Source: Deltaproteobacteria bacterium (GTDB lineage: Bacteria; Desulfobacterota; Deferrisomatia; Deferrisomatales; JACRMM01). Taken from it: a DNA stretch of 64,000 nucleotides. The notes beneath the pieces were generated by a model. That model was not told the DNA's origin. It searched no databases and saw only the letters and a list, made by a program, of their open reading frames with translations. Positions within the stretch are counted from its first letter, which is position 1. Each line of letters begins with the position of its first letter. The stretch is taken from positions 79,293 through 143,292 of the forward strand of contig JACRMM010000014.1 in the NCBI GenBank assembly GCA_016214985.1, in the 5' to 3' direction. The translations under genes and the position numbers were made by a program. Of the stretch, positions 1-64,000 are shown piece by piece.

Positions 1-111
1 GGCCGACATATCGATGACTCGCCCCGAGGCCGATGCCGCCGAAGAATCTTCCAGCCGTCTCGGGCGGCTCCGGGTGTACCACGCCGCCCTGGGCGGCTCC
101 CGGTTATCAAG

Positions 112-130
112 CCCCCACCTTGGGTGGGGG
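112..130. terminator. Terminator-like hairpin
   Basis: CCCCCACC and GGTGGGGG form a perfect 8-base stem around a 3-base loop. Only a short TCT follows, so it is a weak intrinsic terminator at best. It could end a gene lying to the left of the window. Confidence 0.4.
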
Positions 131-215
131 TCTGTGACTGCGGTGGGGTGGGGCCGGGAAGGCGCAGCTCAACCGAAGGACGGTACTTGGCGCGAGGAGG
201 CGGAGCCGGGGGGGC

Positions 216-377
216 TCAGCGGGTGCGGTGGCGCTGCCTCAGCCAGGCGGTGACGTCGGCCTGGAGCTTGCGTTCGATGGCTCCGCTCTGCGGCGCCGTC
301 ACCTCTCGGCGGCGAAACTCGACGACTCGGGGTGTTTGCGGCTGGGGGTCCTGCGGCGCGTTCTCTCGGTTCCTCAT
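216..377 (-). CDS. Possible 53-residue basic small protein
   Basis: This short frame has protein-like composition: a charged N-terminus, a Gln/Pro-rich stretch, and a C-terminal part (roughly residues 33-53) that would form an amphipathic, Arg-rich helix ending in RQRHRTR. An upstream in-frame ATG at 395 would add six residues. The ribosome binding site is weak (AGGG close to the ATG at 377). I recognise no family. It could be a random open frame, so confidence is low. Confidence 0.25.
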   Translation of the reverse strand: MRNRENAPQDPQPQTPRVVEFRRREVTAPQSGAIERKLQADVTAWLRQRHRTR

Positions 378-528
378 GTACCCTGTAGCTCTCATGTCGG
401 TGGGGAGGGCTTCGGCCGGCCGGCTGGTCGGCGAAGTGTTGTAGGATGCACGAGTTGGGCGGCGGTTACAAGGCGTACTGTGTTTCGCGAACCGAATCGT
501 CGGGGCTCCAGAAGAGAACGAGGGCGGC

Positions 529-858
529 GTGGCATACAGCGAAGAGCTCGACGACCGGGTGGAGCGGCTCACCGCCTCCTGGGGGAACACGGCCCGAAAG
601 AGGATGTTCGGAGGCGTATGCCACCTCCTCGACGGCAATATGTTCGCAGGAGTGCTGGGCGAGAGCCTGATCCTTCGCCTGGGGGACGAGGCGGCCGTCG
701 CGGCGCTCCGATCGCCCGGAGTGAGGCCCTTCGACCTCACGGGGCGGCCGATGAGAGGGTGGGTCGTGGTGGACCCGCCGGCGTTCGCCGGGGACGAAGC
801 GCTGGGGCAGTGGCTCGACCATGCCCGCAGTTACGTGAAGACCCTGCCGACGAAGTGA
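529..858 (+). CDS. TfoX N-terminal domain protein
   Basis: This 109-residue protein has the pattern of the stand-alone TfoX N-terminal domain: an early RMFGG motif (about residues 24-28), a hydrophobic core that reads like LILRLG, and a C-terminal part beginning near the Trp of the GWVVVDP segment. The domain is named after the competence regulator TfoX/Sxy. Single-domain versions are widespread, and their biochemical role is not settled. The start is GTG at 529 with GAGGG upstream; no ATG gives a better beginning. It stands alone between non-coding DNA and the convergent cyclophilin gene. Confidence 0.75.
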   Translation: MAYSEELDDRVERLTASWGNTARKRMFGGVCHLLDGNMFAGVLGESLILRLGDEAAVAALRSPGVRPFDLTGRPMRGWVVVDPPAFAGDEALGQWLDHARSYVKTLPTK

Positions 859-903
859 GGGGCGTGTAGGGCGGGTCCGCGTGTGTCCTTCCGTGGCATC
901 GCC

Positions 904-1407
904 TCAGAGGCACTCCACCGCCTCGATCACTACCGGGGTCCGGGGCACGTCCTGGTGTCCCGCCTGAGGCCTGGTCGGCACCTTCTCGATGCGGTCGACC
1001 ACGTCCATCCCCTCGGTCACCCATCCGAACACGGCGTACCCGAACTCCTCTCGGGTGCGCCGCTTGTGATCGAGGAACGCGTTGTCCACGGTATTGATGA
1101 AAAACTGGTTGGTGGCGCTGTCCGGGTTGCCGGTGCGGGCCAGCGCGAGGGTGCCGCGAAGGTTTCGAAGCCCGTTGACGGCCTCGTTCTTGATCGGCGG
1201 CCGGGTGGGCGTCTCCTGCATGTCCGGGGTGAAGCCTCCTCCCTGGATCATGAACTCTGGGATCACGCGGTGGAAGATCGTGCCGTCGTACACCCCCTCC
1301 AGCGCGTACTGCAGGAAGTTGTCAACCGAGCCGGGCGCGTTCTTCTCGTCCAGCTCCACGGTGAGATCTCCAAGCGAGGTCTTCAGTCGAACTCGGGGGT
1401 TTGCCAT
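904..1407 (-). CDS. ppiB: Cyclophilin-type peptidyl-prolyl isomerase
   Basis: The 167-residue product is a single-domain cyclophilin of the bacterial PpiB type, which interconverts cis and trans prolyl bonds during folding. Visible family motifs are [13 protein letters not shown] (around residues 48-60), LALAR, and the NQFFI segment. The last third contains the usual [12 protein letters not shown] region. I chose ATG at 1407 because AAGGAG lies about seven bases upstream and the protein then begins directly with the first beta strand. A longer in-frame start at 1488 would add 27 residues without family character. There is no signal peptide, so a cytoplasmic location is expected. Confidence 0.93.
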
Positions 1408-1490
1408 CGTAGGCTCCTTCGAGTGGTTCGGTGCTGCGCGGACGCCACAGGATCGCGCCGGACTCAGTAACCCCGGCGGAGGCCGCATTG

Positions 1491-1527
1491 TGCCTCACCC
1501 GACGGAGGTCCCGCAACGGTGAGGGCA
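1491..1527. terminator. Hairpin upstream of cyclophilin gene
   Basis: TGCCTCACC and GGTGAGGGCA form a stem of about nine pairs with one bulge around an 18-base loop. It lies in the 263-base gap between the divergent genes at 1407 and 1671. No T tract follows, so it may be an mRNA leader structure or operator rather than a terminator. Confidence 0.3.
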
Positions 1528-1670
1528 GCCTCTCGTGCGCAAGAAGGTGGCCCGGGTGCGCCTGCGCCCTGTGAGCCAGGTCGCATGTCCATCTAACGAA
1601 ATCAACCGGCGGATTTTCTCCCTGACCTTAGGAAGATAGAGTATCCCCTCTGTGCCCAAGGAGACCGAGC

Positions 1671-2147
1671 ATGAGCCATGACACCGGCCGTCCGATCCTC
1701 CACCTCTCGATCGAACCGCGACCGACGACTCTTCCGCTCCCGGGTGGACGGGAGTTGCCCTTCGCCGATGCCGCGCTGGTGCTGTGAAATGTCGGAGACG
1801 ACGTGGCCCGGGGCGCCGTGCTCCGGCTGACGATCCGCCAGGATACGGCGGCCCTGTGCGAGGGGAGCGACGCCCTCATGGCCGGCCTTCCCGCCGCCGG
1901 TCTGTTGCCGGGCGCTGCGGCGGAGTGGGGGCTCTACGCCCTTCTTCAGGCGGTCGACCTGGGCTTTGCGGGCAAGATCCACCTCTTCGGCCCCAAGGCC
2001 GCCCTGAGCTGGCCCTTCCACGTAGAGGTCACCGCCGCGGACCCGTTGTCCGGGGAGGAGGGGTCGCCGACGGTCTTTCGGGCAACGGTGCGGTGGTGCT
2101 CTCCGGGCGACGAGGGAAGCGGGATCGAGGTCGAACTGGACGGCTGA
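1671..2147 (+). pseudogene. Unknown gene with in-frame TGA (codon 39)
   Basis: A clean ribosome binding site (AAGGAG, 1658-1663) precedes an ATG at 1671. The frame runs 38 codons to TGA at 1785-1787, then continues open without a shift to TGA at 2145, giving a 158-residue product if the internal TGA is read through. Codon use and protein-like character are the same on both sides. The part after the TGA is rich in beta-strand patterns and has no domain I recognise. The TGA could be a Trp-to-stop change, a sequencing error, or a selenocysteine codon. An imperfect GC-rich hairpin starts seven bases after it (1794-1824), with its apical loop 22-24 bases downstream of the TGA. Against selenocysteine, no redox Cys neighbour flanks the site. 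A GTG at 1803 could restart a 114-residue product. Confidence 0.5.
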
Positions 2148-2205
2148 CGGGCCCTGGGCCCACGTCGGGTGAGTTCGGGAATCGGCTCGACGGAGGAAAT
2201 CGTCG

Positions 2206-3060
2206 TCAGGCCAGGGCCGCGAGATACTGTCCCATGGGCCCGCGTGCCTTCTCGAGCTGTTCGCGCACGACCGCTTCGTCCGTCCCCAGCCGTTCGAGGA
2301 GCGTCGCCACCGGCTCCTCTCCGAGCGCTTCCTCGGGCGACTCGAGGAGCGCGGCGGTGAGCGCGACCAGGAACACGGTCGCCAGAACCGGTGCCGGGAA
2401 GTCGAGCATCTCGGCCGCGAGAGGGTCGTGATGGAACTGGATCACCTCTTCGATTCCATCGAAGAGGTTCCACCGCTGGACCGCCAAGGCCCCGATGTCA
2501 CAGTGGGTGAAGCCGTAGGCGGTCTGCTCCCGCTCCACCTGGGCGCGGCTTCCGATCCGGCCCACCAGCGCGTGGTACGAGGCGCCCTCGATCTTGGCCA
2601 GGACGAGCGTCCCCAGTTCGTGGAGCAACGCGCAGACGAAGGGCTCGCAGAACCGGTGCTTTCCCAGCCGACGGGCCAGTGAATCGGCCAGCACCGCCGA
2701 GCCGAGAGTGTGCTGCCACAGGCTCCGGTGGAACGCGTCCGGCGGCTGCGCTGCGACCGAGGCCGACAGCGCGAGGTTTCGCACCTCGTTCAAGCCGAGC
2801 CGGACCACGGCGGCCTGTAAGCTGCTGGGCGCCTTCCCTCCATAGAGGGGGGAGGCTGCCACGCGCAGGACGCGCGCGGTCAGGGCCGCGTCGGAGGCGA
2901 TCAGCCGGGCGATCTCCTCCAGCGCCGCGTCGGGCCGCGAGGTGAGCGAGAGCAGTCGCTGAGCCACCGCCGGGATGGGCTGAAGCCCTTCCATTTGATC
3001 CACGGCCTTCTCGAATATTGAGAAATCGCCGCTCGTGTTCCCTTGCTCGATGATCTCCAC
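2206..3060 (-). CDS. HDOD-domain signalling protein
   Basis: The 284-residue protein is almost entirely one HDOD domain, a catalytically inactive HD-phosphohydrolase relative that acts as a signalling and scaffold module in bacterial regulation. Typical features are the opening IPAVAQRLLSL, the repeated helical ALTARVLRVAASPLYG segment, LLHELGTLVLAK, and a late IQFHHDP. GTG at 3060 is preceded by GGGAGG at suitable spacing. The gene lies 17 bases after a single-domain receiver on the same strand, so the two are probably one operon with the HDOD protein as output partner. The HD metal residues are degenerate, as usual for this family. Confidence 0.85.
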   Translation of the reverse strand: MEIIEQGNTSGDFSIFEKAVDQMEGLQPIPAVAQRLLSLTSRPDAALEEIARLIASDAALTARVLRVAASPLYGGKAPSSLQAAVVRLGLNEVRNLALSASVAAQPPDAFHRSLWQHTLGSAVLADSLARRLGKHRFCEPFVCALLHELGTLVLAKIEGASYHALVGRIGSRAQVEREQTAYGFTHCDIGALAVQRWNLFDGIEEVIQFHHDPLAAEMLDFPAPVLATVFLVALTAALLESPEEALGEEPVATLLERLGTDEAVVREQLEKARGPMGQYLAALA

Positions 3061-3077
3061 GTATCCGCCTCCCTCGA

Positions 3078-3467
3078 TCAGGCGACTGCGATCTCCAACT
3101 CCAATGCGAGCGCCGACGCCATCTTGGCCAGGCGGGCGGCGTCGATCGGTTTCAAGATGTAGAACGATACGCCGGCCTCTTTGGCGGCGAGTACGCGCTC
3201 TCGGGCGGACACGGCACTGGCGACCACGAACGACGGGTTGAGTCCCTTGCGCCGCAGGGCGTCGATGACCTGGAGGCCCGTCAGCCGCGGCAGGATGAGG
3301 TCGAGAGCCACCACGGACGGGTGGTGCTGAACGACCGCTTCCACCAGCGAAATCCCGTCGTAGCACGTGGCCACCACCTCTACCCCCTCGGCCCGGAGCG
3401 CCTCGGCTACCTGCTTCCCACTGGCCGCCGAGGTGTCGCCGATCACGGCCGTGCGCTGCTTCGTCAT
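3078..3467 (-). CDS. Single-domain response regulator receiver
   Basis: This 129-residue CheY-like receiver has the phospho-acceptor region VALDLILPRLTGL, a switch Ser in VVASAVS, and the conserved Lys in ILKPID. The acidic pair near the N-terminus is weak (VIGDTSA has one Asp where most receivers have two or three acids), so Mg binding may be altered. ATG at 3467 has GGAAGG upstream. No DNA-binding domain is attached. Its likely partner is the HDOD protein that follows on the same transcript. Confidence 0.85.
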   Translation of the reverse strand: MTKQRTAVIGDTSAASGKQVAEALRAEGVEVVATCYDGISLVEAVVQHHPSVVALDLILPRLTGLQVIDALRRKGLNPSFVVASAVSARERVLAAKEAGVSFYILKPIDAARLAKMASALALELEIAVA

Positions 3468-3727
3468 GCCGAACCTTCCCGCGGAGGGTGTGAGGTCCCC
3501 GCCCGTCGTCGCTGCTCGACCTGGCCCCCGTGGGGCGGGTAGACTGCCCCGGTGGAGGGGGGCCGAGGAATACCTTGACCAATGTATCGTCCAGACTCGC
3601 GAAAAGTTGAGCCGCCGAGGCAGCCGCCGGCGGTGTTGAGAGACTCCTGTGACCGAAGGTTGGCGCCGCGCATCGAAGGATGACGCAACCAGACCCGATC
3701 CGATCCGCTGCGTTGCGAGGAGGGAAC

Positions 3728-4306
3728 GTGAGGCCGACCCCACCGGAAGCCGGCAAGTCCAGCTTCGACCTGATCCACACTGAGCGGTTCTTCGAGGTGC
3801 TGCCGTTGGCGGCGATTCGACGGGCGGTGGACCTCGGGTGCGGCGTCGGCCGCTACTCGTTCCCCTTGGCGGAGCGTCTCACGGCTGGGGCCTCCGTGCA
3901 GGGTTTCGACCTGTGGCCGGAGGGTGTACAGGCGCTCCGGCAGTCCGCCGTCGATCGGGGGGTCACAAATGTCCGGGCCGAGGTGGCCGATCTCTCGCAC
4001 CTTGCCGGCGTGCCGGACGGGGAGTTCGACCTTGCCTTGATGGCCACGGTGTTGCACGATCTCGCCCAGCGGGGCGACGCGGTGAGCGCTCTGCGGGAGG
4101 TCGCCCGGGTCCTCCGGCCGGGCGGATGCCTCGCGGTGGTGGAGTTCAAGAAGGCTGCCACTCAGCCCGGCCCGCCCTTGGCGATTCGCCTCGCCCCCGA
4201 CGAGGTGTCGGTGCTTGTGAAGCCCAGCGGTTTTTCAGGCGGCGATGTGACCGATCTGGGCCCCCACGCGTACGTTTCCCTCTTCCTCCGCAACCCGACG
4301 GCCTGA
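3728..4306 (+). CDS. Class I SAM-dependent methyltransferase
   Basis: The 192-residue product is a Rossmann-type methyltransferase. Motif I is VDLGCGVGRYS, the acidic end of strand 2 is in QGFDLWPEG, and a later VARVLRPGGCLAVVEF is the post-I/motif III region typical of Methyltransf_11/UbiE-like enzymes. The substrate cannot be told from the sequence. I chose GTG at 3728 because AGGAGG sits just upstream; an in-frame start at 3680 would add 16 residues of low character. It is divergent from the receiver/HDOD pair and followed by two small same-strand genes. Confidence 0.82.
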   Translation: MRPTPPEAGKSSFDLIHTERFFEVLPLAAIRRAVDLGCGVGRYSFPLAERLTAGASVQGFDLWPEGVQALRQSAVDRGVTNVRAEVADLSHLAGVPDGEFDLALMATVLHDLAQRGDAVSALREVARVLRPGGCLAVVEFKKAATQPGPPLAIRLAPDEVSVLVKPSGFSGGDVTDLGPHAYVSLFLRNPTA

Positions 4307-4372
4307 CGGCGGGCGGTCCGACCGGAGGTTCGACGTTGCTAACCCGGCGCACCGGCCGGGGAGGAGACTCCG

Positions 4373-4741
4373 ATGCTGTGCGACCGATGCAAAGCCGAGG
4401 TGGACGAACGCGACGCGGTCACGCGAGGCGGGCAAACCCTGTGCGAGGACTGCCTGATGGACGTGATGAGCCCGGCCAAGGCCTGCGACCCCTGGGCCGT
4501 GAAGCTCGCGAAGGGGGCCAAGGACGCCGGCGGCGCCGGCGAGCTCAAGGGGCTCGAGAAGGCGATCTTCGACCTCGTGTGCTCGCGCGGGCGGGTGCCG
4601 AAGGAGGAGGTCGCTTCGCTCCTCGGGGTCCGGGCGACGGAGGTCGACCGTGCCTTTTCGGTGCTCCGCCACATGGAGCTCCTGCGGGGCGATCGGCGCT
4701 CGGACGGCGGCGCGGACCTGGTACCCTTCTCGGGCGGCTAA
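4373..4741 (+). CDS. Zinc-ribbon/winged-helix small protein
   Basis: The 122-residue protein starts with a treble-clef or zinc-ribbon pattern: MLCDRC near the N-terminus and LCEDC about 20 residues later give two CxxC pairs for one Zn. The rest (about residues 55-110) looks like a winged helix: a helix, a VPKEEVASLLGV turn-helix, and a final helix DRAFSVLRHMELL. This architecture suggests a small DNA- or protein-binding regulator. GGGAGGAG lies upstream of the ATG. The next gene starts 11 bases after the stop, so the two are probably co-transcribed. Confidence 0.6.
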   Translation: MLCDRCKAEVDERDAVTRGGQTLCEDCLMDVMSPAKACDPWAVKLAKGAKDAGGAGELKGLEKAIFDLVCSRGRVPKEEVASLLGVRATEVDRAFSVLRHMELLRGDRRSDGGADLVPFSGG

Positions 4742-4751
4742 GGAGGAGATC

Positions 4752-5081
4752 GTGGCAACGGCAGACGACGTCAAGGCCCGGGTCGCGGCTCTCGGCGCGG
4801 ATCTTCCCGAAGTGATGGGCGCGTTCGCCCGGCTTCAGGAGGCGGCCACGGCGACCGGCGCCCTCGACGCGAAGACCAAGCGGCTCGTCATGATTGGGAT
4901 CGCGCTGGCGCAGCGCTGCGAGCCGTGCCTGCGCGTGCACGTGGCGGCGGCGCTTGAGTTGGGGGTCTCGCGGGCGGAGATCCTCGACGTGGCGGGCGTG
5001 GCCATCCTCATGGGCGGGGGACCGGTCGCGGCAGCCGCAGCTACGGTGCTGGTGGACCTCCTGGGGGAGCTCGGGGCCTGA
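4752..5081 (+). CDS. Carboxymuconolactone decarboxylase/AhpD-like protein
   Basis: This 109-residue all-helical protein belongs to the CMD/AhpD fold. The redox signature CEPCLRVH (CxxC followed by His) is intact near residue 57. Family members with this motif usually act as small thiol peroxidases or disulfide reductases; a true decarboxylase function is less likely. The helix after it (AALELGVSRAEILDVAGVAILMGGGP) is diagnostic. GTG at 4752 is preceded at close spacing by AGGAGGAG, which overlaps the stop of the preceding gene. A longer frame from 4650 lacks family character and overlaps that gene. Confidence 0.85.
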   Translation: MATADDVKARVAALGADLPEVMGAFARLQEAATATGALDAKTKRLVMIGIALAQRCEPCLRVHVAAALELGVSRAEILDVAGVAILMGGGPVAAAAATVLVDLLGELGA

Positions 5082-5181
5082 GCCACCTATCTGACGAACG
5101 ACGACCCGGCCAAGGCAGACGGGGTGGAGCAGCTCCTCAACGAGGCATCGGACGGCGCGGCGAATTGGTTGCCGCGCGCCT

Positions 5182-5313
5182 TCAGGGCTGGGACGTGCCC
5201 CGGTTCTTCAGCTTCGGAAAGGCCCACTCGATCAAGTTCGCCAGCGCGCCCACCAGCAGGAACAAGGCGGCGATCGTGACCTCCAGCAGGAGGATTCGGG
5301 TCAGTGGGCTCAT
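5182..5313 (-). CDS. 43-residue single-pass membrane protein
   Basis: An ATG at 5313 preceded by a near-perfect AAAGGAGG eight bases away opens a 43-codon frame. The product has a short N-terminus (MSPLTR), one hydrophobic segment of about 20 residues (roughly 7-27, Leu/Ile/Ala/Val rich), then a positively charged tail with KLKN near the end. That layout fits a small inner-membrane protein. I recognise no family. The strong ribosome binding site makes it more credible than its length alone would. It lies alone, upstream of nothing obvious on the same strand. Confidence 0.6.
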   Translation of the reverse strand: MSPLTRILLLEVTIAALFLLVGALANLIEWAFPKLKNRGTSQP

Positions 5314-5539
5314 CGTCGTGCCTCCTTTGCCCCCGGTAGCTGGCCGGCCCACGCGGCACCGACAAGGGTAGAAGGCCAGTTTCGGCCCTTGGCGTCAATC
5401 GCTCGTACAAAGAAACACGTTCCGCGGTGAAGCGCGTTCGGCGAGCCTGAACCCCACGTGAGGGGCAAGGGGGTTGTCCAGAATGCCCTCCTCGCCCGGA
5501 GTCTCTCGGGCCACGACCACTCCCCCTCGGTCGGAGCCG

Positions 5540-6478
5540 TCACCGCACCACGGGCCGTTCCTCCCGGTTCACCGTCAGCTGGAAGACGTCGGGGCGGGCG
5601 TAGTGGCCGGCGACGTCGAGCTCCCACTTCGGCCCGGCCTCGCGGTCGAGGTCCAGCTCGACTGTGAGGAGCCCCTCCTCACCGTGCAGGGGCCCAGCGA
5701 TGAGCGCGCCCGTGGGGTCGGCGATCGCGCTGTCGCCCGGGTTGATCCAGCCGTTGTCGGCCGCCGAGTCGAAGCGCGGCTTGAACGCCAAGCGGTCCGG
5801 CACGTGATCGCCGTGGAGCGCCATCCCCGCGCCGATCACGAACACGCCGCCCTCCCGCCCGATGTGCCGCAGCGTCGAGAGCCAGGGCTCTCCGCGATCC
5901 CAAGTGGGCGCGCAGTAGACCTGGGCGCCTGTGGCATAGAGGGAGTAGCGGGCGAGCGGCATGTAGTTTTCCCAGCAGATCAGCCCGCCCACCCGGCCGA
6001 AGGGGAAGTCGAACGCACCGAGGGTGCTGCCGTCGCCGTGGCCCCAGATCAGGCGCTCTCCCCCGGTGGGGACGAGCTTTCGATGACGGCCGAGCAGCGT
6101 GCCGCGCTCGTCGAGGAAGAGCAGGGAGTTGAACATCGAGGTCCGGCTTCCGGCCGCGTCGCGCTCGCTGATGCCCAAGACCACGTTGATCCGGCACCGG
6201 CGCGCGGCGGCGCACAACCGGTCCACGGCGGGGCTGGGGACCGAGACCGAGCTCTCGAGATATTCGGCATAGAGCGAGCGCAGGAGGTCGTCCTCTCCCG
6301 CCGCGACCTTCCACGCCCAGCAGGGATATCCGGGGACGAACGCCTCGGGAAAGACGAGCAGCCGGACCCCTTGCCGGGCGGCGTCGGCCATGAGGTCGGC
6401 GGCCTTCTCGACTGTTGCGTCCCGATCGAGGAACACTGGGGCGAACTGCGCGGCCGCGACGGTAAGCCTCCCGCTCAC
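5540..6478 (-). CDS. Nitrilase-family carbon-nitrogen hydrolase
   Basis: The 312-residue enzyme has the complete nitrilase-superfamily triad: Glu45 in FPEAFVPGYP, Lys134 in RKLVPT, and Cys168 in GLICWENYMP. The GYP/CWENYMPLAR context is that of true nitrilases (branch 1), which hydrolyse nitriles to acids and ammonia, rather than amidases. Its length is close to short bacterial nitrilases. GTG at 6478 overlaps the stop of the upstream ASCH-like gene by four bases (GTGA), so translation is probably coupled. It is cytoplasmic; the substrate cannot be predicted from the sequence. Confidence 0.9.
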   Translation of the reverse strand: MSGRLTVAAAQFAPVFLDRDATVEKAADLMADAARQGVRLLVFPEAFVPGYPCWAWKVAAGEDDLLRSLYAEYLESSVSVPSPAVDRLCAAARRCRINVVLGISERDAAGSRTSMFNSLLFLDERGTLLGRHRKLVPTGGERLIWGHGDGSTLGAFDFPFGRVGGLICWENYMPLARYSLYATGAQVYCAPTWDRGEPWLSTLRHIGREGGVFVIGAGMALHGDHVPDRLAFKPRFDSAADNGWINPGDSAIADPTGALIAGPLHGEEGLLTVELDLDREAGPKWELDVAGHYARPDVFQLTVNREERPVVR

Positions 6479-7119
6479 GGCGTCCCTGCCTTCGGCGGAC
6501 CCGCCTCACGGCCCGACAGGGCGAGGCGGCGGAACCGGACCACCCACACCCAGGGGTCTTGATCCCAGGCGAACCGGGACTCGGGGTTCACTTCGGTCCA
6601 CCACCGCCCGAAGGCCTCGCGGTCCGCCTCAGCGGAGACGGAATCGTCCCCGGTGCGCCACATCCCCCCCTCGGCCTGCAGGTCCTCGGAGCCTATCCCC
6701 TGGATCCGCTGCGCCCGCAACTCGAGCACCTCGAGCGTGAGACGCGAGGCCCAGCGCGGCATCTCGGCGGCCGGCCGCCAGACGACGGTATCGCTGGACA
6801 AATCGGAGGGACGAGCCTTTTCGCCGGCCCGGTACCGGAGGAGCAGACGTGCCCGGTTTGGGTCCCCGTCGAGGCGGGCCGGCCCCGCCCAGGGCTCCCT
6901 CACCCAGAGCCGGTGCCCGGGCCGCCCCATGGGGCACTCCGCGCCGCCGCCTCCGCCCAGGGTCCAGTGGAGCCGACCGTCCTCGTCCACGCCTGAGACC
7001 TGGGCACCGTCCGGGGGCTGCGGGTCGATCGCCTGCCGGAGCTGGGTCTTCCGTCCGGCAAGGATCGCGACGACACACCGCCAGGTGAGGCTCTTCGGGT
7101 GTTCTCCGGGTGGGCACAC
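6475..7119 (-). CDS. ASCH-like (phage-type) hypothetical protein
   Basis: The 214-residue product opens with a segment ending ILAGRKTQLRQ, the hallmark of ASCH/PUA-like proteins common in phages and prophages. It continues with LWVREPW and a C-terminal WWTEVNPESRFAWDQDPWVWVVRF region typical of the same group. These proteins are thought to bind nucleic acid or modified bases; the exact role is unknown. I chose GTG at 7119 (AAAGG upstream); a TTG at 7227 would add 36 residues of poor character. Its stop overlaps the nitrilase start. A phage-type gene coupled to a nitrilase is unusual and may mark an old insertion. Confidence 0.65.
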   Translation of the reverse strand: MCPPGEHPKSLTWRCVVAILAGRKTQLRQAIDPQPPDGAQVSGVDEDGRLHWTLGGGGGAECPMGRPGHRLWVREPWAGPARLDGDPNRARLLLRYRAGEKARPSDLSSDTVVWRPAAEMPRWASRLTLEVLELRAQRIQGIGSEDLQAEGGMWRTGDDSVSAEADREAFGRWWTEVNPESRFAWDQDPWVWVVRFRRLALSGREAGPPKAGTP

Positions 7120-7259
7120 GGGAAGCCTTTCGTCGCTGCGAGGGACGGCAGCGCCCCGGCCGGCGTGCGCCGGGCACAACGGGAGCGCGGAGGCGTGGAA
7201 GCGTACATCGCCCCGGGAAGGGGGCAAGCCGGTCGGGGAGGACGCGGCGGCCCAGGCCC

Positions 7260-8990
7260 TCAGTCTGCCTCGGCGCGCAGGAGCTGAGCGATCTCGTCGG
7301 CGGGGCGGGGGCGGCTAAACAGGAACCCCTGGGCGTACTCACACCCTTCGCGGAGCAGGAAGTCCCTCTGCTCCGCCGTTTCTACGCCTTCAGCGACCAC
7401 CTGGAGGTTGAGGCTGTGCGCCATGGCGATGATCGCGCGCGTGATCGCCGCGTCGTCGGGGTTGGTCGTGAGGTCACGGATGAACGACCGGTCGACCTTC
7501 AGGGCGTGGAGCGGGAAGCGCTTCAGGTAGGAGAGGGAGGAGTAGCCGGTTCCGAAGTCGTCCATGGAGAGGCGAAGGCCCAGGCCGGTGAGCTCGCGGA
7601 GCTGCTCCATGCTCGCCGGCCGGTCCTCGAGCAACACGCTCTCGGTGATCTCGAGCACCAGATGGCCGGGATCGAGCCGGAACTCCTGCAGGAGCGAAGC
7701 GATGCGGGTGGGCAAACCTTCCTGGCGAAACTGCTGGCTTGAGACGTTCACCGAGATCGGAAGCCGCGGCAGGCCGAGGTCCTCCCAGGCCCGGGCCTGT
7801 CGGCACGCGGCGCGGAGTACCCACGCGCCGATCTCACCGATGAGCTGCACGTTCTCCTCGGCGACCGGGATGAAGGTGGCCGGCGACACCATCCCCCGCG
7901 TGGGGCATTGCCAGCGCAGGAGGGCCTCCAGGCCGATCGTGCGGCCCGACGTGATCTTCACCTGGGGCTGATAGTGGACGAGGAGCTCCTCCCGTTCGAC
8001 CGCCTTGCGCAGATCCGCCTCGAGCGTGAGCTTCTCCATGGCCGAGGCATTCATGGAGCTCTGGTAGAACTGGTAGGTGTTCTTCCCGGTCTCTTTGGCG
8101 CAGTACATGGCCGTATCGGCGTTCTTGAGCAAGGCGTCGATGTCGCCACCGTCCCCGGGGAACGCCGCGATCCCGATGCTCGCGGTCACGGTCACCTCGT
8201 GCCCCTCCAGCTGGTAGGGGCGGCTCAGGACGTCCAGGCACCGGCGCGCGACCCGCGCGGCGTCCTCCGGCGTCGCGACCTCGGAGAGGAAGATCGTGAA
8301 CTCGTCCCCCCCGAGCCGGGCCACGGTGTCCTTCTCTCCTCCGCGGCGGGTTAGGGCGTCGCTCGCGCGCACGGTCTCGTTCAGGCGCTGGGAGGCAACC
8401 CGCAGCAGCAGGTCGCCGAAGCGGTGCCCGAGGGTGTCGTTGATGCGCTTGAAGTTGTCGAGGTCGAGGAACAGGACGGCGGCGGCACGGTCGTAGCGCT
8501 CCGCGAGCCCCAGCCCCTGGAGCAGGCGCTCCTGGAAGAGCACCCGGTTCGGCAACCCGGTGAGGTGGTCGTAGTACGCCATGTGGAGGATCTGGTCCGC
8601 CGACCGCCGGTGACCGATGGCGTAGCGGATCGACCGTTCGAGTAGGGCGGCGTCGATCTTGCCCTTCACCAGATAGTCGGCTGCTCCGGCCTTCATGGCC
8701 TCCACGTCGACCGACCGGTCTCCCTGGCCCGTCAAGAGGATGATGGGCCCCCGGCACCCCTTGGCCGTGGCCTCGCAGAGAAGCTCGAGGCCGGTGCGCC
8801 CGCCAAGGCGGTAGTCGAACAAGTAGACGTCGTGCTCGCTCTTCGCGGCGGTCGAGAGGGCTGCGTCGTAGTCGGGCTCCCACTGAAGGTCAACGCCGGT
8901 TCCCTCGATCTCACCCAGGAGATCCCGGGTGAGCACGTAGTCGTCCTCGTCGTCGTCCACGAGGAGAACTCTCCAGCGTTCGTCGTCCAT
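7260..8990 (-). CDS. Receiver-GGDEF-EAL c-di-GMP protein
   Basis: The 576-residue protein has a receiver (about 1-125; DDDEDD acid pocket, phospho-acceptor in LFDYRLGG, Lys in LVKGK), a GGDEF domain (about 140-310; DHLTGLPNR, intact RLGGDEF) and an EAL domain (about 325-570; GLEALLRW, ITESVLLED, DDFGTGYSS, KVDRSFI). Both catalytic signatures look intact, so it could make or break cyclic di-GMP, with phosphorylation choosing the balance. ATG at 8990 has AGGAGC upstream. It is the last gene of a three-gene run with the kinase at 9025-11457 and the receiver at 11454. Confidence 0.93.
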   Translation of the reverse strand: MDDERWRVLLVDDDEDDYVLTRDLLGEIEGTGVDLQWEPDYDAALSTAAKSEHDVYLFDYRLGGRTGLELLCEATAKGCRGPIILLTGQGDRSVDVEAMKAGAADYLVKGKIDAALLERSIRYAIGHRRSADQILHMAYYDHLTGLPNRVLFQERLLQGLGLAERYDRAAAVLFLDLDNFKRINDTLGHRFGDLLLRVASQRLNETVRASDALTRRGGEKDTVARLGGDEFTIFLSEVATPEDAARVARRCLDVLSRPYQLEGHEVTVTASIGIAAFPGDGGDIDALLKNADTAMYCAKETGKNTYQFYQSSMNASAMEKLTLEADLRKAVEREELLVHYQPQVKITSGRTIGLEALLRWQCPTRGMVSPATFIPVAEENVQLIGEIGAWVLRAACRQARAWEDLGLPRLPISVNVSSQQFRQEGLPTRIASLLQEFRLDPGHLVLEITESVLLEDRPASMEQLRELTGLGLRLSMDDFGTGYSSLSYLKRFPLHALKVDRSFIRDLTTNPDDAAITRAIIAMAHSLNLQVVAEGVETAEQRDFLLREGCEYAQGFLFSRPRPADEIAQLLRAEAD

Positions 8991-9024
8991 CGTCGGTGCT
9001 CCTGCCGGCGGCAATCGGGCCGCG

Positions 9025-11457
9025 TCAGACGTTGGGTTGGGAAACGGGGAGCGTCACCACGAACCGGGCGCCTTGCCCCGGCCGGCCCTGGGCCGCGATG
9101 GATCCCCGGTGGCGCTCCGCGATCTTGCGGCACACCGCGAGCCCCACGCCGGTGCCCTCATACTCGCCCCGGCCATGGAGGCGCTGGAACACGCCGAAGA
9201 TGCGGTCGGCATACTTGGGGTCGAAGCCTATGCCCTCGTCTTCCACGCTCAGACACAACCGCGGCTCTCCGGCCGGGCCCCCGGACGCCTCGGCGCTCTC
9301 GGCCGAGACCCGCACGACGGGCGCCTCGCCCGGCCGACGGAACTTCAGAGCGTTTCCGATCAGATTCTGCAGGAGCTGTCGCAGCTGGAGGGGGTCGGCT
9401 TCGAGCGTCGGCAGGGGGCCGAGGTCGACCCTCGCCCCGGTCTGCTCGATGCGGACCTCGAGGTCCGAAAGCACTTCCCGCGCCACCTGGGCCAGGTCCA
9501 CGGTCTCGAAGGGTCGCGCCTTGGTGGTGACCCGCGAAAACGTCAGGAGGTCCTCGATCAGGCACTGCATCCGCTGAGCCGCGTTCTGCATGCGCTCCAG
9601 GTAGTCGCGGCCCTGGTCGCCGAGGGCATCGCCGTGCTTGGCCTTGAGCCGGTCGCCGAACGCCTGCACCTTGCGCAGGGGCTCTTGGAGGTCGTGGGAC
9701 GCGACGTAGGCGAAGTCCTCCAGATCCTGGTTGCTGCGGGCGAGCCTCTCGTTGAACGCCTCGAGCTCCTCGCGGGCCTTCTTCTGCTCGGTCACGTCGC
9801 GCCCGAACGCGAGGACGTAGCGCAGGTCGCCGAAGTCGAGGGGGCCCGCGCTCACCTGCACGGGGAACTCCCCGGTGTCGCGGTGGTGCAGGAGGATCTC
9901 GGCGCGCACCCATTCGCCCCGGAGGATCGCTTCCCGCCGTCCGTCGGTGAGCAGACGGCCGCCGTCGATCTGAGCGAGCGGTGCGCCCTTGAGCTGATCT
10001 ACGTCGCCGCCGTGCATCCGAGCGGCCGCGGGGTTGAGGTCCACGATCCGCGCCGGCGAGCCGGCGCCCGGGTCCACGATGAAGATCGCCTCCTGGGCGC
10101 TCGCAAACAGGGTACGGTAGCGTTGCTCGCTCTCCCTCACGGCTTTCTCCTGGCGCTTCACGTCGGAGAGGTCGATGAAGCTCCGGATGTGGTGGGCGCG
10201 GCCCTGGTAGGCCACCTGCGCCGTCGAACAGAGGATCGGCAGGCACCAGCCGTCGGCCCGGTGGAGCTGGCCCTCGGAGCTCCCCAGGTCGCTTTCGCCG
10301 TCGGAGACGGGGAGGGCGTCGGCGCCCCCGGTCAGGTAGCCGATGCTCGGGCGCCCCAGAACTTCCTCCCGGGAAGCTCCAATCATCTCGAGGGCGAAGT
10401 CATTGACTTCGAGGATCTCGTCGCGCTGGGCGTCGACGATCAGGATGCCCGCCCGCACCGACGCGAGGACGTGCCGGAGCCGCTCCTCGCTCTCGGCGAG
10501 CGCGGCCTCGGTGATCTGACGGATCTCGAGCTCGGTCTGCAGCGTCTGGTTGGCCACCTCGAGCTGCGCCGTGCGCTCCTCGACGAGCTCCTCCAAGTGG
10601 TCGCGGTGGAGGCGGATCTCGGCGTCGCGCCGCTCCAGGTGATGGAGGAGCTCGTCGAAGCATCGCGCAAGAGCTCCGGTCTCGTCGCGGCTCTCTACGC
10701 CCGCCCGAACCGAGAAATCTCCGGCCCGCGCATGGCCCATCGCGGCGAGAAGCCGCTGGAGCGGAGAAACGATCTCGCCCGAGAGATAGAAGGCCACCAG
10801 CAGTGCCGCGACCAGGGCGAGGACGGTCGCGCCGGCTACGCCGGTGGTCGTGCGGCGGGTGAGGTGCGCGATCTCGGCGAGGGAGTGGTCGAGGTCCGTC
10901 AGGCACCGTGCCTTGCTCTGGGCCACGCGGCGGAAGAGCTGGGCCTGGGCTGCCTGGAGCTCCTGGCGCCCGGGCCCGAAGGCGGACCACTCCCGAGTGA
11001 CCGCGAGGTCGAGCAACTGCGCGCTGCGCTTCAGGTGCTCGTCCGTCCGGGCCCGGAGGTCGCGAAATTCGGCGAGCAGGGCCCGGTCCCTCGGGAACTC
11101 GGCTTCGGCGGCGGTCAGTTGCTGCTCGAGCTCGGCCCGCAGGGCGCGCGCCTGGGCGAGCGGCTCCGGGATGCCGACGTCTGCGGCCGTGGCGGCGGAG
11201 TTGGCGGTCCGCTTGACGAGATTCTCCACCTCCACCAGCCGGACCATCTTGCGAAAGGCGACCGCCCGGGCGAAGCCCGATCGGCCGGAGATCTCGGCGA
11301 CCGAGATCACGCTGTAGAGGTTCCCGAGTGCGACCAGGGCGATGACCCCGGCGAACGCGAGGAGCACCTTTCCGCGGATGCTCAGGCTTCGGACCGCGCG
11401 TAGGATGTTTCCCATGAGCGATCGCCGGCTCCCGTCGGGCGGCCCGTCGTGCGTCAC
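9025..11457 (-). CDS. HAMP-PAS-PAS sensor histidine kinase
   Basis: This 810-residue membrane kinase has an N-terminal transmembrane helix (about 30-50), a helical periplasmic region of about 150 residues, a second membrane helix (about 205-225), HAMP, a coiled coil, two PAS domains (about 330-430 and 455-570), a phosphoacceptor helix (FAYVASHDLQEPLRK) and an HATPase_c domain (NLIGNALKF, VEDEGIGFD, GTGVGLAVCRKI). The phosphoacceptor context is that of phytochrome-like kinases that signal to small receivers. GTG at 11457 overlaps the stop of the receiver gene as GTGA. The adjacent receivers are the obvious partners. Confidence 0.92.
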   Translation of the reverse strand: MTHDGPPDGSRRSLMGNILRAVRSLSIRGKVLLAFAGVIALVALGNLYSVISVAEISGRSGFARAVAFRKMVRLVEVENLVKRTANSAATAADVGIPEPLAQARALRAELEQQLTAAEAEFPRDRALLAEFRDLRARTDEHLKRSAQLLDLAVTREWSAFGPGRQELQAAQAQLFRRVAQSKARCLTDLDHSLAEIAHLTRRTTTGVAGATVLALVAALLVAFYLSGEIVSPLQRLLAAMGHARAGDFSVRAGVESRDETGALARCFDELLHHLERRDAEIRLHRDHLEELVEERTAQLEVANQTLQTELEIRQITEAALAESEERLRHVLASVRAGILIVDAQRDEILEVNDFALEMIGASREEVLGRPSIGYLTGGADALPVSDGESDLGSSEGQLHRADGWCLPILCSTAQVAYQGRAHHIRSFIDLSDVKRQEKAVRESEQRYRTLFASAQEAIFIVDPGAGSPARIVDLNPAAARMHGGDVDQLKGAPLAQIDGGRLLTDGRREAILRGEWVRAEILLHHRDTGEFPVQVSAGPLDFGDLRYVLAFGRDVTEQKKAREELEAFNERLARSNQDLEDFAYVASHDLQEPLRKVQAFGDRLKAKHGDALGDQGRDYLERMQNAAQRMQCLIEDLLTFSRVTTKARPFETVDLAQVAREVLSDLEVRIEQTGARVDLGPLPTLEADPLQLRQLLQNLIGNALKFRRPGEAPVVRVSAESAEASGGPAGEPRLCLSVEDEGIGFDPKYADRIFGVFQRLHGRGEYEGTGVGLAVCRKIAERHRGSIAAQGRPGQGARFVVTLPVSQPNV

Positions 11458-11921
11458 GGGGAACCCTCGGCACCGCGGCCGCGAGGCAGCTGCACGATCT
11501 GGAACCAGTACTCCCCGAGCGTCCGCATGATCTCCACGAGGGCCGCAAACGAGACGGGCTTGGTGATGAAGGAGTTGACGCCCAGGTCGTAGGTGCGCTG
11601 GACGTCCTCCTCAGCCTTCGAGGTTGTCAGCACCACGATCGGAATACGCCGCAGGTCGGGGTCGGCCTTGATCTCGCGCAGCGCCTCCCGACCGTCCTTG
11701 CGGGGCATGTTGAGGTCCAGGAGGATGAGGCCCGGCCGGGGTGCGCTTCCGGATCGGGCGTACTTGCCCCGGTGGTGGAGGTAGTCAAGGAGGTCCTCGC
11801 CGTCCTCCACGAACCGCAGTTCGTTGGCGAGCCGCGCCTCCTCCAGGGCATCGCGCGCCATGAGTCGATCGTCCTCGTCGTCGTCGGCCAGGAGAATCAC
11901 CACGGGCTTCTGTCCGGTCAC
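11454..11921 (-). CDS. Rcp1-like single-domain response regulator
   Basis: This 155-residue receiver has the acid pocket ADDDEDD, phosphorylation site LILLDLNMPRKDG, switch Thr in VVLTTS and Lys in ITKPV. The sequence after the acid pocket (RLMARDALEEARLANELRFVEDGEDLLDYL) is typical of Rcp1-type receivers that accept phosphate from phytochrome-like kinases such as the one encoded next. I chose GTG at 11921 because GAGGAGG lies five bases upstream; a GTG at 11939 would add six residues. It is the first gene of the three-gene signalling operon. Confidence 0.88.
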   Translation of the reverse strand: MTGQKPVVILLADDDEDDRLMARDALEEARLANELRFVEDGEDLLDYLHHRGKYARSGSAPRPGLILLDLNMPRKDGREALREIKADPDLRRIPIVVLTTSKAEEDVQRTYDLGVNSFITKPVSFAALVEIMRTLGEYWFQIVQLPRGRGAEGSP

Positions 11922-12077
11922 GGTCGCCTCCTCGGTCACGCCCCCCTGCGCGGCGGCCGGAACGACGGCGCGCCACTTCCTTCTTTCGGCAGTGGGAGGG
12001 CGAAACGTGAGCGAACGGAGGCCGGTGCCGGGCGATCGACCGTGGGGCAGGGGAGGATGTTGGTCGACGGCGCCGTG

Positions 12078-15000
12078 CTAGCGGGCGACTGTGCCGACGA
12101 CCCGGGCCAGGGTGTCCAGGAGAGTGGCCACCCGGTAGGGCTTCTGGATGAATCCCGCCGCGCCCTGGCCCGTGAAGCGACCCGCCGCGTCCCCCTCGTC
12201 GTACCCGCTGGACAGGAGCACGGCGACGTCAGCCCGGATTGCCCTCATCTCCCGGAGCGCATCTTCCCCGCTTAGGCGGGGCATCGTCAGGTCCAGGAGC
12301 ACGGCCGTGACCTCGCCGGCATGGGCCCGGAAGACCTCGACGCCTTCGACCCCGTCCGACGCCGTGAGCACCCGGAAGCCCTGCTCCTCCAGGATGGCTG
12401 TCGCCACGGTCCGGACCGATTCTTCGTCGTCGACGACCAGGATCGTGGCCGGCTGGTCGGAGGACAACGCTGGAATGCCCGCGGCGGTCTCGGGATCGGC
12501 CGAGACCTCCTTCGGCGTCTCCGCACAGGAGGGGAGATACACGCGCACGGTCGTCCCCCGACCGGGTTCTCCCGATACGGCGAGCGCGCCGTGGTGACCC
12601 CGAACGATCCCGAGCGCGGCTGCCAGACCCAGGCCGCGTCCCCTCTCCTTAGTCGTGAAGAAGGGGTCGAAGATCCTCGCCCGGGTCTCCCGGTCCATGC
12701 CGCAGCCCGTGTCCGCAACCTCCACCCAGACGCAGCGCGCCGCGGATAGGGGCTCGCCGAAGAGGGAGGCGGCGCGCCGGGCCTCTTCGACCGTGCCGAG
12801 CCCCGTGGACACGGTGATCGTCCCCTCGCGGTCTCCGAGGGCGTCCGAGCCGTTGGTGATGAGGTTCATCACCACCTGCCGGAGCTGGGTGGCGTCGGCC
12901 TCGACCGGCGGGAGGTCGGAGGCGAGGTCGTAGCGCACAGTGGCCGTCTTGGCGACCACGGTCGCCAGCAGGTGCTCCATCTCGCCGACGAGTCGCGAGA
13001 GGTCGATCGGCTCGACGACGAAGCGCCCCCTGCCGGAGTAAGCGAGCATCTGGTTGGTGAGGTCGGCCGCTCGCTGGGCGGCGTCGTCGATGCGCTGGAG
13101 GTAGGAGCGAACCGGGGACTCAGGGCTCGACTTGGCCAGCGCGAGGTCCGCGTTGCCGAGGATACCGACGAGGAGGTTATTGAAGTCGTGGGCGATCCCG
13201 CCGGCCAGGACGCCCAGGCTCTCGAGCTTCTGCGCCTGGAGCATCTTCTTCTCCAAGCGCTTCTGTTCGTCCTGAGCCCGCTTGGCGTCGGTGAGATCCT
13301 CGAGCACCTCGATGAACCCCCGCGACGTGCCGTCCGGGGCGCGGATGGGGAACGCCTGCACCCGGATCCACGAAGAGGTGCCGTCCGGCCGCACGCCCGC
13401 GTTCTCCCGCGACGCCGGCTGGCCCGTCGCCATGGCAACGGTGCCGGGGCATTCGGGGCACGCGGAGTCGCGGGCGTACAACACCCGGAAGCACTCGCCC
13501 CCGACTCCTTCGGGGGTGTCGTGCTTCACGATCCGCGCATGGGCGGCGTTGGCCATGAGGAGCCGGTGGCGGTCGTCGACCAGGGCGATGCCTAGGTCCA
13601 CGTTCTCAACCAGGCTCCGGTACCGTTCCTCGCTATCCCGGAGGGCCTCCTCGGCGCGCCGCTGGTCGGTGACGTCCCGGAACACGAGGACGACCCCGAC
13701 CACGAGCCCGTCGGAGCCGCGGATCGGCGCGGCGCTGTCGGCGATGATCCGCGTGCTGCCGTCCCGGGCGACGAGCACCGTGTCCGCGGTGAGAGCGAGG
13801 ACCGCGCCGGTCTCGAGCACCCGCGCGACCGGGTCGGGGCAGGGTACGCCGGTCTTCCCGGCGACGATCTGGAAGACCTCCTCGAGCGGTCGTCCAGTCG
13901 CTTCGTCCTGCGACCAGCCGGTGAGCGCCTCGGCCATGGCGTTGAGCAAGACGATTCGTCCCCTGGCGTCGGTCGTGATGACGCCGTCCCCGATGCTGCG
14001 CAGGGTCACCGCGAGGTGCTCCTTTTCCTTGAAGAGGGCGCGTTCCGCCTCCCTCTGCCCCTCGTCCCTCTCGCGGAGGCTCTCGGCCATGGCGTCAAAG
14101 GCGTGGGCGAGCCGCACGAACTCTTCCGTGTCTCCGACGTCTCCGGTCCGGGTGCCGAGGTCCCCACCTGCGAGGTGCTCGGCCGCGGCGACCAGCGAGT
14201 CCACCCCCTTGACGATCGAGCGGCGGCCGATGAGCACGAGTCCCAGGAGGAAGACCAGGAGGCTCGCGGCGAACCCGATTCCGCTCTGCCACAGGAAGCG
14301 CTCGACCCGCGCGAAGGCCACGCCCTCCGGGATGCTCGCGGCCACGTACCCGTCGAGCCTTCCCGCGGGGTCCGAGAGGGGCGTAAAGGCGATCACCGTC
14401 GGCGTTCCATACACGTCCGGTCCCCGGAAGACTCCCTCGGACTTCTCGTTCTCCATTCGGCGCCACAACGTCGAATCGGATACGTCGCGCCCCACCCAGG
14501 AGCGGCGCGACGCTGGCGCCATCATCACGACCCCGTTTCGGTCGAAGAAGGTGATGTCGAGGCCGATCGCCGCCTCGGAGCGTTCCAACTGACGGCCGAA
14601 GTACTCGAGGTTGAGGCCGGCGGTGAGGACCGCGCACACGGCGCCGCGGCCGTCGAAGACCGGCTGGGCGCACACGATGGTCGGTTTTCCCGAGGACTTG
14701 CCGATGGCGAACTCGCCGACCGTGTACGCCCGGGTCTCGAGAACGCGGCGGAAGTACGGGCGATCGGAGAGGTTCAGCGCGCCACGGGCCGGGATCCCGA
14801 GCGCGAATACGTCGCCGGAGGGGACCCGGCAGGCCATCAGGTTATTGTACTGCGGGTAGGCAGAGAGCACGCGGGCGAAGAGCGCCGAGGTGCGCGCCGC
14901 GTCCCCGGCCCGGACCTCCGGGTACAGCTCGGCGAGGGTCTGGAGCAGCGGGGGGGTGGTGCGGAAGAGGATCTCCTCGTGGTCGCGGGCGGCAAGGCGC

Positions 15001-15170
15001 ACGAGGGCGAGGGTGTCGGCCCGCGAGTCCCGATAGGCGTCCCGCTGGTACTCGTACGCGGCGAAGAGGCTGACCACTGCCGCGGGCACGAACGCGGCCA
15101 GCATGAGTAACAGGAGCCGTCCCCGAAGGCTCCGCAGGACGGCCCTCCCGCGTCGGACGTAGTGCAGCAT
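12078..15170 (-). CDS. Cache-HAMP-PAS hybrid histidine kinase
   Basis: The 1030-residue protein runs: membrane helix (about 17-40), periplasmic double-Cache sensor (about 45-285), second membrane helix (about 290-312), HAMP, PAS (about 390-510), a second PAS (about 520-640) carrying a Cys cluster ending CPECPG, HisKA with GIAHDFNNLL, HATPase_c (NLITNGSDAL, VADTGCGMD, GLGLAAALGIV) and a C-terminal receiver (VDDEES, LLDLTMPRLSG, QKPY). HAHDFNN-type kinases usually feed NtrC-like or hybrid relays. The Cys-rich PAS may hold a metal or sense redox. It is separated by 138-157 bases from the downstream signalling operon on the same strand. Confidence 0.92.
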   Translation of the reverse strand: MLHYVRRGRAVLRSLRGRLLLLMLAAFVPAAVVSLFAAYEYQRDAYRDSRADTLALVRLAARDHEEILFRTTPPLLQTLAELYPEVRAGDAARTSALFARVLSAYPQYNNLMACRVPSGDVFALGIPARGALNLSDRPYFRRVLETRAYTVGEFAIGKSSGKPTIVCAQPVFDGRGAVCAVLTAGLNLEYFGRQLERSEAAIGLDITFFDRNGVVMMAPASRRSWVGRDVSDSTLWRRMENEKSEGVFRGPDVYGTPTVIAFTPLSDPAGRLDGYVAASIPEGVAFARVERFLWQSGIGFAASLLVFLLGLVLIGRRSIVKGVDSLVAAAEHLAGGDLGTRTGDVGDTEEFVRLAHAFDAMAESLRERDEGQREAERALFKEKEHLAVTLRSIGDGVITTDARGRIVLLNAMAEALTGWSQDEATGRPLEEVFQIVAGKTGVPCPDPVARVLETGAVLALTADTVLVARDGSTRIIADSAAPIRGSDGLVVGVVLVFRDVTDQRRAEEALRDSEERYRSLVENVDLGIALVDDRHRLLMANAAHARIVKHDTPEGVGGECFRVLYARDSACPECPGTVAMATGQPASRENAGVRPDGTSSWIRVQAFPIRAPDGTSRGFIEVLEDLTDAKRAQDEQKRLEKKMLQAQKLESLGVLAGGIAHDFNNLLVGILGNADLALAKSSPESPVRSYLQRIDDAAQRAADLTNQMLAYSGRGRFVVEPIDLSRLVGEMEHLLATVVAKTATVRYDLASDLPPVEADATQLRQVVMNLITNGSDALGDREGTITVSTGLGTVEEARRAASLFGEPLSAARCVWVEVADTGCGMDRETRARIFDPFFTTKERGRGLGLAAALGIVRGHHGALAVSGEPGRGTTVRVYLPSCAETPKEVSADPETAAGIPALSSDQPATILVVDDEESVRTVATAILEEQGFRVLTASDGVEGVEVFRAHAGEVTAVLLDLTMPRLSGEDALREMRAIRADVAVLLSSGYDEGDAAGRFTGQGAAGFIQKPYRVATLLDTLARVVGTVAR

Positions 15171-15318
15171 CGACGGTATCTCCCGGGAGGTTCGGGTGCG
15201 CGGTCGGTTGGCGTCGGGACTGCGTCACCGAAGGATAACATGCTGACGGCACGTCGGACCATTCATCGACCGGAGCGCGGGAGGAGTTGAGGGTCTGGCG
15301 AAGGCCCCGGCTTTGCGC

Positions 15319-15345
15319 TTGACAGCGAAGACAGGAACGAATAAT
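15319..15345 (+). promoter_or_regulatory. Promoter of the beta-oxidation operon
   Basis: TTGACA (15319-15324) and AATAAT (15340-15345) match sigma-70 elements with a 15-base spacer. The stretch is AT-rich against its surroundings and lies 36 bases before the TetR gene. A GGAA...TTCC inverted repeat overlaps the -10 region and could be the regulator's own site, but this is weak. Confidence 0.55.
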
Positions 15346-15380
15346 TTTTCCGTCCGGTAAGTAGAAAAAAGGAGTCGTCC

Positions 15381-15962
15381 ATGGGAAACCGCTGGGAAGC
15401 GCGCCGGGAGCAGATCTTCACCGCCGGTGCCCGGCTCTTTGCGGAGAAGGGGTACGAGCGCACGAGCCTCCAAGAGGTGGCCGATCTCCTCGGGGTCACG
15501 AAGCCTGCCCTGTACCACTACTACTCGTCCAAGGAGCAACTGCTCTTCGAGATCATGTCGTTCGTCATGGACCGGGTTCTTGCCGACGTGGCCGAGGTCT
15601 CGGAAAGCGACCTTCCGCCGCGTGAAAAGCTTCGGAAGTTCGTGCGGCGGTACGTCGGGTTCTTCGCCGCGCGCCCGAACGAGCACACGATCATGTCCAC
15701 GGCGGTCGATTCCCTGGGGCCCGAGTTTCGGGCCGTCGTCCTGGACCGGCAGCGGCAGTACCTCAATCACGTCCGAACGATCGCCTCGGAGCTGATCGCT
15801 CCTGGAAGCGGCCTCGACGAGACGTCGGTCGCGTTCGCGCTCCTCGGGAGCATGAACTGGCTGTTCAAGTGGTACGCGCCGGAGGGCAGGATCACCCCGG
15901 AGAAACTGGTCGAGGACTTCGTGAAGATCTACGCCGAGGGCCTTCTCGGCCCGGCCCACTGA
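15381..15962 (+). CDS. TetR-family regulator of beta-oxidation operon
   Basis: The 193-residue regulator has a classic TetR N-terminal helix-turn-helix (about 10-55): IFTAGARLFAEKGYERTSLQEVADLLGVTKPALYHYYSSKEQL. The C-terminal half is all-helical and resembles the KstR2/fatty-acid type (TetR_C_17-like), which commonly binds acyl-CoA. AAAAAAGGAG precedes the ATG. It is transcribed in the same direction as, and 27 bases before, the acyl-CoA ligase, so it probably represses its own operon and is released by an acyl-CoA intermediate. It is distinct from the AT-rich TetR gene at 41.1 kb. Confidence 0.9.
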   Translation: MGNRWEARREQIFTAGARLFAEKGYERTSLQEVADLLGVTKPALYHYYSSKEQLLFEIMSFVMDRVLADVAEVSESDLPPREKLRKFVRRYVGFFAARPNEHTIMSTAVDSLGPEFRAVVLDRQRQYLNHVRTIASELIAPGSGLDETSVAFALLGSMNWLFKWYAPEGRITPEKLVEDFVKIYAEGLLGPAH

Positions 15963-15989
15963 ACTGCTTTCGCCACCCGGAGGAGTGCC

Positions 15990-17504
15990 ATGAATATCGC
16001 CGACGCGCTGGACCGAAACCGCTGCTTCTTCGCCGACCGGGATGCCGTAGTGTTCGGGGGGCGGACGTGGTCCTACGGTGAGCTCTGGGCCGACGCGAAC
16101 CGGGTGGCGAGCGCGCTCGCGGGCCTGGGCGTAACGGCCGGCGACAAGGTTTGCGTATTCCTCTCGAATCGGCCCGAGTTCGTCACCGCGTACTATGGGT
16201 GCCAGAAGCTCGGCGCCGTGTGCGTGTCGCTCTCGAGCCTGAGCAAGGCTGACGAGATCGAATACATGGCCAACGACTCGGAGAGCGTCGCGCTGATCAC
16301 CGAGGTCGAGCTCCTGGCCGAGGTGCCGGCCCGCCCGAGGATCGCCGGGGTGCGGACCGTGGTGACCGTGGGCGGGGGTGGCGGAGACGTGACCTGGGAG
16401 GCGCTCCTCGCCGGCGGGGCACCTGAGTTCACCACGGCCCGGACCGACCGGGAGGACGGCGCGGCGATCATCTACACCTCCGGGACTACGGGAAGGCCCA
16501 AGGGCGTCGTCCTCACCCACGGCAACGTGGTGTCGAACACCAACGCCACCAAGTACATGACCGGAATGCGCGGGGAGGACCGTGCCGTGTGCTTCCTGCC
16601 CATCTACCACTCCTTCGGACAGAACTTCATCGTCAACGCCGTGGTCCAGGCAGGCTGCACCCTCGTGCTCCACAAGAAGTTCGAGCTGGAGCCGGTGCTG
16701 GCGAGCCTTCGGGAGAACCGCGTCACCCGCTGGTACGCGGTGCCGCCGATCTACATCCTGATGCTCAACCACCCGGACCGGCGTGCCGTGGACGAGGCCC
16801 TGGGGGCCGTGCGGTACTGCTTCTCCGCGGCGGCATCGATGCCCGGGGAGGTCGCCCGCCGGTGGAAGGAGCGGTTCGCCCTGGAGGTGAACGAGGGGTA
16901 CGGGCTCACCGAGACGACTCCCTTCGCATCCTACAACCACGAGTTCCGGCACAAGGAAGGGTCGGTGGGGACCGCGATCATGAACGTGGAGATCGCGATC
17001 ACCGATCCGGACGGCAGCGCGGTGCCTCGCGGGGAGCTCGGGGAGATCTGGATCAAGGGGCCGAACGTGATGAAGGGCTATTACCGGAAGCCCGAGGCCA
17101 CCCTGGAGACGATCGTGGACGGGTACGTCCGGTCCGGCGACATCGGGTATATGGACGAGGAGGGCTACATCTTCATCGTCGACCGCCTCAAGGACATGAT
17201 CAACGCCTCGGGGCTCAAAATCTGGCCGCGCGAGGTGGAGGAGGTTCTCTACACGCACCCCAACGTGAAGGAGTGCGCGGTGATCGGGGTTCCCCACGAG
17301 GTCTTCGGCGAGACGGTGAAGGCCGTGATCGCGCTGCGTGAGCCGGGCACCACCACGGCCGAGGAGCTCGTAGACCTGTGCCGCCGCCACCTCGCGGACT
17401 ACAAGGCGCCGCGGCTGGTGGAGTTCGTGCCCGAGCTCCCGAAGAACGCGACGGGCAAGATCCTCAAGCGGGAGGTTCGGGACGAGGCACCGCCGAGGTC
17501 CTAG
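15990..17504 (+). CDS. Acyl-CoA ligase (AMP-forming)
   Basis: The 504-residue enzyme belongs to the ANL superfamily, which activates carboxylic acids to acyl-CoA via acyl-adenylate. The P-loop motif IIYTSGTTGRPKGV is intact (about 160-173), as are the adenine motif NEGYGLTET, the hinge region (YVRSGDIGYMDEEGYIFIVDRLKDMI) and the catalytic Lys in NATGKILKRE near the C-terminus. It is a FadD/fatty-acyl or aromatic-acid type; chain preference cannot be read from the sequence. It begins the enzymatic part of the operon and would feed the dehydrogenase and thiolase downstream. GGAGG precedes the ATG. Confidence 0.93.
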   Translation: MNIADALDRNRCFFADRDAVVFGGRTWSYGELWADANRVASALAGLGVTAGDKVCVFLSNRPEFVTAYYGCQKLGAVCVSLSSLSKADEIEYMANDSESVALITEVELLAEVPARPRIAGVRTVVTVGGGGGDVTWEALLAGGAPEFTTARTDREDGAAIIYTSGTTGRPKGVVLTHGNVVSNTNATKYMTGMRGEDRAVCFLPIYHSFGQNFIVNAVVQAGCTLVLHKKFELEPVLASLRENRVTRWYAVPPIYILMLNHPDRRAVDEALGAVRYCFSAAASMPGEVARRWKERFALEVNEGYGLTETTPFASYNHEFRHKEGSVGTAIMNVEIAITDPDGSAVPRGELGEIWIKGPNVMKGYYRKPEATLETIVDGYVRSGDIGYMDEEGYIFIVDRLKDMINASGLKIWPREVEEVLYTHPNVKECAVIGVPHEVFGETVKAVIALREPGTTTAEELVDLCRRHLADYKAPRLVEFVPELPKNATGKILKREVRDEAPPRS

Positions 17505-17565
17505 CGAAACCGGTCCAAAGTCGGTCGCAGGGCGCGGCCCCACACGTTTGAGAGGAGGCGAAGAC

Positions 17566-18756
17566 ATGTTTACCAAGGCATTCATCCCCTACCGCGGCTA
17601 CTACTCGACCCCGTTCTCCAAGTGGCAGATGACGCTCGCCAACGAGCACTCGCTCCAGTTCGCCGCGGCGACGGTGTCGCGCTGGTTGGGAGGAAAGGGG
17701 ATCGACCCCCGTACGTTCGACTACCTGTACCTCGGCTTCACCGTCCATCAGCGCCAGGCCTTTTACGGTGCCCCCTGGGTGGCGGCCCTGATCGGGGCCG
17801 AGGGCATGCCGGGGTGCAACGTGAGCCAGGCCTGCTCTACGGCCACCACGTGCCTTTACTACGCCGCGGCTGGGCTCGAGGTCGGATCCTTCTCCGCGGC
17901 CCTCGCCGTGGCCGCCGACCGCTGCTCCAACGGCCCGCACATCGTCTGGCCCAACCCCAACGGCCCGGGCGGCGAGGTGATCCACGAGAACTGGCTGATG
18001 GACAACTTCGGGAGCGACCCCTTCGCGAAGAACCCCATGATCCAGACGGCCGAAAACGTGGCGCGGGAGATGGGCGTGACCAAGGAGCAGTGCGACGAGC
18101 TCACCGCCCGCCGCTACGAGCAGTACCTGGATGCCCTGAAGAACGACCGCGAGTTCCAGAAGCGCTACCTCTTCCCGGCCGAAGTGAAGGTGAGCAAGAA
18201 AAAGACCGTCTTGCTGGAGGAGGACGAGGGGATCATCCCCACCACGCGCGACACCCTCGCAGGCCTCGGCCCGGTGATCCCCGGCGGCGCGCACAGCTTC
18301 GGCACCCAGACCCATCCGGCCGACGGCAACTGTGCCGTGATCGTGACGACCCGCGACAAGGCCCGGGAGCTCAGCGCTGACCCGAGCCGCGACGCGCAGG
18401 TGGTCTCCTACGGCTTCGCCCGGACCGCCAAGGGGTTCATGCCCCGGGCCCCGGTTCCGGCCGCCCGGATGGCGCTGGAGAAGGCCGGGATCGGCATCGC
18501 GGACGTCAAGGCGGTCAAGACCCACAACCCCTTTGTGGTCAACGACCTCTACTTCGCGCGGGAGCTCGGCGTGGACGCCCAGGCGGCGAACAACTACGGG
18601 AGCCCGCTCATCTTCGGTCACCCCCAGGGGCCCACGGCCGGTCGGTGCGTGATCGAGCTGATCGAGGAACTCGCCGCGCGCGGCGGCGGCTACGGGCTGT
18701 TCACCGGCTGCGCGGCCGGCGATACCGGCGCGGCCCTCGTGGTGAAGGTCGGGTAG
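17566..18756 (+). CDS. Thiolase-family acyl-CoA acyltransferase
   Basis: The 396-residue protein is thiolase-like: the nucleophile is the Cys in VSQACSTATT (about residue 92), there is a late GHPQGPTAGR, and the second Cys region is GCAAGDTGAALV. The usual NEAF loop is replaced by KTHNPF, so the active-site His context is atypical, closer to SCP2-like or uncharacterised thiolases. It would cleave a 3-ketoacyl-CoA with CoA. ATG at 17566 follows GAGGAGG at nine bases. The next gene begins six bases after its stop, showing tight operon coupling. Confidence 0.85.
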   Translation: MFTKAFIPYRGYYSTPFSKWQMTLANEHSLQFAAATVSRWLGGKGIDPRTFDYLYLGFTVHQRQAFYGAPWVAALIGAEGMPGCNVSQACSTATTCLYYAAAGLEVGSFSAALAVAADRCSNGPHIVWPNPNGPGGEVIHENWLMDNFGSDPFAKNPMIQTAENVAREMGVTKEQCDELTARRYEQYLDALKNDREFQKRYLFPAEVKVSKKKTVLLEEDEGIIPTTRDTLAGLGPVIPGGAHSFGTQTHPADGNCAVIVTTRDKARELSADPSRDAQVVSYGFARTAKGFMPRAPVPAARMALEKAGIGIADVKAVKTHNPFVVNDLYFARELGVDAQAANNYGSPLIFGHPQGPTAGRCVIELIEELAARGGGYGLFTGCAAGDTGAALVVKVG

Positions 18757-18762
18757 GGGCCC

Positions 18763-20514
18763 GTGACGCAGACGGATACGACCTGTGGGGCGGGCTTCCT
18801 GCTCGGCGACGCGGCGCCGGAGGACGTCTTCACCCCCGAGGACTTCAGCGCGGAGCAGCTCCTCTACGCCAAGACGGCCCGCGACTTCATGCGAAACGAG
18901 GTCCTGCCGGTCTCGGACCGCATCGAGGCCAAGGACTTCGGGCTCGTCCGCGACCTCCTGCGAAAGGCCGGGGAGCTCGGTCTCCTGATGGCCGATGTGC
19001 CCGAGGAGTACGGAGGCCTCGCCCTCGACAAGGCGTCGGGCGCCCTGATTGCGGAGAACATCTCGGGCCAGGGCTCCTTCCAGACGATCCTGAGCGGCCA
19101 CACCGGGATCGGTTCGCTCCCGCTCGTATACTACGGCAGCCAGGCGCTCCAGGCCCGGTATCTCCCGGACATGGCGGTCGGCGCCAAGATCGGGTGTTAC
19201 GCGCTCACCGAGCCGGCGGCGGGCTCGGACGCGCTCGCCTGCCGCACGAAAGCGGTGCTCTCTGCGGACGGCGCTCACTATGTCCTCAACGGCACCAAGC
19301 AGTTCATCACCAACGCCGGCTTCGCCGACCTCTTCACGGTCTTCGCCAAGGTGGACGGTCAGCACTTCACGGGGTTCCTCCTTGAGCGCGAAACCCCTGG
19401 CCTCTCCGTCGGGCCGGAGGAGCACAAGATGGGGCTCAAGGGCTCGTCGACCACGACCGTGATCCTGGACGACGCCCGCGTCCCGGTAGAGAACGTCCTG
19501 GGTCAAGTGGGTCAGGGGCACAAGATCGCGTTCAACATCTTGAACATCGGCCGCTTCAAGATCGGCGCGGGCGCTGTGGGCCAGGGCAAGTGGGCCCTGG
19601 AGTACGCCCTGGCGTATTGTCTGGAGCGGAAGCAGTTCGGAAAGCGGATCGCGGAGTTCGGCGCGATCCGCGAGAAGCTGGCCGAAATGTTCGTCCGCCT
19701 CTACTCGGCCGAGGCCGCCACGTACCGCACGATCGGTCTGATCGATCGGCTCCTCCAGGCGGGCGACGGCGCCCACGGCGAGGCGGCGCTTCGGTCGATC
19801 GAGGAGTACAACTTGGAGTGCGCCGCGGTGAAGGTCGTCGGAAGCGAGGTGCTCGGCTACGTGGTCGACGAGGCGGTGCAGTGCTTCGGGGGGTACGGGT
19901 ACTGTGCGGAGTATCCGGTGGAGGCGCTCTACCGCGACAGCCGGATCGCGCGGATCTACGAGGGGACGAACGAGATCAACCGCCTGCTGATCGCGACCCA
20001 GCTGCTCCGCCGGGCAGGAAGGAGCCAGTTGCCCCTGCTCGAAGCAGCAGCGGAGGTCGAACGGGCGCTCGCGGAGAGCACGACGGCGGCGGAGCAGCCC
20101 TCGTCAGGGCCGGTGGCGACCGAGGCTACGCTCGTGGCGACCCTGAAGCGTGTGTTGCTCCTCTGCCTGAAGGCCGTCGCGGAGTCGTCCCAGACGGCTA
20201 CGATGGTGCCAGCCCGGCTGGCAGACCTCTTCGCACTGGTCTACGTGGCCGAGTCCACGCGGCTGCGCGCCGCGAAAGACGCGGCGCGGCGAGGGGTGGG
20301 GAGGGCCGCCGGCGCGGTGGCGGCGGCCCGGATCACTTGTGAGTCGGCCCAAGAGCGGGCCGAGTCCCTCGCCCGCCAGGTGCTCGTCGCGACGGGGCGC
20401 CGGGACCTTCTCGCCGGCCTCGGGCGCCTGACGGCTCGCGAGCCCGCGGACGTCCTGGCCCTGAAGGAGCTCATCGCTGCTCGCCTGGTCGAGGCCGAGC
20501 GCTGGATCGTGTGA
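18763..20514 (+). CDS. Acyl-CoA dehydrogenase (VLCAD-like)
   Basis: This 583-residue FAD enzyme has a standard acyl-CoA dehydrogenase core (about 25-420): the FAD/substrate signature YALTEPAAGSDA, the FNILNIGRFKIGAGAVG helix, and the catalytic Glu in RIYEGTNEINR near residue 400. An additional helical C-terminal domain of about 160 residues follows, as in mitochondrial VLCAD/ACAD9 and bacterial homologues, where it aids membrane association or dimerisation. It would make 2-enoyl-CoA from the acyl-CoA produced by the ligase. GTG at 18763 begins just after the thiolase stop. No electron-transfer flavoprotein gene is in the window. Confidence 0.92.
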   Translation: MTQTDTTCGAGFLLGDAAPEDVFTPEDFSAEQLLYAKTARDFMRNEVLPVSDRIEAKDFGLVRDLLRKAGELGLLMADVPEEYGGLALDKASGALIAENISGQGSFQTILSGHTGIGSLPLVYYGSQALQARYLPDMAVGAKIGCYALTEPAAGSDALACRTKAVLSADGAHYVLNGTKQFITNAGFADLFTVFAKVDGQHFTGFLLERETPGLSVGPEEHKMGLKGSSTTTVILDDARVPVENVLGQVGQGHKIAFNILNIGRFKIGAGAVGQGKWALEYALAYCLERKQFGKRIAEFGAIREKLAEMFVRLYSAEAATYRTIGLIDRLLQAGDGAHGEAALRSIEEYNLECAAVKVVGSEVLGYVVDEAVQCFGGYGYCAEYPVEALYRDSRIARIYEGTNEINRLLIATQLLRRAGRSQLPLLEAAAEVERALAESTTAAEQPSSGPVATEATLVATLKRVLLLCLKAVAESSQTATMVPARLADLFALVYVAESTRLRAAKDAARRGVGRAAGAVAAARITCESAQERAESLARQVLVATGRRDLLAGLGRLTAREPADVLALKELIAARLVEAERWIV

Positions 20515-20637
20515 TCCAGAGCCCCAGGGCGGACGCCGGCGAGGCTCTGGGACAGCAAGGCGTGCCGGCACGGCCGTCGGGGCGTAGACCCTTGGAGGGC
20601 AGACCTCACACGGTAATTCGAGACAGGAGGAGAGGAC

Positions 20638-21768
20638 ATGGCGGAGATCTCGACGGTCGGAGTTGTGGGCTTCGGCGTGATGGGGGCCGCGATCGGCCTG
20701 AACGCGGCAACGGCGGGGTACCGGGTCGCTTTCAAGGAGATGAACGACGACCTGGTGCGGCAGATGTACGACAAGTGGGTCGTGTCGGCGCTTCGCAAAC
20801 GGGTCGAACAGGGAAAGATGACCCAGGAGCAGATGGACGCCGTGACCTCCAAGATCACCGGCACCAGCCGGTACGAGGACCTGGGGGCGTGCGATCTCGT
20901 CATCGAGGCAGCGGTTGAGAACTGGGATCTGAAGATCCAGGTCTTCGGGGAGCTCTCCTCGCACTGCCGCAAAGACGCGATCCTCGTCAGTAACACCTCG
21001 ACGTTCCTGATCGAGAAGCTCATGGAGAAGGTTGAGGGCCCCGGTCGGACGGCCGGACTGCATTACTTCTTCCCGGCCAACGTCAACCGGCTCGTCGAGG
21101 TGATCCGCCAGAAGGGCACGAGCGACGACACCTACCGGGCGCTCATGGCGTTTGCCGAGAAGAACCGGAAGGTCGCGATCACCGTGAAGGACTTCCCGGG
21201 GTTCGCGATCAACCCGATCTTCATCGCCAGCTACTCCGTGCTCGACTCCTTCTACGACGGGGCCCGGTACAACGCGGCTACCCTCGACGACATCTCGAAA
21301 CAGGCGCTCGGGGTCCGGTTCGGGATCATGTGGGTGCAAAACGGGTCGGGACTGGGGACCGCATTCCACGCCGCCGGCTCGATGGTCGACTATCTGGCCA
21401 CGACGGACATCGGATACCCCCCGGTGCCGGCTTCGCTGCGAGCTCAGTTCGAGAGCGGAGCGCCGTGGAACCTGGAGGACGGCGCCCTGCTCGCTGACGC
21501 CGCGGCGCGAGCGGCGGTTCGGGATCGGCTGTTGGGTGCGATCTTCGCCGTCTCCACGCACCTGATCGAGAAGGGTGTCGTGAGCGTCGCGGACCTCGAG
21601 CTCGGGATCTGCACGTCCCTGGCCTGGCCCAAAGGCCCCTTCACGATGATGAACGAGCTGGGCATGGAGGAGACGACGCGCCTCGTGGCGCTCGCAGTGG
21701 GGTCGGGCGACTTCAAGATGCCGGCCCGGTTCGCCGGGGGTGTCCCGGTACCCTGGGCCCTGGGCTGA
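20638..21768 (+). CDS. 3-hydroxyacyl-CoA dehydrogenase family protein
   Basis: The 376-residue protein has an N-terminal NAD-binding Rossmann fold (GVVGFGVMGAAIG, about 8-20), the family segment HYFFPANVNRLVEVI (about 143-157) and PGFAINPIF. It then has a longer and more divergent C-terminal domain than usual Hbd enzymes (about 280 residues). It should oxidise a 3-hydroxyacyl-CoA to the 3-keto form for the thiolase. GGAGGAGAGG precedes the ATG; 123 bases separate it from the dehydrogenase gene, and a strong hairpin follows. No enoyl-CoA hydratase is in this operon; the nearest is at 37064. Confidence 0.88.
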   Translation: MAEISTVGVVGFGVMGAAIGLNAATAGYRVAFKEMNDDLVRQMYDKWVVSALRKRVEQGKMTQEQMDAVTSKITGTSRYEDLGACDLVIEAAVENWDLKIQVFGELSSHCRKDAILVSNTSTFLIEKLMEKVEGPGRTAGLHYFFPANVNRLVEVIRQKGTSDDTYRALMAFAEKNRKVAITVKDFPGFAINPIFIASYSVLDSFYDGARYNAATLDDISKQALGVRFGIMWVQNGSGLGTAFHAAGSMVDYLATTDIGYPPVPASLRAQFESGAPWNLEDGALLADAAARAAVRDRLLGAIFAVSTHLIEKGVVSVADLELGICTSLAWPKGPFTMMNELGMEETTRLVALAVGSGDFKMPARFAGGVPVPWALG

Positions 21769-21796
21769 GGCGCCCGCACCAGGTTTGTCAGGTCCT

Positions 21797-21831
21797 CGAG
21801 GGGGTTGCGCGGAGCCGGCGCAACCCCCTCG
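21797..21831 (+). terminator. Strong hairpin ending beta-oxidation operon
   Basis: A perfect 14-base stem (CGAGGGGGTTGCGC with its complement) closes a 7-base loop. GGACCGTCTTT follows, so there is only a short T run. Its position, 29 bases after the stop, fits transcription termination. Confidence 0.75.
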
Positions 21832-22053
21832 GACCGTCTTTGGGGCGAGATCTCGGCGACACTGGCTCGTTCGACGCGGCTCGTGGCGACCCGGCCTGCC
21901 TGGGGGCCCTCGCACGTTGTCGGCCGATCCCGGGCTCCACGCCCGCTGTGCAGGACGCGTCCTGCGCTGTACAATCACGACCGCATCGAGGAGAGGGCCG
22001 TAGTCGACTCGAGCACACGACAGCGTAATCGACGAAGCGAGGAGGAATGGGTC

Positions 22054-22566
22054 ATGAAGAGCAGACGACGAATCATCAGCTTGGCGGCGGCGGTGCTACT
22101 GGCGGGTTCCGGGGTCGTGGTCTCCCAGGCCCGGGCGGGAAACGAGATCAGGATCCCGGTGCCCCCCTTGCCCCCGCTGCTCTTCCCGAGGCTCCCGGAC
22201 CCTCGGGACCTCATCCCCATTCCCAACATCAAGGCGTTCTTCGTCCCGGACATCGATGTCGATATCGTGTTCCGAGACGGGTACTGGTGGACCCCCCAAG
22301 ACGGCCGTTGGCACCGTTCAAAGGACTACCGGGGGCCCTATGTCGTGGTTCCTTCTCGCCAGGTACCGGTAGACGTGATTCGTCTGCCCCCGCGGTTCCG
22401 GACCGTTTACGTCAAGGAAAAGCGCATCCCGTATGGCCAGTGGAAGAAGATGCACGGGCACAAGGGGAAGGACCGGGAGGGGGGAGAGTACCGGGACAGG
22501 GACGACCGATACGACGATCGGGGCGAGGGGCATAAGGGGAAGAAGGGCCACGGCAAGAAGCACTGA
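22054..22566 (+). CDS. Periplasmic protein with charged C-terminal tail
   Basis: The 170-residue product starts with a signal peptide (KSRRR, hydrophobic core to about residue 24, cleavage near SQARA-G). A proline-rich stretch follows. A central part (about 70-120) contains DGYWWTPQDGRWHRSKDYRGPYV and resembles a small conserved exported domain seen in deltaproteobacteria. The last 40 residues are almost all Lys, His, Asp, Arg, Glu and Gly and are probably disordered; they could bind metal or nucleic acid. GGAGG lies eight bases before the ATG. I recognise no named function. It lies alone between the two catabolic regions. Confidence 0.7.
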   Translation: MKSRRRIISLAAAVLLAGSGVVVSQARAGNEIRIPVPPLPPLLFPRLPDPRDLIPIPNIKAFFVPDIDVDIVFRDGYWWTPQDGRWHRSKDYRGPYVVVPSRQVPVDVIRLPPRFRTVYVKEKRIPYGQWKKMHGHKGKDREGGEYRDRDDRYDDRGEGHKGKKGHGKKH

Positions 22567-22575
22567 GAGGACGTT

Positions 22576-22613
22576 GGCGGACCCACGGCGCCGCTCTCCG
22601 GACGGCGTCCGCC
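22576..22613 (+). terminator. Weak hairpin after 22054 gene
   Basis: GGCGGAC (22576-22582) pairs with GTCCGCC (22607-22613), with further GC pairing inside the loop. There is no T tract. The rest of 22567-22800 shows no gene. Confidence 0.35.
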
Positions 22614-22800
22614 CCCTCCACACCCATCGACGTGAACCGCGGTCCACGCTTGGCGCACAGGCGGCGTCGACGGATCCACCCCCCTTCGCTCGCAGGCGGC
22701 TACTGATCTCCGGGCGCTCTCGTTGGCCCTTGGCGGGTCAGCGGGGAACCGCGATCTCGCCTCGAGCGGGATCGGTCCGCACGGCCGGGTCACGGGGGGC

Positions 22801-22830
22801 TTGACAGGGACGGGGAGAAGAACGTAAACG
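22801..22830 (+). promoter_or_regulatory. Promoter A of the catabolic regulon
   Basis: A perfect TTGACA -35 (22801-22806) is followed 18 bases later by TAAACG, a poor -10 sharing only TA and A with the consensus. The palindromic operator follows 9 bases on. The same arrangement occurs at 29170 and, reversed, at 41843. It would drive the phosphatase/dehydrogenase/kinase operon starting at 22990. Confidence 0.6.
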
Positions 22831-22839
22831 ACCTGAAAG

Positions 22840-22857
22840 AGAACAGTCGTTTGTTCT
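22840..22857. promoter_or_regulatory. Operator A, AGAACA-N6-TGTTCT palindrome
   Basis: AGAACAGTCGTTTGTTCT is an 18-base site with 6-base perfect arms. The identical 18 bases occur at 29214-29231 and a variant at 41792-41809, upstream of a TetR gene. It is centred 48 bases downstream of the start of the TTGACA element, where a bound repressor would block RNA polymerase. It is 132 bases before the phosphatase start. Confidence 0.8.
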
Positions 22858-22989
22858 GTCATGCGCTCCGGCCCGGCAAAGGGGTCTGCCCTCGGGCCCC
22901 CGGCGATAACCAGAGCGAACGCGGTCGGCTCTCGGGCGGCGGGGAACCACGGAACTGGCCCTCGGGGAGCTCTGCCAAGGATCGTATCG

Positions 22990-23661
22990 ATGTCGGAGCT
23001 CTATTTCGTTCGTCACGGTCAGGCGGCGTTTGGTACTGACGATTACGATCGCCTGACCGACCTCGGCATTCAACAGTCGCAGTGGATCGGGGAGTACTTC
23101 GCGGAGCGAGGTGTGCGCTTCGACCGGATTCTGACCGGTGCCCTGGTCCGTCACCGGGAGACGCTGCAGGCGATGAACGGTTCGCTTCGCTTTCGGGGCG
23201 ACGCGGAGACCGATCCGGGACTGAACGAGTTTGCCCACGAGGCGCTACGCGATGCGCACGTCGGGTCCTCTCCCGAAGCGTCTCGATCCGAAGAGGACAC
23301 CCCACAGTCCTTCTATCGTCGGCTTGAGGTCGCGCTCCATGCCTGGGCGGCCGGCACGATCGAAGCGGGGGTCGGAGAGACCTGGCAGGACTTCACGCGC
23401 CGAGTGACGACGGCGCTGCTCGGCGCGTGCGCGGGACGCGGGAGGCGCGTTCTGATCGTCAGTTCCGGCGGGCCGATGGCCGTGGCGCTTGGCACCGTGT
23501 TGGGGCTGTCCGACGCCCAGATCATCGCGTTGAGCATGCAGGTCAAGAACACGGCGTTCAGCCATTTCTACTTCGACGAGCAACGCGTGCAGCTGGCGAG
23601 CTTCAACAACATCCCCCATCTCGACCGCGCGGAGCGGCGACACGCGATTACCCTGACCTGA
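22990..23661 (+). CDS. Histidine phosphatase family protein
   Basis: The 223-residue protein is a phosphoglycerate-mutase-like histidine phosphatase: LYFVRHGQA gives the catalytic RHG (about residues 8-10), [11 protein letters not shown] supplies the second Arg/His, and a late [10 protein letters not shown] takes the place of the usual GH motif, so the second catalytic His appears to be replaced by Gly-Gly. ATG at 22990 has AAGGA upstream. It begins a three-gene operon with an ACAD11-like dehydrogenase and a kinase-fold protein. It may dephosphorylate phospho-acyl-CoA or a side product; this is inference from context. Confidence 0.85.
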
Positions 23662-23680
23662 GCAACGGGAGGAACCATCG

Positions 23681-24904
23681 ATGCGGTTCGACTATTCGGA
23701 CAAGGTAGAAGGGCTAAGGGCCCGCCTCCACCGGTTCATGGACGAGCATGTGTATCCGGCCGAAGAGGTCTGTGAGGCCCACGCCGAGCGGGCGGACGAT
23801 CGCTGGACGACTCCGCCGGTGATCGACGAGCTGAAGGCGAAGGCAAGGGCCGAGGGGTTGTGGAATCTGTTCCTGGCCGAGTCCGAGCACGGCGCCGGGC
23901 TGACCAACCTGGAATACGCCCCGCTGGCCGAGATCATGGGCCGCTCCATGATCGGCCCGGAAGTGTTCAACTGCAACGCGCCGGACACCGGCAACATGGA
24001 AGTGCTGGCCCGCTTCGGCACCGCGCAACAGAAGGAGCGGTGGCTGACGCCGCTCCTGGCTGGGGAGATTCGCTCCGGCTTCGCGATGACGGAACCGGCG
24101 GTGGCATCGAGCGATGCCACCAACATCCGGGCCTCGATCGTCCGAGACGGCGACCAATACGTCATCAACGCCCACAAGTGGTGGACGAGCGGTGCCAACG
24201 ATCCGCGGTGCAAGATCCTGATCGTCATGGGCAAGACCGATGGGTCTGCGGATCAGTACCGGCAGCAGTCGCAGATCCTCGTTCCGATCGACGCGCCGGG
24301 TGTGGAGGTGGTGCGGGCGCTGAAGGTGTTCGGAGCCGAACACCCGCCGCACGGGCACGCCGAGCTGCGTCTGACCGACGTGCGCGTACCGGCGTCGAAC
24401 CTGATCGGCGAAGAAGGGCAGGGATTCGAAATCGCCCAGGCGCGGCTGGGACCGGGTCGCATTCATCACTGCATGCGCCTGATCGGGTGCGCCCAGCGGG
24501 CGCTGGAGATGATGTGCCGGAGGGTCGAGAGCCGCGTCGCGTTCGGCAAGAAGCTGAGCGAGCAGGGTTCGATCCGGGAAGACGTCGCGCGGTCCGCGTG
24601 TGACATCGAGCAGGCGCGTCTGCTCACGCTGTGTGCGGCAGAGAGAATGGACCGCAGCTCCTACAAGGAGGCCCGCGACCTGATCGCCATGATCAAGATC
24701 GTCGCCCCCAGCATGGCCCAGCAGGTCATCGATCGCGCCATCCAGGCCCACGGGGGCGGGGGCCTGTGCCAGGACTACTTCCTCGCCGATGCCTTCGGGT
24801 ACGCTCGCTATTGCAGGATCGCCGATGGACCGGATCAGGTGCACATGATGTCGCTCGGCAAACAGCTCATCCGGCGGTACGCGACCCAGGGGGACCCTCC
24901 ATGA
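23681..24904 (+). CDS. ACAD11-like acyl-CoA dehydrogenase
   Basis: The 407-residue enzyme is an acyl-CoA dehydrogenase of the ACAD10/ACAD11/LvaC-like branch. Features are the [20 protein letters not shown]/substrate motif, [13 protein letters not shown], the [20 protein letters not shown] helix, and ADGPDQVHM in place of the usual YEGTNE segment, a hallmark of this branch. In characterised homologues the enzyme eliminates phosphate from 4-phosphoacyl-CoA made by a partner kinase. Its stop overlaps the start of just such a kinase gene (ATGA). This neighbour makes the 4-hydroxyacyl-CoA role more likely than ordinary beta-oxidation. Confidence 0.88.
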
Positions 24905-25926
24905 ACGGCAGCGTGGGCGCGTTCGACGAGGGATTCCTGGCGACTTATCTGGAGCGTCACGTCGAGGGATTCAAAGGGCCTGTGCGGGCAGAGAAGTTCA
25001 CGGGTGGGCAGTCCAACCCGACGTTTCTCTTGAGGGCTGCCTCCGGCAACTACGTGTTGCGGCGCAAGCCGCCGGGACAGCTGCTCAAGTCGGCGCACGC
25101 CGTCGACCGCGAGTACCGCGTGATGCGTGCGCTTCGAGACAGCGAGGTCCCGGTCCCCCGGGTACATCACTTGTGCGACGACGACGAGGTCGTCGGCAGC
25201 ACGTTCTTTCTCATGGATTTCGTGCCCGGGCGGGTCTTCTGGAGCGCCGCCCTCCCGGAGCTGGAACCGGCGGCCCGCGGCGCCTGTTACGACGAGATGA
25301 GCCGGGTACTGGCGGCGATCCACAGCGTGGATGTTTCGGCGGTCGGGTTGGGCGACTACGGGAGCACCGGGAACTACTACGAGCGCCAACTCAAGCGGTG
25401 GAGCCAGCAGTATCGGGCCTCGGAGACGGAAACGGTCGAAGCGATGGAAGCGCTGATGAGCTGGCTGCCGAGCCACATGCCGAAGGATGACGGCCGCGTG
25501 AGCTTGATCCATGGCGACTACCGGCTCGACAACTTCATCTTTCACCCGGAGCGATCACGCATCGTCGCGGTCGTGGACTGGGAGCTCTCGACCCTGGGCC
25601 ACCCGCTGGCCGACCTGGCCTACCAGTGCATGCAGTGGCGCATCCCCGCCGAAGGCCCACTGCCGGGCCTGGGCGACATGGATCGCGCCCGGCTCGGGCT
25701 CCCCACCGAAGAGGAGTACGTGGCGGCCTATTGCCGGCGCATGGGTCTCGAATCCGTCGCCGACTGGAGCTTCTACCTCGCCTTTGGCTTCTTCCGGTTC
25801 GCCGCCATTCTTCAAGGGGTTCTGAAACGGAGTCTGGACGGGAACGCCTCCAACGATCGAGCTCTTCAGATGGGGGCATTGGTTCGGCCGTTGGCGGTCA
25901 TGGGGTGCGGCGCGGCGCGGTTGTAA
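24901..25926 (+). CDS. Aminoglycoside-phosphotransferase-fold kinase (LvaA/ACAD10-11 kinase-like)
   Basis: The 341-residue protein has the APH fold: an N-lobe with [12 protein letters not shown] and the ATP-binding Lys in YVLRRKPPG, then catalytic loop [14 protein letters not shown] (about 201-214) and metal-binding [12 protein letters not shown]. These are the motifs of the kinase domain of ACAD10/11 and of bacterial LvaA, which phosphorylate 4-hydroxyacyl-CoA. The ATG overlaps the stop of the ACAD11-like gene by four bases, so the two subunits are probably made together. The pair likely converts 4-hydroxyacyl-CoA into a form that can enter beta-oxidation. Confidence 0.88.
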
Positions 25927-25996
25927 CGGCCCGATCCGGGCGCCTCGGTCGGCAGTCACACGGCCGGACGACGAACCTCTAACCTACGGGTGTCCC

Positions 25997-26977
25997 ATGC
26001 CGGCCATCGAAGAAGTTCTCCCGGAGCTCTTCCGAATCGAAGTTCCCCTGCCCGAGAATCCTCTACGGTCCATCAACGTGTACGTGGCGAGGGGCGCCGA
26101 GCGCTCCCTGATCGTGGACACGGGCATGAACCGCGCGGAGTGCCAAGCCGCTCTGGGCGAGGGGCTCGGCGATCTCGGCATCGACACGGGGTGCGCCGAT
26201 TTCTTCGTCACGCACCTCCACGCCGATCACATCGGGCTCGCGAAGGCGTTTGCCCGGCCGGGCGCGACGGTCTTCCTGAGCCGCCTGGATGCCGTCTGGC
26301 TCGACGCCTGGACCGGGTGGGAGACGGTCTTGCCGCTGGCCGAGGCGCACGGCGTTCCCGTCCCTGAGCTGCGGGCCGAGATCGCGTCGAACCCCAGCCT
26401 CGCGTGGGAGCAAGAATGGCTCCCAGAGGTGAGCCCGGTGGACGAAGGGCGGGTCTTCGCCGTAGGCGCCTACCGGTTCGAGTGCGTCGAGACGCCTGGA
26501 CACACACCGGGACACATGTGCCTCTACGAGCGGAAGGCGAGAGTTCTGCTCTCCGGCGACCACGTCCTCGGCGACATCAGCCCCAACATCACCGGCTGGC
26601 TTCCGGGCCGGAACCCTCTGAAGGAGTACCTCGCCAGCCTGGACAAGGCCTCCAACCTGGAGGTCGACCTGGTTCTCCCTGGGCATCGCCGGCTTTTTCG
26701 AGACCACCGGGCCCGTATCGCAGAGCTCGGGCGGCACCACCGGACGAGGCTGGACGAAGTCCTCTCTCTGCTCACCGGGCGGTCTCTCACCGCCTTCGAG
26801 CTCGCTTCACGGATGACCTGGGATCTGAAGGGGTCCTGGGCGTCCTGGCCCGTGGCCCAGAAGTGGTTTGCCACGGGGGAGGCGATCGCTCACCTGGTTT
26901 ACCTGGAGGGGGAGGGGGCCGTGACGCGAGACGAAGGGGACCGGATTGTCTTCAGCCGCAGCACGCCCGGAGGCTGA
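25997..26977 (+). CDS. Metallo-beta-lactamase-fold hydrolase with C-terminal winged helix
   Basis: The 326-residue protein has the complete MBL metal site: THLHADHIGL (about 73-82), ETPGHTPGHM, LLSGDHVLG and LPGHRRLF. The last 90 residues look like a winged helix, as in LACTB2-type and related hydrolases found near acyl-CoA genes. The substrate may be a thioester or an ester; a glyoxalase II role is also possible. It lies 70 bases after the kinase, and its ribosome binding site is weak. It is probably the last gene of the phosphatase-ACAD-kinase transcript. Confidence 0.8.
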   Translation: MPAIEEVLPELFRIEVPLPENPLRSINVYVARGAERSLIVDTGMNRAECQAALGEGLGDLGIDTGCADFFVTHLHADHIGLAKAFARPGATVFLSRLDAVWLDAWTGWETVLPLAEAHGVPVPELRAEIASNPSLAWEQEWLPEVSPVDEGRVFAVGAYRFECVETPGHTPGHMCLYERKARVLLSGDHVLGDISPNITGWLPGRNPLKEYLASLDKASNLEVDLVLPGHRRLFRDHRARIAELGRHHRTRLDEVLSLLTGRSLTAFELASRMTWDLKGSWASWPVAQKWFATGEAIAHLVYLEGEGAVTRDEGDRIVFSRSTPGG

Positions 26978-27496
26978 ACATGGGGTTGGGGACGAACCGG
27001 TGCGACTTGACGGACCAGGATCCTTGGGGGCTATTGGGGCGCCGCGGTGTGACGCGGTTGCGGCCCCCGTCTCCCAGGCGGGCGTCGCGTTGCTTCACGC
27101 CGTTACACAGATCGGCGTTCTTCTGGGTCGTCGAGGCCTGAGACGTCCCGGTGACGAATCGAAGAGAGAAAGAGAACGACATGTATTCACAACGGCGTTT
27201 GACTGTGATACCGTGGCGCCCGTCGATCCGTCTGCTCAGGCGTCTCGAGGGATTCCACGGGCGAGGTGTGGGAACTAGGCAAACGGGGGTTCATCGCGCC
27301 GGAGAGGCGTAGAGCAGTTTCGCACGGCGAGCAAGAGGAGAGTCCCTTCTCCGAGAGGGAAGGAACTGCGGTAGTCTTCTGAGGCATTCCCTCTCTCGCG
27401 GCGGGAGAGGGAACGACGTTCTCCCTGTGAGCGGTCACCGGCTGGAAGGTCCGGAAGACCTCTCACTCACCAGCACCCAGAAGGAGGAGGAAGACC
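26978..27496 (+). other. Intergenic region with hairpins
   Basis: This 519-base stretch has no gene I can support. It holds a short inverted repeat at 27388-27414 and a related CCCTTCTCCGAGAGGGAAGG stretch 50 bases before it. AT content rises toward the MetA-like gene. No clear -35/-10 pair or copy of the AGAACA-N6-TGTTCT operator is visible. Confidence 0.5.
27388..27414. repeat. TTCCCTCTC inverted repeat
   Basis: TTCCCTCTC and GAGAGGGAA form a perfect 9-base stem around a 9-base loop. The 27340-27365 stretch just upstream repeats the CCCTTCTC/GAGAGGG theme, so the two may be one decayed hairpin element. No third copy was seen in the window. Confidence 0.45.
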
Positions 27497-28348
27497 ATGA
27501 GGAAACTGTTCCTGACTGCCGCAGCGCTCGTTCCCCTCGTCCTGCCGGCTCTCTCGCAGGCCGACAACCTCGCGAGAGACTACCTCCCCGCCCCGCCGGG
27601 AACCAACCTCATGATCTTTTACGACTACCATGTGTCTTCCCAAGACATATACCACGACGGCGACAAGATAGACGGCGCTCCAGGAATCAGCGGAGATGTC
27701 TACATCTTCCGGCCCGTGTACTATCACAGCTACGGGTTTCTTCAGGGAGCGTCCCAAGTGCTCTTTTTCATGAAGGATGTGCAGATCGATGGAGTGGGTG
27801 AGATTTCCGGCCTTTCGGACATGCTCTTCAGCCCGACCTTCTTCCTTTGGAACAACACTGCGTCCAAGAGCTATCTCGGGTTGGTTCTCCATACCACGGT
27901 TCCCATCGGTAAGTACGACGAGGACCGAGCCGGCCTGAGCCCAGGCGAGAACGTTTGGAAGATCAAGCCGGAGCTCAATTTCTCGCAGGGTATCGGCGAC
28001 AAGCTCTATGTTGAGGTTACGGGCGCTTCGCAGTTCACCCAGAAGAACAAGGACTGGGGCGACTCGGAAAAGGAGGTCGCTCCCGCGATCACGATCGAAG
28101 CGCACGCGAGCTACGACGTCGCGAAGGCCTTGACCGTCGCGGCGAATTACTGGGCGCACTTCGGGGGTGAGACCAAGATCGACGGCGACAAGCAAGACGA
28201 CAAGTTGAACAATCACACTCTCGGCGTTTCTCTGCACTATGGTCTCGCGCCGAGCAACCAGTTGTTGGTTTCGTATCAATACGACGTGAAGGTCAAAGAG
28301 GGCCCGCAGTACCAGACGTTAGCCTTGCGTTTCCTGCACGCGTTCTGA
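27497..28348 (+). CDS. MetA-type outer-membrane channel/transporter protein
   Basis: The 283-residue product has a signal peptide (KLFLTAAALVPLVLPALSQA) and then alternating hydrophobic beta strands with a C-terminal aromatic-rich end (ALRFLHAF), the terminal Phe expected for outer-membrane barrels. The pattern (Y.HSYGFLQG, SPTFFLW, KIKPELNFSQG, SLHYGLAPSNQL) matches the phenol meta-degradation protein family (Phenol_MetA_deg), often found in aromatic and hydrophobic-compound clusters and thought to form an outer-membrane channel. GGAGGAGG precedes the ATG. Base composition is somewhat less GC-rich than its neighbours. Confidence 0.8.
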   Translation: MRKLFLTAAALVPLVLPALSQADNLARDYLPAPPGTNLMIFYDYHVSSQDIYHDGDKIDGAPGISGDVYIFRPVYYHSYGFLQGASQVLFFMKDVQIDGVGEISGLSDMLFSPTFFLWNNTASKSYLGLVLHTTVPIGKYDEDRAGLSPGENVWKIKPELNFSQGIGDKLYVEVTGASQFTQKNKDWGDSEKEVAPAITIEAHASYDVAKALTVAANYWAHFGGETKIDGDKQDDKLNNHTLGVSLHYGLAPSNQLLVSYQYDVKVKEGPQYQTLALRFLHAF

Positions 28349-28530
28349 GCGCAGGCGCGGTAGGCTCGACGGCATTGGTTTCCGTTGGTTGGGTCACTGT
28401 GAACAGCGCGAGGGTGAAAGTGAGGAGGCTCTCGCTGAAGCCAGTGAGTCTCCCGACCGGCGCACGTCCAAGGGTGTTTGTCGTCCACTGATAGGACGAC
28501 GAAGGCAACAATCACTGAAAGGAGTGTCAG

Positions 28531-28944
28531 ATGAATGCGACATCGAAGCTTTTGTTGGCAGCGCTGGTCACAGTTTTCTTGCCTCTGACCGCGCAGTGTG
28601 AAGACAAGAAGATCGAGGGCCACATTATTGGATACTACTGTGCCGTGAACAACATCGGATGCCCGGTTGACATGGAAGATCCTGTCATCGCGAACGAACG
28701 AATCTTCGTGATCAGTACGGGAGAGAAACAGTGGGTATTCGTGCCCAATGTCGACCGCGCGGTTCTGGCGAGGCACATCACGGAAATGGCTCGAGTGACG
28801 GGCGACCTGAACGAGAAATACAACTCGATTCAGGCGAAGACCCTCGAGGTGAAGAAGGGCGACACCTGGAAGATGGTGTGGTCGCAGGTGTGGGAAGACG
28901 AATTCCGAGCGAAGTTCAACGTTCCGATGGGGGCGGGTAAGTAA
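28531..28944 (+). CDS. Small exported protein of unknown function
   Basis: The 137-residue protein begins with a signal peptide (KLLLAALVTVFLPLTAQ, cleavage near Ala-Gln-Cys; a lipoprotein is possible because a Cys sits at residue 23, although the box is poor). The mature part has two more Cys in YYCAVNNIGCP, spaced to form a disulfide, and beta-strand patterns that suggest an OB-like fold. AAAGGAG lies eight bases upstream. It shares the lower GC content of the MetA-like gene and is probably co-transcribed with it, 182 bases downstream. I recognise no family. Confidence 0.7.
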   Translation: MNATSKLLLAALVTVFLPLTAQCEDKKIEGHIIGYYCAVNNIGCPVDMEDPVIANERIFVISTGEKQWVFVPNVDRAVLARHITEMARVTGDLNEKYNSIQAKTLEVKKGDTWKMVWSQVWEDEFRAKFNVPMGAGK

Positions 28945-28951
28945 AGACGGC

Positions 28952-28989
28952 GGCCGCTGCACCCTTGGCTTGACCATGGGGCAGCGGCC
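28952..28989 (+). terminator. Hairpin after small exported gene
   Basis: GGCCGCTGC and GCAGCGGCC form a perfect 9-base stem; inside, CCC-T-TGG and CCA-T-GGG extend it with one mismatch. It starts seven bases after the stop of the exported protein. No T tract follows. Confidence 0.6.
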
Positions 28990-29001
28990 TCCCGCTCCGA
29001 C

Positions 29002-29028
29002 CCCTTGGGGGTCTCGCTAGTCCAAGGG
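29002..29028. repeat. CCCTTGG inverted repeat
   Basis: CCCTTGG (29002-29008) pairs with CCAAGGG (29022-29028) around a 13-base loop. It is a second hairpin right after the terminator-like one and also reuses the CCCTTGG word found in its loop. Confidence 0.4.
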
Positions 29029-29169
29029 AGGACCCTCTAGTAATTGCCTTCGGTCAAATGGGCTTCGTCAACCAGGTTCTCCGCGCGGACAAATCACCGT
29101 CTGAAGGTTCCGCTGGCTGACCCGTCGCCGCTGGGGTCGGCATCGGTTTTCAATCCTCTTGTTTTCTTG

Positions 29170-29199
29170 TTGACACTCCGAAAACGAGGGGTGTACACC
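29170..29199 (+). promoter_or_regulatory. Promoter B of the catabolic regulon
   Basis: TTGACA (29170-29175) and TACACC (29194-29199) are separated by 18 bases, the same layout as at 22801. The -10 is weak. It would drive the main catabolic operon from the ThDP enzyme gene at 29435. Confidence 0.6.
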
Positions 29200-29213
29200 G
29201 GAACCCATAACAG

Positions 29214-29231
29214 AGAACAGTCGTTTGTTCT
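29214..29231. promoter_or_regulatory. Operator B, AGAACA-N6-TGTTCT palindrome
   Basis: These 18 bases are identical to operator A at 22840-22857, and the match extends at least two further bases on the 5' side. The site lies 14 bases after the -10 and 203 bases before the first gene. The long leader between them shows no gene. Confidence 0.8.
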
Positions 29232-29434
29232 TTCTGGCTCCCCCAAGCCAACCGATGTATGGTTTCGTGCGGAGCCGCTCGTGGCAAGGGGCCCATCTCG
29301 CGGACCCCACAGCCGACCGGTCCTTGGGCGGTGGGCTGGCTCGTCAGGAGGTGGTTCTCTCCAGGGTCATGATCCGCGAACTCGGCCAAAGCCGGAGCTA
29401 GACCACCGAACTTCAGAAGAAGAGAGGAGACGTC

Positions 29435-31396
29435 ATGGCGACCAAAGTCTGGGGTCCTCAAATCCTTGTGCGTGCGCTGATGGAGGAGGGGATTCACACC
29501 AACTTCGGCATCACCGGCGGCCACATGAACAGCTTCGACGACTACTGGAGCATCTACGGCAACAAGCTGATCCACTGCCGGCACGAAGCCTCGGCAGGGT
29601 TCGCCGCCGAGGCCTACGCCAAGGTGACCGGAAAGATCGGCCTCACCCAGGCCACGGTCGGCCCGGGCGTCGCGAACCTGGTCCCTGCGATCAATCAAGC
29701 CTATCTCAGCAACACTCCGCTGATCTGTATCCTGGGGCAGACCCCCCTCGGGGATCGATACCGGAATCCCTTCCAGCCTCTCGACGGCAAGTCCCTGTAC
29801 CGGGACATCACGCGTTGGGCCCGCGAGGTGATCGAGCCCAGCACGCTGGCGACCCTCGTGCAGCAGGCGGCCCGGGACTGCATGGGGTACCCGCCGCTCC
29901 CCGTAGCCCTGGAAGTTCCCCTGAACTTCCTGGAGTTTGCCCCCCAGGCCCTTCACGACCCGACCGCGCAGGCGAACTACCGGATCGACAGGACCCACAA
30001 GAGGCCGTGGGAGCAGCCTCAACCCGTACCGAGCGACGAAGAGGTCGATTCGATCATCGGGTGGCTCGTGGAAGCCGAAAGGCCCATCGTCGTCGTCGGC
30101 CACGGCGGCCGGTGGCCGGACTGCGGAGACGCCCTGAAGGAGTTCGCGGAGCTCACACAGATCCCGATCCACCAGCGGCGGGCCTGCCGTGGGAGCGTCC
30201 CCGAGAACCATCCGCTCCACGTGGCCGGGGAAGCGCGGGGCGGCGCGTTCGCCCGGGCCGACCGCTTCCTCACGCTGGGGCTTCGCTTCGACGTGCTCGA
30301 GGCGTATGGGAATTGGGGGCGCGACAAGCGCTTCGTCCAGGTGACCGAGGCGCCTTCGGAGATCTGGTCCGAAATCACCACCGATATCGAAGCGATCGGA
30401 AACGTCAACGCCACCCTTCGCAAGCTGAGCCGGCGCATCCGGGAGAGCTACTCCGATCGGTTCCGCCAGAAGACGGCGTGGAGGGACGAGATCCTCGAGA
30501 TGAAGATCCAGGCGCACGAGAAGATGCTCAAGCGCATGGACGAGCTGAAGGGCCAATACACCCTGCCGAACCAGATCAGCCCCGACGTCTCCTCCACGCT
30601 GATCGCCGAGTACCTGCACCGGGCGGCGCCGGAGACCACGGTCATCCTGGACTCCTTCACCCTGTCGCCGTACATGAGCGAGAAGTTCCAGGCGGGCGTG
30701 ACCGGAGGCGTCTTGGACGCGGGGATCAACGGCGGCGTCGGCCACGGCATCGGCATGGGCATCGGCGCCCAGGTGGGCCGCCCCGGGAAGCCGGTCGTGT
30801 CGATCATGGGCGATGCGGGGATCGGGGCTCTCGGGGGGGACATCGAGACCGCCGTGCGGGAGCGGCTGCCGGTGGTCTACGTGGTGCACAACAACGGCGC
30901 CTGGATCGGCGGCTGGAACGCGATGTACGGCCGCGACTGGCACGGAGCACAGAATCCGCACGCGCGCGACACCGACAATGGCATGGGGACCTTGGAAGGC
31001 CGAACGCCCTACGCCAAGATGTACGAGATGATCGGGTGCCACGCCGAGACGGTGACCACGCACGACGGCATCGCGCCGGCCCTGGAACGCGCGCTGAACT
31101 CCGGAAAGCCGGCGGTGGTCGACCTCTACAGCGACCCCAACTCCTACCACACGCTGTGGGATCGCGGGACGTACGAGGGGCTCTTCTTCGTCATGCTCCA
31201 CCACCTGCCTGAGGAGATGTGGACGGGGATGGAGAGCTTCAAGGAGAGGACCCGAAAGATCATGAATGCCTTGGGGTACCCGGAATGGCCGAAGGCGCCT
31301 CGCCTGTTCCCGCCCTTCGACGAGAAGGAGGACTTCGAGTGGGTCTCCGGGCCGCCGCCCAAGTACTACAAAAAGAAGGAAGACAAGGCCGATTGA
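29435..31396 (+). CDS. ThDP-dependent enzyme, 2-hydroxyacyl-CoA lyase/oxalyl-CoA decarboxylase-like
   Basis: The 653-residue enzyme has all three parts of an acetolactate-synthase-type ThDP enzyme: the catalytic Glu51 in HCRHEASAGFAAEAYA, a central domain, and the ThDP/Mg motif GDAGIGALGGD...VVHNN near 468-498. Family members include acetolactate synthase, oxalyl-CoA decarboxylase and 2-hydroxyacyl-CoA lyase. It is about 80-100 residues longer than most, with a charged helical insert (about 330-375) and a C-terminal tail ending in a Lys-rich segment. Together with the dehydratase-like subunits downstream, a 2-hydroxyacyl-CoA lyase or synthase role (C-C bond cleavage or formation next to CoA) is the best guess. 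Confidence 0.85.
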   Translation: MATKVWGPQILVRALMEEGIHTNFGITGGHMNSFDDYWSIYGNKLIHCRHEASAGFAAEAYAKVTGKIGLTQATVGPGVANLVPAINQAYLSNTPLICILGQTPLGDRYRNPFQPLDGKSLYRDITRWAREVIEPSTLATLVQQAARDCMGYPPLPVALEVPLNFLEFAPQALHDPTAQANYRIDRTHKRPWEQPQPVPSDEEVDSIIGWLVEAERPIVVVGHGGRWPDCGDALKEFAELTQIPIHQRRACRGSVPENHPLHVAGEARGGAFARADRFLTLGLRFDVLEAYGNWGRDKRFVQVTEAPSEIWSEITTDIEAIGNVNATLRKLSRRIRESYSDRFRQKTAWRDEILEMKIQAHEKMLKRMDELKGQYTLPNQISPDVSSTLIAEYLHRAAPETTVILDSFTLSPYMSEKFQAGVTGGVLDAGINGGVGHGIGMGIGAQVGRPGKPVVSIMGDAGIGALGGDIETAVRERLPVVYVVHNNGAWIGGWNAMYGRDWHGAQNPHARDTDNGMGTLEGRTPYAKMYEMIGCHAETVTTHDGIAPALERALNSGKPAVVDLYSDPNSYHTLWDRGTYEGLFFVMLHHLPEEMWTGMESFKERTRKIMNALGYPEWPKAPRLFPPFDEKEDFEWVSGPPPKYYKKKEDKAD

Positions 31397-31448
31397 ATCC
31401 TGGGGACTTGTCCAGAACAGCCCTATCGTTCACGACAGGAGAACGTCA

Positions 31449-31676
31449 ATGCCTAAATTTCACTGCACCAAATGCAATATCGACGCGGATGTTCCTTTTG
31501 GCGGCTGGCACTGGGAAGGCAAAGAGGCCGGGAAGGAACACTTCACTCACAGGGGATACGTGATCCCCGACCCGCAGAACCCTCTTCGGCTCATCTGCAA
31601 GGACGGGTACGATCCGAAACTGTTGATGCCGATCCACTGGGAGTGCGGGGAGGTGTTCCAGTACGTGCCCGATTAG
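31449..31676 (+). CDS. 75-residue Cys-containing small protein
   Basis: The small protein begins PKFHCTKC, a CxxC knuckle, and has two further Cys (ICKDG and HWECGE), so four Cys could hold one Zn or an Fe-S cluster. The middle part is rich in Trp, Gly and His. AGGAG lies eight bases before the ATG. It sits 52 bases after the ThDP enzyme gene and about 180 bases before the BcrB-like gene, clearly inside the operon. I recognise no family. It may be an accessory subunit of one of its two large neighbours. Confidence 0.7.
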   Translation: MPKFHCTKCNIDADVPFGGWHWEGKEAGKEHFTHRGYVIPDPQNPLRLICKDGYDPKLLMPIHWECGEVFQYVPD

Positions 31677-31854
31677 GCCCGTGTCCGCCCGGCAGTCCCG
31701 CGCTGCCGGGCGGCTGCTCACAACGACGCCGCTGACGGGTTCGCAGTCGGGCAGCGCGTGGGTCCTGGTTTCCCCGAGCGGGGCGGCTCCCCAGTCCGGC
31801 ACGGAAGGGCGTCGCCGGGGAAGGATGGCTGCTAAGGTTCCAAAGGAGGATTTC

Positions 31855-33198
31855 GTGGACGAGGTCAAGAAGCCCAGGGCCATTGCCAGTTTGAAGAGTA
31901 CGGCCGCCCTGCGGGGGATGGTCGATGAGGCGTACAAGGGAACCGTGGCCGCCATGGCGGAGGGGAAGCCGACCGCCTGGGCCATGGCGAACTGGTGGCA
32001 AGGATCCCCGATCCTGAAGGCGATGGACATCGAAGCCGTCTACCCGGAGAACTACGGCGCTGTCTGCGCGGCGACCGGTGTTGCGCAGCGATACCTCGAG
32101 ATCTCGGACTCGGTCGGTTTCCCCACGCATCTGTGCGGCTACATGCGGGTCAACTTCGGGTACACCCACCGGATGATGGCCGAGTTGGGGGGGCAGATCC
32201 CGCCCGAGGCGCCTATGGGGGGCATGCCGAAACCGGTCCTGCTGCTCGGCTCCGGCATCGTGTGCGACCCGAGGTACAAGTGGTTTCAGGCTCTCGGGCG
32301 CTATCTCGACGCGCCGGTCTACAACCTGGAGATGCCGAATCCCGGAACCAAGGAATTCTTTCACGAGGGGGCTGCCGAGCACGCCGTACAACTCGCCGTG
32401 CAGAGCACGAGGGACTTCATCGCCTTTGTCGAGAAGCTTGTCGGGCGGCGGATGGACTACACTCGGTTGGAGGAAACCGTTGACGACATGCTGACGATGC
32501 TTCGGATCTGGTATGACGTCAATGCGCTCCGGAAGGCAAGACCGTCGCCCATGCATGCGAGGCATTTTTGGACCTGCATGCCGCCCGCGCTGTTCGTCCT
32601 GGGTGACATCAAGAAATCGATCGAGTACTACTCTGCTCTCTACGTCGAACTCCGAGAGCTCGTCGACGCGGGCGGCTGCGCCATTGCTCAGGAAAAATAC
32701 AGGCTTGGATGGGCCGAGCTGCCCCCGTGGCACAGCCTGAACTTCTTCGACGCGCTGGCAGAGCGGGGATGGAATTTTGTCACGGAGAGTTTCAGCTACC
32801 ATGCACCTGTTCCCTTAGATGTCAGTGCGATCCGCGATCCAGTCGAGAGAATAGCTAGAAATACGCTGCAATGGTACACAGCAGGGTATGATTATGCCAG
32901 AAGAACGGGGGGCCACATGGGGTTTCTCGGCGACCCCTACGTACAGCTGGCCGAGGAGTATAGGCTTGACGGCCTGATGCTGCACCAACTCTTGACCTGC
33001 CGCACCGCTTCGAACCATCTGGCGTATGTCCGAGAGGCGACGATGAGCCGATTGAGCGTCCCTTCTTTGATGGTTCAAGGCGACATTGTCGACTTCACGC
33101 TCTTCGATCCCGCAGACACCCTGCGCAAGGCCGAGGCGTTTGAAGAGGTCATGGACCATCACAGGGAAGAGCGCAAGAAGAGAGGTTTCGATTGGTAG
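31855..33198 (+). CDS. BcrB/HgdA-like 2-hydroxyacyl-CoA dehydratase subunit
   Basis: The 447-residue product belongs to the HgdA/HgdB/BcrB/BcrC family (COG1775), radical enzymes with a [4Fe-4S] cluster that dehydrate 2-hydroxyacyl-CoA or reduce aromatic acyl-CoA. Candidate ligands are Cys71, Cys94 (THLCGYMR), Cys241 (FWTCMPP) and Cys382 (LLTCRTASNH). Its length fits BcrB. I chose GTG at 31855 because AAAGGAGG lies five bases upstream; an ATG at 31825 would add ten residues but has no room for a binding site. The partner subunit is 4.8 kb downstream, not adjacent. An ATPase activator is not visible nearby. Confidence 0.85.
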   Translation: MDEVKKPRAIASLKSTAALRGMVDEAYKGTVAAMAEGKPTAWAMANWWQGSPILKAMDIEAVYPENYGAVCAATGVAQRYLEISDSVGFPTHLCGYMRVNFGYTHRMMAELGGQIPPEAPMGGMPKPVLLLGSGIVCDPRYKWFQALGRYLDAPVYNLEMPNPGTKEFFHEGAAEHAVQLAVQSTRDFIAFVEKLVGRRMDYTRLEETVDDMLTMLRIWYDVNALRKARPSPMHARHFWTCMPPALFVLGDIKKSIEYYSALYVELRELVDAGGCAIAQEKYRLGWAELPPWHSLNFFDALAERGWNFVTESFSYHAPVPLDVSAIRDPVERIARNTLQWYTAGYDYARRTGGHMGFLGDPYVQLAEEYRLDGLMLHQLLTCRTASNHLAYVREATMSRLSVPSLMVQGDIVDFTLFDPADTLRKAEAFEEVMDHHREERKKRGFDW

Positions 33199-33235
33199 CT
33201 GCGCTCTCACTCTGCATGACGAGAGAAGAAATGAG

Positions 33236-34579
33236 ATGAGACACCCTGTTGTTGCGATCGTGAAGTACGCCGACCCCTACGAATCCGTGGCTCGAGCCCT
33301 GGAACTGAGCGACGGTCTGGCGGGTCTCCGTCCGGGAGACAAGATCCTGATCAAGCCGAACTTGGTGGAGTGGGAATTCGAGCTGCCGTACCCGCCGTGG
33401 GGTGTGGTCACGACCAGTGCGGTCATGGGCGCCCTCGTGCGGATCCTGGCGGAGCGAGGGTATCGCAACCTCACGATCGGCGAAGGGACTCCTCTGCCCC
33501 ACGCAAAGGGGAAGGGCCGGAAAGTGTTCGGAGTCCTCGGCTACGAGACGCTGCGGGACAGGTATGGCGTGCAACTGGTCGATTTCGACGAGGAGACGTT
33601 CGAGGACGTGGACCTCGGCGACCTAACACTCTCTCTGGCCCGAAGAGCCCTGGAGGCCGACAAGATCATCACCGTCCCCGCCCTGAAGACCCACGGCGTC
33701 TGCCAGGTTTCCCTCGGGATCAAGAACCTGAAGGGCTGCATCAGCAGGAAGTCCAAGAAGTTCTGCCACCACCCGGAGCGGAATCTCAGCCACACGTTTC
33801 CTCACCTGCTGCAGAGACTTCCGGTGGCCCTCAACCTGATCGACGGCGTGTATGCCCTGGAACGGGGGCCGACACACAACGGGCGGGCCTACCGGAGAGA
33901 TCTCCTCGTGGCGTCGACCGACGTCTACGCGGGGGACGTCGTCGGAGCGAAACTCATCGGCCACGAGGTGGTCGACGTACCCCATTTGCAGTATTTCGGC
34001 CAGAAGGAGGGTCGCCTGGCGGACGTCGATCACATCGACGTGCGCGGCGAGTCCATGGAGGAGAACAAGGTCAGGCTCGAGTGGGACACGCCGTGGAGGG
34101 AAGACAACAGCGGACCCACTGCCTTTGACAAACTCGGGATCGCCGGTCTGTCCTTCCGGAAGCCGGACACGACCGTCTGCACGAACTGCGCCTGTGTCAT
34201 GGCCCCTTCTCTCGTCATGCTGATGTCCGCGTACAACAACGAGACCTCCGGCACCATTGAAGTCATCACGGGAAAGAAGACCGTGGCGAGAGAAGGCTTC
34301 GACAAGACCGTGCTGCTCGGACGGTGCGCAACTGCGCTGAACAAAGACAATGCGGGCATCAAGCAGCGGATCGAGCTCAATACGTGTCCTCCCGACATGC
34401 ACAAGCTGGCAGAGGCCATGCGGGAGGTAGGCGTCAACTGTGACTACGCCGTCTACGAGCAGTTTCGCCAGAAAGCGTTCAACCGGTACAAGGAGTCCGA
34501 CGGCTTCACGCTGTCGATGTATTCCGTGGCATCCGACGGTCCCTCGGCGGGGGCCGAGACCCAAACGGCAACCCGGTAA
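33236..34579 (+). CDS. DUF362 family protein
   Basis: The 447-residue protein is a DUF362 member. Family features are the opening VAIVKYADP, ILIKPNLVEW, the ALKTHGVCQVSLGIKNLKGCISR stretch (about 150-172) and the later TVCTNCACVMAPS, a compact CxxCxC motif. DUF362 proteins are often found beside redox and Fe-S enzymes; the biochemical role is mostly unknown. The CTNCAC motif could hold a metal or Fe-S cluster. The ribosome binding site is weak. It lies 38 bases after the BcrB-like gene, so it is likely part of the same enzyme system. Confidence 0.85.
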   Translation: MRHPVVAIVKYADPYESVARALELSDGLAGLRPGDKILIKPNLVEWEFELPYPPWGVVTTSAVMGALVRILAERGYRNLTIGEGTPLPHAKGKGRKVFGVLGYETLRDRYGVQLVDFDEETFEDVDLGDLTLSLARRALEADKIITVPALKTHGVCQVSLGIKNLKGCISRKSKKFCHHPERNLSHTFPHLLQRLPVALNLIDGVYALERGPTHNGRAYRRDLLVASTDVYAGDVVGAKLIGHEVVDVPHLQYFGQKEGRLADVDHIDVRGESMEENKVRLEWDTPWREDNSGPTAFDKLGIAGLSFRKPDTTVCTNCACVMAPSLVMLMSAYNNETSGTIEVITGKKTVAREGFDKTVLLGRCATALNKDNAGIKQRIELNTCPPDMHKLAEAMREVGVNCDYAVYEQFRQKAFNRYKESDGFTLSMYSVASDGPSAGAETQTATR

Positions 34580-34739
34580 GCCGGCTTTCCGTCTGCGGTG
34601 CTGCCTCGTTCGCCGGGGCAAGAGCCCGCGGTGCACCGTCGTGAACGGAGTCGGACCCGCCTCGGTGGTCATCGGGTGAACCCCAGGGTGGGGCTGCACC
34701 TGGTGCGATACCCCGGGAAACTTGAGAGGAGGAGCAGGG

Positions 34740-35951
34740 ATGGAGAACCATGAGGTCGTGATCGTATCGGCGGTTCGAACCCCGATCGGGAAGTTCGGGG
34801 GGGCACTGAAGGATTTTCGAAGCATCGACCTGGGGGCCCTGGTGATCAAAGAGTGTCTCCGCCGCGTGGGCGTCGGGCCGGAAGAGGTCGAAGAGGTCAA
34901 CTATGGCCTCTCCGTTCTCCTGGAGGCCGGGCTGGAGACGGACATCCCCGGTCGACAGGCAACGCTGTTTGCCGGCTTCCCTCCGGAGAGCATCTCGCTC
35001 ACGGTGAACCGCGCGTGCTGCTCTTCGCTTTCGGCGCTTCGGCTCGGGTACCGGGCCATTCGCTCGGGCGAGATCGACGTCGCCATGGCGGTCGGGTCGG
35101 ACAACATGGGACGGGCGCCGCACGTGGCACCGGACGCTCGGTGGGGCAAGCGGTTGGGGCACATGACCCTGACCGACCCACTTTTCGCCCTGGGGTACCC
35201 GGACTTCGCGCCCGTGGCGCGCGATGCGGGAGAGGTCGCCGTGGAACAGGGCGTCAGCCGGCAAGAGCAGGACGAGTGGGCGGTGAGGAGTCACGAGCTC
35301 TATTTTCAGGCGCACCGGCAGGGGAAGCTTGCCCTCGGGGAAGAGTTGATGGCAGTCGACGTTCTCCAGAAGAAGGGGCCGGCCGTGGCCTTCGTTCAGG
35401 ACGAGTCCCCTCGGGAAGGCACGACGGTCGAGCAACTTGGGAAGCTGCCGACGATCTACGGGAGCCCCACCGTGACCGCCGGCAACGCCCCGGGGCTGTG
35501 CACGGGGTCCACGTGCCTCCTCATGATGAGCGCCAAGAAAGCCAAGGCGATGGGGCTGACGCCTCTTGCCACCATCCTCTCCTCCGTTGCAACGGCGACC
35601 GATGCTCGACTGATCGCCACAATCCCGGCGCCTACGATCGTAAAGGCCGTGGAGAAGGCTGGCCGGAAGCTGGAGGACATGAGTCTGATCGAGATCAACG
35701 AGGCCTTTGCCGCCATGCCGCTGGTGAGCACGAAGCTCCTCGCCGCCGGCGACAGCCGGCGTCTCGAGGAGCTGCGAGCGAAGACCAACGTCAACGGCGG
35801 GTCGATCGCCATGGGGCATCCGGTCGGGGCGACCGCCCTGCGAATTACGATGACGGCGATGTACCAACTGAGGAGGCGTGGAGGAGGGTACGGCGTGGCA
35901 GCGATCTGCGGAGGCCTCGCTCAGGGCGAAGGAATCGTGATCAAGGTGTAA
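34740..35951 (+). CDS. Thiolase (acetyl-CoA acyltransferase)
   Basis: The 403-residue enzyme has canonical thiolase elements: nucleophilic Cys in NRACCSSLSAL (about 90), the NEAFA loop, GHPVGATALR with the catalytic His, and the second Cys in ICGGLAQGEG near the C-terminus. It is a much more typical thiolase than the one at 17566. It should cleave or build a 3-ketoacyl-CoA. GAGGAGG precedes the ATG by nine bases. It is followed by 3-hydroxyacyl-CoA dehydrogenase and enoyl-CoA hydratase genes, a standard beta-oxidation trio. Confidence 0.95.
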   Translation: MENHEVVIVSAVRTPIGKFGGALKDFRSIDLGALVIKECLRRVGVGPEEVEEVNYGLSVLLEAGLETDIPGRQATLFAGFPPESISLTVNRACCSSLSALRLGYRAIRSGEIDVAMAVGSDNMGRAPHVAPDARWGKRLGHMTLTDPLFALGYPDFAPVARDAGEVAVEQGVSRQEQDEWAVRSHELYFQAHRQGKLALGEELMAVDVLQKKGPAVAFVQDESPREGTTVEQLGKLPTIYGSPTVTAGNAPGLCTGSTCLLMMSAKKAKAMGLTPLATILSSVATATDARLIATIPAPTIVKAVEKAGRKLEDMSLIEINEAFAAMPLVSTKLLAAGDSRRLEELRAKTNVNGGSIAMGHPVGATALRITMTAMYQLRRRGGGYGVAAICGGLAQGEGIVIKV

Positions 35952-35988
35952 TCGGGGGGCGCGGCGAACCGCGGGCGTGGGTGTGCCT

Positions 35989-36015
35989 GTCCGCTTCGCT
36001 CCGCGGAGCGCGGAC
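35989..36015 (+). terminator. Internal hairpin between thiolase and dehydrogenase
   Basis: GTCCGC pairs with GCGGAC, and inside lies the palindrome GCTCCGCGGAGC. TGTTTC follows. It may attenuate the operon between the two halves or stabilise the upstream mRNA end. Confidence 0.4.
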
Positions 36016-36097
36016 TGTTTCTGGTGGGGTGCCCGCTTGACCGGGTCGTATCTGAGCGCCAGCGGGTTCCGAACTTGAGGGGAAAGGAAGTAAGACC

Positions 36098-36952
36098 ATG
36101 GAGATCAAACGCATCGCGGTGCTCGGCGCCGGCATCATGGGCAACGGCATCGCCCAGGTCAGTGCGGCTGCCGGGTACGAGGTGTTTCTCCGAGACGTTG
36201 AAGATCGATTCCTGCAGCGCGCGCGGGAAACGATGGAGAAGAGTCTCGATCGAATGGCCAAGAAAGGGAAGATCGCCGAGGAAGAGGTGGCGAAGATCCT
36301 GGGGAGGGTGAAGGGCACCACGGACTTCGGTGAGGCCGTCAGCGAAGCAGATCTGGTCATCGAGGCCGTTCCCGAGAATCTGGAGTTGAAGAGGTCGACG
36401 TTCAGGGATCTCGCCGGGGCCTGCCGGCCGGAGACAATCCTGGCCTCCAATACGTCCAATTTCAGCATCACGAACCTCGCTTCCGTGACAGGACGTGCCG
36501 CCAACGTGATCGGCATGCACTACTTCAACCCCCCGGCGATGATGAACCTCATCGAGGTCGTCCGCGGCCTCGATACGTCGGACGAGACCCTTCAGGTGGT
36601 GTTGGACTTTGCGGCGCGGTGTGGGAAGAAGACCGTGGTCTGCAAGGATTCGCAGGGGTTCATCACGAGCCGTATGATCAACCTGTGGCTCGTCGAGGCG
36701 GAACGGATCCTGGAGGAAGGGGTGGCGACCCGGGAGGATATCGATGCGGCCTGCCGCTTGGCCTTCAACCACCCCATGGGGCCTTTCGAATTGGCCGACT
36801 TCTCCGGGCTCGACACCAAGCTGGCCGTCGCCGACGCGATGTGCCAGATGTTCGGAGACCGGTTCCGGTCCCCCCAGACCGTGCGGAACCTGGTCTCCGC
36901 CGGATACCTGGGGAGGAAGTCCGGAAAAGGCTGGTACGACTACTCCAAGTGA
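36098..36952 (+). CDS. 3-hydroxyacyl-CoA dehydrogenase (Hbd type)
   Basis: The 284-residue product has the length of classic 3-hydroxybutyryl-CoA dehydrogenases. The NAD fold opens VLGAGIMGNGIAQV, followed by the family segments EAVPENLELK, SNTSNFSIT, HYFNPPAMMNLIEVV (with the catalytic His) and GFITSRMINLW. The C-terminal domain has NHPMGPFELADFSGLD, the typical dimer region. It oxidises 3-hydroxyacyl-CoA with NAD. GGAAAGGAAG precedes the ATG. It is distinct from the longer, more divergent dehydrogenase at 20638. Confidence 0.96.
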   Translation: MEIKRIAVLGAGIMGNGIAQVSAAAGYEVFLRDVEDRFLQRARETMEKSLDRMAKKGKIAEEEVAKILGRVKGTTDFGEAVSEADLVIEAVPENLELKRSTFRDLAGACRPETILASNTSNFSITNLASVTGRAANVIGMHYFNPPAMMNLIEVVRGLDTSDETLQVVLDFAARCGKKTVVCKDSQGFITSRMINLWLVEAERILEEGVATREDIDAACRLAFNHPMGPFELADFSGLDTKLAVADAMCQMFGDRFRSPQTVRNLVSAGYLGRKSGKGWYDYSK

Positions 36953-37063
36953 GGCCCCGTCCACGCGCGCTTCGACGAGTACCGACCGCGTGTGGAGACA
37001 TCGCTCGGTCCGACGGCACCCTCGCCGCGGGCTGAAGGTTTACGCATGGGACAGGAGGTAGAC

Positions 37064-37849
37064 GTGGAGTTCGAGACCATCATCTACGGGAAAGACGGCG
37101 GGGTTGCCACCGTCACATTCAATCGGCCTGCGCAGCTCAATGCGCTGAATATCCGGATGATCGAAGAGTTGGTGGCGGCCTTCAGCGACGTTGCTGCCGA
37201 CGACCGGGTCAGGGTTCTCGTCGTAACCGGAAACGAGAAGGCCTTCGGGGCGGGGGCCGACCTCAAGATGATCCATGGCCTTGCCACCACCGCCTCTGCT
37301 CACGCCTTCTTCACGGGCCTCCAGGGCGAGCCGTACCGGCGCCTGAGCGGCGTTGGAAAGCCGACCATTGCCGCCGTGGCCGGAATCGCCTTGGGCGGCA
37401 TGTGTGAGCTGGCTCTCGCCTGCGACCTGCGGATCGCCGCCGAGAATGCGACGTTTGGGCTTCCTGAAATCAAGTTGGGCCTGCTTCCGGGCGGGGGCGG
37501 CACCCAACGGTTGCCGAGATTGGTGGGCGCGACCAAGGCCAAAGAGATGCTCCTCACCGGCGACTCCATCGACGCACAAGAGGCGTACCGGATCGGGCTT
37601 GTGAACAAGGTGGTTCCGCTCGAGAAGCTCATGGAGGAGACCAACTCCCTGGCGCAGAAACTGGCGGCTCGCCCGCCATTTGCGCTGCAGATGATCAACA
37701 CGGCCGTCAACACAGGGCTGGACCTCTCCCTGGACGCGGCACTCGCCTACGAAGGCAGGTGCTTCGAGATGCTCTTCTCCACCGAGGATATGAAGGAAGG
37801 CGTCCAGGCGTTCATCGAAAAGAGAAAGCCCGCGTACACGGGTCGGTAG
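37064..37849 (+). CDS. Enoyl-CoA hydratase/isomerase (crotonase family)
   Basis: The 261-residue protein is a crotonase: it opens with the typical GVATVTFNRP strand, has AFGAGADLKM forming one half of the oxyanion hole, and IALGGMCELALACDLRIA forming the other. Glu in ELALACD and the later FGLPEIKLGLLPGGGGTQRLPRLVG support hydratase activity. GTG at 37064 has AGGAGG six bases upstream and gives the normal length; ATG at 37046 would add six residues. It hydrates the 2-enoyl-CoA that a dehydratase would make. Confidence 0.94.
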   Translation: MEFETIIYGKDGGVATVTFNRPAQLNALNIRMIEELVAAFSDVAADDRVRVLVVTGNEKAFGAGADLKMIHGLATTASAHAFFTGLQGEPYRRLSGVGKPTIAAVAGIALGGMCELALACDLRIAAENATFGLPEIKLGLLPGGGGTQRLPRLVGATKAKEMLLTGDSIDAQEAYRIGLVNKVVPLEKLMEETNSLAQKLAARPPFALQMINTAVNTGLDLSLDAALAYEGRCFEMLFSTEDMKEGVQAFIEKRKPAYTGR

Positions 37850-38006
37850 GGGCGCTGGGCAACCCCCCGACCGATGCTGCACTGTGCTCCGTTTCACATG
37901 TTGCGGCAGACGAGAAGCGATGGAGACGGAGGGGACGACCGGGCGCCATCGAAGGGTCCCGCTCGTGAACGTGACGTCCACCGGACCGAACAGAGGGAGA
38001 TGTGCG

Positions 38007-39164
38007 ATGCAGGGTCTTGCCAGGGCGCGAGCGGTGCTCGCCGATCGAACGAAGGTCGCACGGGACGCGCAGCAGAAGGGAACACGGGTCCTCGGCTACC
38101 TGTCCGTCCAGGTCCCGCTGGAGATCCTCACCGCCTTCGACATAGCCCCCTTCCGCATCTTCGGGGATATCCGCGAGCCGGTGACCGAGGCCGACCGAGG
38201 GCTTCCGTCCGCCTTCTGCCCCTACTTGCGAAGCGTTCTGGACCTGGCGCTGAAGGGAAGGTTCGGTTTTCTCGACGGCTTCGTGGGGAGCCACGCCTGC
38301 GATGCGCAGGAGAAGACGGTCCGGATTCTGCCATCGCTCGTCGAATTCCCGTACACGCACTACCTCGACATGCCGGCGAACATCCACGAGTCGTCGATCG
38401 AGTACTTTCGGACGCAGCTTCTCGACTTCAAAGACAGCCTCGAGAGCCTCACCGGACGGACCCTGAGCGAGCGCCGGCTCCTGGAGGCGATCGGCGCTCA
38501 CAATGACCAGCGCGGCCTGGTTCGGGAACTCTACGCGCTGAACCAGTCGGACCCTCCCGCGCTCACGGGCCGGGAGATGCTGGAGGTGATCACGGCGCTT
38601 CAGACGCTACCGGTGGACGAAGGCAATCGGTTGCTCCGGGAAGTGCTGCCGGAGGTGAAGACCAGGAGGGAGAGACCCGCCTCGAAGAGCGCCAGGCTTC
38701 TCGTGTGGGGGGGTGTTCTCCACGATCCGGTGTACATCGACGCGATAGAAGCCGCAGGAGCCAACGTGGTGATCGACGACCTGGACGAGGGCACGAGGCC
38801 GTTCACCACGGATGTCGCCGCGGAGGGAGATCTCTTCGACCACCTCGCCCGCAAGTACCTGGTCGGCGTCTACGCTGCGAGAACATTCCGTGAATCCGTC
38901 GTCGGCGAAACGGTGAAGGATCATGCGACGGACCTGCAATCGCGCTTCGGATACCTGGGCAGGTTCATCAAGGACTGGAAGGTGGACGCCGTGATCCTCC
39001 AGGCCGTGCGCTACTGCGATCCTCACGGTGCGGACGTGGTCGACCTTACGGACTACCTGGAGTCGCTGGGTGTGCCAAGCACATACGTGGAGCACAACTA
39101 CAGCGAGGGAGCCCTGGCCCCCTTGAGGACGAGGCTCGAGGCGTTCGTGGAGACGGTCTCGTAA
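38007..39164 (+). CDS. BcrC/HgdB-like 2-hydroxyacyl-CoA dehydratase subunit
   Basis: The 385-residue protein is the second COG1775 subunit, matching BcrC/HgdB in length. Three Cys in the expected places (Cys71 in AFCPYLRS, Cys98 in SHACDAQE and Cys337 in RYCDPHG) can hold a [4Fe-4S] cluster with one open iron for substrate. The segment GYLSVQVPLEILTAFDIAPFRIFG is the usual family opening. GAGGGAGA is upstream of the ATG. It should pair with the BcrB-like subunit at 31855. In most operons the two are adjacent; here thiolase, dehydrogenase and hydratase genes come between them. Confidence 0.88.
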   Translation: MQGLARARAVLADRTKVARDAQQKGTRVLGYLSVQVPLEILTAFDIAPFRIFGDIREPVTEADRGLPSAFCPYLRSVLDLALKGRFGFLDGFVGSHACDAQEKTVRILPSLVEFPYTHYLDMPANIHESSIEYFRTQLLDFKDSLESLTGRTLSERRLLEAIGAHNDQRGLVRELYALNQSDPPALTGREMLEVITALQTLPVDEGNRLLREVLPEVKTRRERPASKSARLLVWGGVLHDPVYIDAIEAAGANVVIDDLDEGTRPFTTDVAAEGDLFDHLARKYLVGVYAARTFRESVVGETVKDHATDLQSRFGYLGRFIKDWKVDAVILQAVRYCDPHGADVVDLTDYLESLGVPSTYVEHNYSEGALAPLRTRLEAFVETVS

Positions 39165-39258
39165 GGGCTCCCTTGGGCGCCCAACGCACTCCGGCTGTGC
39201 CGCCGCCCCCACTCCTGAGACGGCGCGCGGCCGCGGCTTTTCAGGAGGATCGTCCGGG

Positions 39259-40044
39259 ATGATGACGACGGCACGGTTGTCGGATCGAGTGAAGGGCGTG
39301 GCCCTTCGCGCCGGAGCCGACCTGGCCGGCATCGTGAAAGTCCGCGACCTGACGGAGCACGCCGAGGAGATCGAGCGGGCCCTCCCCGGTGCCGACAGCG
39401 TGCTCGTCCTCGGCGTGCGTCATAGCCTCGCCGCGCTCCGGTCGGGCCACAACCCGGCGGCCCAGTTCGACACCCTGTTCGCGTATGGGGAGTGCCTGCG
39501 GTCGGCGGGCACGGCGAGCCGCTTCCTCGAAGCCAAGGGGTTCCCCTCCGTGGCGTTGCCTGCGTTCATTCCACTCGATATGGGGGACATCAAGAAGGGC
39601 ATGCGGGGCGAGATCTGCTGGCGGAGAGCCGGTGTCCGGGCGGGGCTCGGCTCCTACGGGGAGAACGGACTGCTCGTGACTCGGCGCTTTGGCTCGGCCC
39701 TTCGCCTCGCGGGCCTGGTCACGACAGCAGACCTGGAGGCGGACGCGCCGCTGGAGACGGACGTCTGCGATCACTGCCTGCGCTGTGTTCGCGCGTGCCC
39801 CGAGGGCGCGCTCTTCGGTGAGGGGAGGGTCGACAAGAAGCGCTGCGGTGACCGGATCTTCCGCTACGGCTTTCGCTTTTTCGAGAGGTTCGTCGACGGG
39901 CTGCGCCGCGGACCGGAGGAATCGGCCCCGGGCGGAGCCGAGCTGCGGGAGCTCTGGCAGACGTTCATGACCGGGAATTACTACTACTGCTTCGCCTGCC
40001 AGGCCCAGTGCCCGGCATCCGATCTTCCCGACCGGCAGCCGTAG
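39259..40044 (+). CDS. QueG-like double [4Fe-4S] protein
   Basis: The 261-residue protein resembles the iron-sulfur part of epoxyqueuosine reductase and reductive-dehalogenase-type proteins. It has CDHCLRCVRACP (about residues 172-183) and a second set formed by KRCGD plus CFACQAQCP near the C-terminus, giving two [4Fe-4S] clusters. The N-terminal half (GADLAGIVKV, LVLGVRHS, GLGSYGENGLLVT) matches the QueG fold. It is shorter than QueG. Its place after the BcrC-like subunit suggests it brings low-potential electrons to the dehydratase/reductase. AGGAGG precedes the tandem ATGs. Confidence 0.82.
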   Translation: MMTTARLSDRVKGVALRAGADLAGIVKVRDLTEHAEEIERALPGADSVLVLGVRHSLAALRSGHNPAAQFDTLFAYGECLRSAGTASRFLEAKGFPSVALPAFIPLDMGDIKKGMRGEICWRRAGVRAGLGSYGENGLLVTRRFGSALRLAGLVTTADLEADAPLETDVCDHCLRCVRACPEGALFGEGRVDKKRCGDRIFRYGFRFFERFVDGLRRGPEESAPGGAELRELWQTFMTGNYYYCFACQAQCPASDLPDRQP

Positions 40045-40185
40045 CGGCGCGGCCTCGGCGGAACGAGTGACGCGTGGCGACGGGCGGAGGCGCGGAGGTC
40101 GAGGGGAAGGACAGCGGTCCCGGCGAGGGTTTCTGACGGGGGCGATCGCCCAATCAAGGGCAACTCATGGAAAGGAGAGGCGACG

Positions 40186-40953
40186 ATGGACGTGAAGAGT
40201 GTGGTAGCCGTGGTCACGGGGGGCGCATCGGGGCTCGGGGAAGCGACGGCACGGACGCTCGTCGCGGCGGGGGCGAAGGTGTCGCTCCTCGACTTGAACC
40301 AGGAGAGAGGGCAGGCCGTAGCTGCGGAGCTTGGTCCCTCCGCCATCTTCTGCAACACGGATGTGACGGACGACGGCTCCGTCCGATCCGCGATCGCCGA
40401 GACCCTCCGGGCCTTCGGCGCGATCAACGTCGCCGTCAACTGCGCGGGCGGTGGTATGCCGGCGAAGATCCTGGGAAAGGGAGGTCCGATCGACCTCGCC
40501 GCCTTCAACAAGGTCGTCCAGCTCAACCTGATGGGTACCGTCAATGTGATCCGGCTCGTGGCGGAGAAGATGCGGGACCAAGCGCCCAACGAGGAGGGCG
40601 AACGGGGCGTCATCATCAACACGGCGTCGGCTGCGGCGTTCGAGGGGCAGATTGGCCAGCCGGCGTACAGTGCCTCCAAGGCGGGCATCGTGGGGATGAC
40701 CCTGCCGATTGCGCGGGAGTTTGCCGACATCGGGATTCGCGTCGTGACGATCGCGCCTGGACTCTTCGACACTCCGCTCCTCGCGATCCTTCCGCCGGCC
40801 GTGAAGGAAGCGCTCGGCCAGTCGGTGCCCTTTCCGAAGCGTCTCGGCAGACCGTCGGAGTACGCCTCGCTGGCGAAGCACATCATCGAAAACGTCATGT
40901 TCAACGGCACGGTGCTCCGTCTGGACGGCGCGATCCGCATGGCGGCCAAGTGA
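40186..40953 (+). CDS. SDR oxidoreductase, type II 3-hydroxyacyl-CoA dehydrogenase-like
   Basis: The 255-residue enzyme is a short-chain dehydrogenase. [12 protein letters not shown] is the NAD-binding glycine motif, Asp in LLDLNQ points to NAD rather than NADP, NCAGGG is the usual NAG variant, and the triad is Ser in INTASAAA with Tyr and Lys in PAYSASKAG. The overall sequence looks like human HSD10 (HADH type II), which oxidises 3-hydroxyacyl-CoA and hydroxysteroids. AAAGGAGAGG precedes the ATG. It is the last gene of the operon, before an intrinsic terminator. Confidence 0.92.
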
Positions 40954-41010
40954 GCGGGATGCCGAAGCCGTGAAGGGCGTCCACTGACACCACGGACAAG
41001 GCAGGGATGT

Positions 41011-41062
41011 GGCTCTCCCCAAGAGGCTCGGCCGCGGCGGGGCCCTGTGGGGAGAGCCTTTT
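41011..41062 (+). terminator. Intrinsic terminator of catabolic operon
   Basis: GGCTCTCCCCA pairs perfectly with TGGGGAGAGCC (11-base stem) and is followed by TTTT. The 26-base loop contains more GC pairing. It also lies 24 bases past the stop of the convergent TetR gene and could serve both directions. Confidence 0.8.
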
Positions 41063-41086
41063 CGCGGAGGAGGCGACGGATGTGGC

Positions 41087-41731
41087 TCAGCTTTCTCTTG
41101 TCGACAGCCGCGGGCCCCTATCTACTCCCAGTGCCCTGAGGATGAATCCGGTGACTTCTTCAATCATCTGGTCGACGGAATATCGTTGCTTTAGATTCCA
41201 CCACTTCATAGGCTCAAGAAACATCATGTACTGAATCAAATTCGCGGCCATAAAAGAATCATTGATATCAAAAGATCCATGCCTTATGCCCCTTAAAAGT
41301 AATTTCTCCACGCATTCGACCATGTACGCTTCTTTGTCTAGAACTGCTTTCAACCATTCCGCTTCGAGATGGCGGCTCTCAGTCCACATGGAGCGAAGTG
41401 TGTTCTTGTTGTCGTGAATGAGGTGAAGCACATCCGAGATGAATCGCTCCAGCTGCTGGATGGCGTCTGCATCCGTCGGCTCCGCCAATTCGTTGTAAAT
41501 ATGGGCATATATACGACTAACTCCTTCGTAGAATATGTACAGAACATCGTTCTTGGAAGAGACATATTTGTATAGATAGGACAAGTTGATGCCAGAGGCT
41601 TTCGATATATCCCGCATGCTGGTTTTTTGATAGCCATACCTTCCGAACAAATCGACTACGGCATTGTAGATCTGTTCGTGCCGCTTGCTGACTAACTCCG
41701 GATTCTCAACTTGTGTTGTCACTCGATTCAT
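41087..41731 (-). CDS. TetR-family regulator (AT-rich, predicted regulon repressor)
   Basis: The 214-residue protein has an N-terminal TetR helix-turn-helix (about 17-62): IYNAVVDLFGRYGYQKTSMRDISKASGINLSYLYKYVSSKNDVL. The C-terminal domain is helical with a Met/Trp-rich last third (YMMFLEPMKWW), suggesting a hydrophobic ligand pocket. The gene is strikingly AT-rich: 41221-41280 has 20 G/C of 60, against surroundings well above half. It faces the catabolic operon. Its own promoter carries the palindrome also found before the two catabolic operons, so I infer it is the regulator that binds all three. Confidence 0.88.
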   Translation of the reverse strand: MNRVTTQVENPELVSKRHEQIYNAVVDLFGRYGYQKTSMRDISKASGINLSYLYKYVSSKNDVLYIFYEGVSRIYAHIYNELAEPTDADAIQQLERFISDVLHLIHDNKNTLRSMWTESRHLEAEWLKAVLDKEAYMVECVEKLLLRGIRHGSFDINDSFMAANLIQYMMFLEPMKWWNLKQRYSVDQMIEEVTGFILRALGVDRGPRLSTRES

Positions 41732-41791
41732 GGGCCTGCCTCAGAGACCGGAGCGCCTTGCGTGGGTGCGTGCCGGCGTGTGGGAAGGGAA

Positions 41792-41809
41792 AGAACAGAC
41801 GATTGTTCT
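41792..41809. promoter_or_regulatory. Operator C, AGAACA-N6-TGTTCT palindrome
   Basis: AGAACAGACGATTGTTCT keeps both 6-base arms of operators A and B; only the 6-base centre differs (GACGAT against GTCGTT). It lies 60 bases upstream of the TetR start, so it fits autoregulation. A central CG is shared by all three. Confidence 0.8.
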
Positions 41810-41813
41810 TTGT

Positions 41814-41843
41814 CTCGTACCGTTGTTTCGGTTGGACTGTCAA
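41814..41843 (-). promoter_or_regulatory. Promoter C (TetR gene)
   Basis: On the minus strand TTGACA (41843 to 41838) is followed 18 bases later by TACGAG (41819 to 41814), and operator C begins four bases on. The layout repeats that of promoters A and B. Confidence 0.6.
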
Positions 41844-41976
41844 GAGCGAAGACGCCCCTGGGGACCGCAGGGCGTGCCTTCCGTGCGATGGACGCGGATC
41901 CGGCCCCGGGCTCCGGGTCTGAGTGCGCCCGGGGAGGGGGATGCAGGCCGTCCGATGCTTTCCTGCGGCCGTGCGC

Positions 41977-42005
41977 TTGACACCGCCTCGGTCCGTGGCT
42001 AAGAA
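41977..42005 (+). promoter_or_regulatory. Possible promoter for hsp20 pair
   Basis: TTGACA (41977-41982) lies 17 bases before TAAGAA. The -10 match is poor, and I do not see a sigma-32 or CIRCE element between here and 42228. The leader to the first Hsp20 gene is about 220 bases. Confidence 0.35.
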
Positions 42006-42227
42006 GACAGGCACGATGAATCGGCGCGATTCTGCGCAATAATCCTTGAGAGTTCCGGGTGTTAGGGAGCGGAATAGGTGCTGAGCCTACGGAGGTGGGG
42101 TGCGCCCTTCGCACGGGACAGACGTTACCCCTCCGGATCGTGCCGCCGGGCGCGTCGGGGGGTGACGAGGCTGATCGACGGATCACCCACCCAGGCCCAT
42201 TTGCCGGGCCGAGAGAGGAGGCGAAGC

Positions 42228-42677
42228 ATGAACAGCTGGACGAGTTGGCACGAACTGGAGCGAATGCGCTCCGAGATGGATCGGCTCTTTGGGTCGACGG
42301 GAGGGGCGAGACCCTGGCGGCTCGCCTTCCTACCCGGGACGGCAGCGCGCCGGTATCCCCTGATGAACGTCGCCGAAACGGAGGGCGGGTACGAGGTCAT
42401 GGCCCTCGCCCCGGGGGTGGACCCGGCGTCGTTCGAGGTGACGGTGAAGGAAAACATCCTGACGATTGCGGGGGAGAAGCGCCGGACCGAAGGTGTGAAG
42501 CCGGAGGAGTACCACCGGTCCGAGCGTGCGGCAGGGCGTTTCGTTCGCTCCCTGGAACTGCCCACGGCCGTGGACCCGGACAATGTGACGGCCACGTACA
42601 CCAACGGGCTCCTGACCATCGGGCTGGAGAAACACGAGGCCGCCAAGCCCAGGCAGATTCCCGTGACCGTCGGCTGA
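42228..42677 (+). CDS. Hsp20/alpha-crystallin small heat-shock protein
   Basis: The 149-residue chaperone starts with an MxSWTSWHELERMRSEMDRLF-like helix, then has the alpha-crystallin domain (about 43-137): PLMNVAETEGGYEVMALAPGVDPASFEVTVKENILTIAGEKR at the start, YHRSERAAGRFVRSLELP in the middle and the GLLTIGLEK strand near the end. The C-terminal IPV motif, used for oligomer assembly, is present (RQIPVTVG). It should hold unfolding proteins during heat or envelope stress. GAGAGGAGG precedes the ATG. A second Hsp20 gene follows 38 bases on. Confidence 0.95.
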   Translation: MNSWTSWHELERMRSEMDRLFGSTGGARPWRLAFLPGTAARRYPLMNVAETEGGYEVMALAPGVDPASFEVTVKENILTIAGEKRRTEGVKPEEYHRSERAAGRFVRSLELPTAVDPDNVTATYTNGLLTIGLEKHEAAKPRQIPVTVG

Positions 42678-42715
42678 CCGAAGCTACGAGATCGAGCGCA
42701 AAGGAGGTGTGTCCC

Positions 42716-43126
42716 ATGGCCAACGCAATTGAGAACACGGTCCAAGAGGCCCGAGCCGAGCCCGTTCGGCTCAGCGAACAGGAGTTGACGAGACAGGAGG
42801 AGCGCTACGCGGCCCCGCCCGTGGACATCTACGAGACAGAGGAGGGGCTGACTGTGCTCGCCGATCTCCCCGGGGTATCGCCCTCCGGGCTCTCTATTCA
42901 CGTGGAGAGGGGGATCCTGACGATCGAGGGCAAGATCGACGCCGGAAGTCGCGGAGCGCTGCTGAGCCATGAGTTCGACCTGACCTCGTTCTATCGCCAG
43001 TTTCGCGTCGCGGAGACGATCGATACGGAGAAGATTCGAGCGACCCTGAAGCACGGGGTGCTGCACCTGGCGCTGCCCAAGCTCGAGAAGGCGAAGCCGA
43101 GACAGATCCCGGTCCAGTCTGCGTGA
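42716..43126 (+). CDS. Second Hsp20 family protein
   Basis: The 136-residue protein has an alpha-crystallin domain (about 34-126): PPVDIYETEEGLTVLADLPGVSPSGLSIHVERGILTIEGKI, FDLTSFYRQFRVAETID and GVLHLALPKLEKAKPRQIPV. The IPV anchor is at the C-terminus. It diverges from its upstream neighbour and probably forms mixed oligomers with it; tandem class-A/class-B-like Hsp20 pairs are common. AAAGGAGGTG lies 8-10 bases upstream. A strong hairpin 13 bases downstream of the stop closes the operon. Confidence 0.93.
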   Translation: MANAIENTVQEARAEPVRLSEQELTRQEERYAAPPVDIYETEEGLTVLADLPGVSPSGLSIHVERGILTIEGKIDAGSRGALLSHEFDLTSFYRQFRVAETIDTEKIRATLKHGVLHLALPKLEKAKPRQIPVQSA

Positions 43127-43138
43127 CCGGCGAGCGGT

Positions 43139-43167
43139 GCGAGGCCCGGCTGAATGCCGGGCCTCGC
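43139..43167 (+). terminator. Hairpin terminating hsp20 operon
   Basis: A 12-base stem (GCGAGGCCCGGC with its complement) closes a 5-base TGAAT loop. It lies 13 bases after the second Hsp20 stop. There is no T run. Confidence 0.65.
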
Positions 43168-43319
43168 TGCGTCCGGCGCCGGTTTCGTGCGTGAACATTG
43201 ACTCGGCAGGACAGACGGGGCTTTTGAAGCCGTGCCGGGTGCGCGTATCTTGTGCACTGCACTCTCTCGGAATCCCCGCCCGGCGAAACGGTTCCCCAGG
43301 ATGCGCCAGAGGAGGTGCG

Positions 43320-43985
43320 GTGACTTCCGCTTCGACCGACCGGCCGGTCGTTCTTCCCCTGACCTTGGCCTCCGCGGCTTTCGGCTTCATCGAGGGCGCG
43401 GTGGTCGTGTACCTTCGTGCCCTGGCCGGTCCGGGGGAGTTCGGCTTTCCCTTGGCTCCGCTTCCCGAGCGCCTCGTGCTCACCGAGATCGCCCGGGAGG
43501 CGGCCACGATCGTGCTCCTGCTGGGCATGTCCTGGGCGACCGCCCGCGAGGGGTTCCGCCGGTTCGCTGCGTTTGCGTTCTCTTTCGGGGTGTGGGACCT
43601 GACCTACTACGCGGCGCTCAAAGCGCTGTTGCACTGGCCCGGAAGTTGGCTCACCTGGGATGTCCTCTTCCTGATCCCCGTCCCCTGGCTGGGACCGGTC
43701 CTTGCGCCACTCCTGGTGTCCGCGGGCCTCGTGTCCGCGGCGCTGCTTCTCTTGGGAATGTCCCCCGGCGCCCCGAGCCCCTTGAGGTTGCGGGACTGGA
43801 TCATCGAGGCCGCCGCAGGCCTCGCGATCGTGGGATCGTTCGTGCGCAACTGGCGCGTGGCGGCCACCGGCGGCGTTCCCACCGACTTCCCGTGGTGGCT
43901 GTTCGGGGCGGGCTTCGGGTTGGGGCTGGGCTGGTTCCTTTGGCGGTGGGTCGGGCGCCTTCGCCCTGGCCGCTTCCGTCCTTGA
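43320..43985 (+). CDS. Multi-pass membrane protein of unknown function
   Basis: The 221-residue product has five to six hydrophobic segments (about 12-35, 55-72, 80-95, 108-140, 160-175 and 190-210). The first contains LASAAFGFIEGAVVVYLRAL. A central aromatic LTYYAALKALLHWPGSWLTWDVLFLIPVPWLGPV resembles a conserved region of uncharacterised bacterial membrane proteins. The GTG at 43320 has AGGAGG upstream and places the start at the first membrane segment. I recognise no transporter or enzyme family. It lies between the Hsp20 operon and the glycosyltransferase, all on the plus strand. Confidence 0.75.
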   Translation: MTSASTDRPVVLPLTLASAAFGFIEGAVVVYLRALAGPGEFGFPLAPLPERLVLTEIAREAATIVLLLGMSWATAREGFRRFAAFAFSFGVWDLTYYAALKALLHWPGSWLTWDVLFLIPVPWLGPVLAPLLVSAGLVSAALLLLGMSPGAPSPLRLRDWIIEAAAGLAIVGSFVRNWRVAATGGVPTDFPWWLFGAGFGLGLGWFLWRWVGRLRPGRFRP

Positions 43986-44052
43986 GAGCTGCGACGGTCA
44001 GCACGGATCATTCGGCTTCGTCGAGTGCGTCGACACTTCCCGGAGGAAGACC

Positions 44053-45336
44053 ATGATCGGCACCTACGGCACGGCGCTTCGTCCTTACGTTCACAAGCGT
44101 CTCGAGCAGATGCGGGAGGCCGACATCCTGGTCGGCATCCCCTGCTTCAACAACGAGGGCACGGTGGCGCACGTGATCCGGACCGTTTCGGAGGGGCTCT
44201 TTGAGCATTTCCCGCAGGCCCGGTCTGCGCTCGTGGTCGCCGATGGCGGCTCGACCGATGACACCCGCGACGTGGCGATGACGCTCGAGACAAGGCCCTG
44301 GCAGGAGAAGCTCGTGACGATCTACCGAGGCGTGGCCGGCAAGGGCACCGCCTTGCGGGCCATCTTCGAGGCGGCAGACCGGCTGCACGTGAAGGCCTGC
44401 GCCTGCGTGGACTCCGACCTGCGGAGCATCAGCACCGACTGGGTGAAGCACCTGCTGGATCCGGTGCTGGAGGGGGACTACGAGTTCGTGGCTCCCGTGT
44501 ATGCGCGCTACAAGTACGACGGCACGATCACCAACAACATCGTTTACAACCTCACCCGGTCCCTGTACGGCAAGAGGATTCGACAGCCCATCGGAGGCGA
44601 CTTCGCCTTCTCACGGGGCCTCGCGCGGCATTACCTGGAGCAGGACGTCTGGGGGACCGACATCGCTCGGTTCGGAATCGACGTTTGGATGACTACGAAC
44701 GCTGTCGTGTCGGGCGCGAAGATCTGCCAGGCGAACCTGGGCGTGAAGGTGCACGACGCGAAGGATCCGGCTGAGGCGCTGGGCCCCATGTTCCGCCAGG
44801 TCTGCGGCACACTCTTCCAGCTGATGGAAGACAACGAGGCCCTTTGGAGCCCGATCCGCGGCAGTGAGGCGGTTCCGACGTTCGGGCCGGAGGTGGTCCA
44901 GGAACCACAGCCGATCGCCGTGAACCAGCCGAGGATGGTCCGGGAGTTCCAAGAGGGATACCGGCACTTCGGCCCGGTCTGGCACGCTATGTTCTCCGGG
45001 GAGGTGTCCCAGGTTCTGGAAAGCCTGAGGGGCGCGGCGGCGGAGGAGTTTGCCATTCCGGTCGAGGTCTGGGTCAAGCTCCTCTACGAGCTCGCCGCCA
45101 AGTACCATCGAATGCCGGATCACCGGATGAAGATGCTTTCCGTGATGACGCCCCTCTATCTGGGACGCATCGCTTCCTTCATCAGTCAGACGAGGGACAT
45201 GACCTCGTTCGACGCCGAAGCGGTCGCTGAGGAGCAGGCGGCCGTCTTCGAGGAGCAGAAGAGCTACCTGATCAATGTCTGGGCGAGAGGAGAAGCACCG
45301 GCCGATCTGGCCGAGGCGCTTTCCGAGAAAGCATAG
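44053..45336 (+). CDS. GT-A glycosyltransferase, mannosylglycerate-synthase-like
   Basis: The 427-residue protein has a GT-A fold: IPCFNNEGTV at the nucleotide-binding start (about 29-38), VVADGGSTDDT, and the metal-binding region CVDSDLRSI with an Asp-x-Asp. The segment RIRQPIGGDFAFSRGLA resembles the QPLGGE region of Rhodothermus-type mannosylglycerate synthase (GT78); glucosyl-3-phosphoglycerate synthases are the next best match. The C-terminal 200 residues are helical. I infer a compatible-solute or glycosylglycerate role, which fits the trehalose and glucan genes nearby, but donor and acceptor are not shown. GGAGGAAG precedes the ATG. Confidence 0.65.
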   Translation: MIGTYGTALRPYVHKRLEQMREADILVGIPCFNNEGTVAHVIRTVSEGLFEHFPQARSALVVADGGSTDDTRDVAMTLETRPWQEKLVTIYRGVAGKGTALRAIFEAADRLHVKACACVDSDLRSISTDWVKHLLDPVLEGDYEFVAPVYARYKYDGTITNNIVYNLTRSLYGKRIRQPIGGDFAFSRGLARHYLEQDVWGTDIARFGIDVWMTTNAVVSGAKICQANLGVKVHDAKDPAEALGPMFRQVCGTLFQLMEDNEALWSPIRGSEAVPTFGPEVVQEPQPIAVNQPRMVREFQEGYRHFGPVWHAMFSGEVSQVLESLRGAAAEEFAIPVEVWVKLLYELAAKYHRMPDHRMKMLSVMTPLYLGRIASFISQTRDMTSFDAEAVAEEQAAVFEEQKSYLINVWARGEAPADLAEALSEKA

Positions 45337-45451
45337 AGTACGTGCCTGATCCGCTTGTGGGTGCCTGTCGAAGACCGCGCCACTGCTTGACCTCCCCGGC
45401 TCTTCCTCTACTCTCTGGCTTCTAGCTCCTGTCATCGTTCTTGCGCCTCCG

Positions 45452-45469
45452 GCGGCAGCAGGCTGCCGC
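45452..45469. terminator. Hairpin between convergent genes
   Basis: GCGGCAG and CTGCCGC form a perfect 7-base stem with a CAGG loop in the 265-base gap between the glycosyltransferase and the minus-strand kinase. It could act in both directions. Confidence 0.45.
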
Positions 45470-45601
45470 TAGACGTGCTCCGAAGGGGTGAGAGACGCGT
45501 TCCCTCGACGTGGCGCCCGTGATCATGAGTGCAGGCAACCGCACCGGACCCGCGCGGCGAACGGTCGTCTCCGAGGTCTTCGGCGGGGTCGGCCGGCGAA
45601 T

Positions 45602-46753
45602 TCAAGCCTCTCCGAAGCGGGCGCGCTCCGAATCGTGCCGGTCCGGGATCGTGAAGAAGAATGTTGACCCGCTGCCCGGCTGCGACTCCACCCAGATCCT
45701 TCCGCCACAGCGTTCCACGATCTTCTTGCAGATCGCGAGACCGAGGCCTGTGCCCGCGTAAGTAGCGGCACTGTGCAGCCTCTGAAAAACGCCGAAGATC
45801 CGGTCGCTGTCAGCCGAGGCGATCCCGATCCCATTGTCCTCCACCGAAAAGATCCACTCGCTACCGCTGCGCTGTGCTCTCGCGTGAACACGAGGAGCGC
45901 GTTGACCGCGGAATTTCACGGCGTTGGCGATCAGATTCTGGAAGATCTGCACCAGTTCCTGTTCATGGACGACAACGCTGGGAAGGTCCTCACGGATCAC
46001 GGTGGCACTGCTTGCATCTACCTCTAGGTGCACGTTTACCAGCGCCTGATCAAAGGCGCGATTCGCGTCTGTGGGCGTCTTTGGCTCCTCTCGAGTCGCG
46101 GCTCGTGCAAAAAGGAGAAGGTCGTTGATGAGCCGCTGCATCTGGTCCACACCGGAGACGATGTAGTCGAAGAGAGTTTCGAGCTCCGGTTCCAGTCTGC
46201 CCCCAAGCCTCCTCCGCAGCAGCTTGGCAAACCCTCCAATCGCGACGAGGGGCGACTTCAGATCGTGGGCCGCGAAGTAGGCATACTGCTCCAGCTCGAC
46301 GTTCATGCTGCTCAATTCATCGATCTTCTTGGACCAGAGCTCTTCATTGCGTCTGCGTTCTTCGAGGGCCATCCGCAGTTCTCCAACAAGCTCGGCACGC
46401 TCGTCAAAATCGATCCGAAGTCTCCGGAGAGCCATAACCGTAATGAGGAAGAAGCCGAGGCGGACCCCCGCATTCCAAATCGGAATCCAGCGGTGGGGGT
46501 AGGAGTGGCCGGCGAGCAGGTCGGCCGTCAACCACGTCACGGTGCTTAGACCCGCGATCGCAAGCGCCGCATTCGTGCTGGCGAACCAAGCCGCGAGGGA
46601 GATCGGGATCACATAGAAGATCGAGAAGCTGATGTCGATACCGGTGAGCCAGTCCACGACCCCGACCGCCAGCACGAGCAGTGACGAAAACACCAGGACC
46701 GAACCACGGAGTCGGGACCAAGACAGCGGGTTTTCCGGAAGATTGCAGCCCAT
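45602..46753 (-). CDS. Membrane histidine kinase with a shared N-terminal sensor domain
   Basis: The 383-residue kinase starts with a membrane domain of about four short helices (about 15-105), then a linker helix, HisKA with YFAAHDLKSPL (about 163), and HATPase_c (NLIANAVKF, VEDNGIGIAS, GTGLGLAICKKI). The phosphoacceptor style matches phytochrome-like kinases. The N-terminal domain is clearly homologous to that of the diguanylate cyclase encoded divergently at 47027, with motifs such as D-x-x-TG near 35-40 and VRLGFF near 98. ATG at 46753 has a GGAG about 11 bases upstream. There is no receiver gene next to it. Confidence 0.88.
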   Translation of the reverse strand: MGCNLPENPLSWSRLRGSVLVFSSLLVLAVGVVDWLTGIDISFSIFYVIPISLAAWFASTNAALAIAGLSTVTWLTADLLAGHSYPHRWIPIWNAGVRLGFFLITVMALRRLRIDFDERAELVGELRMALEERRRNEELWSKKIDELSSMNVELEQYAYFAAHDLKSPLVAIGGFAKLLRRRLGGRLEPELETLFDYIVSGVDQMQRLINDLLLFARAATREEPKTPTDANRAFDQALVNVHLEVDASSATVIREDLPSVVVHEQELVQIFQNLIANAVKFRGQRAPRVHARAQRSGSEWIFSVEDNGIGIASADSDRIFGVFQRLHSAATYAGTGLGLAICKKIVERCGGRIWVESQPGSGSTFFFTIPDRHDSERARFGEA

Positions 46754-47026
46754 GTTTCAACGACTCCAACCCCGAGATGTTACCATCGAACGAGGGGATC
46801 GCTTTCGCAGGCGTGATAACAGTAGCATGTCTTTCCTGTCACAGGCCAGCAGTGCCGGGCCCCTCACCCCAAGCATCCCCCTACCTGAGGCCCGCTCCGG
46901 AGACCGATCGAAGCTTGCATGTGCACTTCTGATCGCGGAAAATCGCGGAGAATTCACAGCTGGCCTCCGTTTGTCGGGCGAAGTGAAGTCCACAGGTCGG
47001 TCCTCTCACGCGAGAAGGAGTTCGAT

Positions 47027-48028
47027 GTGTCCGTGAGACCGGCAATTCAGGTCAAAGAGGCCGTCGCCCGCTGGAACGCGTGGCTGCAGGCGAGGACGCC
47101 CCGGCAAGTGTTCTCGCTCTCCCTCCTGTCGATCCTCGGACTGGCCGCGATCGACCATGCGACCGGTTACGAAATCTCGCTCTCGGTTCTCTACCTCGGC
47201 CCCGTATCGTTGGCCACCTGGTACGTGAGTCCTCGGGCAGGTCTCCTGACCTCGGTCCTTTCGGCGATGGCCTGGCTCACGGTGGACCACACGGCAGGCC
47301 ACACGTACAGCAACTCGTTGATTCCATTATGGAACGCCTCCGTGCGCCTCGGTTTTTTCGTGGTGACGGCCACCCTCCTGGCGAGTGTTCAGCAGCAACT
47401 CGCCGCCCTGAACCGGCTGGCCCGCTGCGATCCGCTGACCGGGGCGATGAACGGCAGGGCGTTCGCGGAGGAGGGGGCTCGGCTCCTGGCCCTGGGGGAG
47501 AGGCACCGAGAGCCGATGACGCTCGCCTATGTCGATCTGGATAACTTCAAGGCGGTCAACGATACCCTGGGACACGCGGCCGGCGATCGCCTTCTCGGCG
47601 CGGTCGTCGCGGCCCTCCGGCGGAGCGTCCGGGACTACGACCTCGTCGCGCGCCTGGGAGGCGACGAGTTCGCGATCCTGATGCCGCGGGTGGGCTCCGA
47701 CGACGCCCGGCTGTCCACGACCCGGATCCGGGAAACTCTCGCCAAGACGGTGGAGCAGGGAGGCTGGCCCGTGGGATTCAGCATCGGCGTTGCCACCTTC
47801 AAGACCATGCCCCCTTCGATCGATGTCGCCATCCAGGTTGCCGACACGCTCATGTACGTTGTGAAGAGCGGCGGCAAGAACAATGCATTGTTCGAGGAAT
47901 ACGACGAGTCTGCTCTTCCCCTCCGCAGCGATGCGCCTCTTGCGTCGTCGCAAGGTTGTTCCCGAGGCGTTCCAGGTCGTTCCCGGGAAACCTCTGCTGG
48001 GCGTGAACCCGTCGGCGGCGAGGCGTGA
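47027..48028 (+). CDS. Membrane diguanylate cyclase with shared sensor domain
   Basis: The 333-residue protein has the same membrane domain (about 28-115: IDHATGYEISLSVLY, WNASVRLGFF) as the divergent kinase, followed by a GGDEF domain (about 130-290) with CDPLTGAMNGRAF, LDNFKAVNDTLGH and an intact RLGGDEFAIL. It should make cyclic di-GMP. An inhibitory RxxD just before GGDEF is present only loosely (RRSVRDYD). GTG at 47027 follows AAGGAG at a good distance. Its stop overlaps the start of the DHH-like gene (GTGA). The C-terminal tail of about 40 residues is low-complexity. Confidence 0.9.
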   Translation: MSVRPAIQVKEAVARWNAWLQARTPRQVFSLSLLSILGLAAIDHATGYEISLSVLYLGPVSLATWYVSPRAGLLTSVLSAMAWLTVDHTAGHTYSNSLIPLWNASVRLGFFVVTATLLASVQQQLAALNRLARCDPLTGAMNGRAFAEEGARLLALGERHREPMTLAYVDLDNFKAVNDTLGHAAGDRLLGAVVAALRRSVRDYDLVARLGGDEFAILMPRVGSDDARLSTTRIRETLAKTVEQGGWPVGFSIGVATFKTMPPSIDVAIQVADTLMYVVKSGGKNNALFEEYDESALPLRSDAPLASSQGCSRGVPGRSRETSAGREPVGGEA

Positions 48029-49194
48029 ACGTGACGCGAGAGCCAAGTACACCCGAGGGCCCTCCTGAGGGCCCACTCGGCGCATCCTCGACCGCTGCGC
48101 CACCGCCCAAACGGTACCGAGCGCTCGAGGACGGGGGAGGGCCCGCGATCGCGATTGTCGACGCTCCAAACGTCGTCCTAAGGCTCGTGCCCGGCGTCGC
48201 GGTGGATGTGACGGGCCTCAAGCGCTTCGGCCGCCAGACGATCTTCCTGGATGGCGCGTACACCGGGGGACCCTTCTACGACAACGAGACGCGCCAGTAT
48301 TCCCTCGACCATCACGCCGACTGCGTGCGGGCGTTCACCCTCGCCACGTGCGAACAGGCCGCGGTGGTCCTGGTCCAGGGGATTCCCATCGCCGAAGGGC
48401 GTTGGACGCTCGTTGTCAACGACCCCGACCTCGATGCTCTGCTCGCGGCCTGGGTGCTCATGAATCACGAGGACCTTCGCCGCGACGGCTGGCGCCTGCT
48501 CAAGGTGGCCATGCCGCTCCTTCGCCTCGAAGGCGTTGTCGATGCCCACGGGTTCGGCCGGGAGATGCTCGCCGCGCTCCCCGACGAGCTGCTCGAGGTC
48601 CAGTCCGGGCACCTCGAGTCGCTGATGCAGCCGCTCCGCGTCCTCAAGGCGTCGGGGAGCGGGGAGACCGCGGAGCTCGTCGACCTCGTGCTGACCGAGC
48701 TCGAGGCGATCGACGAGATCCTCTTGCCGCCCGCTGTGCGAAATCGAGGGCTGGGCGCGAAGGAGGTCGCACGCGTCCGGCTTCGCGGCGGGCGGATCGC
48801 GGTCCTGTGCGCGTCCAGGGTCGGAATCTTCGAGGTGGAGGAGCAGCTGAGGGTGCGGTACGGAGAGCAACTGGGTCTCGTCCTTCTCGATTAGGGAGAA
48901 GGGCGCTTCACGGTCCGGATCGCCGACCCGTTTCTCGAGCGTGACCTGACGGTGCTCTACCGGACCCTCAACGAGCGGGACCCGAACGCGAGCTCCGCCG
49001 ACGGTCTCGAGAACCTCTGGGGCGGCTCGGGAGACATCGGGGGCTCCCCTCGGGCCACCGGCTCCGCCCTGTCCGGCGCAGAGATCTTGGCCGAGATCGA
49101 GGGCCTCTACGGGGAGCGGCGCGGTTGGATGCGCCGGGCGGCCGAGGTCGTCCGCGCGTTGCAGCACAAGCTGGGCGGGGGGCTCGGCCCCTGA
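48025..49194 (+). pseudogene. DHH-like phosphoesterase gene broken by in-frame TAG
   Basis: The frame starts at GTG 48025, overlapping the cyclase stop. It encodes 289 residues with DHH-superfamily traits: IVDAPNVV near residue 44, YSLDHHADCVRAF and NDPDLDALLAAWVL (metal-site pieces). A TAG at 48892-48894 stops it, but the same frame continues without shift for a further 99 codons of protein-like sequence (GEGRFTVRIADPFLERD, then LWGGSGDIGGSPRATGS) to TGA at 49192. The part after the TAG reads as the natural C-terminal end of the family. So the gene is either inactivated by one base, mis-sequenced, or read through. A GTG at 48952 could give an 80-residue fragment. Confidence 0.65.
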
Positions 49195-49260
49195 CGGCGC
49201 CGCCTTCTGCCAGGGTGACGATCCCACGCGCAAGGGGCCCTGCCCGGCCCCCCCCTCGCC

Positions 49261-49324
49261 TGGGCAACCCGGCCGTTCCGTGGTATAGAAGGATAGGGCA
49301 CACACCGCAAGACCTCGGGTGCCC
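49261..49324 (+). promoter_or_regulatory. Promoter and leader hairpin of glgE operon
   Basis: TGGGCA (49261) and TATAGA (49284-49289) with a 17-base spacer form a plausible sigma-70 promoter. A hairpin (GGGCAC 49296-49301 with GTGCCC 49319-49324, extended by AGAA/TTCT) starts almost at the expected transcript start. The remaining 49325-49501 shows nothing else. GAGGAGG precedes the GlgE start. Confidence 0.45.
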
Positions 49325-49501
49325 TTCTAGGATCTTGCCCTCCCGCCGCTTTGCGAGCTTACGGATCCGACGTACGAGGCTGTTAGGGGGGTTCGGTTGC
49401 GGACCCCGCGGACGCGCTTTGGAGTTGGTCCAGACCACCTCGGCGCCGGACCAGCGGGGTCTTCGGGCGCGGATCCATGTACGCGCAGAGGAGGACGACC
49501 C

Positions 49502-51520
<2,019 letters not shown>

Positions 51521-51534
51521 GGGGATGTCGAACC

Positions 51535-54500
51535 ATGCCGACGAGAAGTCAGGGAAGCCCCCTCTGGTACAAGGACGCGATCATCTACGAACTGCACGTG
51601 AAGGCGTTCTGCGACAGCAGCGGTGACGGTATTGGCGACTTCCGGGGGCTCATCAGCAAACTCGATTACATCCAAGACCTCGGCGTCAACACCCTGTGGC
51701 TGCTTCCCTTCTACCCGTCGCCCTTCAAGGACGACGGATACGACATCTCCGACTACGGGGGGGTGCATCCCGACTACGGCACCCTGCGCGACTTCCGGCA
51801 GTTCGTGCGGGAGGCCCACCGCCGCGGACTCAAGGTCATCACCGAGCTCGTCGTGAACCACACCTCAGATCAGCATCCCTGGTTCCAGGCGGCGCGCCGG
51901 AGCAAGCCGGGCTCGGCCCGCCACCGTTACTATGTCTGGAGCGACACCGACGCCAAGTTTCCGGAAACGCGCATCATCTTCACCGATACCGAGACCTCCA
52001 ACTGGGCGTGGGACCCGGTGGCTGGGGCGTACTATTGGCACCGGTTCTTCTCGCACCAGCCCGACCTGAATCTCAACAATTCCCAGGTGGTGAAGGCGGT
52101 CATCCGCGTGCTCCGGTTCTGGCTCGACATCGGGGTGGACGGCCTCCGGCTCGATGCTGTGCCGTACCTCTGCGTGCGCGAAGGCACCAACAACGAGAAC
52201 CTTCCGGAGACCCACGCGGTGATCAAGGAGATCCGGCGTCAGATGGACCTCCACTACCGGGACCGGATGCTCCTGGCCGAGGCCAACCAGTGGCCCGAGG
52301 ACACGGCGGCCTATTTCGGGGAAGGCGACGAGAGCCACATGGCCTTCCATTTTCCGCTCATGCCGCGGATCTACATGGCGCTCAAGCAAGAGGACCGGCG
52401 ACCCATTACCGAAATTCTGGAGCGCACGCCGCCCATCCCGCCCAACTGCCAATGGGGGCTCTTTCTTCGCAACCACGATGAGCTCACCTTGGAGATGGTC
52501 ACCGACGAGGAGCGGGACTACATGTACCGCGAATACGCGACCGACCCCCGCATGCGCGTGAACGTGGGCATCCGCCGGAGACTTGCGCCGCTCCTCGACA
52601 ACTCCCGCCGACGGATCGAGTTGTTGAACAGCCTGCTCTTCTCGCTTCCCGGTACCCCGATCCTCTACTACGGCGACGAAATCGGCATGGGCGACAATAT
52701 CTTCCTGGGCGACCGAAACGGGGTGCGCACGCCCATGCAGTGGTCCGCGGACCGAAACGCCGGGTTCTCCAAAGCCGACCCTGCCCGCCTCTATCTCCCT
52801 CCCATCATGGATCCGGTCTACGGCCACGCGGCCATCAACGTGGAGGCCCAGGAACGGGACCCTTCGTCGCTGCTCCACTTCATGAAACGGATGATCGCAC
52901 TGCGGCGCCAGCACAAGGCCTTCGGTCGGGGGAGCCTAGAATTCCTGCGGCCGGAGAACCGCAAGGTGTTGGTCTACCTGCGGCGCTACAAGACCGATGT
53001 GATCCTTGCCGTAGCCAACCTCTCCCGCTTTGCGCAGCCCGTGGAGCTCGACCTGTCGGAGTTTCGAGGATGGGTGCCGGTGGAGATGGTCGGCCGTACC
53101 GAGTTCCCAGCAATCGGCGAGCTGCCGTACTTTCTCACTGTCGGATCCCACTCCTTCTACTGGTTCCGGCTGGAGCCTCAGGCCGAGCCCATTCGTGTCG
53201 CCGGAGCTCCGGAGAGCACCGCCCCGCATCGACCGGCTCTGTCCATCGACGAGAACTGGACCGGCATGCTGGAAGGGGCGTTCCAGCAGGTTCTGGAGAG
53301 CGAGATCCTTCCCGCCTGGCTTCCCACCCAGCGCTGGTTCCGCAGCAAGTCCCGAACCCTCACAGGGGTGGCGTTGTCGGACTGGACCAAGATGGGGCGC
53401 GGCCTGTTCATCGCTTTTCTCACCGTGAGCTTCAGCGAGGGCAAGAAGGAGAGCTACTGCCTGCCGCTGAAGGTGGTGACCGGGGCGGCGGCGAACCGAC
53501 TGGCCGCCGAGGCTCCGGAGAGTGTTCTCGGCCTCTTCAGGACGCCTCGGGCGGAGGGCGTCTTCCTGGACGGACTGGCCGACCGGGTCGCCTGCTGCGA
53601 GCTCCTCGAGTCCATAGCCGACAGCCGAAGCTTTCCCACCGTCCAGGGGGGAACGCTCCAGGCGTTCGCCACCCGCGCCTTCGAGAAAGTCTTCCCCGAC
53701 GAGAACCTCTGCGGCCGGGTTCGTCGGTTGGGGCTCGAACAGAGCAACAGCTCCGTAGTGCTGGACGAGCAGGCCATCGTGAAGCTGTACCGGCAGGTCG
53801 AGGAGGGAACCAATCCCGATTTTGCCATCAGCCTCCACCTCACGGAACACACCCACTTCGAAGCCCTGGCGCCGGTGGCCGGCGGTATCTGGCTCAACCG
53901 GAACGGCCGACAGACCGCAGTCGCCATGCTCCAGCCCTACCTCGCGAGCGACGGCGACGGCTGGACCTACGGCCTGCAGTCGGCCCAGAGCTTCCTGGAG
54001 CGGACCCGCGACGTGCCGGGGGAGACCCTCGGCCCCTTGGACGGGATGCCGCTCCTGGCCGCAGCGGCCGCCTATCCGGAGAGCGGCGGCTGGGATGCCT
54101 GCGGGGAGGACCTCGTCGCCTTCGAGAACCTCGGGAGACGAACGGCCGAGTTCCACGTAGCCCTGGCCGGTGCGACGCGACAGCAGCCGGCTTTCCAGCC
54201 GGAGGCAATGGACGAGGCCTATCTCCAGGGCCTCGCCGACGCGTTCTCCCGCCACGCGCAGCAGACCCTGGAGCACTTGAACGCCCGGATCCGGGAGCTT
54301 CCGGCTGACGTCCGGGAGCGGGTCGACCTCGCGCTCGCAGGGGGCGACGCGCTCCTCAGCCGGTTCCACGATCTCGCGAGCGTGAAGATCCGTGCGACGC
54401 GCACGCGGTGCCACGGCGACTATCACCTGGGACAGGTCTTGCGCCGGGGGACCGACTGGATCCTCCTCGACTTCGAGGGCGAACCGCTCCGGCCGCTCGG

Positions 54501-54858
54501 TGAGCGTCAGGAGAAGCACTCCCCGCTGAAGGACGTGGCCGGCATGCTTCGTTCCTTCGCCTACGCCGCCATGAACGTCCTTCTCTCCCGAAAGGAAGAG
54601 CCCCCGGAGGAGGCAGACCGGATCGCGAGGCGGCTGCAGGCCTGGGAGGAGTGGGTGAGAGCCGCCTTCCTGCACGGATATCTCGACGGCGCCGCCGGTG
54701 CCTCCTTCCTTCCGGCCAAAGAGAAGCACTTGGAGCTGCTGCTCCACTCGTTCCTTTTGGACAAGGCGTTCTACGAGGCCGAGTACGAGCTGAACAACCG
54801 CCCTGACTGGCTCCGCATTCCCCTGGAAGGGATCCTGAGCTTTCTGCCGGCGGCGTGA
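51535..54858 (+). CDS. treS: Trehalose synthase-maltokinase fusion
   Basis: The 1107-residue protein joins TreS (about 1-555) to a maltokinase domain (about 575-1107). TreS has [22 protein letters not shown], nucleophile Asp207 in [13 protein letters not shown], Glu in LLAEANQW and the later [12 protein letters not shown]. The kinase part has [19 protein letters not shown] (catalytic) and LLDFEGEP (metal). TreS interconverts trehalose and maltose; maltokinase makes maltose-1-phosphate, the GlgE substrate. Fusion ensures channelling and is known in several phyla. It begins 14 bases after glgE. Confidence 0.97.
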
Positions 54859-54869
54859 TTCTATCCGGT

Positions 54870-54938
54870 CCTAGTACCACAACGAGAGTTTCGGCCCGGC
54901 GTGCAGACGGGAGGCCAATCCCTCGTTGTAGTACTAGG
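54870..54938. repeat. 17-base inverted repeat between treS and glgB
   Basis: CCTAGTACCACAACGAG (54870-54886) and CTCGTTGTAGTACTAGG (54922-54938) are inverted copies with a single mismatch (54878/54930) around a 35-base loop. The mismatch would be a G-U pair in minus-strand RNA. It starts 12 bases after the treS stop and ends 72 bases before glgB. No T tract follows and no other copy is visible in this window. It may be an mRNA processing or attenuation structure, or the remnant of a mobile element. Confidence 0.6.
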
Positions 54939-55010
54939 GCCTCTCGGCTCCGACGAGGGAAAGTGCCGCGAGAACAAACCGGATCGAGGGGGAAGGGAGG
55001 AGAGGTTTCC

Positions 55011-56915
55011 ATGGGCACGACGTCGTTTCTTTCCGACTACGACCTGCATCTGCTCAACGAGGGCCGGATTGACCGGGCCTGGGAGAAGCTCGGCGCCCAC
55101 CCGGGCGAGGAGGACGGTCGACCGGGAACCTGGTTCGCCGCCTGGGCCCCGAACGCGGCGACGGTTTCCGTGGTGGGAGAGTTCAACGACTGGAAGGAAG
55201 GGGCGTCGCCGCTCGAAGATCGTTCCGCGAGCGGTTTCTGGGAGGGTTTCATCCCGGGCGCAGGCCATGGCCAGCTCTACAAGTACGCCATCACCTCGCG
55301 CTACGGGGGATACCGAGTCCAGAAGGCCGATCCCTACGGCTTCGCCGCCGAGACCCGTCCCCACACTGCCTCCCGAATCTGGCGCCTGGAGGGCTACGCC
55401 TGGGGAGACGGCGACTGGATGGCCGCGCGAAAGGAGAGAAACGGACTCGCGAGCCCCGTGTCCATCTACGAAGTCCATCTCGGCTCCTGGATGCGAGGGG
55501 AGGACAACCGCTGGCTCACGTATCAGGAGCTGGCCGAAAAGCTCGCGGCGTACTGCACGGAGATGGGGTTCACCCACGTGGAGCTCCTCCCCATAACCGA
55601 ACACCCCTTCGACGGCTCCTGGGGGTACCAGACCGTGGGCTACTTCGCCCCCACCAGCCGGTTCGGCACACCGCACGACTTCATGTTCCTCGTGGACACC
55701 CTCCACCGCCACGGCATCGGAGTGCTGCTCGACTGGGTGCCGGCCCACTTTCCCCGCGACGAACACGGCATCGGCTACTTCGACGGCACGCACCTCTACG
55801 AACACGCAGATCCCCGGCAGGGCCGCCACCAGGACTGGGACACCGCCATCTTCAACTTCGGCCGGCCGCAGGTGGTCAACTTTCTCCTGTCGAGCGCGCT
55901 CTTCTGGCTCGAGGTCTATCACATCGACGGGCTGCGCGTGGACGCCGTGGCGAGCATGCTCTACCTCGATTACTCCCGGGCCGCAGGTGAGTGGGTTCCC
56001 AACATCCACGGCGGCAGGGAAAACCTGGAGGCCATCGCCTTCCTCCGGCGCGTGAACGAGCTCGTCTACCGAGGACACCCGGATGTCGTCATGGCGGCGG
56101 AGGAGTCCACCGCCTGGCCCATGGTGTCCCGGCCCACCTATCTGGGCGGGCTGGGCTTCGGACTGAAGTGGAACATGGGCTGGATGCACGACATGCTCCT
56201 CTACATGGCGAAGGATCCCATCCACCGCAAGTACCACCACAATCAGCTCACCTTCAGCCTGATCTATGCCTTTCAGGAGAACTTCCTCCTCCCCCTCTCC
56301 CACGACGAGGTGGTGCACGGCAAGGGCTCGCTTCTCGGGAAGATGCCGGGCGACCGCTGGCAGCGGTTCGCCAACCTCCGCCTGCTCCTCGGCTTCCAGT
56401 TCACCCATCCCGGCAAGAAGCTCCTCTTCATGGGGGACGAGTTCGGGCAGTGGGCGGAGTGGAACCATGATGCGAGCTTGGACTGGCATCTACTCGCGGA
56501 CGCCGATCACCGGGGCGTACAGCGCTGGGTGCGGGACCTGAACACCACCATGCGGGGGGAGCCGGCCCTGTATGAACTGGACTTCGAGCCCGCCGGGTTC
56601 TCTTGGATCGACGCGAACGACTCCGAGCAGAGCGTCCTGTCCTTCCTCCGACGGGGAAAGGACAAGGACTCGGCTGTGGTCTGCGCCTGCAACTTCACCC
56701 CGGCCCCCCGCCACAACTACCGGCTCGGCGTGCCGGTGGGGGGCTCCTGGGAGGAGATCTTGAACAGCGACGCCCCGCTCTACGGCGGGTCCGGCCAGGG
56801 CAATCTGGGCGGCGTGGAGGCGAGCCCCGTGGCGGCCTTCGGCCACTACCATTCGCTCGTGGTGACGCTGCCGCCGCTCGCGATGGTGGTCTTCCGAAGG
56901 AAGGGCGATGCATAA
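55011..56915 (+). CDS. glgB: 1,4-alpha-glucan branching enzyme
   Basis: The 634-residue enzyme is GH13_9 GlgB: an N-terminal CBM48 (about 35-130; [21 protein letters not shown]), the catalytic barrel (about 145-520) with [17 protein letters not shown], nucleophile Asp311 in [16 protein letters not shown], acid Glu in MAAEEST and [15 protein letters not shown], and a C-terminal beta domain. It introduces alpha-1,6 branches into the glucan made by GlgE. ATG at 55011 follows GGGAGGAGAGG; the frame is open further upstream but has no family sequence there. Confidence 0.97.
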
Positions 56916-58899
56916 GGCCGTGGAAACGTGCCCGCGCCCGTGCAGGGGGGAGGAGGCCGACGGCGAGGCGGCGGCCCCTCCGCCCGCCGCAGTCCAAGAG
57001 GCGCTGCGGGTGCTCGGGATCCGCCGGCTTCTGCTCGGGATCCACGACCCGGCCTTCCCGTGCCGACCGGAGGAGGACATCGGCCGGGGCTCCCCCTACT
57101 CGGCCGGAGCCGGCGAGTTTCTCGCCTTTGTCCGCTCCCTGGGCTTCAACGGCGTGCAGCTGGGCCCCCAGGGCATGACCTCACCCACCAACGCCTCGCC
57201 CTATGACGGCACCCTCTTCTCTCGCAATCCCCTGTCTCTGGCGCCGCTGCCGCTCACGACCGAGGCGTGGGGCGAGGTGCTGGGGCGAGAAACACTGGCG
57301 GAGCTGGTGGCCGGGCGGCCGAAGGCGGGCAGACACCGCGTGGCCCAGGAGCACGCGTGCCATGCCCGTGATCGGATCCTGGAGGACGCGTGGGCGCGGT
57401 TTCGAATGGCGGCTAGGGCGGGGGGACCGGCGGGCCTCGATGGGGAGTTTGGGGAGTTTCAGAAACGAAACGCCGCGTGGCTCCTGCGGGACGGCCTGTA
57501 CGAGGTCTTGTGTCATCACTACGGCGGGCGCACCTGGCGGGACTGGGAGGGCCGCACCGAGGCCCCGCTCGACCGGCAGTTGTGGCAGTCCGGCGGTGAG
57601 GAGGGCCAGAGGGCCCGGGCGCGGCGGCGGGCCCTCCTTGCCGAGCACCGCGACCGCATCGAAGCGTACGCCTTTGCCCAGTTCCTGCTAGACCGGCAGC
57701 ACCGGGAACTGCGCCGCCACGCCCACCGCCTAGGGCTCGACCTCTTCGGGGATCTCCAGATCGGTCTCTCCGACCGCGACGCCTGGTACGCCCAGCCCTT
57801 TGTCCTGCCCGGCTACGCGATGGGCGCCCCCCCCAGCCGCACGAATCCCGAAGGCCAGCCGTGGAACTACCCGGTCCTCGACCCCGGCCGATATGTTTCG
57901 GCCCCGACCGGTCGTCCGGGTCCGGCCGTGCGTTTTCTGCGCCGGCGGCTGGAGAAGATGTTCCGCGAGTTTGACGGCCTGCGCGTCGACCATCCCCACG
58001 GTCTCATCTGCCCGTGGGTCTACCGGGCGGAGCAGGTCGACCCGCTCGCGGCGGTGGCCGCCGGGGTGCGGCTCTTCGCCTCGCCGGATCACCCGGACCT
58101 CGCCGCCTTCGCGATCCCGCGGCGGGATCAGATCAACTGGGACCGGCCGCGGCACGCCGACGACTGGGTGAGGGACCTGGAGCCCGCGCAGGTGGCGCGC
58201 TACGGCGTGCTCTTCGACGTCATCCTCGACGCGGCGAGGGGCAACGGCCGGGAGTCCCACAAGATCGTCTGCGAGATCCTCTCCACGCAGCCCTATCCCA
58301 TCCGGCGGGTCTTGGAGCGGTGCGGCCTCGGCCGCTTCCGAGTCACCCAGAAGGCCGACCTCGACGACCCGGCGGACGTCTACCGAAGCGAGAACGCCCA
58401 GCCCGAGGACTGGATCATGCTCGGAAACCACGACACGCCGCCCGTCTGGCTCCTGGTCGAGCAGTGGTGCGCCTCGGGAGCAGCGCGCAGGCAGGCCGCG
58501 TACCTCGCGTGGCGGCTGCTGCCCGAGGAGGGAGAACGGGAGGTTTGGGCGGAACGGGTCGCGGCGGATGCGGGCGAGCTCGTGCAGGCCAAGGCCGCGG
58601 ACCTCTTCGCCGGGCCGGCCGGGAACGTCCTGATCTACTTCACGGACCTGCTCGGCCTCACGGAGAGTTACAACCGTCCGGGCTCGGTGAGCGACGACAA
58701 CTGGTCGCTGCGGATCGCGAGCGACTTCGCTCGCAACTACCGGGGGCGCCTCGCCCGAAATCGGGCGCTCAACCTCCCGAAAGCCCTGGCGCTTGCGCTG
58801 CGCAGCCGCGGCCCGGCCGCGGTCGAGCGCCATGCCCCGCTGCTCGCGGCGCTCGACCGGCTGGCCGGGAACGCCGCGACTCCTCCCGCCGCCGAATGA
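56908..58899 (+). CDS. malQ: 4-alpha-glucanotransferase
   Basis: The 663-residue enzyme is a MalQ-type disproportionating enzyme (GH77), moving maltooligosaccharide chains. Markers are the early [21 protein letters not shown] region, [19 protein letters not shown], nucleophile Asp in [10 protein letters not shown] (about residue 356), CEILST and [10 protein letters not shown]. The region after the N-terminus is somewhat divergent from E. coli MalQ. ATG at 56908 overlaps glgB by eight bases. Its stop overlaps the next gene (ATGA). Confidence 0.93.
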
Positions 58900-59705
58900 G
58901 GACGAGGACCCTGGAGCGGGGCAGAGCGTGGGCGCGCTTCGCAGCCGCCGCCACGCTCTTGTTCTTGTCCCCTCTGGCGACCACCGAGGGGGGCGCAGTC
59001 GGGGAAACGCAGAGCCGAAGCCTTTCGTATCGCCTGGAGGAGGTCCCTCCTCGGGCGCGGTCTTTCCTCGGACGCTTCGACGACCGCCAGCTCGGGCTGC
59101 TCGAGAAGCTGAATCGGGCCGACCGCGAACACCTCCCGCGCCAGAAGCTCCTCCTCGTCCCCGAGCGCTGGGACCTCGACGAGAGCGACTACAGCCCGCT
59201 GCCCAGGCAGTATGCCGCGGCCGAACCACACTCCAAGGCCCTCGTCGTCCACCAGCCGTCCCAGGTGTTCGGCGCCTACGAAGGCGGACGCCTGGTCCGC
59301 TGGGGGCCCGTGAGCTCGGGGCGGAAGACGCATCCCACCCCCTCGGGCCTCTTCCACCTCAACTGGAGGTCCAGGGGCCGGGCGAGCACCTTCGATCCCG
59401 ACTGGTTCATGCGTTGGTACTTCAACTTCGAGAACAAGCTGGGCCTCTCGTTCCACCAGTTCGCGCTGCCGGGGCGCCCGGCGAGCCACGCGTGCGTGCG
59501 GCTGCTGGAGCGCGACGCCCGGTGGCTCTTCGCCTGGGGAGAGGGCTGGACGCCGGGCCCGCGGGGGTGGACCGTGCTCGAGCCCGGAACCCCGGTGCTC
59601 ATCGTGGGCGACTACGACTTCGGGGGGCCTCCGCCCTGGCTCTCGCCGGAGGGCGCAGGGACTGGGATCGAGCTGCCGGCCGAGGGCTTCGGGCCGGCAC
59701 GGTGA
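58896..59705 (+). CDS. L,D-transpeptidase (YkuD domain) protein
   Basis: The 269-residue product has an N-terminal hydrophobic segment (about 12-30) that could be a signal peptide or anchor, and a YkuD domain (about 110-245): ALVVHQPSQVFGAYEGGRLVRWGPVSSG, TPSGLFHL, and catalytic LPGRPASHACVRLLERDA with the His and Cys of the SHACVRL motif. It should make 3-3 peptidoglycan cross-links or attach proteins to the wall in the periplasm. Its ATG overlaps the malQ stop. A cell-wall enzyme at the end of a glucan operon is unexpected but the overlap is clear. Confidence 0.88.
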   Translation: MRTRTLERGRAWARFAAAATLLFLSPLATTEGGAVGETQSRSLSYRLEEVPPRARSFLGRFDDRQLGLLEKLNRADREHLPRQKLLLVPERWDLDESDYSPLPRQYAAAEPHSKALVVHQPSQVFGAYEGGRLVRWGPVSSGRKTHPTPSGLFHLNWRSRGRASTFDPDWFMRWYFNFENKLGLSFHQFALPGRPASHACVRLLERDARWLFAWGEGWTPGPRGWTVLEPGTPVLIVGDYDFGGPPPWLSPEGAGTGIELPAEGFGPAR

Positions 59706-59795
59706 GGATAGGGGAGGAGCCGACCGGAGGGCCCGGGGTCCGGACGAGCGGCAGGCCGTTCCTCCGGGAGTCGGTGGGTTCGGGGTCACACGCGC

Positions 59796-60782
59796 TCAGG
59801 GCGCGTCACCCCCGCGGCCCTCCGACCTCCCCGGAGCCGGCGCCAACTCGCTCACGACCTCCCGCACGATCCCCCGGACCCACTCCCGGGCGGCGAGGGT
59901 CTGCCCCAGCGGCTCCGGGCCGCCGGTATCCCCGAAGTGGACGGTCCGTTGCGGGAAGGGGATCTCGATGCCCTCGGCGTCGAACCGTTTCTTGAACCGC
60001 CGGTTGAGCTCGCGGCCCACGGCCCACTGCTTGCCCGGCTCGGTCTTGATCCGCGCCTTGATGACGACCGCCGAGTCGCCGAAGGCGTCGACGCCCAGCA
60101 CCTCGAGGGGCTCCCTGATCAGGGCGGCGAACTCCGGCTCCTGCTGCAGGACAGCCGAAACCTCCACCAGGGCGCGAACGACCTGGTCGGTATCTTCCTT
60201 GTAGGCAACCCCCAGATTGAAGACGTAGAAGGAGTACTCCCTCGTCATGTTCGAGAGGGTGTTGATGGAGCCGTTCGGAAATACGTGCACGGTTCCGTCG
60301 ACCCCGCGGAGCGCGGTGGTTCTCAAGTTGACCTCCTCGACGAGCCCCCCGGTGCCGTTCACAACGGCGACGTCACCGACTCGGATCTGGTTCTCGGCGA
60401 TCAGGAACAGCCCGCTGATGACGTCGCGCACCAGGTTCTGGGCCCCGAAACCGACGGCCAGCCCGGCGACTCCAGCGCCGGCGAGGATGGGGCCGATCTC
60501 GAACCCGAGCTCCTTCAGGGCCATGATGGCCGCGAAGATCCACAAGACGGTGACGGACGTCTTGTGCAGGATCGATCCCAAGGTGCCGACCCGCTTTTCG
60601 AGCTCCAGCTCGGCTCCCTGAAAGCGCGGCTGCATCCGCTGCATGGCCTCGCGGCGGAGGCGACCTGCCACTGCTTTCAAGATCCGGGTCAGGATCAGGG
60701 CGGCGAGGACGATGGCCGGGACCCGGAGGGCGGTGAAGAGGTAGGGCATGACTTCCGTGAGCCTGGAGGGGTCGAATTGCAT
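59796..60782 (-). CDS. mscS: Small-conductance mechanosensitive channel (MscS family)
   Basis: The 328-residue channel has two to three transmembrane helices (about 15-40, 70-95 and the pore helix 100-130 with GAGVAGLAVGFGAQNLVRD), then the MscS beta domain with AENQIRVGDVAVVNGTGGLVEEVNLRTTALRG and VFPNGSI. The GFGAQNLVRDVISG stretch is the family hallmark. It opens on hypo-osmotic shock to release solutes. ATG at 60782 has AGGAG six bases upstream. It follows treY by 32 bases on the same strand, linking channel expression with trehalose synthesis. Confidence 0.93.
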   Translation of the reverse strand: MQFDPSRLTEVMPYLFTALRVPAIVLAALILTRILKAVAGRLRREAMQRMQPRFQGAELELEKRVGTLGSILHKTSVTVLWIFAAIMALKELGFEIGPILAGAGVAGLAVGFGAQNLVRDVISGLFLIAENQIRVGDVAVVNGTGGLVEEVNLRTTALRGVDGTVHVFPNGSINTLSNMTREYSFYVFNLGVAYKEDTDQVVRALVEVSAVLQQEPEFAALIREPLEVLGVDAFGDSAVVIKARIKTEPGKQWAVGRELNRRFKKRFDAEGIEIPFPQRTVHFGDTGGPEPLGQTLAAREWVRGIVREVVSELAPAPGRSEGRGGDAP

Positions 60783-60814
60783 CGGGACTCCTATGGGTGC
60801 GATGGGTATGCTGC

Positions 60815-63598
60815 TCAGGTGTCCAACAGGAGCGTTGCGGGAAACTGGCGGAGCGCCTCGGATACCCGCAGGAACCCGCGCGCTTCGATCTCCTCGCCGG
60901 ACAAGGCGTCGCGCCAGCGCCCGGGCGCTTCCTGGGGAAGCTCCACGCGGGTGTCGCCCCACGCCGTTTCGCCCAGGGGAAAGGTCCCGGCGGGCAAGAG
61001 TCGAGCCGTGAGGCGGGGCACCAAGGTGACGGCCCACCCCTCTGCCGAGCGGCGCGCGAAGGCGAAGGCCTGCTCGGCGCGGAGGCCGGTGGCCCGCAGG
61101 GCCAAGTACTCTCCGGTCTGGAAGACCTCGGGCCGACGCTGCCGCGCCGCGAGCGCTCGGTGGATCAGGAAGAGCTTCACACCGCCGTCGCCTGGTTCCG
61201 CGAGCAGGCGCGATGAGAGCGCAGTGCTTGCTCCCTCCGCTGCGCCGCGAATCTCTTCGAGCAGCGTCTGCCGCTGCCCGTAGTCCACGGGTCTTCGGTT
61301 GTCGGGGTCCACCAGCGAGAGGTCCCACAGCTCGCGTCCCTGGTAGAAGTCGGGGACGCCCGGCGCCGTGATCTTGATCAGGGTCTGTGCGAGGGAGTTC
61401 ACCACCCCGTGGTGGGCGATCCGCCGCTGGAAGGGGAGAAAGGCCGCGAGAAACGCCTGGTCGTCCAGGACCGAGTCGGCGAAGCGGACGAACGCCTCCT
61501 CGTAGGCGGCGTCCGGCTTGAGCCAGGCGGTGTGCACCTTGGCCTCGCGCACCGCCTTGACGAGGTAGCCCCGCAGGCGCTCCCGGAAGGCAGGCACCTC
61601 CGCTTCGTCGAAGGGCCACGACCCGAGCAGGGTCTGGTAGAGGAAGTACTCGTCGTTGCCGTCCGGCACCGCGCGCCGGCCGATCCGGCGCTTCTTCCCG
61701 GCGTTCAGTCGCCGCCAGAGGCGCGCCGCGGCGGCCCACTCGGAGGGCAGTTCGGAGAGGACGCTCAGTCGCGCCCGCGCATCCTCGCCTCTCTTCGTGT
61801 CGTGAGTGGACGTGGCGTTGAGAGCGTGGGGCCAGGCCGAAAGCCTTCGGGCCGCCCAGCGATGGAACCTCTCGGGAGCGATGCCGAACCGCTCCGGGGA
61901 GCCTCCCACCTCGTTGAGCGAGAGGAGCCGGTGGTACACGTAGAGGAACGTGTCCTCGCCGGCCTTGGCTTGGAGGGGCCCGGTGAACTGCTGAAATCGT
62001 TGAACGAACCGCACCCACTCCGCGCGGTCGTCCGCGCCGAGGTTCTCGTCGAAGTCGAGCTGGAGAAAGCGCTCCAGGAAGTTCAGATCGTGAAGGAGAT
62101 CCGGGACTCGGTGCCGCGCCGCCTGCACGGCGGCCGCCACGGTCCGGCGGTCCTCCGGGCGCGTGAGGGCACCGCCCGCGTAGGTCCGATACAGGGGGAA
62201 GTTCGCCATGACCTCGAACAGCGCGCGACGAAGGCCGGAGAGGGTGATGTCCGCGCCATACCGGAATCGGCCGGCCAGGTGCTTCAAGAGCCGGGCGAGG
62301 TTGTCGATGTCGCCGGCCAGGTGCCGCAGCAGGATGAGGATCTTCTTCTCGTAGAGGAGCTCCTCGGAGTCGAGCAGGTCCCGCGCAAAGCGGGCGTAGA
62401 GCCGGTCGAACGCCGGCTTGGCCCCCGAATCCACGAACAGCCCGTTCACCCAGTTGAGGAACTCGTAGCCGGTCGTGCCCTGCACCGGCCACCCGGCGGG
62501 CAGCTCCTCTTCGAAGCCCAGGATCTTCTCCACGACGAGGTAGGCGTCGGGGGACGCCGCGCGCAGGCGGGCGAGGTACTCTCCGGGGTCGGAGAGCCCG
62601 TCGATGTGGTCCACCCGAAGCCCGGTGATCCGCCGCTCGGCCACATAGGTCAACAGGAGGTTGTGGGTGCGGTCGAAGACGTCCTCCCGCTCGGCTCGGA
62701 GCGAGATGAGCTCGTTGACCGTGAAGAACCTCCGGTAGTCGATCTCCTGCGTGGCGACCTTCCAGAAGGAGAGGCGAAAGACCTGGGCCGAGAGGAGCTC
62801 GTCGAGTTCGCTGAAGCTCCCGGCCTCGCCGGGTGTGCCGTTGAGGCTGCACACGGTCTCGTCCAGGGCGGCGCGAATCGCCTCCTGTCCCTCGTAGAGC
62901 TCCCAGAGCGCGTGTTTGGCGAAGCGGGTCTGCACCGCGCGTTCGGTCGGGTCCTCGAGGCTGCCCAGGGTGCGCAGCACGTAGAGCAGGGCGAGATAGG
63001 TCATCAGGGCGGGGTGCTCTTCGCCCAGGCGCTCCCGAAGCCGCTCGAGGGGTCGGGTGAGCAGGCCCTCGTAGGACTCCAGCCGCAGCGGAAACCGCAG
63101 CCCGTAGTAGTGCACGCCGAAGCCCTCGGGGCCGTACTCGAGTTGAATCTCCCCGGCCTCCAGCGCTTCTCCGTAGAAGCGGCCGAGGAAGGGCGCAAGC
63201 ACGCGCTCTCGCGCTGTCTCGAAGGACGAGGGCCACTCGATGTCGAAGAAGTCGCGGTAGGCGGAGCGGCGGCCGTGCTCGAACACGTCCATGAGCAGGC
63301 AGTTCTGGCCGTCGTACGCCATGTGGTTGGGCACGATGTCCTGGAGCCACCCGAGCTCCAGGCGCCCGGCCGCCGCCAGCAGCCGGTCGAGCTCCGCCGC
63401 GCCTCCCAGGTCGGCGCTGACCCGGCTCGGGTCCACTCCGTCGTAGCCGTGGGTGCTGCCGCTGCGTGCCTGCACGACGGGAGAGGCGTAGATGTCCGAG
63501 ATGCCCAGGTCGTGAAGATAGGGCAGGACCTCCCGCGCCTCTCGGAAGCCGAAGGTCGGAGTGAGCTGGAGCCGGTAGGTGGCCCGCGGGATCCTCAC
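60815..63598 (-). CDS. treY: Maltooligosyl trehalose synthase
   Basis: The 927-residue enzyme is TreY (GH13_26), which turns the reducing end of maltooligosaccharides into trehalose. Diagnostic motifs are RATYRLQLTPTFGFREA at the start, YASPVVQARSGSTHGYD, VPNHMAYD, nucleophile Asp in GLRVDHIDGL, the Glu in VEKILGFEE, and a late GVPDFYQGREL. Length and order match TreY. GTG at 63598 overlaps the stop of the upstream gene (GTGA). TreZ, the next enzyme of the pathway, is not in the window. Confidence 0.96.
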   Translation of the reverse strand: MRIPRATYRLQLTPTFGFREAREVLPYLHDLGISDIYASPVVQARSGSTHGYDGVDPSRVSADLGGAAELDRLLAAAGRLELGWLQDIVPNHMAYDGQNCLLMDVFEHGRRSAYRDFFDIEWPSSFETARERVLAPFLGRFYGEALEAGEIQLEYGPEGFGVHYYGLRFPLRLESYEGLLTRPLERLRERLGEEHPALMTYLALLYVLRTLGSLEDPTERAVQTRFAKHALWELYEGQEAIRAALDETVCSLNGTPGEAGSFSELDELLSAQVFRLSFWKVATQEIDYRRFFTVNELISLRAEREDVFDRTHNLLLTYVAERRITGLRVDHIDGLSDPGEYLARLRAASPDAYLVVEKILGFEEELPAGWPVQGTTGYEFLNWVNGLFVDSGAKPAFDRLYARFARDLLDSEELLYEKKILILLRHLAGDIDNLARLLKHLAGRFRYGADITLSGLRRALFEVMANFPLYRTYAGGALTRPEDRRTVAAAVQAARHRVPDLLHDLNFLERFLQLDFDENLGADDRAEWVRFVQRFQQFTGPLQAKAGEDTFLYVYHRLLSLNEVGGSPERFGIAPERFHRWAARRLSAWPHALNATSTHDTKRGEDARARLSVLSELPSEWAAAARLWRRLNAGKKRRIGRRAVPDGNDEYFLYQTLLGSWPFDEAEVPAFRERLRGYLVKAVREAKVHTAWLKPDAAYEEAFVRFADSVLDDQAFLAAFLPFQRRIAHHGVVNSLAQTLIKITAPGVPDFYQGRELWDLSLVDPDNRRPVDYGQRQTLLEEIRGAAEGASTALSSRLLAEPGDGGVKLFLIHRALAARQRRPEVFQTGEYLALRATGLRAEQAFAFARRSAEGWAVTLVPRLTARLLPAGTFPLGETAWGDTRVELPQEAPGRWRDALSGEEIEARGFLRVSEALRQFPATLLLDT

Positions 63599-64000
63599 GG
63601 CGCCACCCGCACCTGGAGGCGCTCACCCAGCCGATCGAAGCTCTCGAGCCACCGGCCGGCAAACTCATCTCTCCGCGCCGCCGCCTCGGCCATGTCCCCC
63701 TTGAGCCTGCGGCCCACCGCGACGTAGGCGTTCTGGGCGCGCCACAGGTCGAATTCGATCGGCGCGGACCGCAGAATCGCGAGCACCGCGTCCACGGCCT
63801 CGAGCCGGGCCAGGTCGGCGGGGTCGTCGCCGGCCCACGCCTCCACGCGGGCGCTGACCCAGCGGCTCGCTGCGAAGCCCAGTGTCTCCCAGTCGATCTC
63901 CAGGGACCACTGGCCCACCTCCCCCACGAGCGCTTCCAGGCGGTGGACGTCCATGGCGTCGTTGCGGAAGAGCGACGCGAGGTCGGCGCCCACCGTGTAC
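63595..64000 (-). CDS. C-terminal end of GH57/DUF3536-type protein (partial)
   Basis: The gene runs off the right edge; at least 134 C-terminal residues are visible. They read TVGADLASLFRNDAMDVHRLEALVGEVGQW..., with the helical EFDLWRAQNAYVAVGR near the end. This resembles the DUF3536 C-terminal domain found behind GH57 amylase domains, which often precede treY. The match rests on a short segment, so it is tentative. Its stop is overlapped by the treY start. Confidence 0.5.
   Translation of the reverse strand, partial: YTVGADLASLFRNDAMDVHRLEALVGEVGQWSLEIDWETLGFAASRWVSARVEAWAGDDPADLARLEAVDAVLAILRSAPIEFDLWRAQNAYVAVGRRLKGDMAEAAARRDEFAGRWLESFDRLGERLQVRVAP

Follow-up and report, generated by a model that had tools for sequence, protein, structure and literature searches.

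The described regulators closest to the one considered here are the FadR proteins of the TetR family (the Bacillus YsiA type and FadR/PfmR of Thermus), which combine a TetR_N with a TetR_C_24 domain and control acyl-CoA catabolic genes via palindromic operators. In Proteobacteria, PsrA, FadP and LiuQ are TetR repressors of fatty-acid or branched-chain acyl-CoA degradation; their regulons average 5-18 genes per genome and belong to other classes, FadP and LiuQ being found only in betaproteobacteria (PMC5343134). On the metabolic side, the acetone pathway of sulfate reducers relies on a ThDP enzyme and a B12 mutase (PMC7888143).

The TetR protein of the locus analysed here shares the domain architecture of FadR and, by prediction, its mode of control. 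The locus lies in a 64-kb window (the whole stretch of DNA studied) of a 5.6-Mb genome. Three palindromes in it are very probably, as far as sequence comparison can tell, binding sites of the nearby TetR repressor. They are best read as operators of the TetR encoded at 41087-41731, which would repress two operons and its own gene and be released by a pathway intermediate (probability about 0.87). Among the papers searched, none was found that deals with the operator sequence or with anaerobic clusters of this type under a TetR protein.

Results

Operator sites and promoters

The preliminary description of this DNA had placed the palindrome AGAACA-N6-TGTTCT at 22840 and 29214 (identical over 18 bases) and at 41792 (same arms, different centre), each copy just downstream of a TTGACA element, two of them preceding catabolic operons and the third an AT-rich tetR gene that faces them. 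All of this proved accurate: the palindromes are exact, the TTGACA elements precede them by 39, 44 and 34 nt (counted between first bases along the coding strand of the gene in question), and tetR, with 46% GC compared with 66.5% for the window, is convergent with operon 2 (Table 1). Operator 3 is embedded in a 22-bp palindrome (41790-41811) whose 8-bp arms are the longest of the three.

Table 1. Predicted operators, presumed promoter elements and genes of the cluster (window coordinates).
Feature	Position	Strand	Remarks
TTGACA, presumed -35 of operon 1	22801..22806	+	starts 39 nt before operator 1
Operator 1 (predicted)	22840..22857	+	AGAACAGTCGTTTGTTCT; precedes operon 1
Histidine phosphatase (PF00300), first gene of operon 1	22990..23661	+	G001 homology starts at same ATG
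Acyl-CoA dehydrogenase	23681..24904	+	G001 orthologue 85% identical
APH/phosphotransferase family protein	24631..25926 (longest ORF)	+	79% identical in G001
Metallo-beta-lactamase-fold hydrolase	25997..26977	+	80% identical in G001
Phenol_MetA_deg (PF13557) protein, presumed outer-membrane channel	27497..28348	+	
Conserved hypothetical protein of the cluster	28531..28944	+	69% identical in G001
TTGACA, presumed -35 of operon 2	29170..29175	+	starts 44 nt before operator 2
Operator 2 (predicted)	29214..29231	+	AGAACAGTCGTTTGTTCT; precedes operon 2
ThDP enzyme, oxalyl-CoA decarboxylase / 2-hydroxyacyl-CoA lyase-like, first gene of operon 2	29435..31396	+	653 aa
HGD-D (PF06050) subunit 1	31681..33198	+	PDB matches: 2-hydroxyisocaproyl-CoA dehydratase, BzdO, MbdO
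DUF362 (PF04015) protein	33086..34579	+	
Thiolase	34722..35951	+	
3-Hydroxyacyl-CoA dehydrogenase	36098..36952	+	
Enoyl-CoA hydratase	36992..37849	+	
HGD-D (PF06050) subunit 2	37884..39164	+	
4Fe-4S protein	39259..40044	+	partial QueG-like similarity
Short-chain dehydrogenase (SDR), last gene of operon 2	40186..40953	+	
TetR-family regulator, FadR-like (PF00440 + PF17932)	41087..41731	-	214 aa; convergent with operon 2
Operator 3 (predicted, self)	41792..41809	-	AGAACAGACGATTGTTCT as read in the window; AGAACAATCGTCTGTTCT on the tetR strand
TTGACA, presumed -35 of tetR	41838..41843	-	starts 34 nt before operator 3, tetR strand

The genome-wide scan that had been proposed beforehand revealed no random scatter of the motif, inside genes or otherwise: exact copies occur in the genome at these three places only, all intergenic and promoter-proximal, compared with a chance expectation of 0.04 from base composition. 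With up to two mismatches allowed, the window contains 6 matches versus 0.83 expected, a number that none of 100 shuffles reached. The two one-mismatch copies in the window, at 47877 and 8066, were rejected as operators, as they lie within a GGDEF gene (46919-48028) and an ORF (7260-9014), respectively. One-mismatch copies are dispersed singly in the genome, and nine of the ten checked outside the window fall within coding-like ORFs. Relaxing the motif to two mismatches genome-wide yields 99 places versus 66 for a reversed control; as these are mostly noise, no additional regulon member is claimed. An Rfam search found no RNA element.

TTGACA occurs only nine times on the two strands of the window. 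The -10 elements at the three sites are weak, agreeing with the consensus at 3 of 6 positions at best; no sigma-70 pair at the three promoters passed a consensus scan, and neither the sigma-70 nor the terminator results rose above chance. Of the five strong promoters in the window and in a second genome, G001, four have a site that starts 34-44 nt downstream of the first base of TTGACA; in the fifth, that of operon 1 of G001, the distance is 27 nt. The site thus lies close to the expected transcription start or a little beyond it, which fits repression by blocking. Some TetR-family proteins activate transcription, and weak -10 boxes would suit a TetR acting as an activator, or as activator and repressor, instead of a simple repressor; such a role is nevertheless unlikely, given that a site located at the expected start point, or beyond it, occupies the position of a roadblock, not that of an activator.

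The TetR protein

Both domains of the regulator score above their gathering cut-offs: the TetR_N helix-turn-helix (PF00440) with 31.9 bits (cut-off 24) and the TetR_C_24 ligand domain (PF17932) with 46.9 bits (cut-off 26.4). Its best NCBIfam match is FATransRegFadRBac, and its PDB matches (3whb, 5gp9, 3vpr) are FadR-type fatty-acid regulators. The score against the Bacillus-type FadR equivalog (NF053878) is 45.6 bits, far below the cut-off of 200, and the match to the PsrA model reaches only 20 of 300 bits. The tetR orthologue in G001 is AT-rich as well (49.6% GC in a 68.7% region), so low GC is an old property of the gene and no sign of very recent transfer.

Conservation in a second genus and in other relatives

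G001, a genome of about 5 Mb from another genus of the same family, encodes a TetR that is 75% identical; 26 of 28 residues of the helix-turn-helix stretch are the same and the recognition helix INLSYLYKYVSSK is unchanged. The genes between the histidine phosphatase and the 4Fe-4S protein, both included, stand in the same order, and further acyl-CoA genes and tetR come after them; a counterpart of the short-chain dehydrogenase was not found at the corresponding place. The operon 1 site, AGAACAGGCGTACGTTCT, lies 60 nt before the histidine phosphatase ATG. At operon 2 the site, AGAACGGGCGTTCGTTCT, is 199 nt upstream of the ThDP-enzyme ATG, compared with 203 nt in the window. When the operon 2 promoters of the two genomes are aligned, the TTGACA-containing block TTTCTTGTTGACA and the palindrome emerge as conserved islands in diverged DNA. 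The orthologous sites have kept their arms while the centre diverged, with the central CG conserved too.

In G001 the refined motif AGAACRnnCGnnYGTTCT matches at exactly two places, the orthologous promoters of operons 1 and 2. Its R/Y and CG positions were chosen after the G001 sites had been seen, so the strict prior test is the presence of the arms AGAAC and GTTCT at both G001 operons, and both hold. The G001 tetR promoter retains only a half-site, GGAACAAACGA, with 5 mismatches in 18 (p 0.012 over the full length and 0.36 over the arms), hence self-regulation is not strongly conserved. The notion of a self-regulated TetR regulon is supported, with this reservation: predicted operators stand at both operons and at tetR, and G001 keeps both operon sites, but the predicted self-control, clear in the window genome, is weak in G001. 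As G001 is the single available genome with an orthologous TetR, the phylogenetic test amounts to one comparison.

Among 39 relatives scanned with the refined motif, matches occurred only in G000 (the window genome), G001 and G002, the two in G002 both lying inside ORFs. A Desulfobacterales genome (L051, CP070697) has a related locus with a ThDP enzyme of 74% identity and relatives of HGD-D and enoyl-CoA hydratase; no palindrome site was found in the 22 kb of this locus that were scanned, nor a TetR orthologue in the genome, where the best TetR relative is 29% identical and encoded elsewhere. In the three cases examined (window genome, G001 and L051), site and orthologous TetR are jointly present or jointly absent. 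A search of genome contigs with the TetR protein found no relative. Most of the homologues in the phylum, which share about 25-34% identity with it, have no such palindrome upstream. The homologues in L019 and L030 have upstream GAAC/GTTC palindromes, too few to weigh.

Since the link between TetR and the sites is drawn from sequence, and the tetR operator is degenerate in G001, the palindromes might belong to another transcription factor, encoded elsewhere, for which tetR is merely one target. This seems quite improbable: absence of the sites from the rest of the genome is what a local regulator would lead one to expect, no regulator other than TetR is annotated within 22.9-41.8 kb, and G001 has retained both site and TetR while the L051 locus lacks both. 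That the copies reflect chance, a recent functionless duplication or RNA hairpins is hardly credible, even though copies 1 and 2 do not differ at any position, in view of their unrelated flanks, the different centre of copy 3, the G001 sites with kept arms and diverged centre, the lack of an Rfam match and the genome expectation cited above. Control by the neighbouring TetR is accordingly left as the preferred reading, and the view that about 19 kb form one predicted regulatory unit gains support from the exclusivity of the sites and from the cross-genus co-conservation of site, gene order and TetR.

Gene content of the two operons

Operon 1 extends from 22990 to about 26977, perhaps to 28944. 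A 519-nt gap upstream of the Phenol_MetA_deg gene means that this gene and the small conserved one behind it, whose product has no match in Pfam or NCBIfam, are perhaps a separate transcript. The true start of the APH-family protein is probably near 24900, not at the longest-ORF start.

Operon 2 (29435-40953) opens with a ThDP enzyme that has an extension of about 80 aa at its C-terminus and is 93% identical in G001 and 74% and 70% in Desulfobacterales, the source of its nearest named relatives. It comprises three TPP-enzyme domains, and its closest solved relatives are oxalyl-CoA decarboxylase (OXC) and 2-hydroxyacyl-CoA lyases (HACL), including AcHACL. The latter is a 2-hydroxyisobutyryl-CoA lyase with the acid/base glutamate E493 and the active-site residue Q128 (PMC8760513). 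In the phmmer alignment with AcHACL, a gapped stretch at E493 reads AWIGGWNAMY, without a glutamate, and Q128 appears aligned with Q114 of the ThDP enzyme (the numbering offset being inferred). None of the cluster genes encodes a B12-dependent mutase; all seven PF01642 genes of the genome lie elsewhere.

The same genome holds further gene groups of related content. A second module, at G000:C56, unites two HGD-D subunits with a ThDP enzyme (33%), ECH, SDR and a TetR. On G000:C44, closer HGD-D relatives (64% and 59%) directly precede a pair of BcrA/D-type activator genes; another ThDP enzyme is encoded a few kb away.

Discussion

According to the proposed mechanism, a TetR dimer would bind AGAACRnnCGnnYGTTCT immediately past the promoters of operon 1, operon 2 and tetR, and the bound protein would block initiation or early elongation, limiting its own level as well. 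An intermediate of the pathway, in all likelihood an acyl-CoA ester, would bind the C-terminal domain and release TetR from DNA, so that the catabolic cluster of about 19 kb would be induced as one unit. Binding by this particular TetR and repression rather than activation are what we infer from the location and conservation of the sites, and an inducer of acyl-CoA type is suggested by the class of the C-terminal domain together with the gene content.

It is tempting to speculate about the substrate. In an anaerobic route so far undescribed, the ThDP enzyme could add formyl-CoA to a ketone or aldehyde to give a 2-hydroxyacyl-CoA, which the BCR/HGD-like pair and its Fe-S partners could dehydrate by a radical reaction. 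The resulting enoyl-CoA would enter beta-oxidation, the dehydration would take the place of the B12 mutase of the acetone pathway, and TetR would sense an intermediate. The repeated linkage of ThDP enzyme and HGD-D genes, in this cluster, G000:C56 and G000:C44, supports this route without proving it, and it is best regarded as possible but doubtful.

Regulon and operators are convincingly predicted. They provide an uncharacterised anaerobic catabolic cluster with a predicted regulator, an exactly defined operator and a group of genes predicted to be controlled together. Trying candidate CoA esters on a single purified protein would be a direct way to the inducer, and from there to the substrate of the ThDP-plus-dehydratase system.

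The kind of regulator and its architecture are well known, and self-controlled local TetR regulons are commonplace. The predicted regulon nonetheless departs from that of FadR in comprising one local cluster as opposed to scattered fatty-acid genes, and the operator of Bacillus FadR differs in sequence from that of the window. The gene cargo is less ordinary, uniting a ThDP lyase-like enzyme, a benzoyl-CoA-reductase/2-hydroxyacyl-CoA-dehydratase-like pair and beta-oxidation enzymes. The ketone cluster of Desulfococcus biacutus and Desulfosarcina cetonica (PMC7888143) resembles it in combining a ThDP enzyme with dehydrogenase and thiolase genes, whereas in place of a B12-dependent mutase the window cluster carries the HGD-D pair.

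Possible activation in trans and related modules

Among the genes of the window's HGD-D (PF06050) cluster the activator gene is absent, and the cluster may therefore be activated in trans. The nearest relatives found in its own genome for the cluster's two HGD-D subunits (64% and 59%) are encoded on contig C44, immediately followed by a BcrA/D-type activator pair. The operon's DUF362 protein, a possible Fe-S electron-transfer partner, is kept in G001, a genome of another genus of the same family. With eleven BcrAD_BadFG and seven methylmalonyl-CoA-mutase-type matches in its genome (G000), the organism is an anaerobe with abundant aromatic and acyl-CoA metabolism.

Locations of the features discussed
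Feature	Location	Locus
DUF362 protein, within HGD-D operon	window 33086-34579	
HGD-D relatives and BcrA/D-type activator pair	G000:C44:4500-15300	L094
Module copy 1	window 29435-40953	
Module copy 2	G000:C56:54700-63300	L093
Second FadR-like TetR gene	window 15381-15962	

The regulator gene tetR (window 41087-41731; GC 46%, 50% for the G001 orthologue) is much more AT-rich than its own GC-rich cluster in both genera. The second FadR-like TetR gene, with its own TTGACA upstream and no copy of the 18-bp palindrome, heads a separate acyl-CoA operon; its 59% relative is the last gene of the C56 module. In both module copies two HGD-D subunits, which are benzoyl-CoA reductase/2-hydroxyacyl-CoA dehydratase-like, an enoyl-CoA hydratase, a short-chain dehydrogenase and a TetR gene are linked to a ThDP 2-hydroxyacyl-CoA lyase-like enzyme.

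Follow-up and report, generated by a model that had tools for sequence, protein, structure and literature searches.

How does a predicted, oxygen-sensitive radical enzyme operate when the genes for its two subunits are set apart and the ATPase that should activate it is nowhere nearby? This question is raised by a locus within the window, i.e. the whole 64-kb stretch of DNA that was analysed, where a BcrB/HadB-like gene (B, 31855-33198) and a BcrC/HadC-like gene (C, 38007-39164) belong to the same gene run and lie 4.8 kb apart. Together they would encode a single two-subunit [4Fe-4S] radical enzyme, a member of the family that comprises 2-hydroxyacyl-CoA dehydratases and class I benzoyl-CoA reductases. 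The parts of the operon are as follows, with G001 denoting a genome of the same family and another genus.

29215-29230, no strand: putative TetR operator upstream of the operon, palindrome GAACAGTCGTTTGTTC; further copies at 22841-22856 and 41793-41808
29435-31396, plus: ThDP-dependent enzyme, 653 aa; nearest solved relatives are oxalyl-CoA decarboxylase and 2-hydroxyacyl-CoA lyase; 93% identical in G001
31449-31676, plus: 75-aa protein with a CxxC motif, of no known family; G001 copy 87%
31855-33198, plus: 447-aa B subunit of the BcrB/BzdO/HadB type; C104, C147 and C392 (counted from ATG 31825) are its cluster cysteines
33236-34579, plus: DUF362 protein whose C-terminal part is conserved and contains Cys; same place in G001
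34740-35951, plus: thiolase (acyl-CoA acetyltransferase), from profile matches
36098-36952, plus: 3-hydroxyacyl-CoA dehydrogenase, from profile matches
37046-37849, plus: enoyl-CoA hydratase (crotonase family), from profile matches
38007-39164, plus: 385-aa C subunit of the BcrC/BzdN/HadC type, whose only cysteines are C71, C98 and C337
39259-40044, plus: QueG-like candidate for an electron carrier, bearing two [4Fe-4S] motifs; 78% identical and at the same place in G001
40186-40953, plus: short-chain dehydrogenase/reductase (SDR), from profile matches
41087-41731, minus: regulator of the TetR type, to which the palindrome probably belongs; G001 has a 74% identical copy closing the same cluster

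The separation of the two genes, already remarked on in the initial annotation, holds up on inspection. From the end of B at 33198 to the start of C at 38007 there is a gap of 4808 bp, in which the four intervening genes (DUF362 to enoyl-CoA hydratase) run on the same plus strand as B and C, and both subunits match PF06050 (HGD-D; 146 bits for B and 245 bits for C, cut-off 28.4 bits). For B, GTG 31855 is a better start than the upstream ATG 31825, as it is preceded by AAGGAGG and yields a protein of 447 aa, the length of its relatives in the alignment. The gene order is identical in G001, and dN/dS between the window and G001 (0.09 for B, 0.14 for C) indicates purifying selection on both genes. 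Hence, the split arrangement is real, and an assembly error or gene decay as its source can be ruled out.

The absence of a BcrA/D/HgdC-type ASKHA ATPase from the 64 kb was likewise confirmed by a PF01869 search and extends to the whole of contig C1 (351,713 bp), which includes the window. Across the genome, the same search returned 11 ASKHA domains; only a local activator is missing. A compact set, B'-C'-ASKHA1-ASKHA2, is found on another contig of this genome, C44; its B' and C' are 65% and 59% identical to B and C, and each of its ASKHA proteins has the two conserved Cys positions. G001 also holds both types, i.e. the split operon, again devoid of an ASKHA gene, and separately B'C'-ASKHA1-ASKHA2. 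Homologous subunits had been said to normally adjoin their activator, which is true of this clade as well: in an alignment-based scan of genome contigs, 14 of the 16 informative loci of the B clade have B and C followed directly by two ASKHA genes. At two clade loci (L071 and L075), a MaoC hydratase gene comes directly after ASKHA2. Phylogenetically, the split B genes of the two genera group together, as do the split C genes, each as a 100/100 clade next to the compact counterparts; both versions thus existed side by side before the two genera diverged. As a complete sister set, activator included, is present in this genome, the activator of the split enzyme is probably borrowed, and the best reading is that it is shared and encoded elsewhere, one of two options raised at the outset. 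Most likely, the C44 pair beside B'C' would provide activation in trans. An orphan ASKHA pair on contig C41, 37-39% identical to C44 ASKHA1, is a possible donor as well, and a less likely one.

A counter-case would be a dedicated activator elsewhere under the control of the same palindrome. None was found, either genome-wide with one mismatch allowed or with a looser form of the palindrome in the genome's examined activator loci, since the perfect palindrome occurs at only three sites in the whole genome, all inside the window, and the looser form is absent from those loci. Contig C44 is without the palindrome, a point against the proposed activation by its ASKHA pair. In G001, a drifted version, AGAAC(A/G)GGCGT(T/A)CGTTCT, lies upstream of the equivalent genes.

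A plausible role for the B/C pair emerges from its neighbours, which suggest a candidate route for the breakdown of a ketone-like compound. The ThDP enzyme could use formyl-CoA, or an equivalent source of a one-carbon acyl unit, to convert a ketone or aldehyde into a 2-hydroxyacyl-CoA, although it stays below both curated equivalog cut-offs for 2-hydroxyacyl-CoA lyase and oxalyl-CoA decarboxylase (214 vs 600 and 207 vs 557 bits). B/C may then release water via a ketyl radical to form a 2-enoyl-CoA, which would be hydrated by the crotonase, oxidised by the 3-hydroxyacyl-CoA dehydrogenase (or the SDR) and cleaved by the thiolase. All enzymes required after the enoyl-CoA are present, and every downstream enzyme of the operon is compatible with an aliphatic enoyl-CoA. 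In 2-hydroxyacyl-CoA dehydratases (HAD), a single recycled, ATP-activated electron suffices (PMC11971306). Because of this recycling, only occasional ATP-driven activation would be needed. It is about an even call that B/C is a [4Fe-4S] radical 2-hydroxyacyl-CoA dehydratase that serves such a formylation-dehydration-thiolysis pathway and is activated in trans by an ASKHA pair from another locus. Computation bears out the gene order, the families, the cysteine patterns, the paralogue and its activators, the double set in G001 and the tie to a ketone-induced homologue; the pairing of B with C, the substrate, the dehydration and the activation by the C44 pair are inferred.

The cysteine pattern is consistent with a dehydratase. 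The cluster cysteines are intact in both subunits; those of B are present in 17 of 17 alignment rows, and those of C are complete in the window protein, with C98 replaced by Ser in six relatives. (R)-2-Hydroxyisocaproyl-CoA dehydratase, i.e. HadBC with its activator HadI, also has three cluster cysteines per subunit, with three ligands only in its C subunit, and shares the YPEN glutamate motif of B; models of B and C align with HadB and HadC at TM scores of 0.67-0.71 and 0.86-0.88, respectively. In place of three of the six ligands of the double-cubane [8Fe-9S] cluster of BzdN, window C carries S33, D260 and A290. It hence lacks the full double-cubane ligand set, as HAD C-type subunits do, and has three of the six Cys ligands of a BZD-type N subunit. 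Three of six are also kept in the C44 copy and in both G001 copies; of the 15 clade members further away, all but one have at least five. The missing double cubane was nevertheless dropped as proof of a dehydratase, because MbdN of 3-methylbenzoyl-CoA reductase (MbdNO of Thauera chlorobenzoica), in the segments seen, has cysteines only at the retained sites and thus appears to show the same.

The active site of B may fit neither model exactly. In the alignment, B retains the glutamate (E75) of the HadB active-site pair Ser37 and Glu55, whereas Ala55 replaces the serine found in both HadB and BzdO, and Arg150 sits where BzdO has its catalytic His131. With Arg150 and Ala55, the chemistry of B/C may be neither that of a dehydratase nor that of a reductase. 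Further differences from HadBC concern the 4.8-kb split and the genetic context, which is a ThDP enzyme and beta-oxidation genes and not amino-acid fermentation. Instead of the single homodimeric activator typical of HAD enzymes, there is none in the operon, and the closest paralogous set comes with a pair of distinct ASKHA genes. Compact operons with two such genes resemble those of benzoyl-CoA reductases and speak against a dehydratase, as the classical dehydratases use one; overall sequence scores do not favour a dehydratase over a reductase either.

These observations lead to the alternative that B/C is an ATP-dependent reductase of the class I benzoyl-/methylbenzoyl-CoA reductase type, activated in trans, whose substrate is a CoA ester, aromatic or otherwise, or which takes part in making the ThDP enzyme's one-carbon donor. 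BzdN (of BzdNO from Aromatoleum) is the nearest match of C in both sequence and fold, and BzdN and the double-cubane family each outscore HadC in comparisons with C; B has equivalents of the three BzdO cluster cysteines, and most compact relatives retain five or six of the double-cubane ones. The ketone literature, too, voices a suspicion that some of the induced enzymes help to form an activated formyl residue (PMC8084838). A benzoyl-CoA reductase proper can be rejected, since all four scores against the equivalogs TIGR03190/03191/02260/02263 lie far under cut-off (87 vs 449 and 131 vs 454 bits) and the double-cubane ligand set is incomplete. Against the double-cubane anaerobic reductase family NF040772, C reaches 178 bits at a cut-off of 350; the double-cubane cluster protein (DCCP) has a fold in common with C and cysteines at the six positions that most compact relatives retain, but is a homodimer with a double cubane per subunit. 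Moreover, the operon is devoid of ring-cleavage or aromatic-degradation genes, and a reductase would require ATP-driven electrons at every turnover, which makes the missing co-regulated activator harder to explain. A reductase is the less likely, though still plausible, reading.

Another scenario is that B and C are not mainly each other's partners and that one or both assemble with B' or C' and the C44 ASKHA pair. Such mixing may be favoured by the identities to B' and C' and by the uneven gene count in this clade, i.e. three B-type genes, including an orphan B'' on contig C59 (90% identical to B'), and only two C-type genes. It is rendered improbable by the fact that in both genera B and C have stayed in a common operon and evolve under purifying selection, and by the matching split clades in the B and C trees. 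Least of all, the split enzyme might be ASKHA-free and receive its electron from the QueG-like or the DUF362 protein, whose genes keep their places in G001, with a weak QueG-like match also lying beside the B-C-ASKHA operon of Desulfosarcina cetonica and two clade loci (L062 and L076) having no neighbouring ASKHA gene; this is very doubtful, as none of the genomes checked, those of L062, L074, L076 and L079 among them, is without activators, and a non-ATP route would have to reach a very low potential, for which no precedent was found in the BCR/HAD family. The second option of the initial annotation, that electrons arrive another way, thus gained no positive evidence; there is only the uncharacterised QueG-like protein beside C.

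For the dehydratase, a link to known physiology is provided by ketone-degrading sulfate reducers, in which, in the studies considered, a benzoyl-CoA-reductase-like pair is strongly induced and its role was left unexplained. The ketone-induced sets of Desulfococcus biacutus, D. cetonica and Desulfotomaculum spp. combine a ThDP enzyme, an HGD-D pair, a hydratase, a dehydrogenase and a thiolase, much like the window operon. The D. cetonica pair falls within the same clade as the window genes: its clade member on contig 115 matches the published ketone-induced pair 11156/11157, a reading of the tags that the ThDP enzyme 105227 (contig 52) served to verify (PMC7888143). In contrast to the sets with a ThDP enzyme and a B12 mutase, the window operon contains no B12 mutase, its B and C are split and ASKHA genes are lacking, and its ThDP enzyme is no more than a remote relative of the acetone-type one (about 25% identity to the copy on contig C71). 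Tentatively, and with somewhat less confidence than in the dehydratase itself, a mutase-free anaerobic route can be envisaged, in which ThDP-dependent one-carbon addition to a ketone or aldehyde is followed by a radical dehydratase that, by way of the enoyl-CoA, shifts the oxygen from C2 to C3. This dehydratase could descend from a double-cubane reductase-like ancestor that lost the distal sub-cluster and then dropped its own activator for a shared one.

The operon offers a concrete candidate job for the unexplained ketone-induced pairs, namely radical dehydration of a ThDP-made 2-hydroxyacyl-CoA. It also presents an apparent instance of several radical enzymes sharing one activator, and its clade allows the change from a double-cubane to a single cluster to be traced residue by residue.

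The genes for the BcrB/HadB-like subunit (B) and the BcrC/HadC-like subunit (C) belong to a run of ten genes, spaced no more than about 180 bp apart, which likely forms a single transcript:

29435-40953, plus strand: ThDP enzyme, 75-aa CxxC protein, B (31855-33198), DUF362 protein, thiolase, 3-hydroxyacyl-CoA dehydrogenase, enoyl-CoA hydratase, C (38007-39164), QueG-like Fe-S protein, SDR
Cluster end, after the SDR gene, opposite strand: TetR gene

Both subunits fall into the Pfam family HGD-D, and their genes are 4808 bp apart. For B, the start position of the initial annotation (31855) is preferable, with AAGGAGG five bases upstream and a product of 447 aa as in relatives. The initial annotation had described separated subunits without an activator in the 64 kb; this holds for the entire contig (C1, 351,713 bp of a 5.6-Mb genome; window at 79293-143292), on which a search of the whole genome placed no BcrA/D/HgdC-type ATPase (ASKHA) gene.

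The split arrangement is real, old and conserved. In a relative from another genus of the same family (G001), the gene order is identical, including the DUF362 gene, and an ASKHA gene is again missing from the run. Identities amount to 93% for the ThDP enzyme, 82% for B, 86% for the thiolase, 79% for the dehydrogenase, 71% for the hydratase, 74% for C and 78% for the QueG-like protein. The 75-aa protein encoded between the ThDP enzyme and B (31449-31676) belongs to no known family and is 87% conserved. The dN/dS values of 0.07 for the ThDP enzyme, 0.09 for B and 0.14 for C (approximate for B and C, whose dS exceeds 1) indicate that these genes are maintained. Three copies of the palindrome GAACAN6TGTTC are present: one at 29215 ahead of the ThDP gene, one at 41793 upstream of the TetR gene, and one at 22841 ahead of a gene set upstream of the operon. 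In G001, a drifted form precedes both the ThDP gene and the corresponding upstream set. According to domain searches, the window's upstream set (22841-26977) encodes a histidine phosphatase, an acyl-CoA dehydrogenase, an APH-type kinase and a metallo-beta-lactamase-fold protein, a combination that in our view recalls hydroxyacyl-CoA phosphorylation modules of the ACAD10/11 or LvaA type.

A dedicated activator under the same palindrome elsewhere in the genome, which the initial annotation had named as a refuting finding, was not found: the three perfect matches genome-wide all lie inside the window, and the palindrome is absent, even in a looser form, from every activator locus examined in this genome. 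The annotation's suggestion of a shared activator encoded elsewhere is well supported. Among the 11 ASKHA and 14 HGD-D domains of the genome, contig C44 encodes paralogues of B (B', 65%) and C (C', 59%) with two ASKHA genes directly behind (207.7 and 153.7 bits against PF01869, both with cysteines at two shared positions), and G001 has the same compact set on its contig C198. Hence, the puzzle of the absent activator largely dissolves, and kinship suggests that the C44 pair may be the shared activator. A further B-type gene on C59 (L031:9671-11011), 90% identical to B' and without a C partner, adjoins B12 mutase, thiolase/DUF35 and ThDP genes. On C41, whose sequence holds no HGD-D gene, an ASKHA pair (L030:9673-11324) adjoins genes resembling AOR-family and HdrA-like parts of class II benzoyl-CoA reductase.

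A five-sequence alignment searched against 84,980 species genomes returned 20 loci, three of them truncated by contig ends (L064, L065, L077). Since an ASKHA pair follows B and C in 14 of the 20, with a broken second ASKHA gene in L068, the compact four-gene order is the usual state, and the window copy, which has dropped it, is derived. In the trees, the split B sequences form a clade with 100/100 support beside the compact ones, as do the split C sequences. Loci L062 and L076 have no adjoining ASKHA gene and L074 is a lone B; ASKHA proteins are encoded elsewhere in each of the four genomes tested, among them those of these three loci. In one Chloroflexota genome, the second ASKHA gene of the compact operon is interrupted (L068:12728-16089), and the B-type gene of L074 (10001-11329), with no C partner nearby, lies elsewhere.

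AlphaFold models of C (pLDDT 87.6, pTM 0.90) and B (pLDDT 80.0, pTM 0.83) found PDB matches only within the HGD-D/BCR-HAD family. The best match of C is BzdN (TM 0.90), ahead of HadC (0.88), while BzdO (0.73) and HadB (0.71) are about equal for B. Each subunit contains the three cluster cysteines. For BzdN, Cys36/73/100/263/293/327 are described as the six ligands of the [8Fe-9S] cluster; the same paper states that 2-hydroxyacyl-CoA dehydratases (HADs) have no double cubanes and require just one electron, which is activated by ATP and recycled (PMC11971306). At the BzdN ligand sites, C carries S33, C71, C98, D260, A290 (placed by the clade alignment, as the pairwise BzdN alignment is gapped there) and C337. 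The same three ligands are absent in the C44 copy and both G001 copies, and all six are retained in L062, L063, L067, L068, L075, L076, L078, G018 and distant own-genome copies on C56 and C17. In this group, the distal sub-cluster thus seems to have been lost recently, inside a double-cubane clade, and L071 shows an apparent separate loss. The loss in the window's group argues for HAD-like one-electron chemistry but is no proof, because the methylbenzoyl-CoA reductase MbdN, in the segments seen, likewise lacks the extra cysteines. Six Dehalococcoidia/Chloroflexi C homologues (L066, L069, L070, L073, L080, L081) have serine at the C98-equivalent position. The C56 copy, with 6/6 double-cubane cysteines, is part of a second ThDP and HGD-D pair set (L034:3173-11834) with hydratase, thiolase, SDR and TetR genes and no adjoining ASKHA gene. 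The active site of B is of its own type: E75 aligns with HadB Glu55/BzdO Glu65, but alanine occupies the Ser site and Arg150, invariant within the B clade, the BzdO His131 site.

The window ThDP enzyme most resembles oxalyl-CoA decarboxylase and 2-hydroxyacyl-CoA lyase. Sulfate reducers that degrade acetone are believed to use a ThDP enzyme for the formylation of ketones to 2-hydroxyacyl-CoA and a B12 mutase for its subsequent linearisation; they also induce an HGD-D pair, whose role was left open (PMC7888143, PMC8084838, PMC4103992). The induced D. cetonica genes bear tags 11156/11157 (HGD-D pair) and 105227 (ThDP enzyme) (PMC7888143), each of which we interpret as a contig number combined with a gene number. 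This reading was checked with the ThDP enzyme (105227): the ThDP protein encoded on contig C71 of the window's own genome matches D. cetonica contig 52 with 62% identity. Just one pair of directly adjacent HGD-D genes was found, on D. cetonica contig 115; it is a member of the B/C clade (L079; 42-43% to B/B', 40% to C') and is followed by two ASKHA genes. Subject to the tag reading, this ties the clade to ketone growth. C71 itself harbors an acetone-type cluster (L038:5373-18095) of ThDP enzyme, HGD-D pair, ASKHA pair, SDR, B12 mutase, MeaB and CoA ligase. A MaoC hydratase gene follows the ASKHA genes in L071 and L075, the latter also with a B12 mutase.

In contrast to the acetone-type sets of sulfate reducers, which include a B12 mutase, the window operon encodes none; hydratase, dehydrogenase and thiolase are present. 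Chemically, a 2-hydroxyacyl-CoA could be dehydrated and water re-added at C3, which would afford a 3-hydroxyacyl-CoA by a B12-free route. With butanone as substrate, the window operon may thus lead via tiglyl-CoA to acetyl-CoA and propionyl-CoA. The remaining interest of the system lies in this pathway hypothesis, together with the cluster loss.
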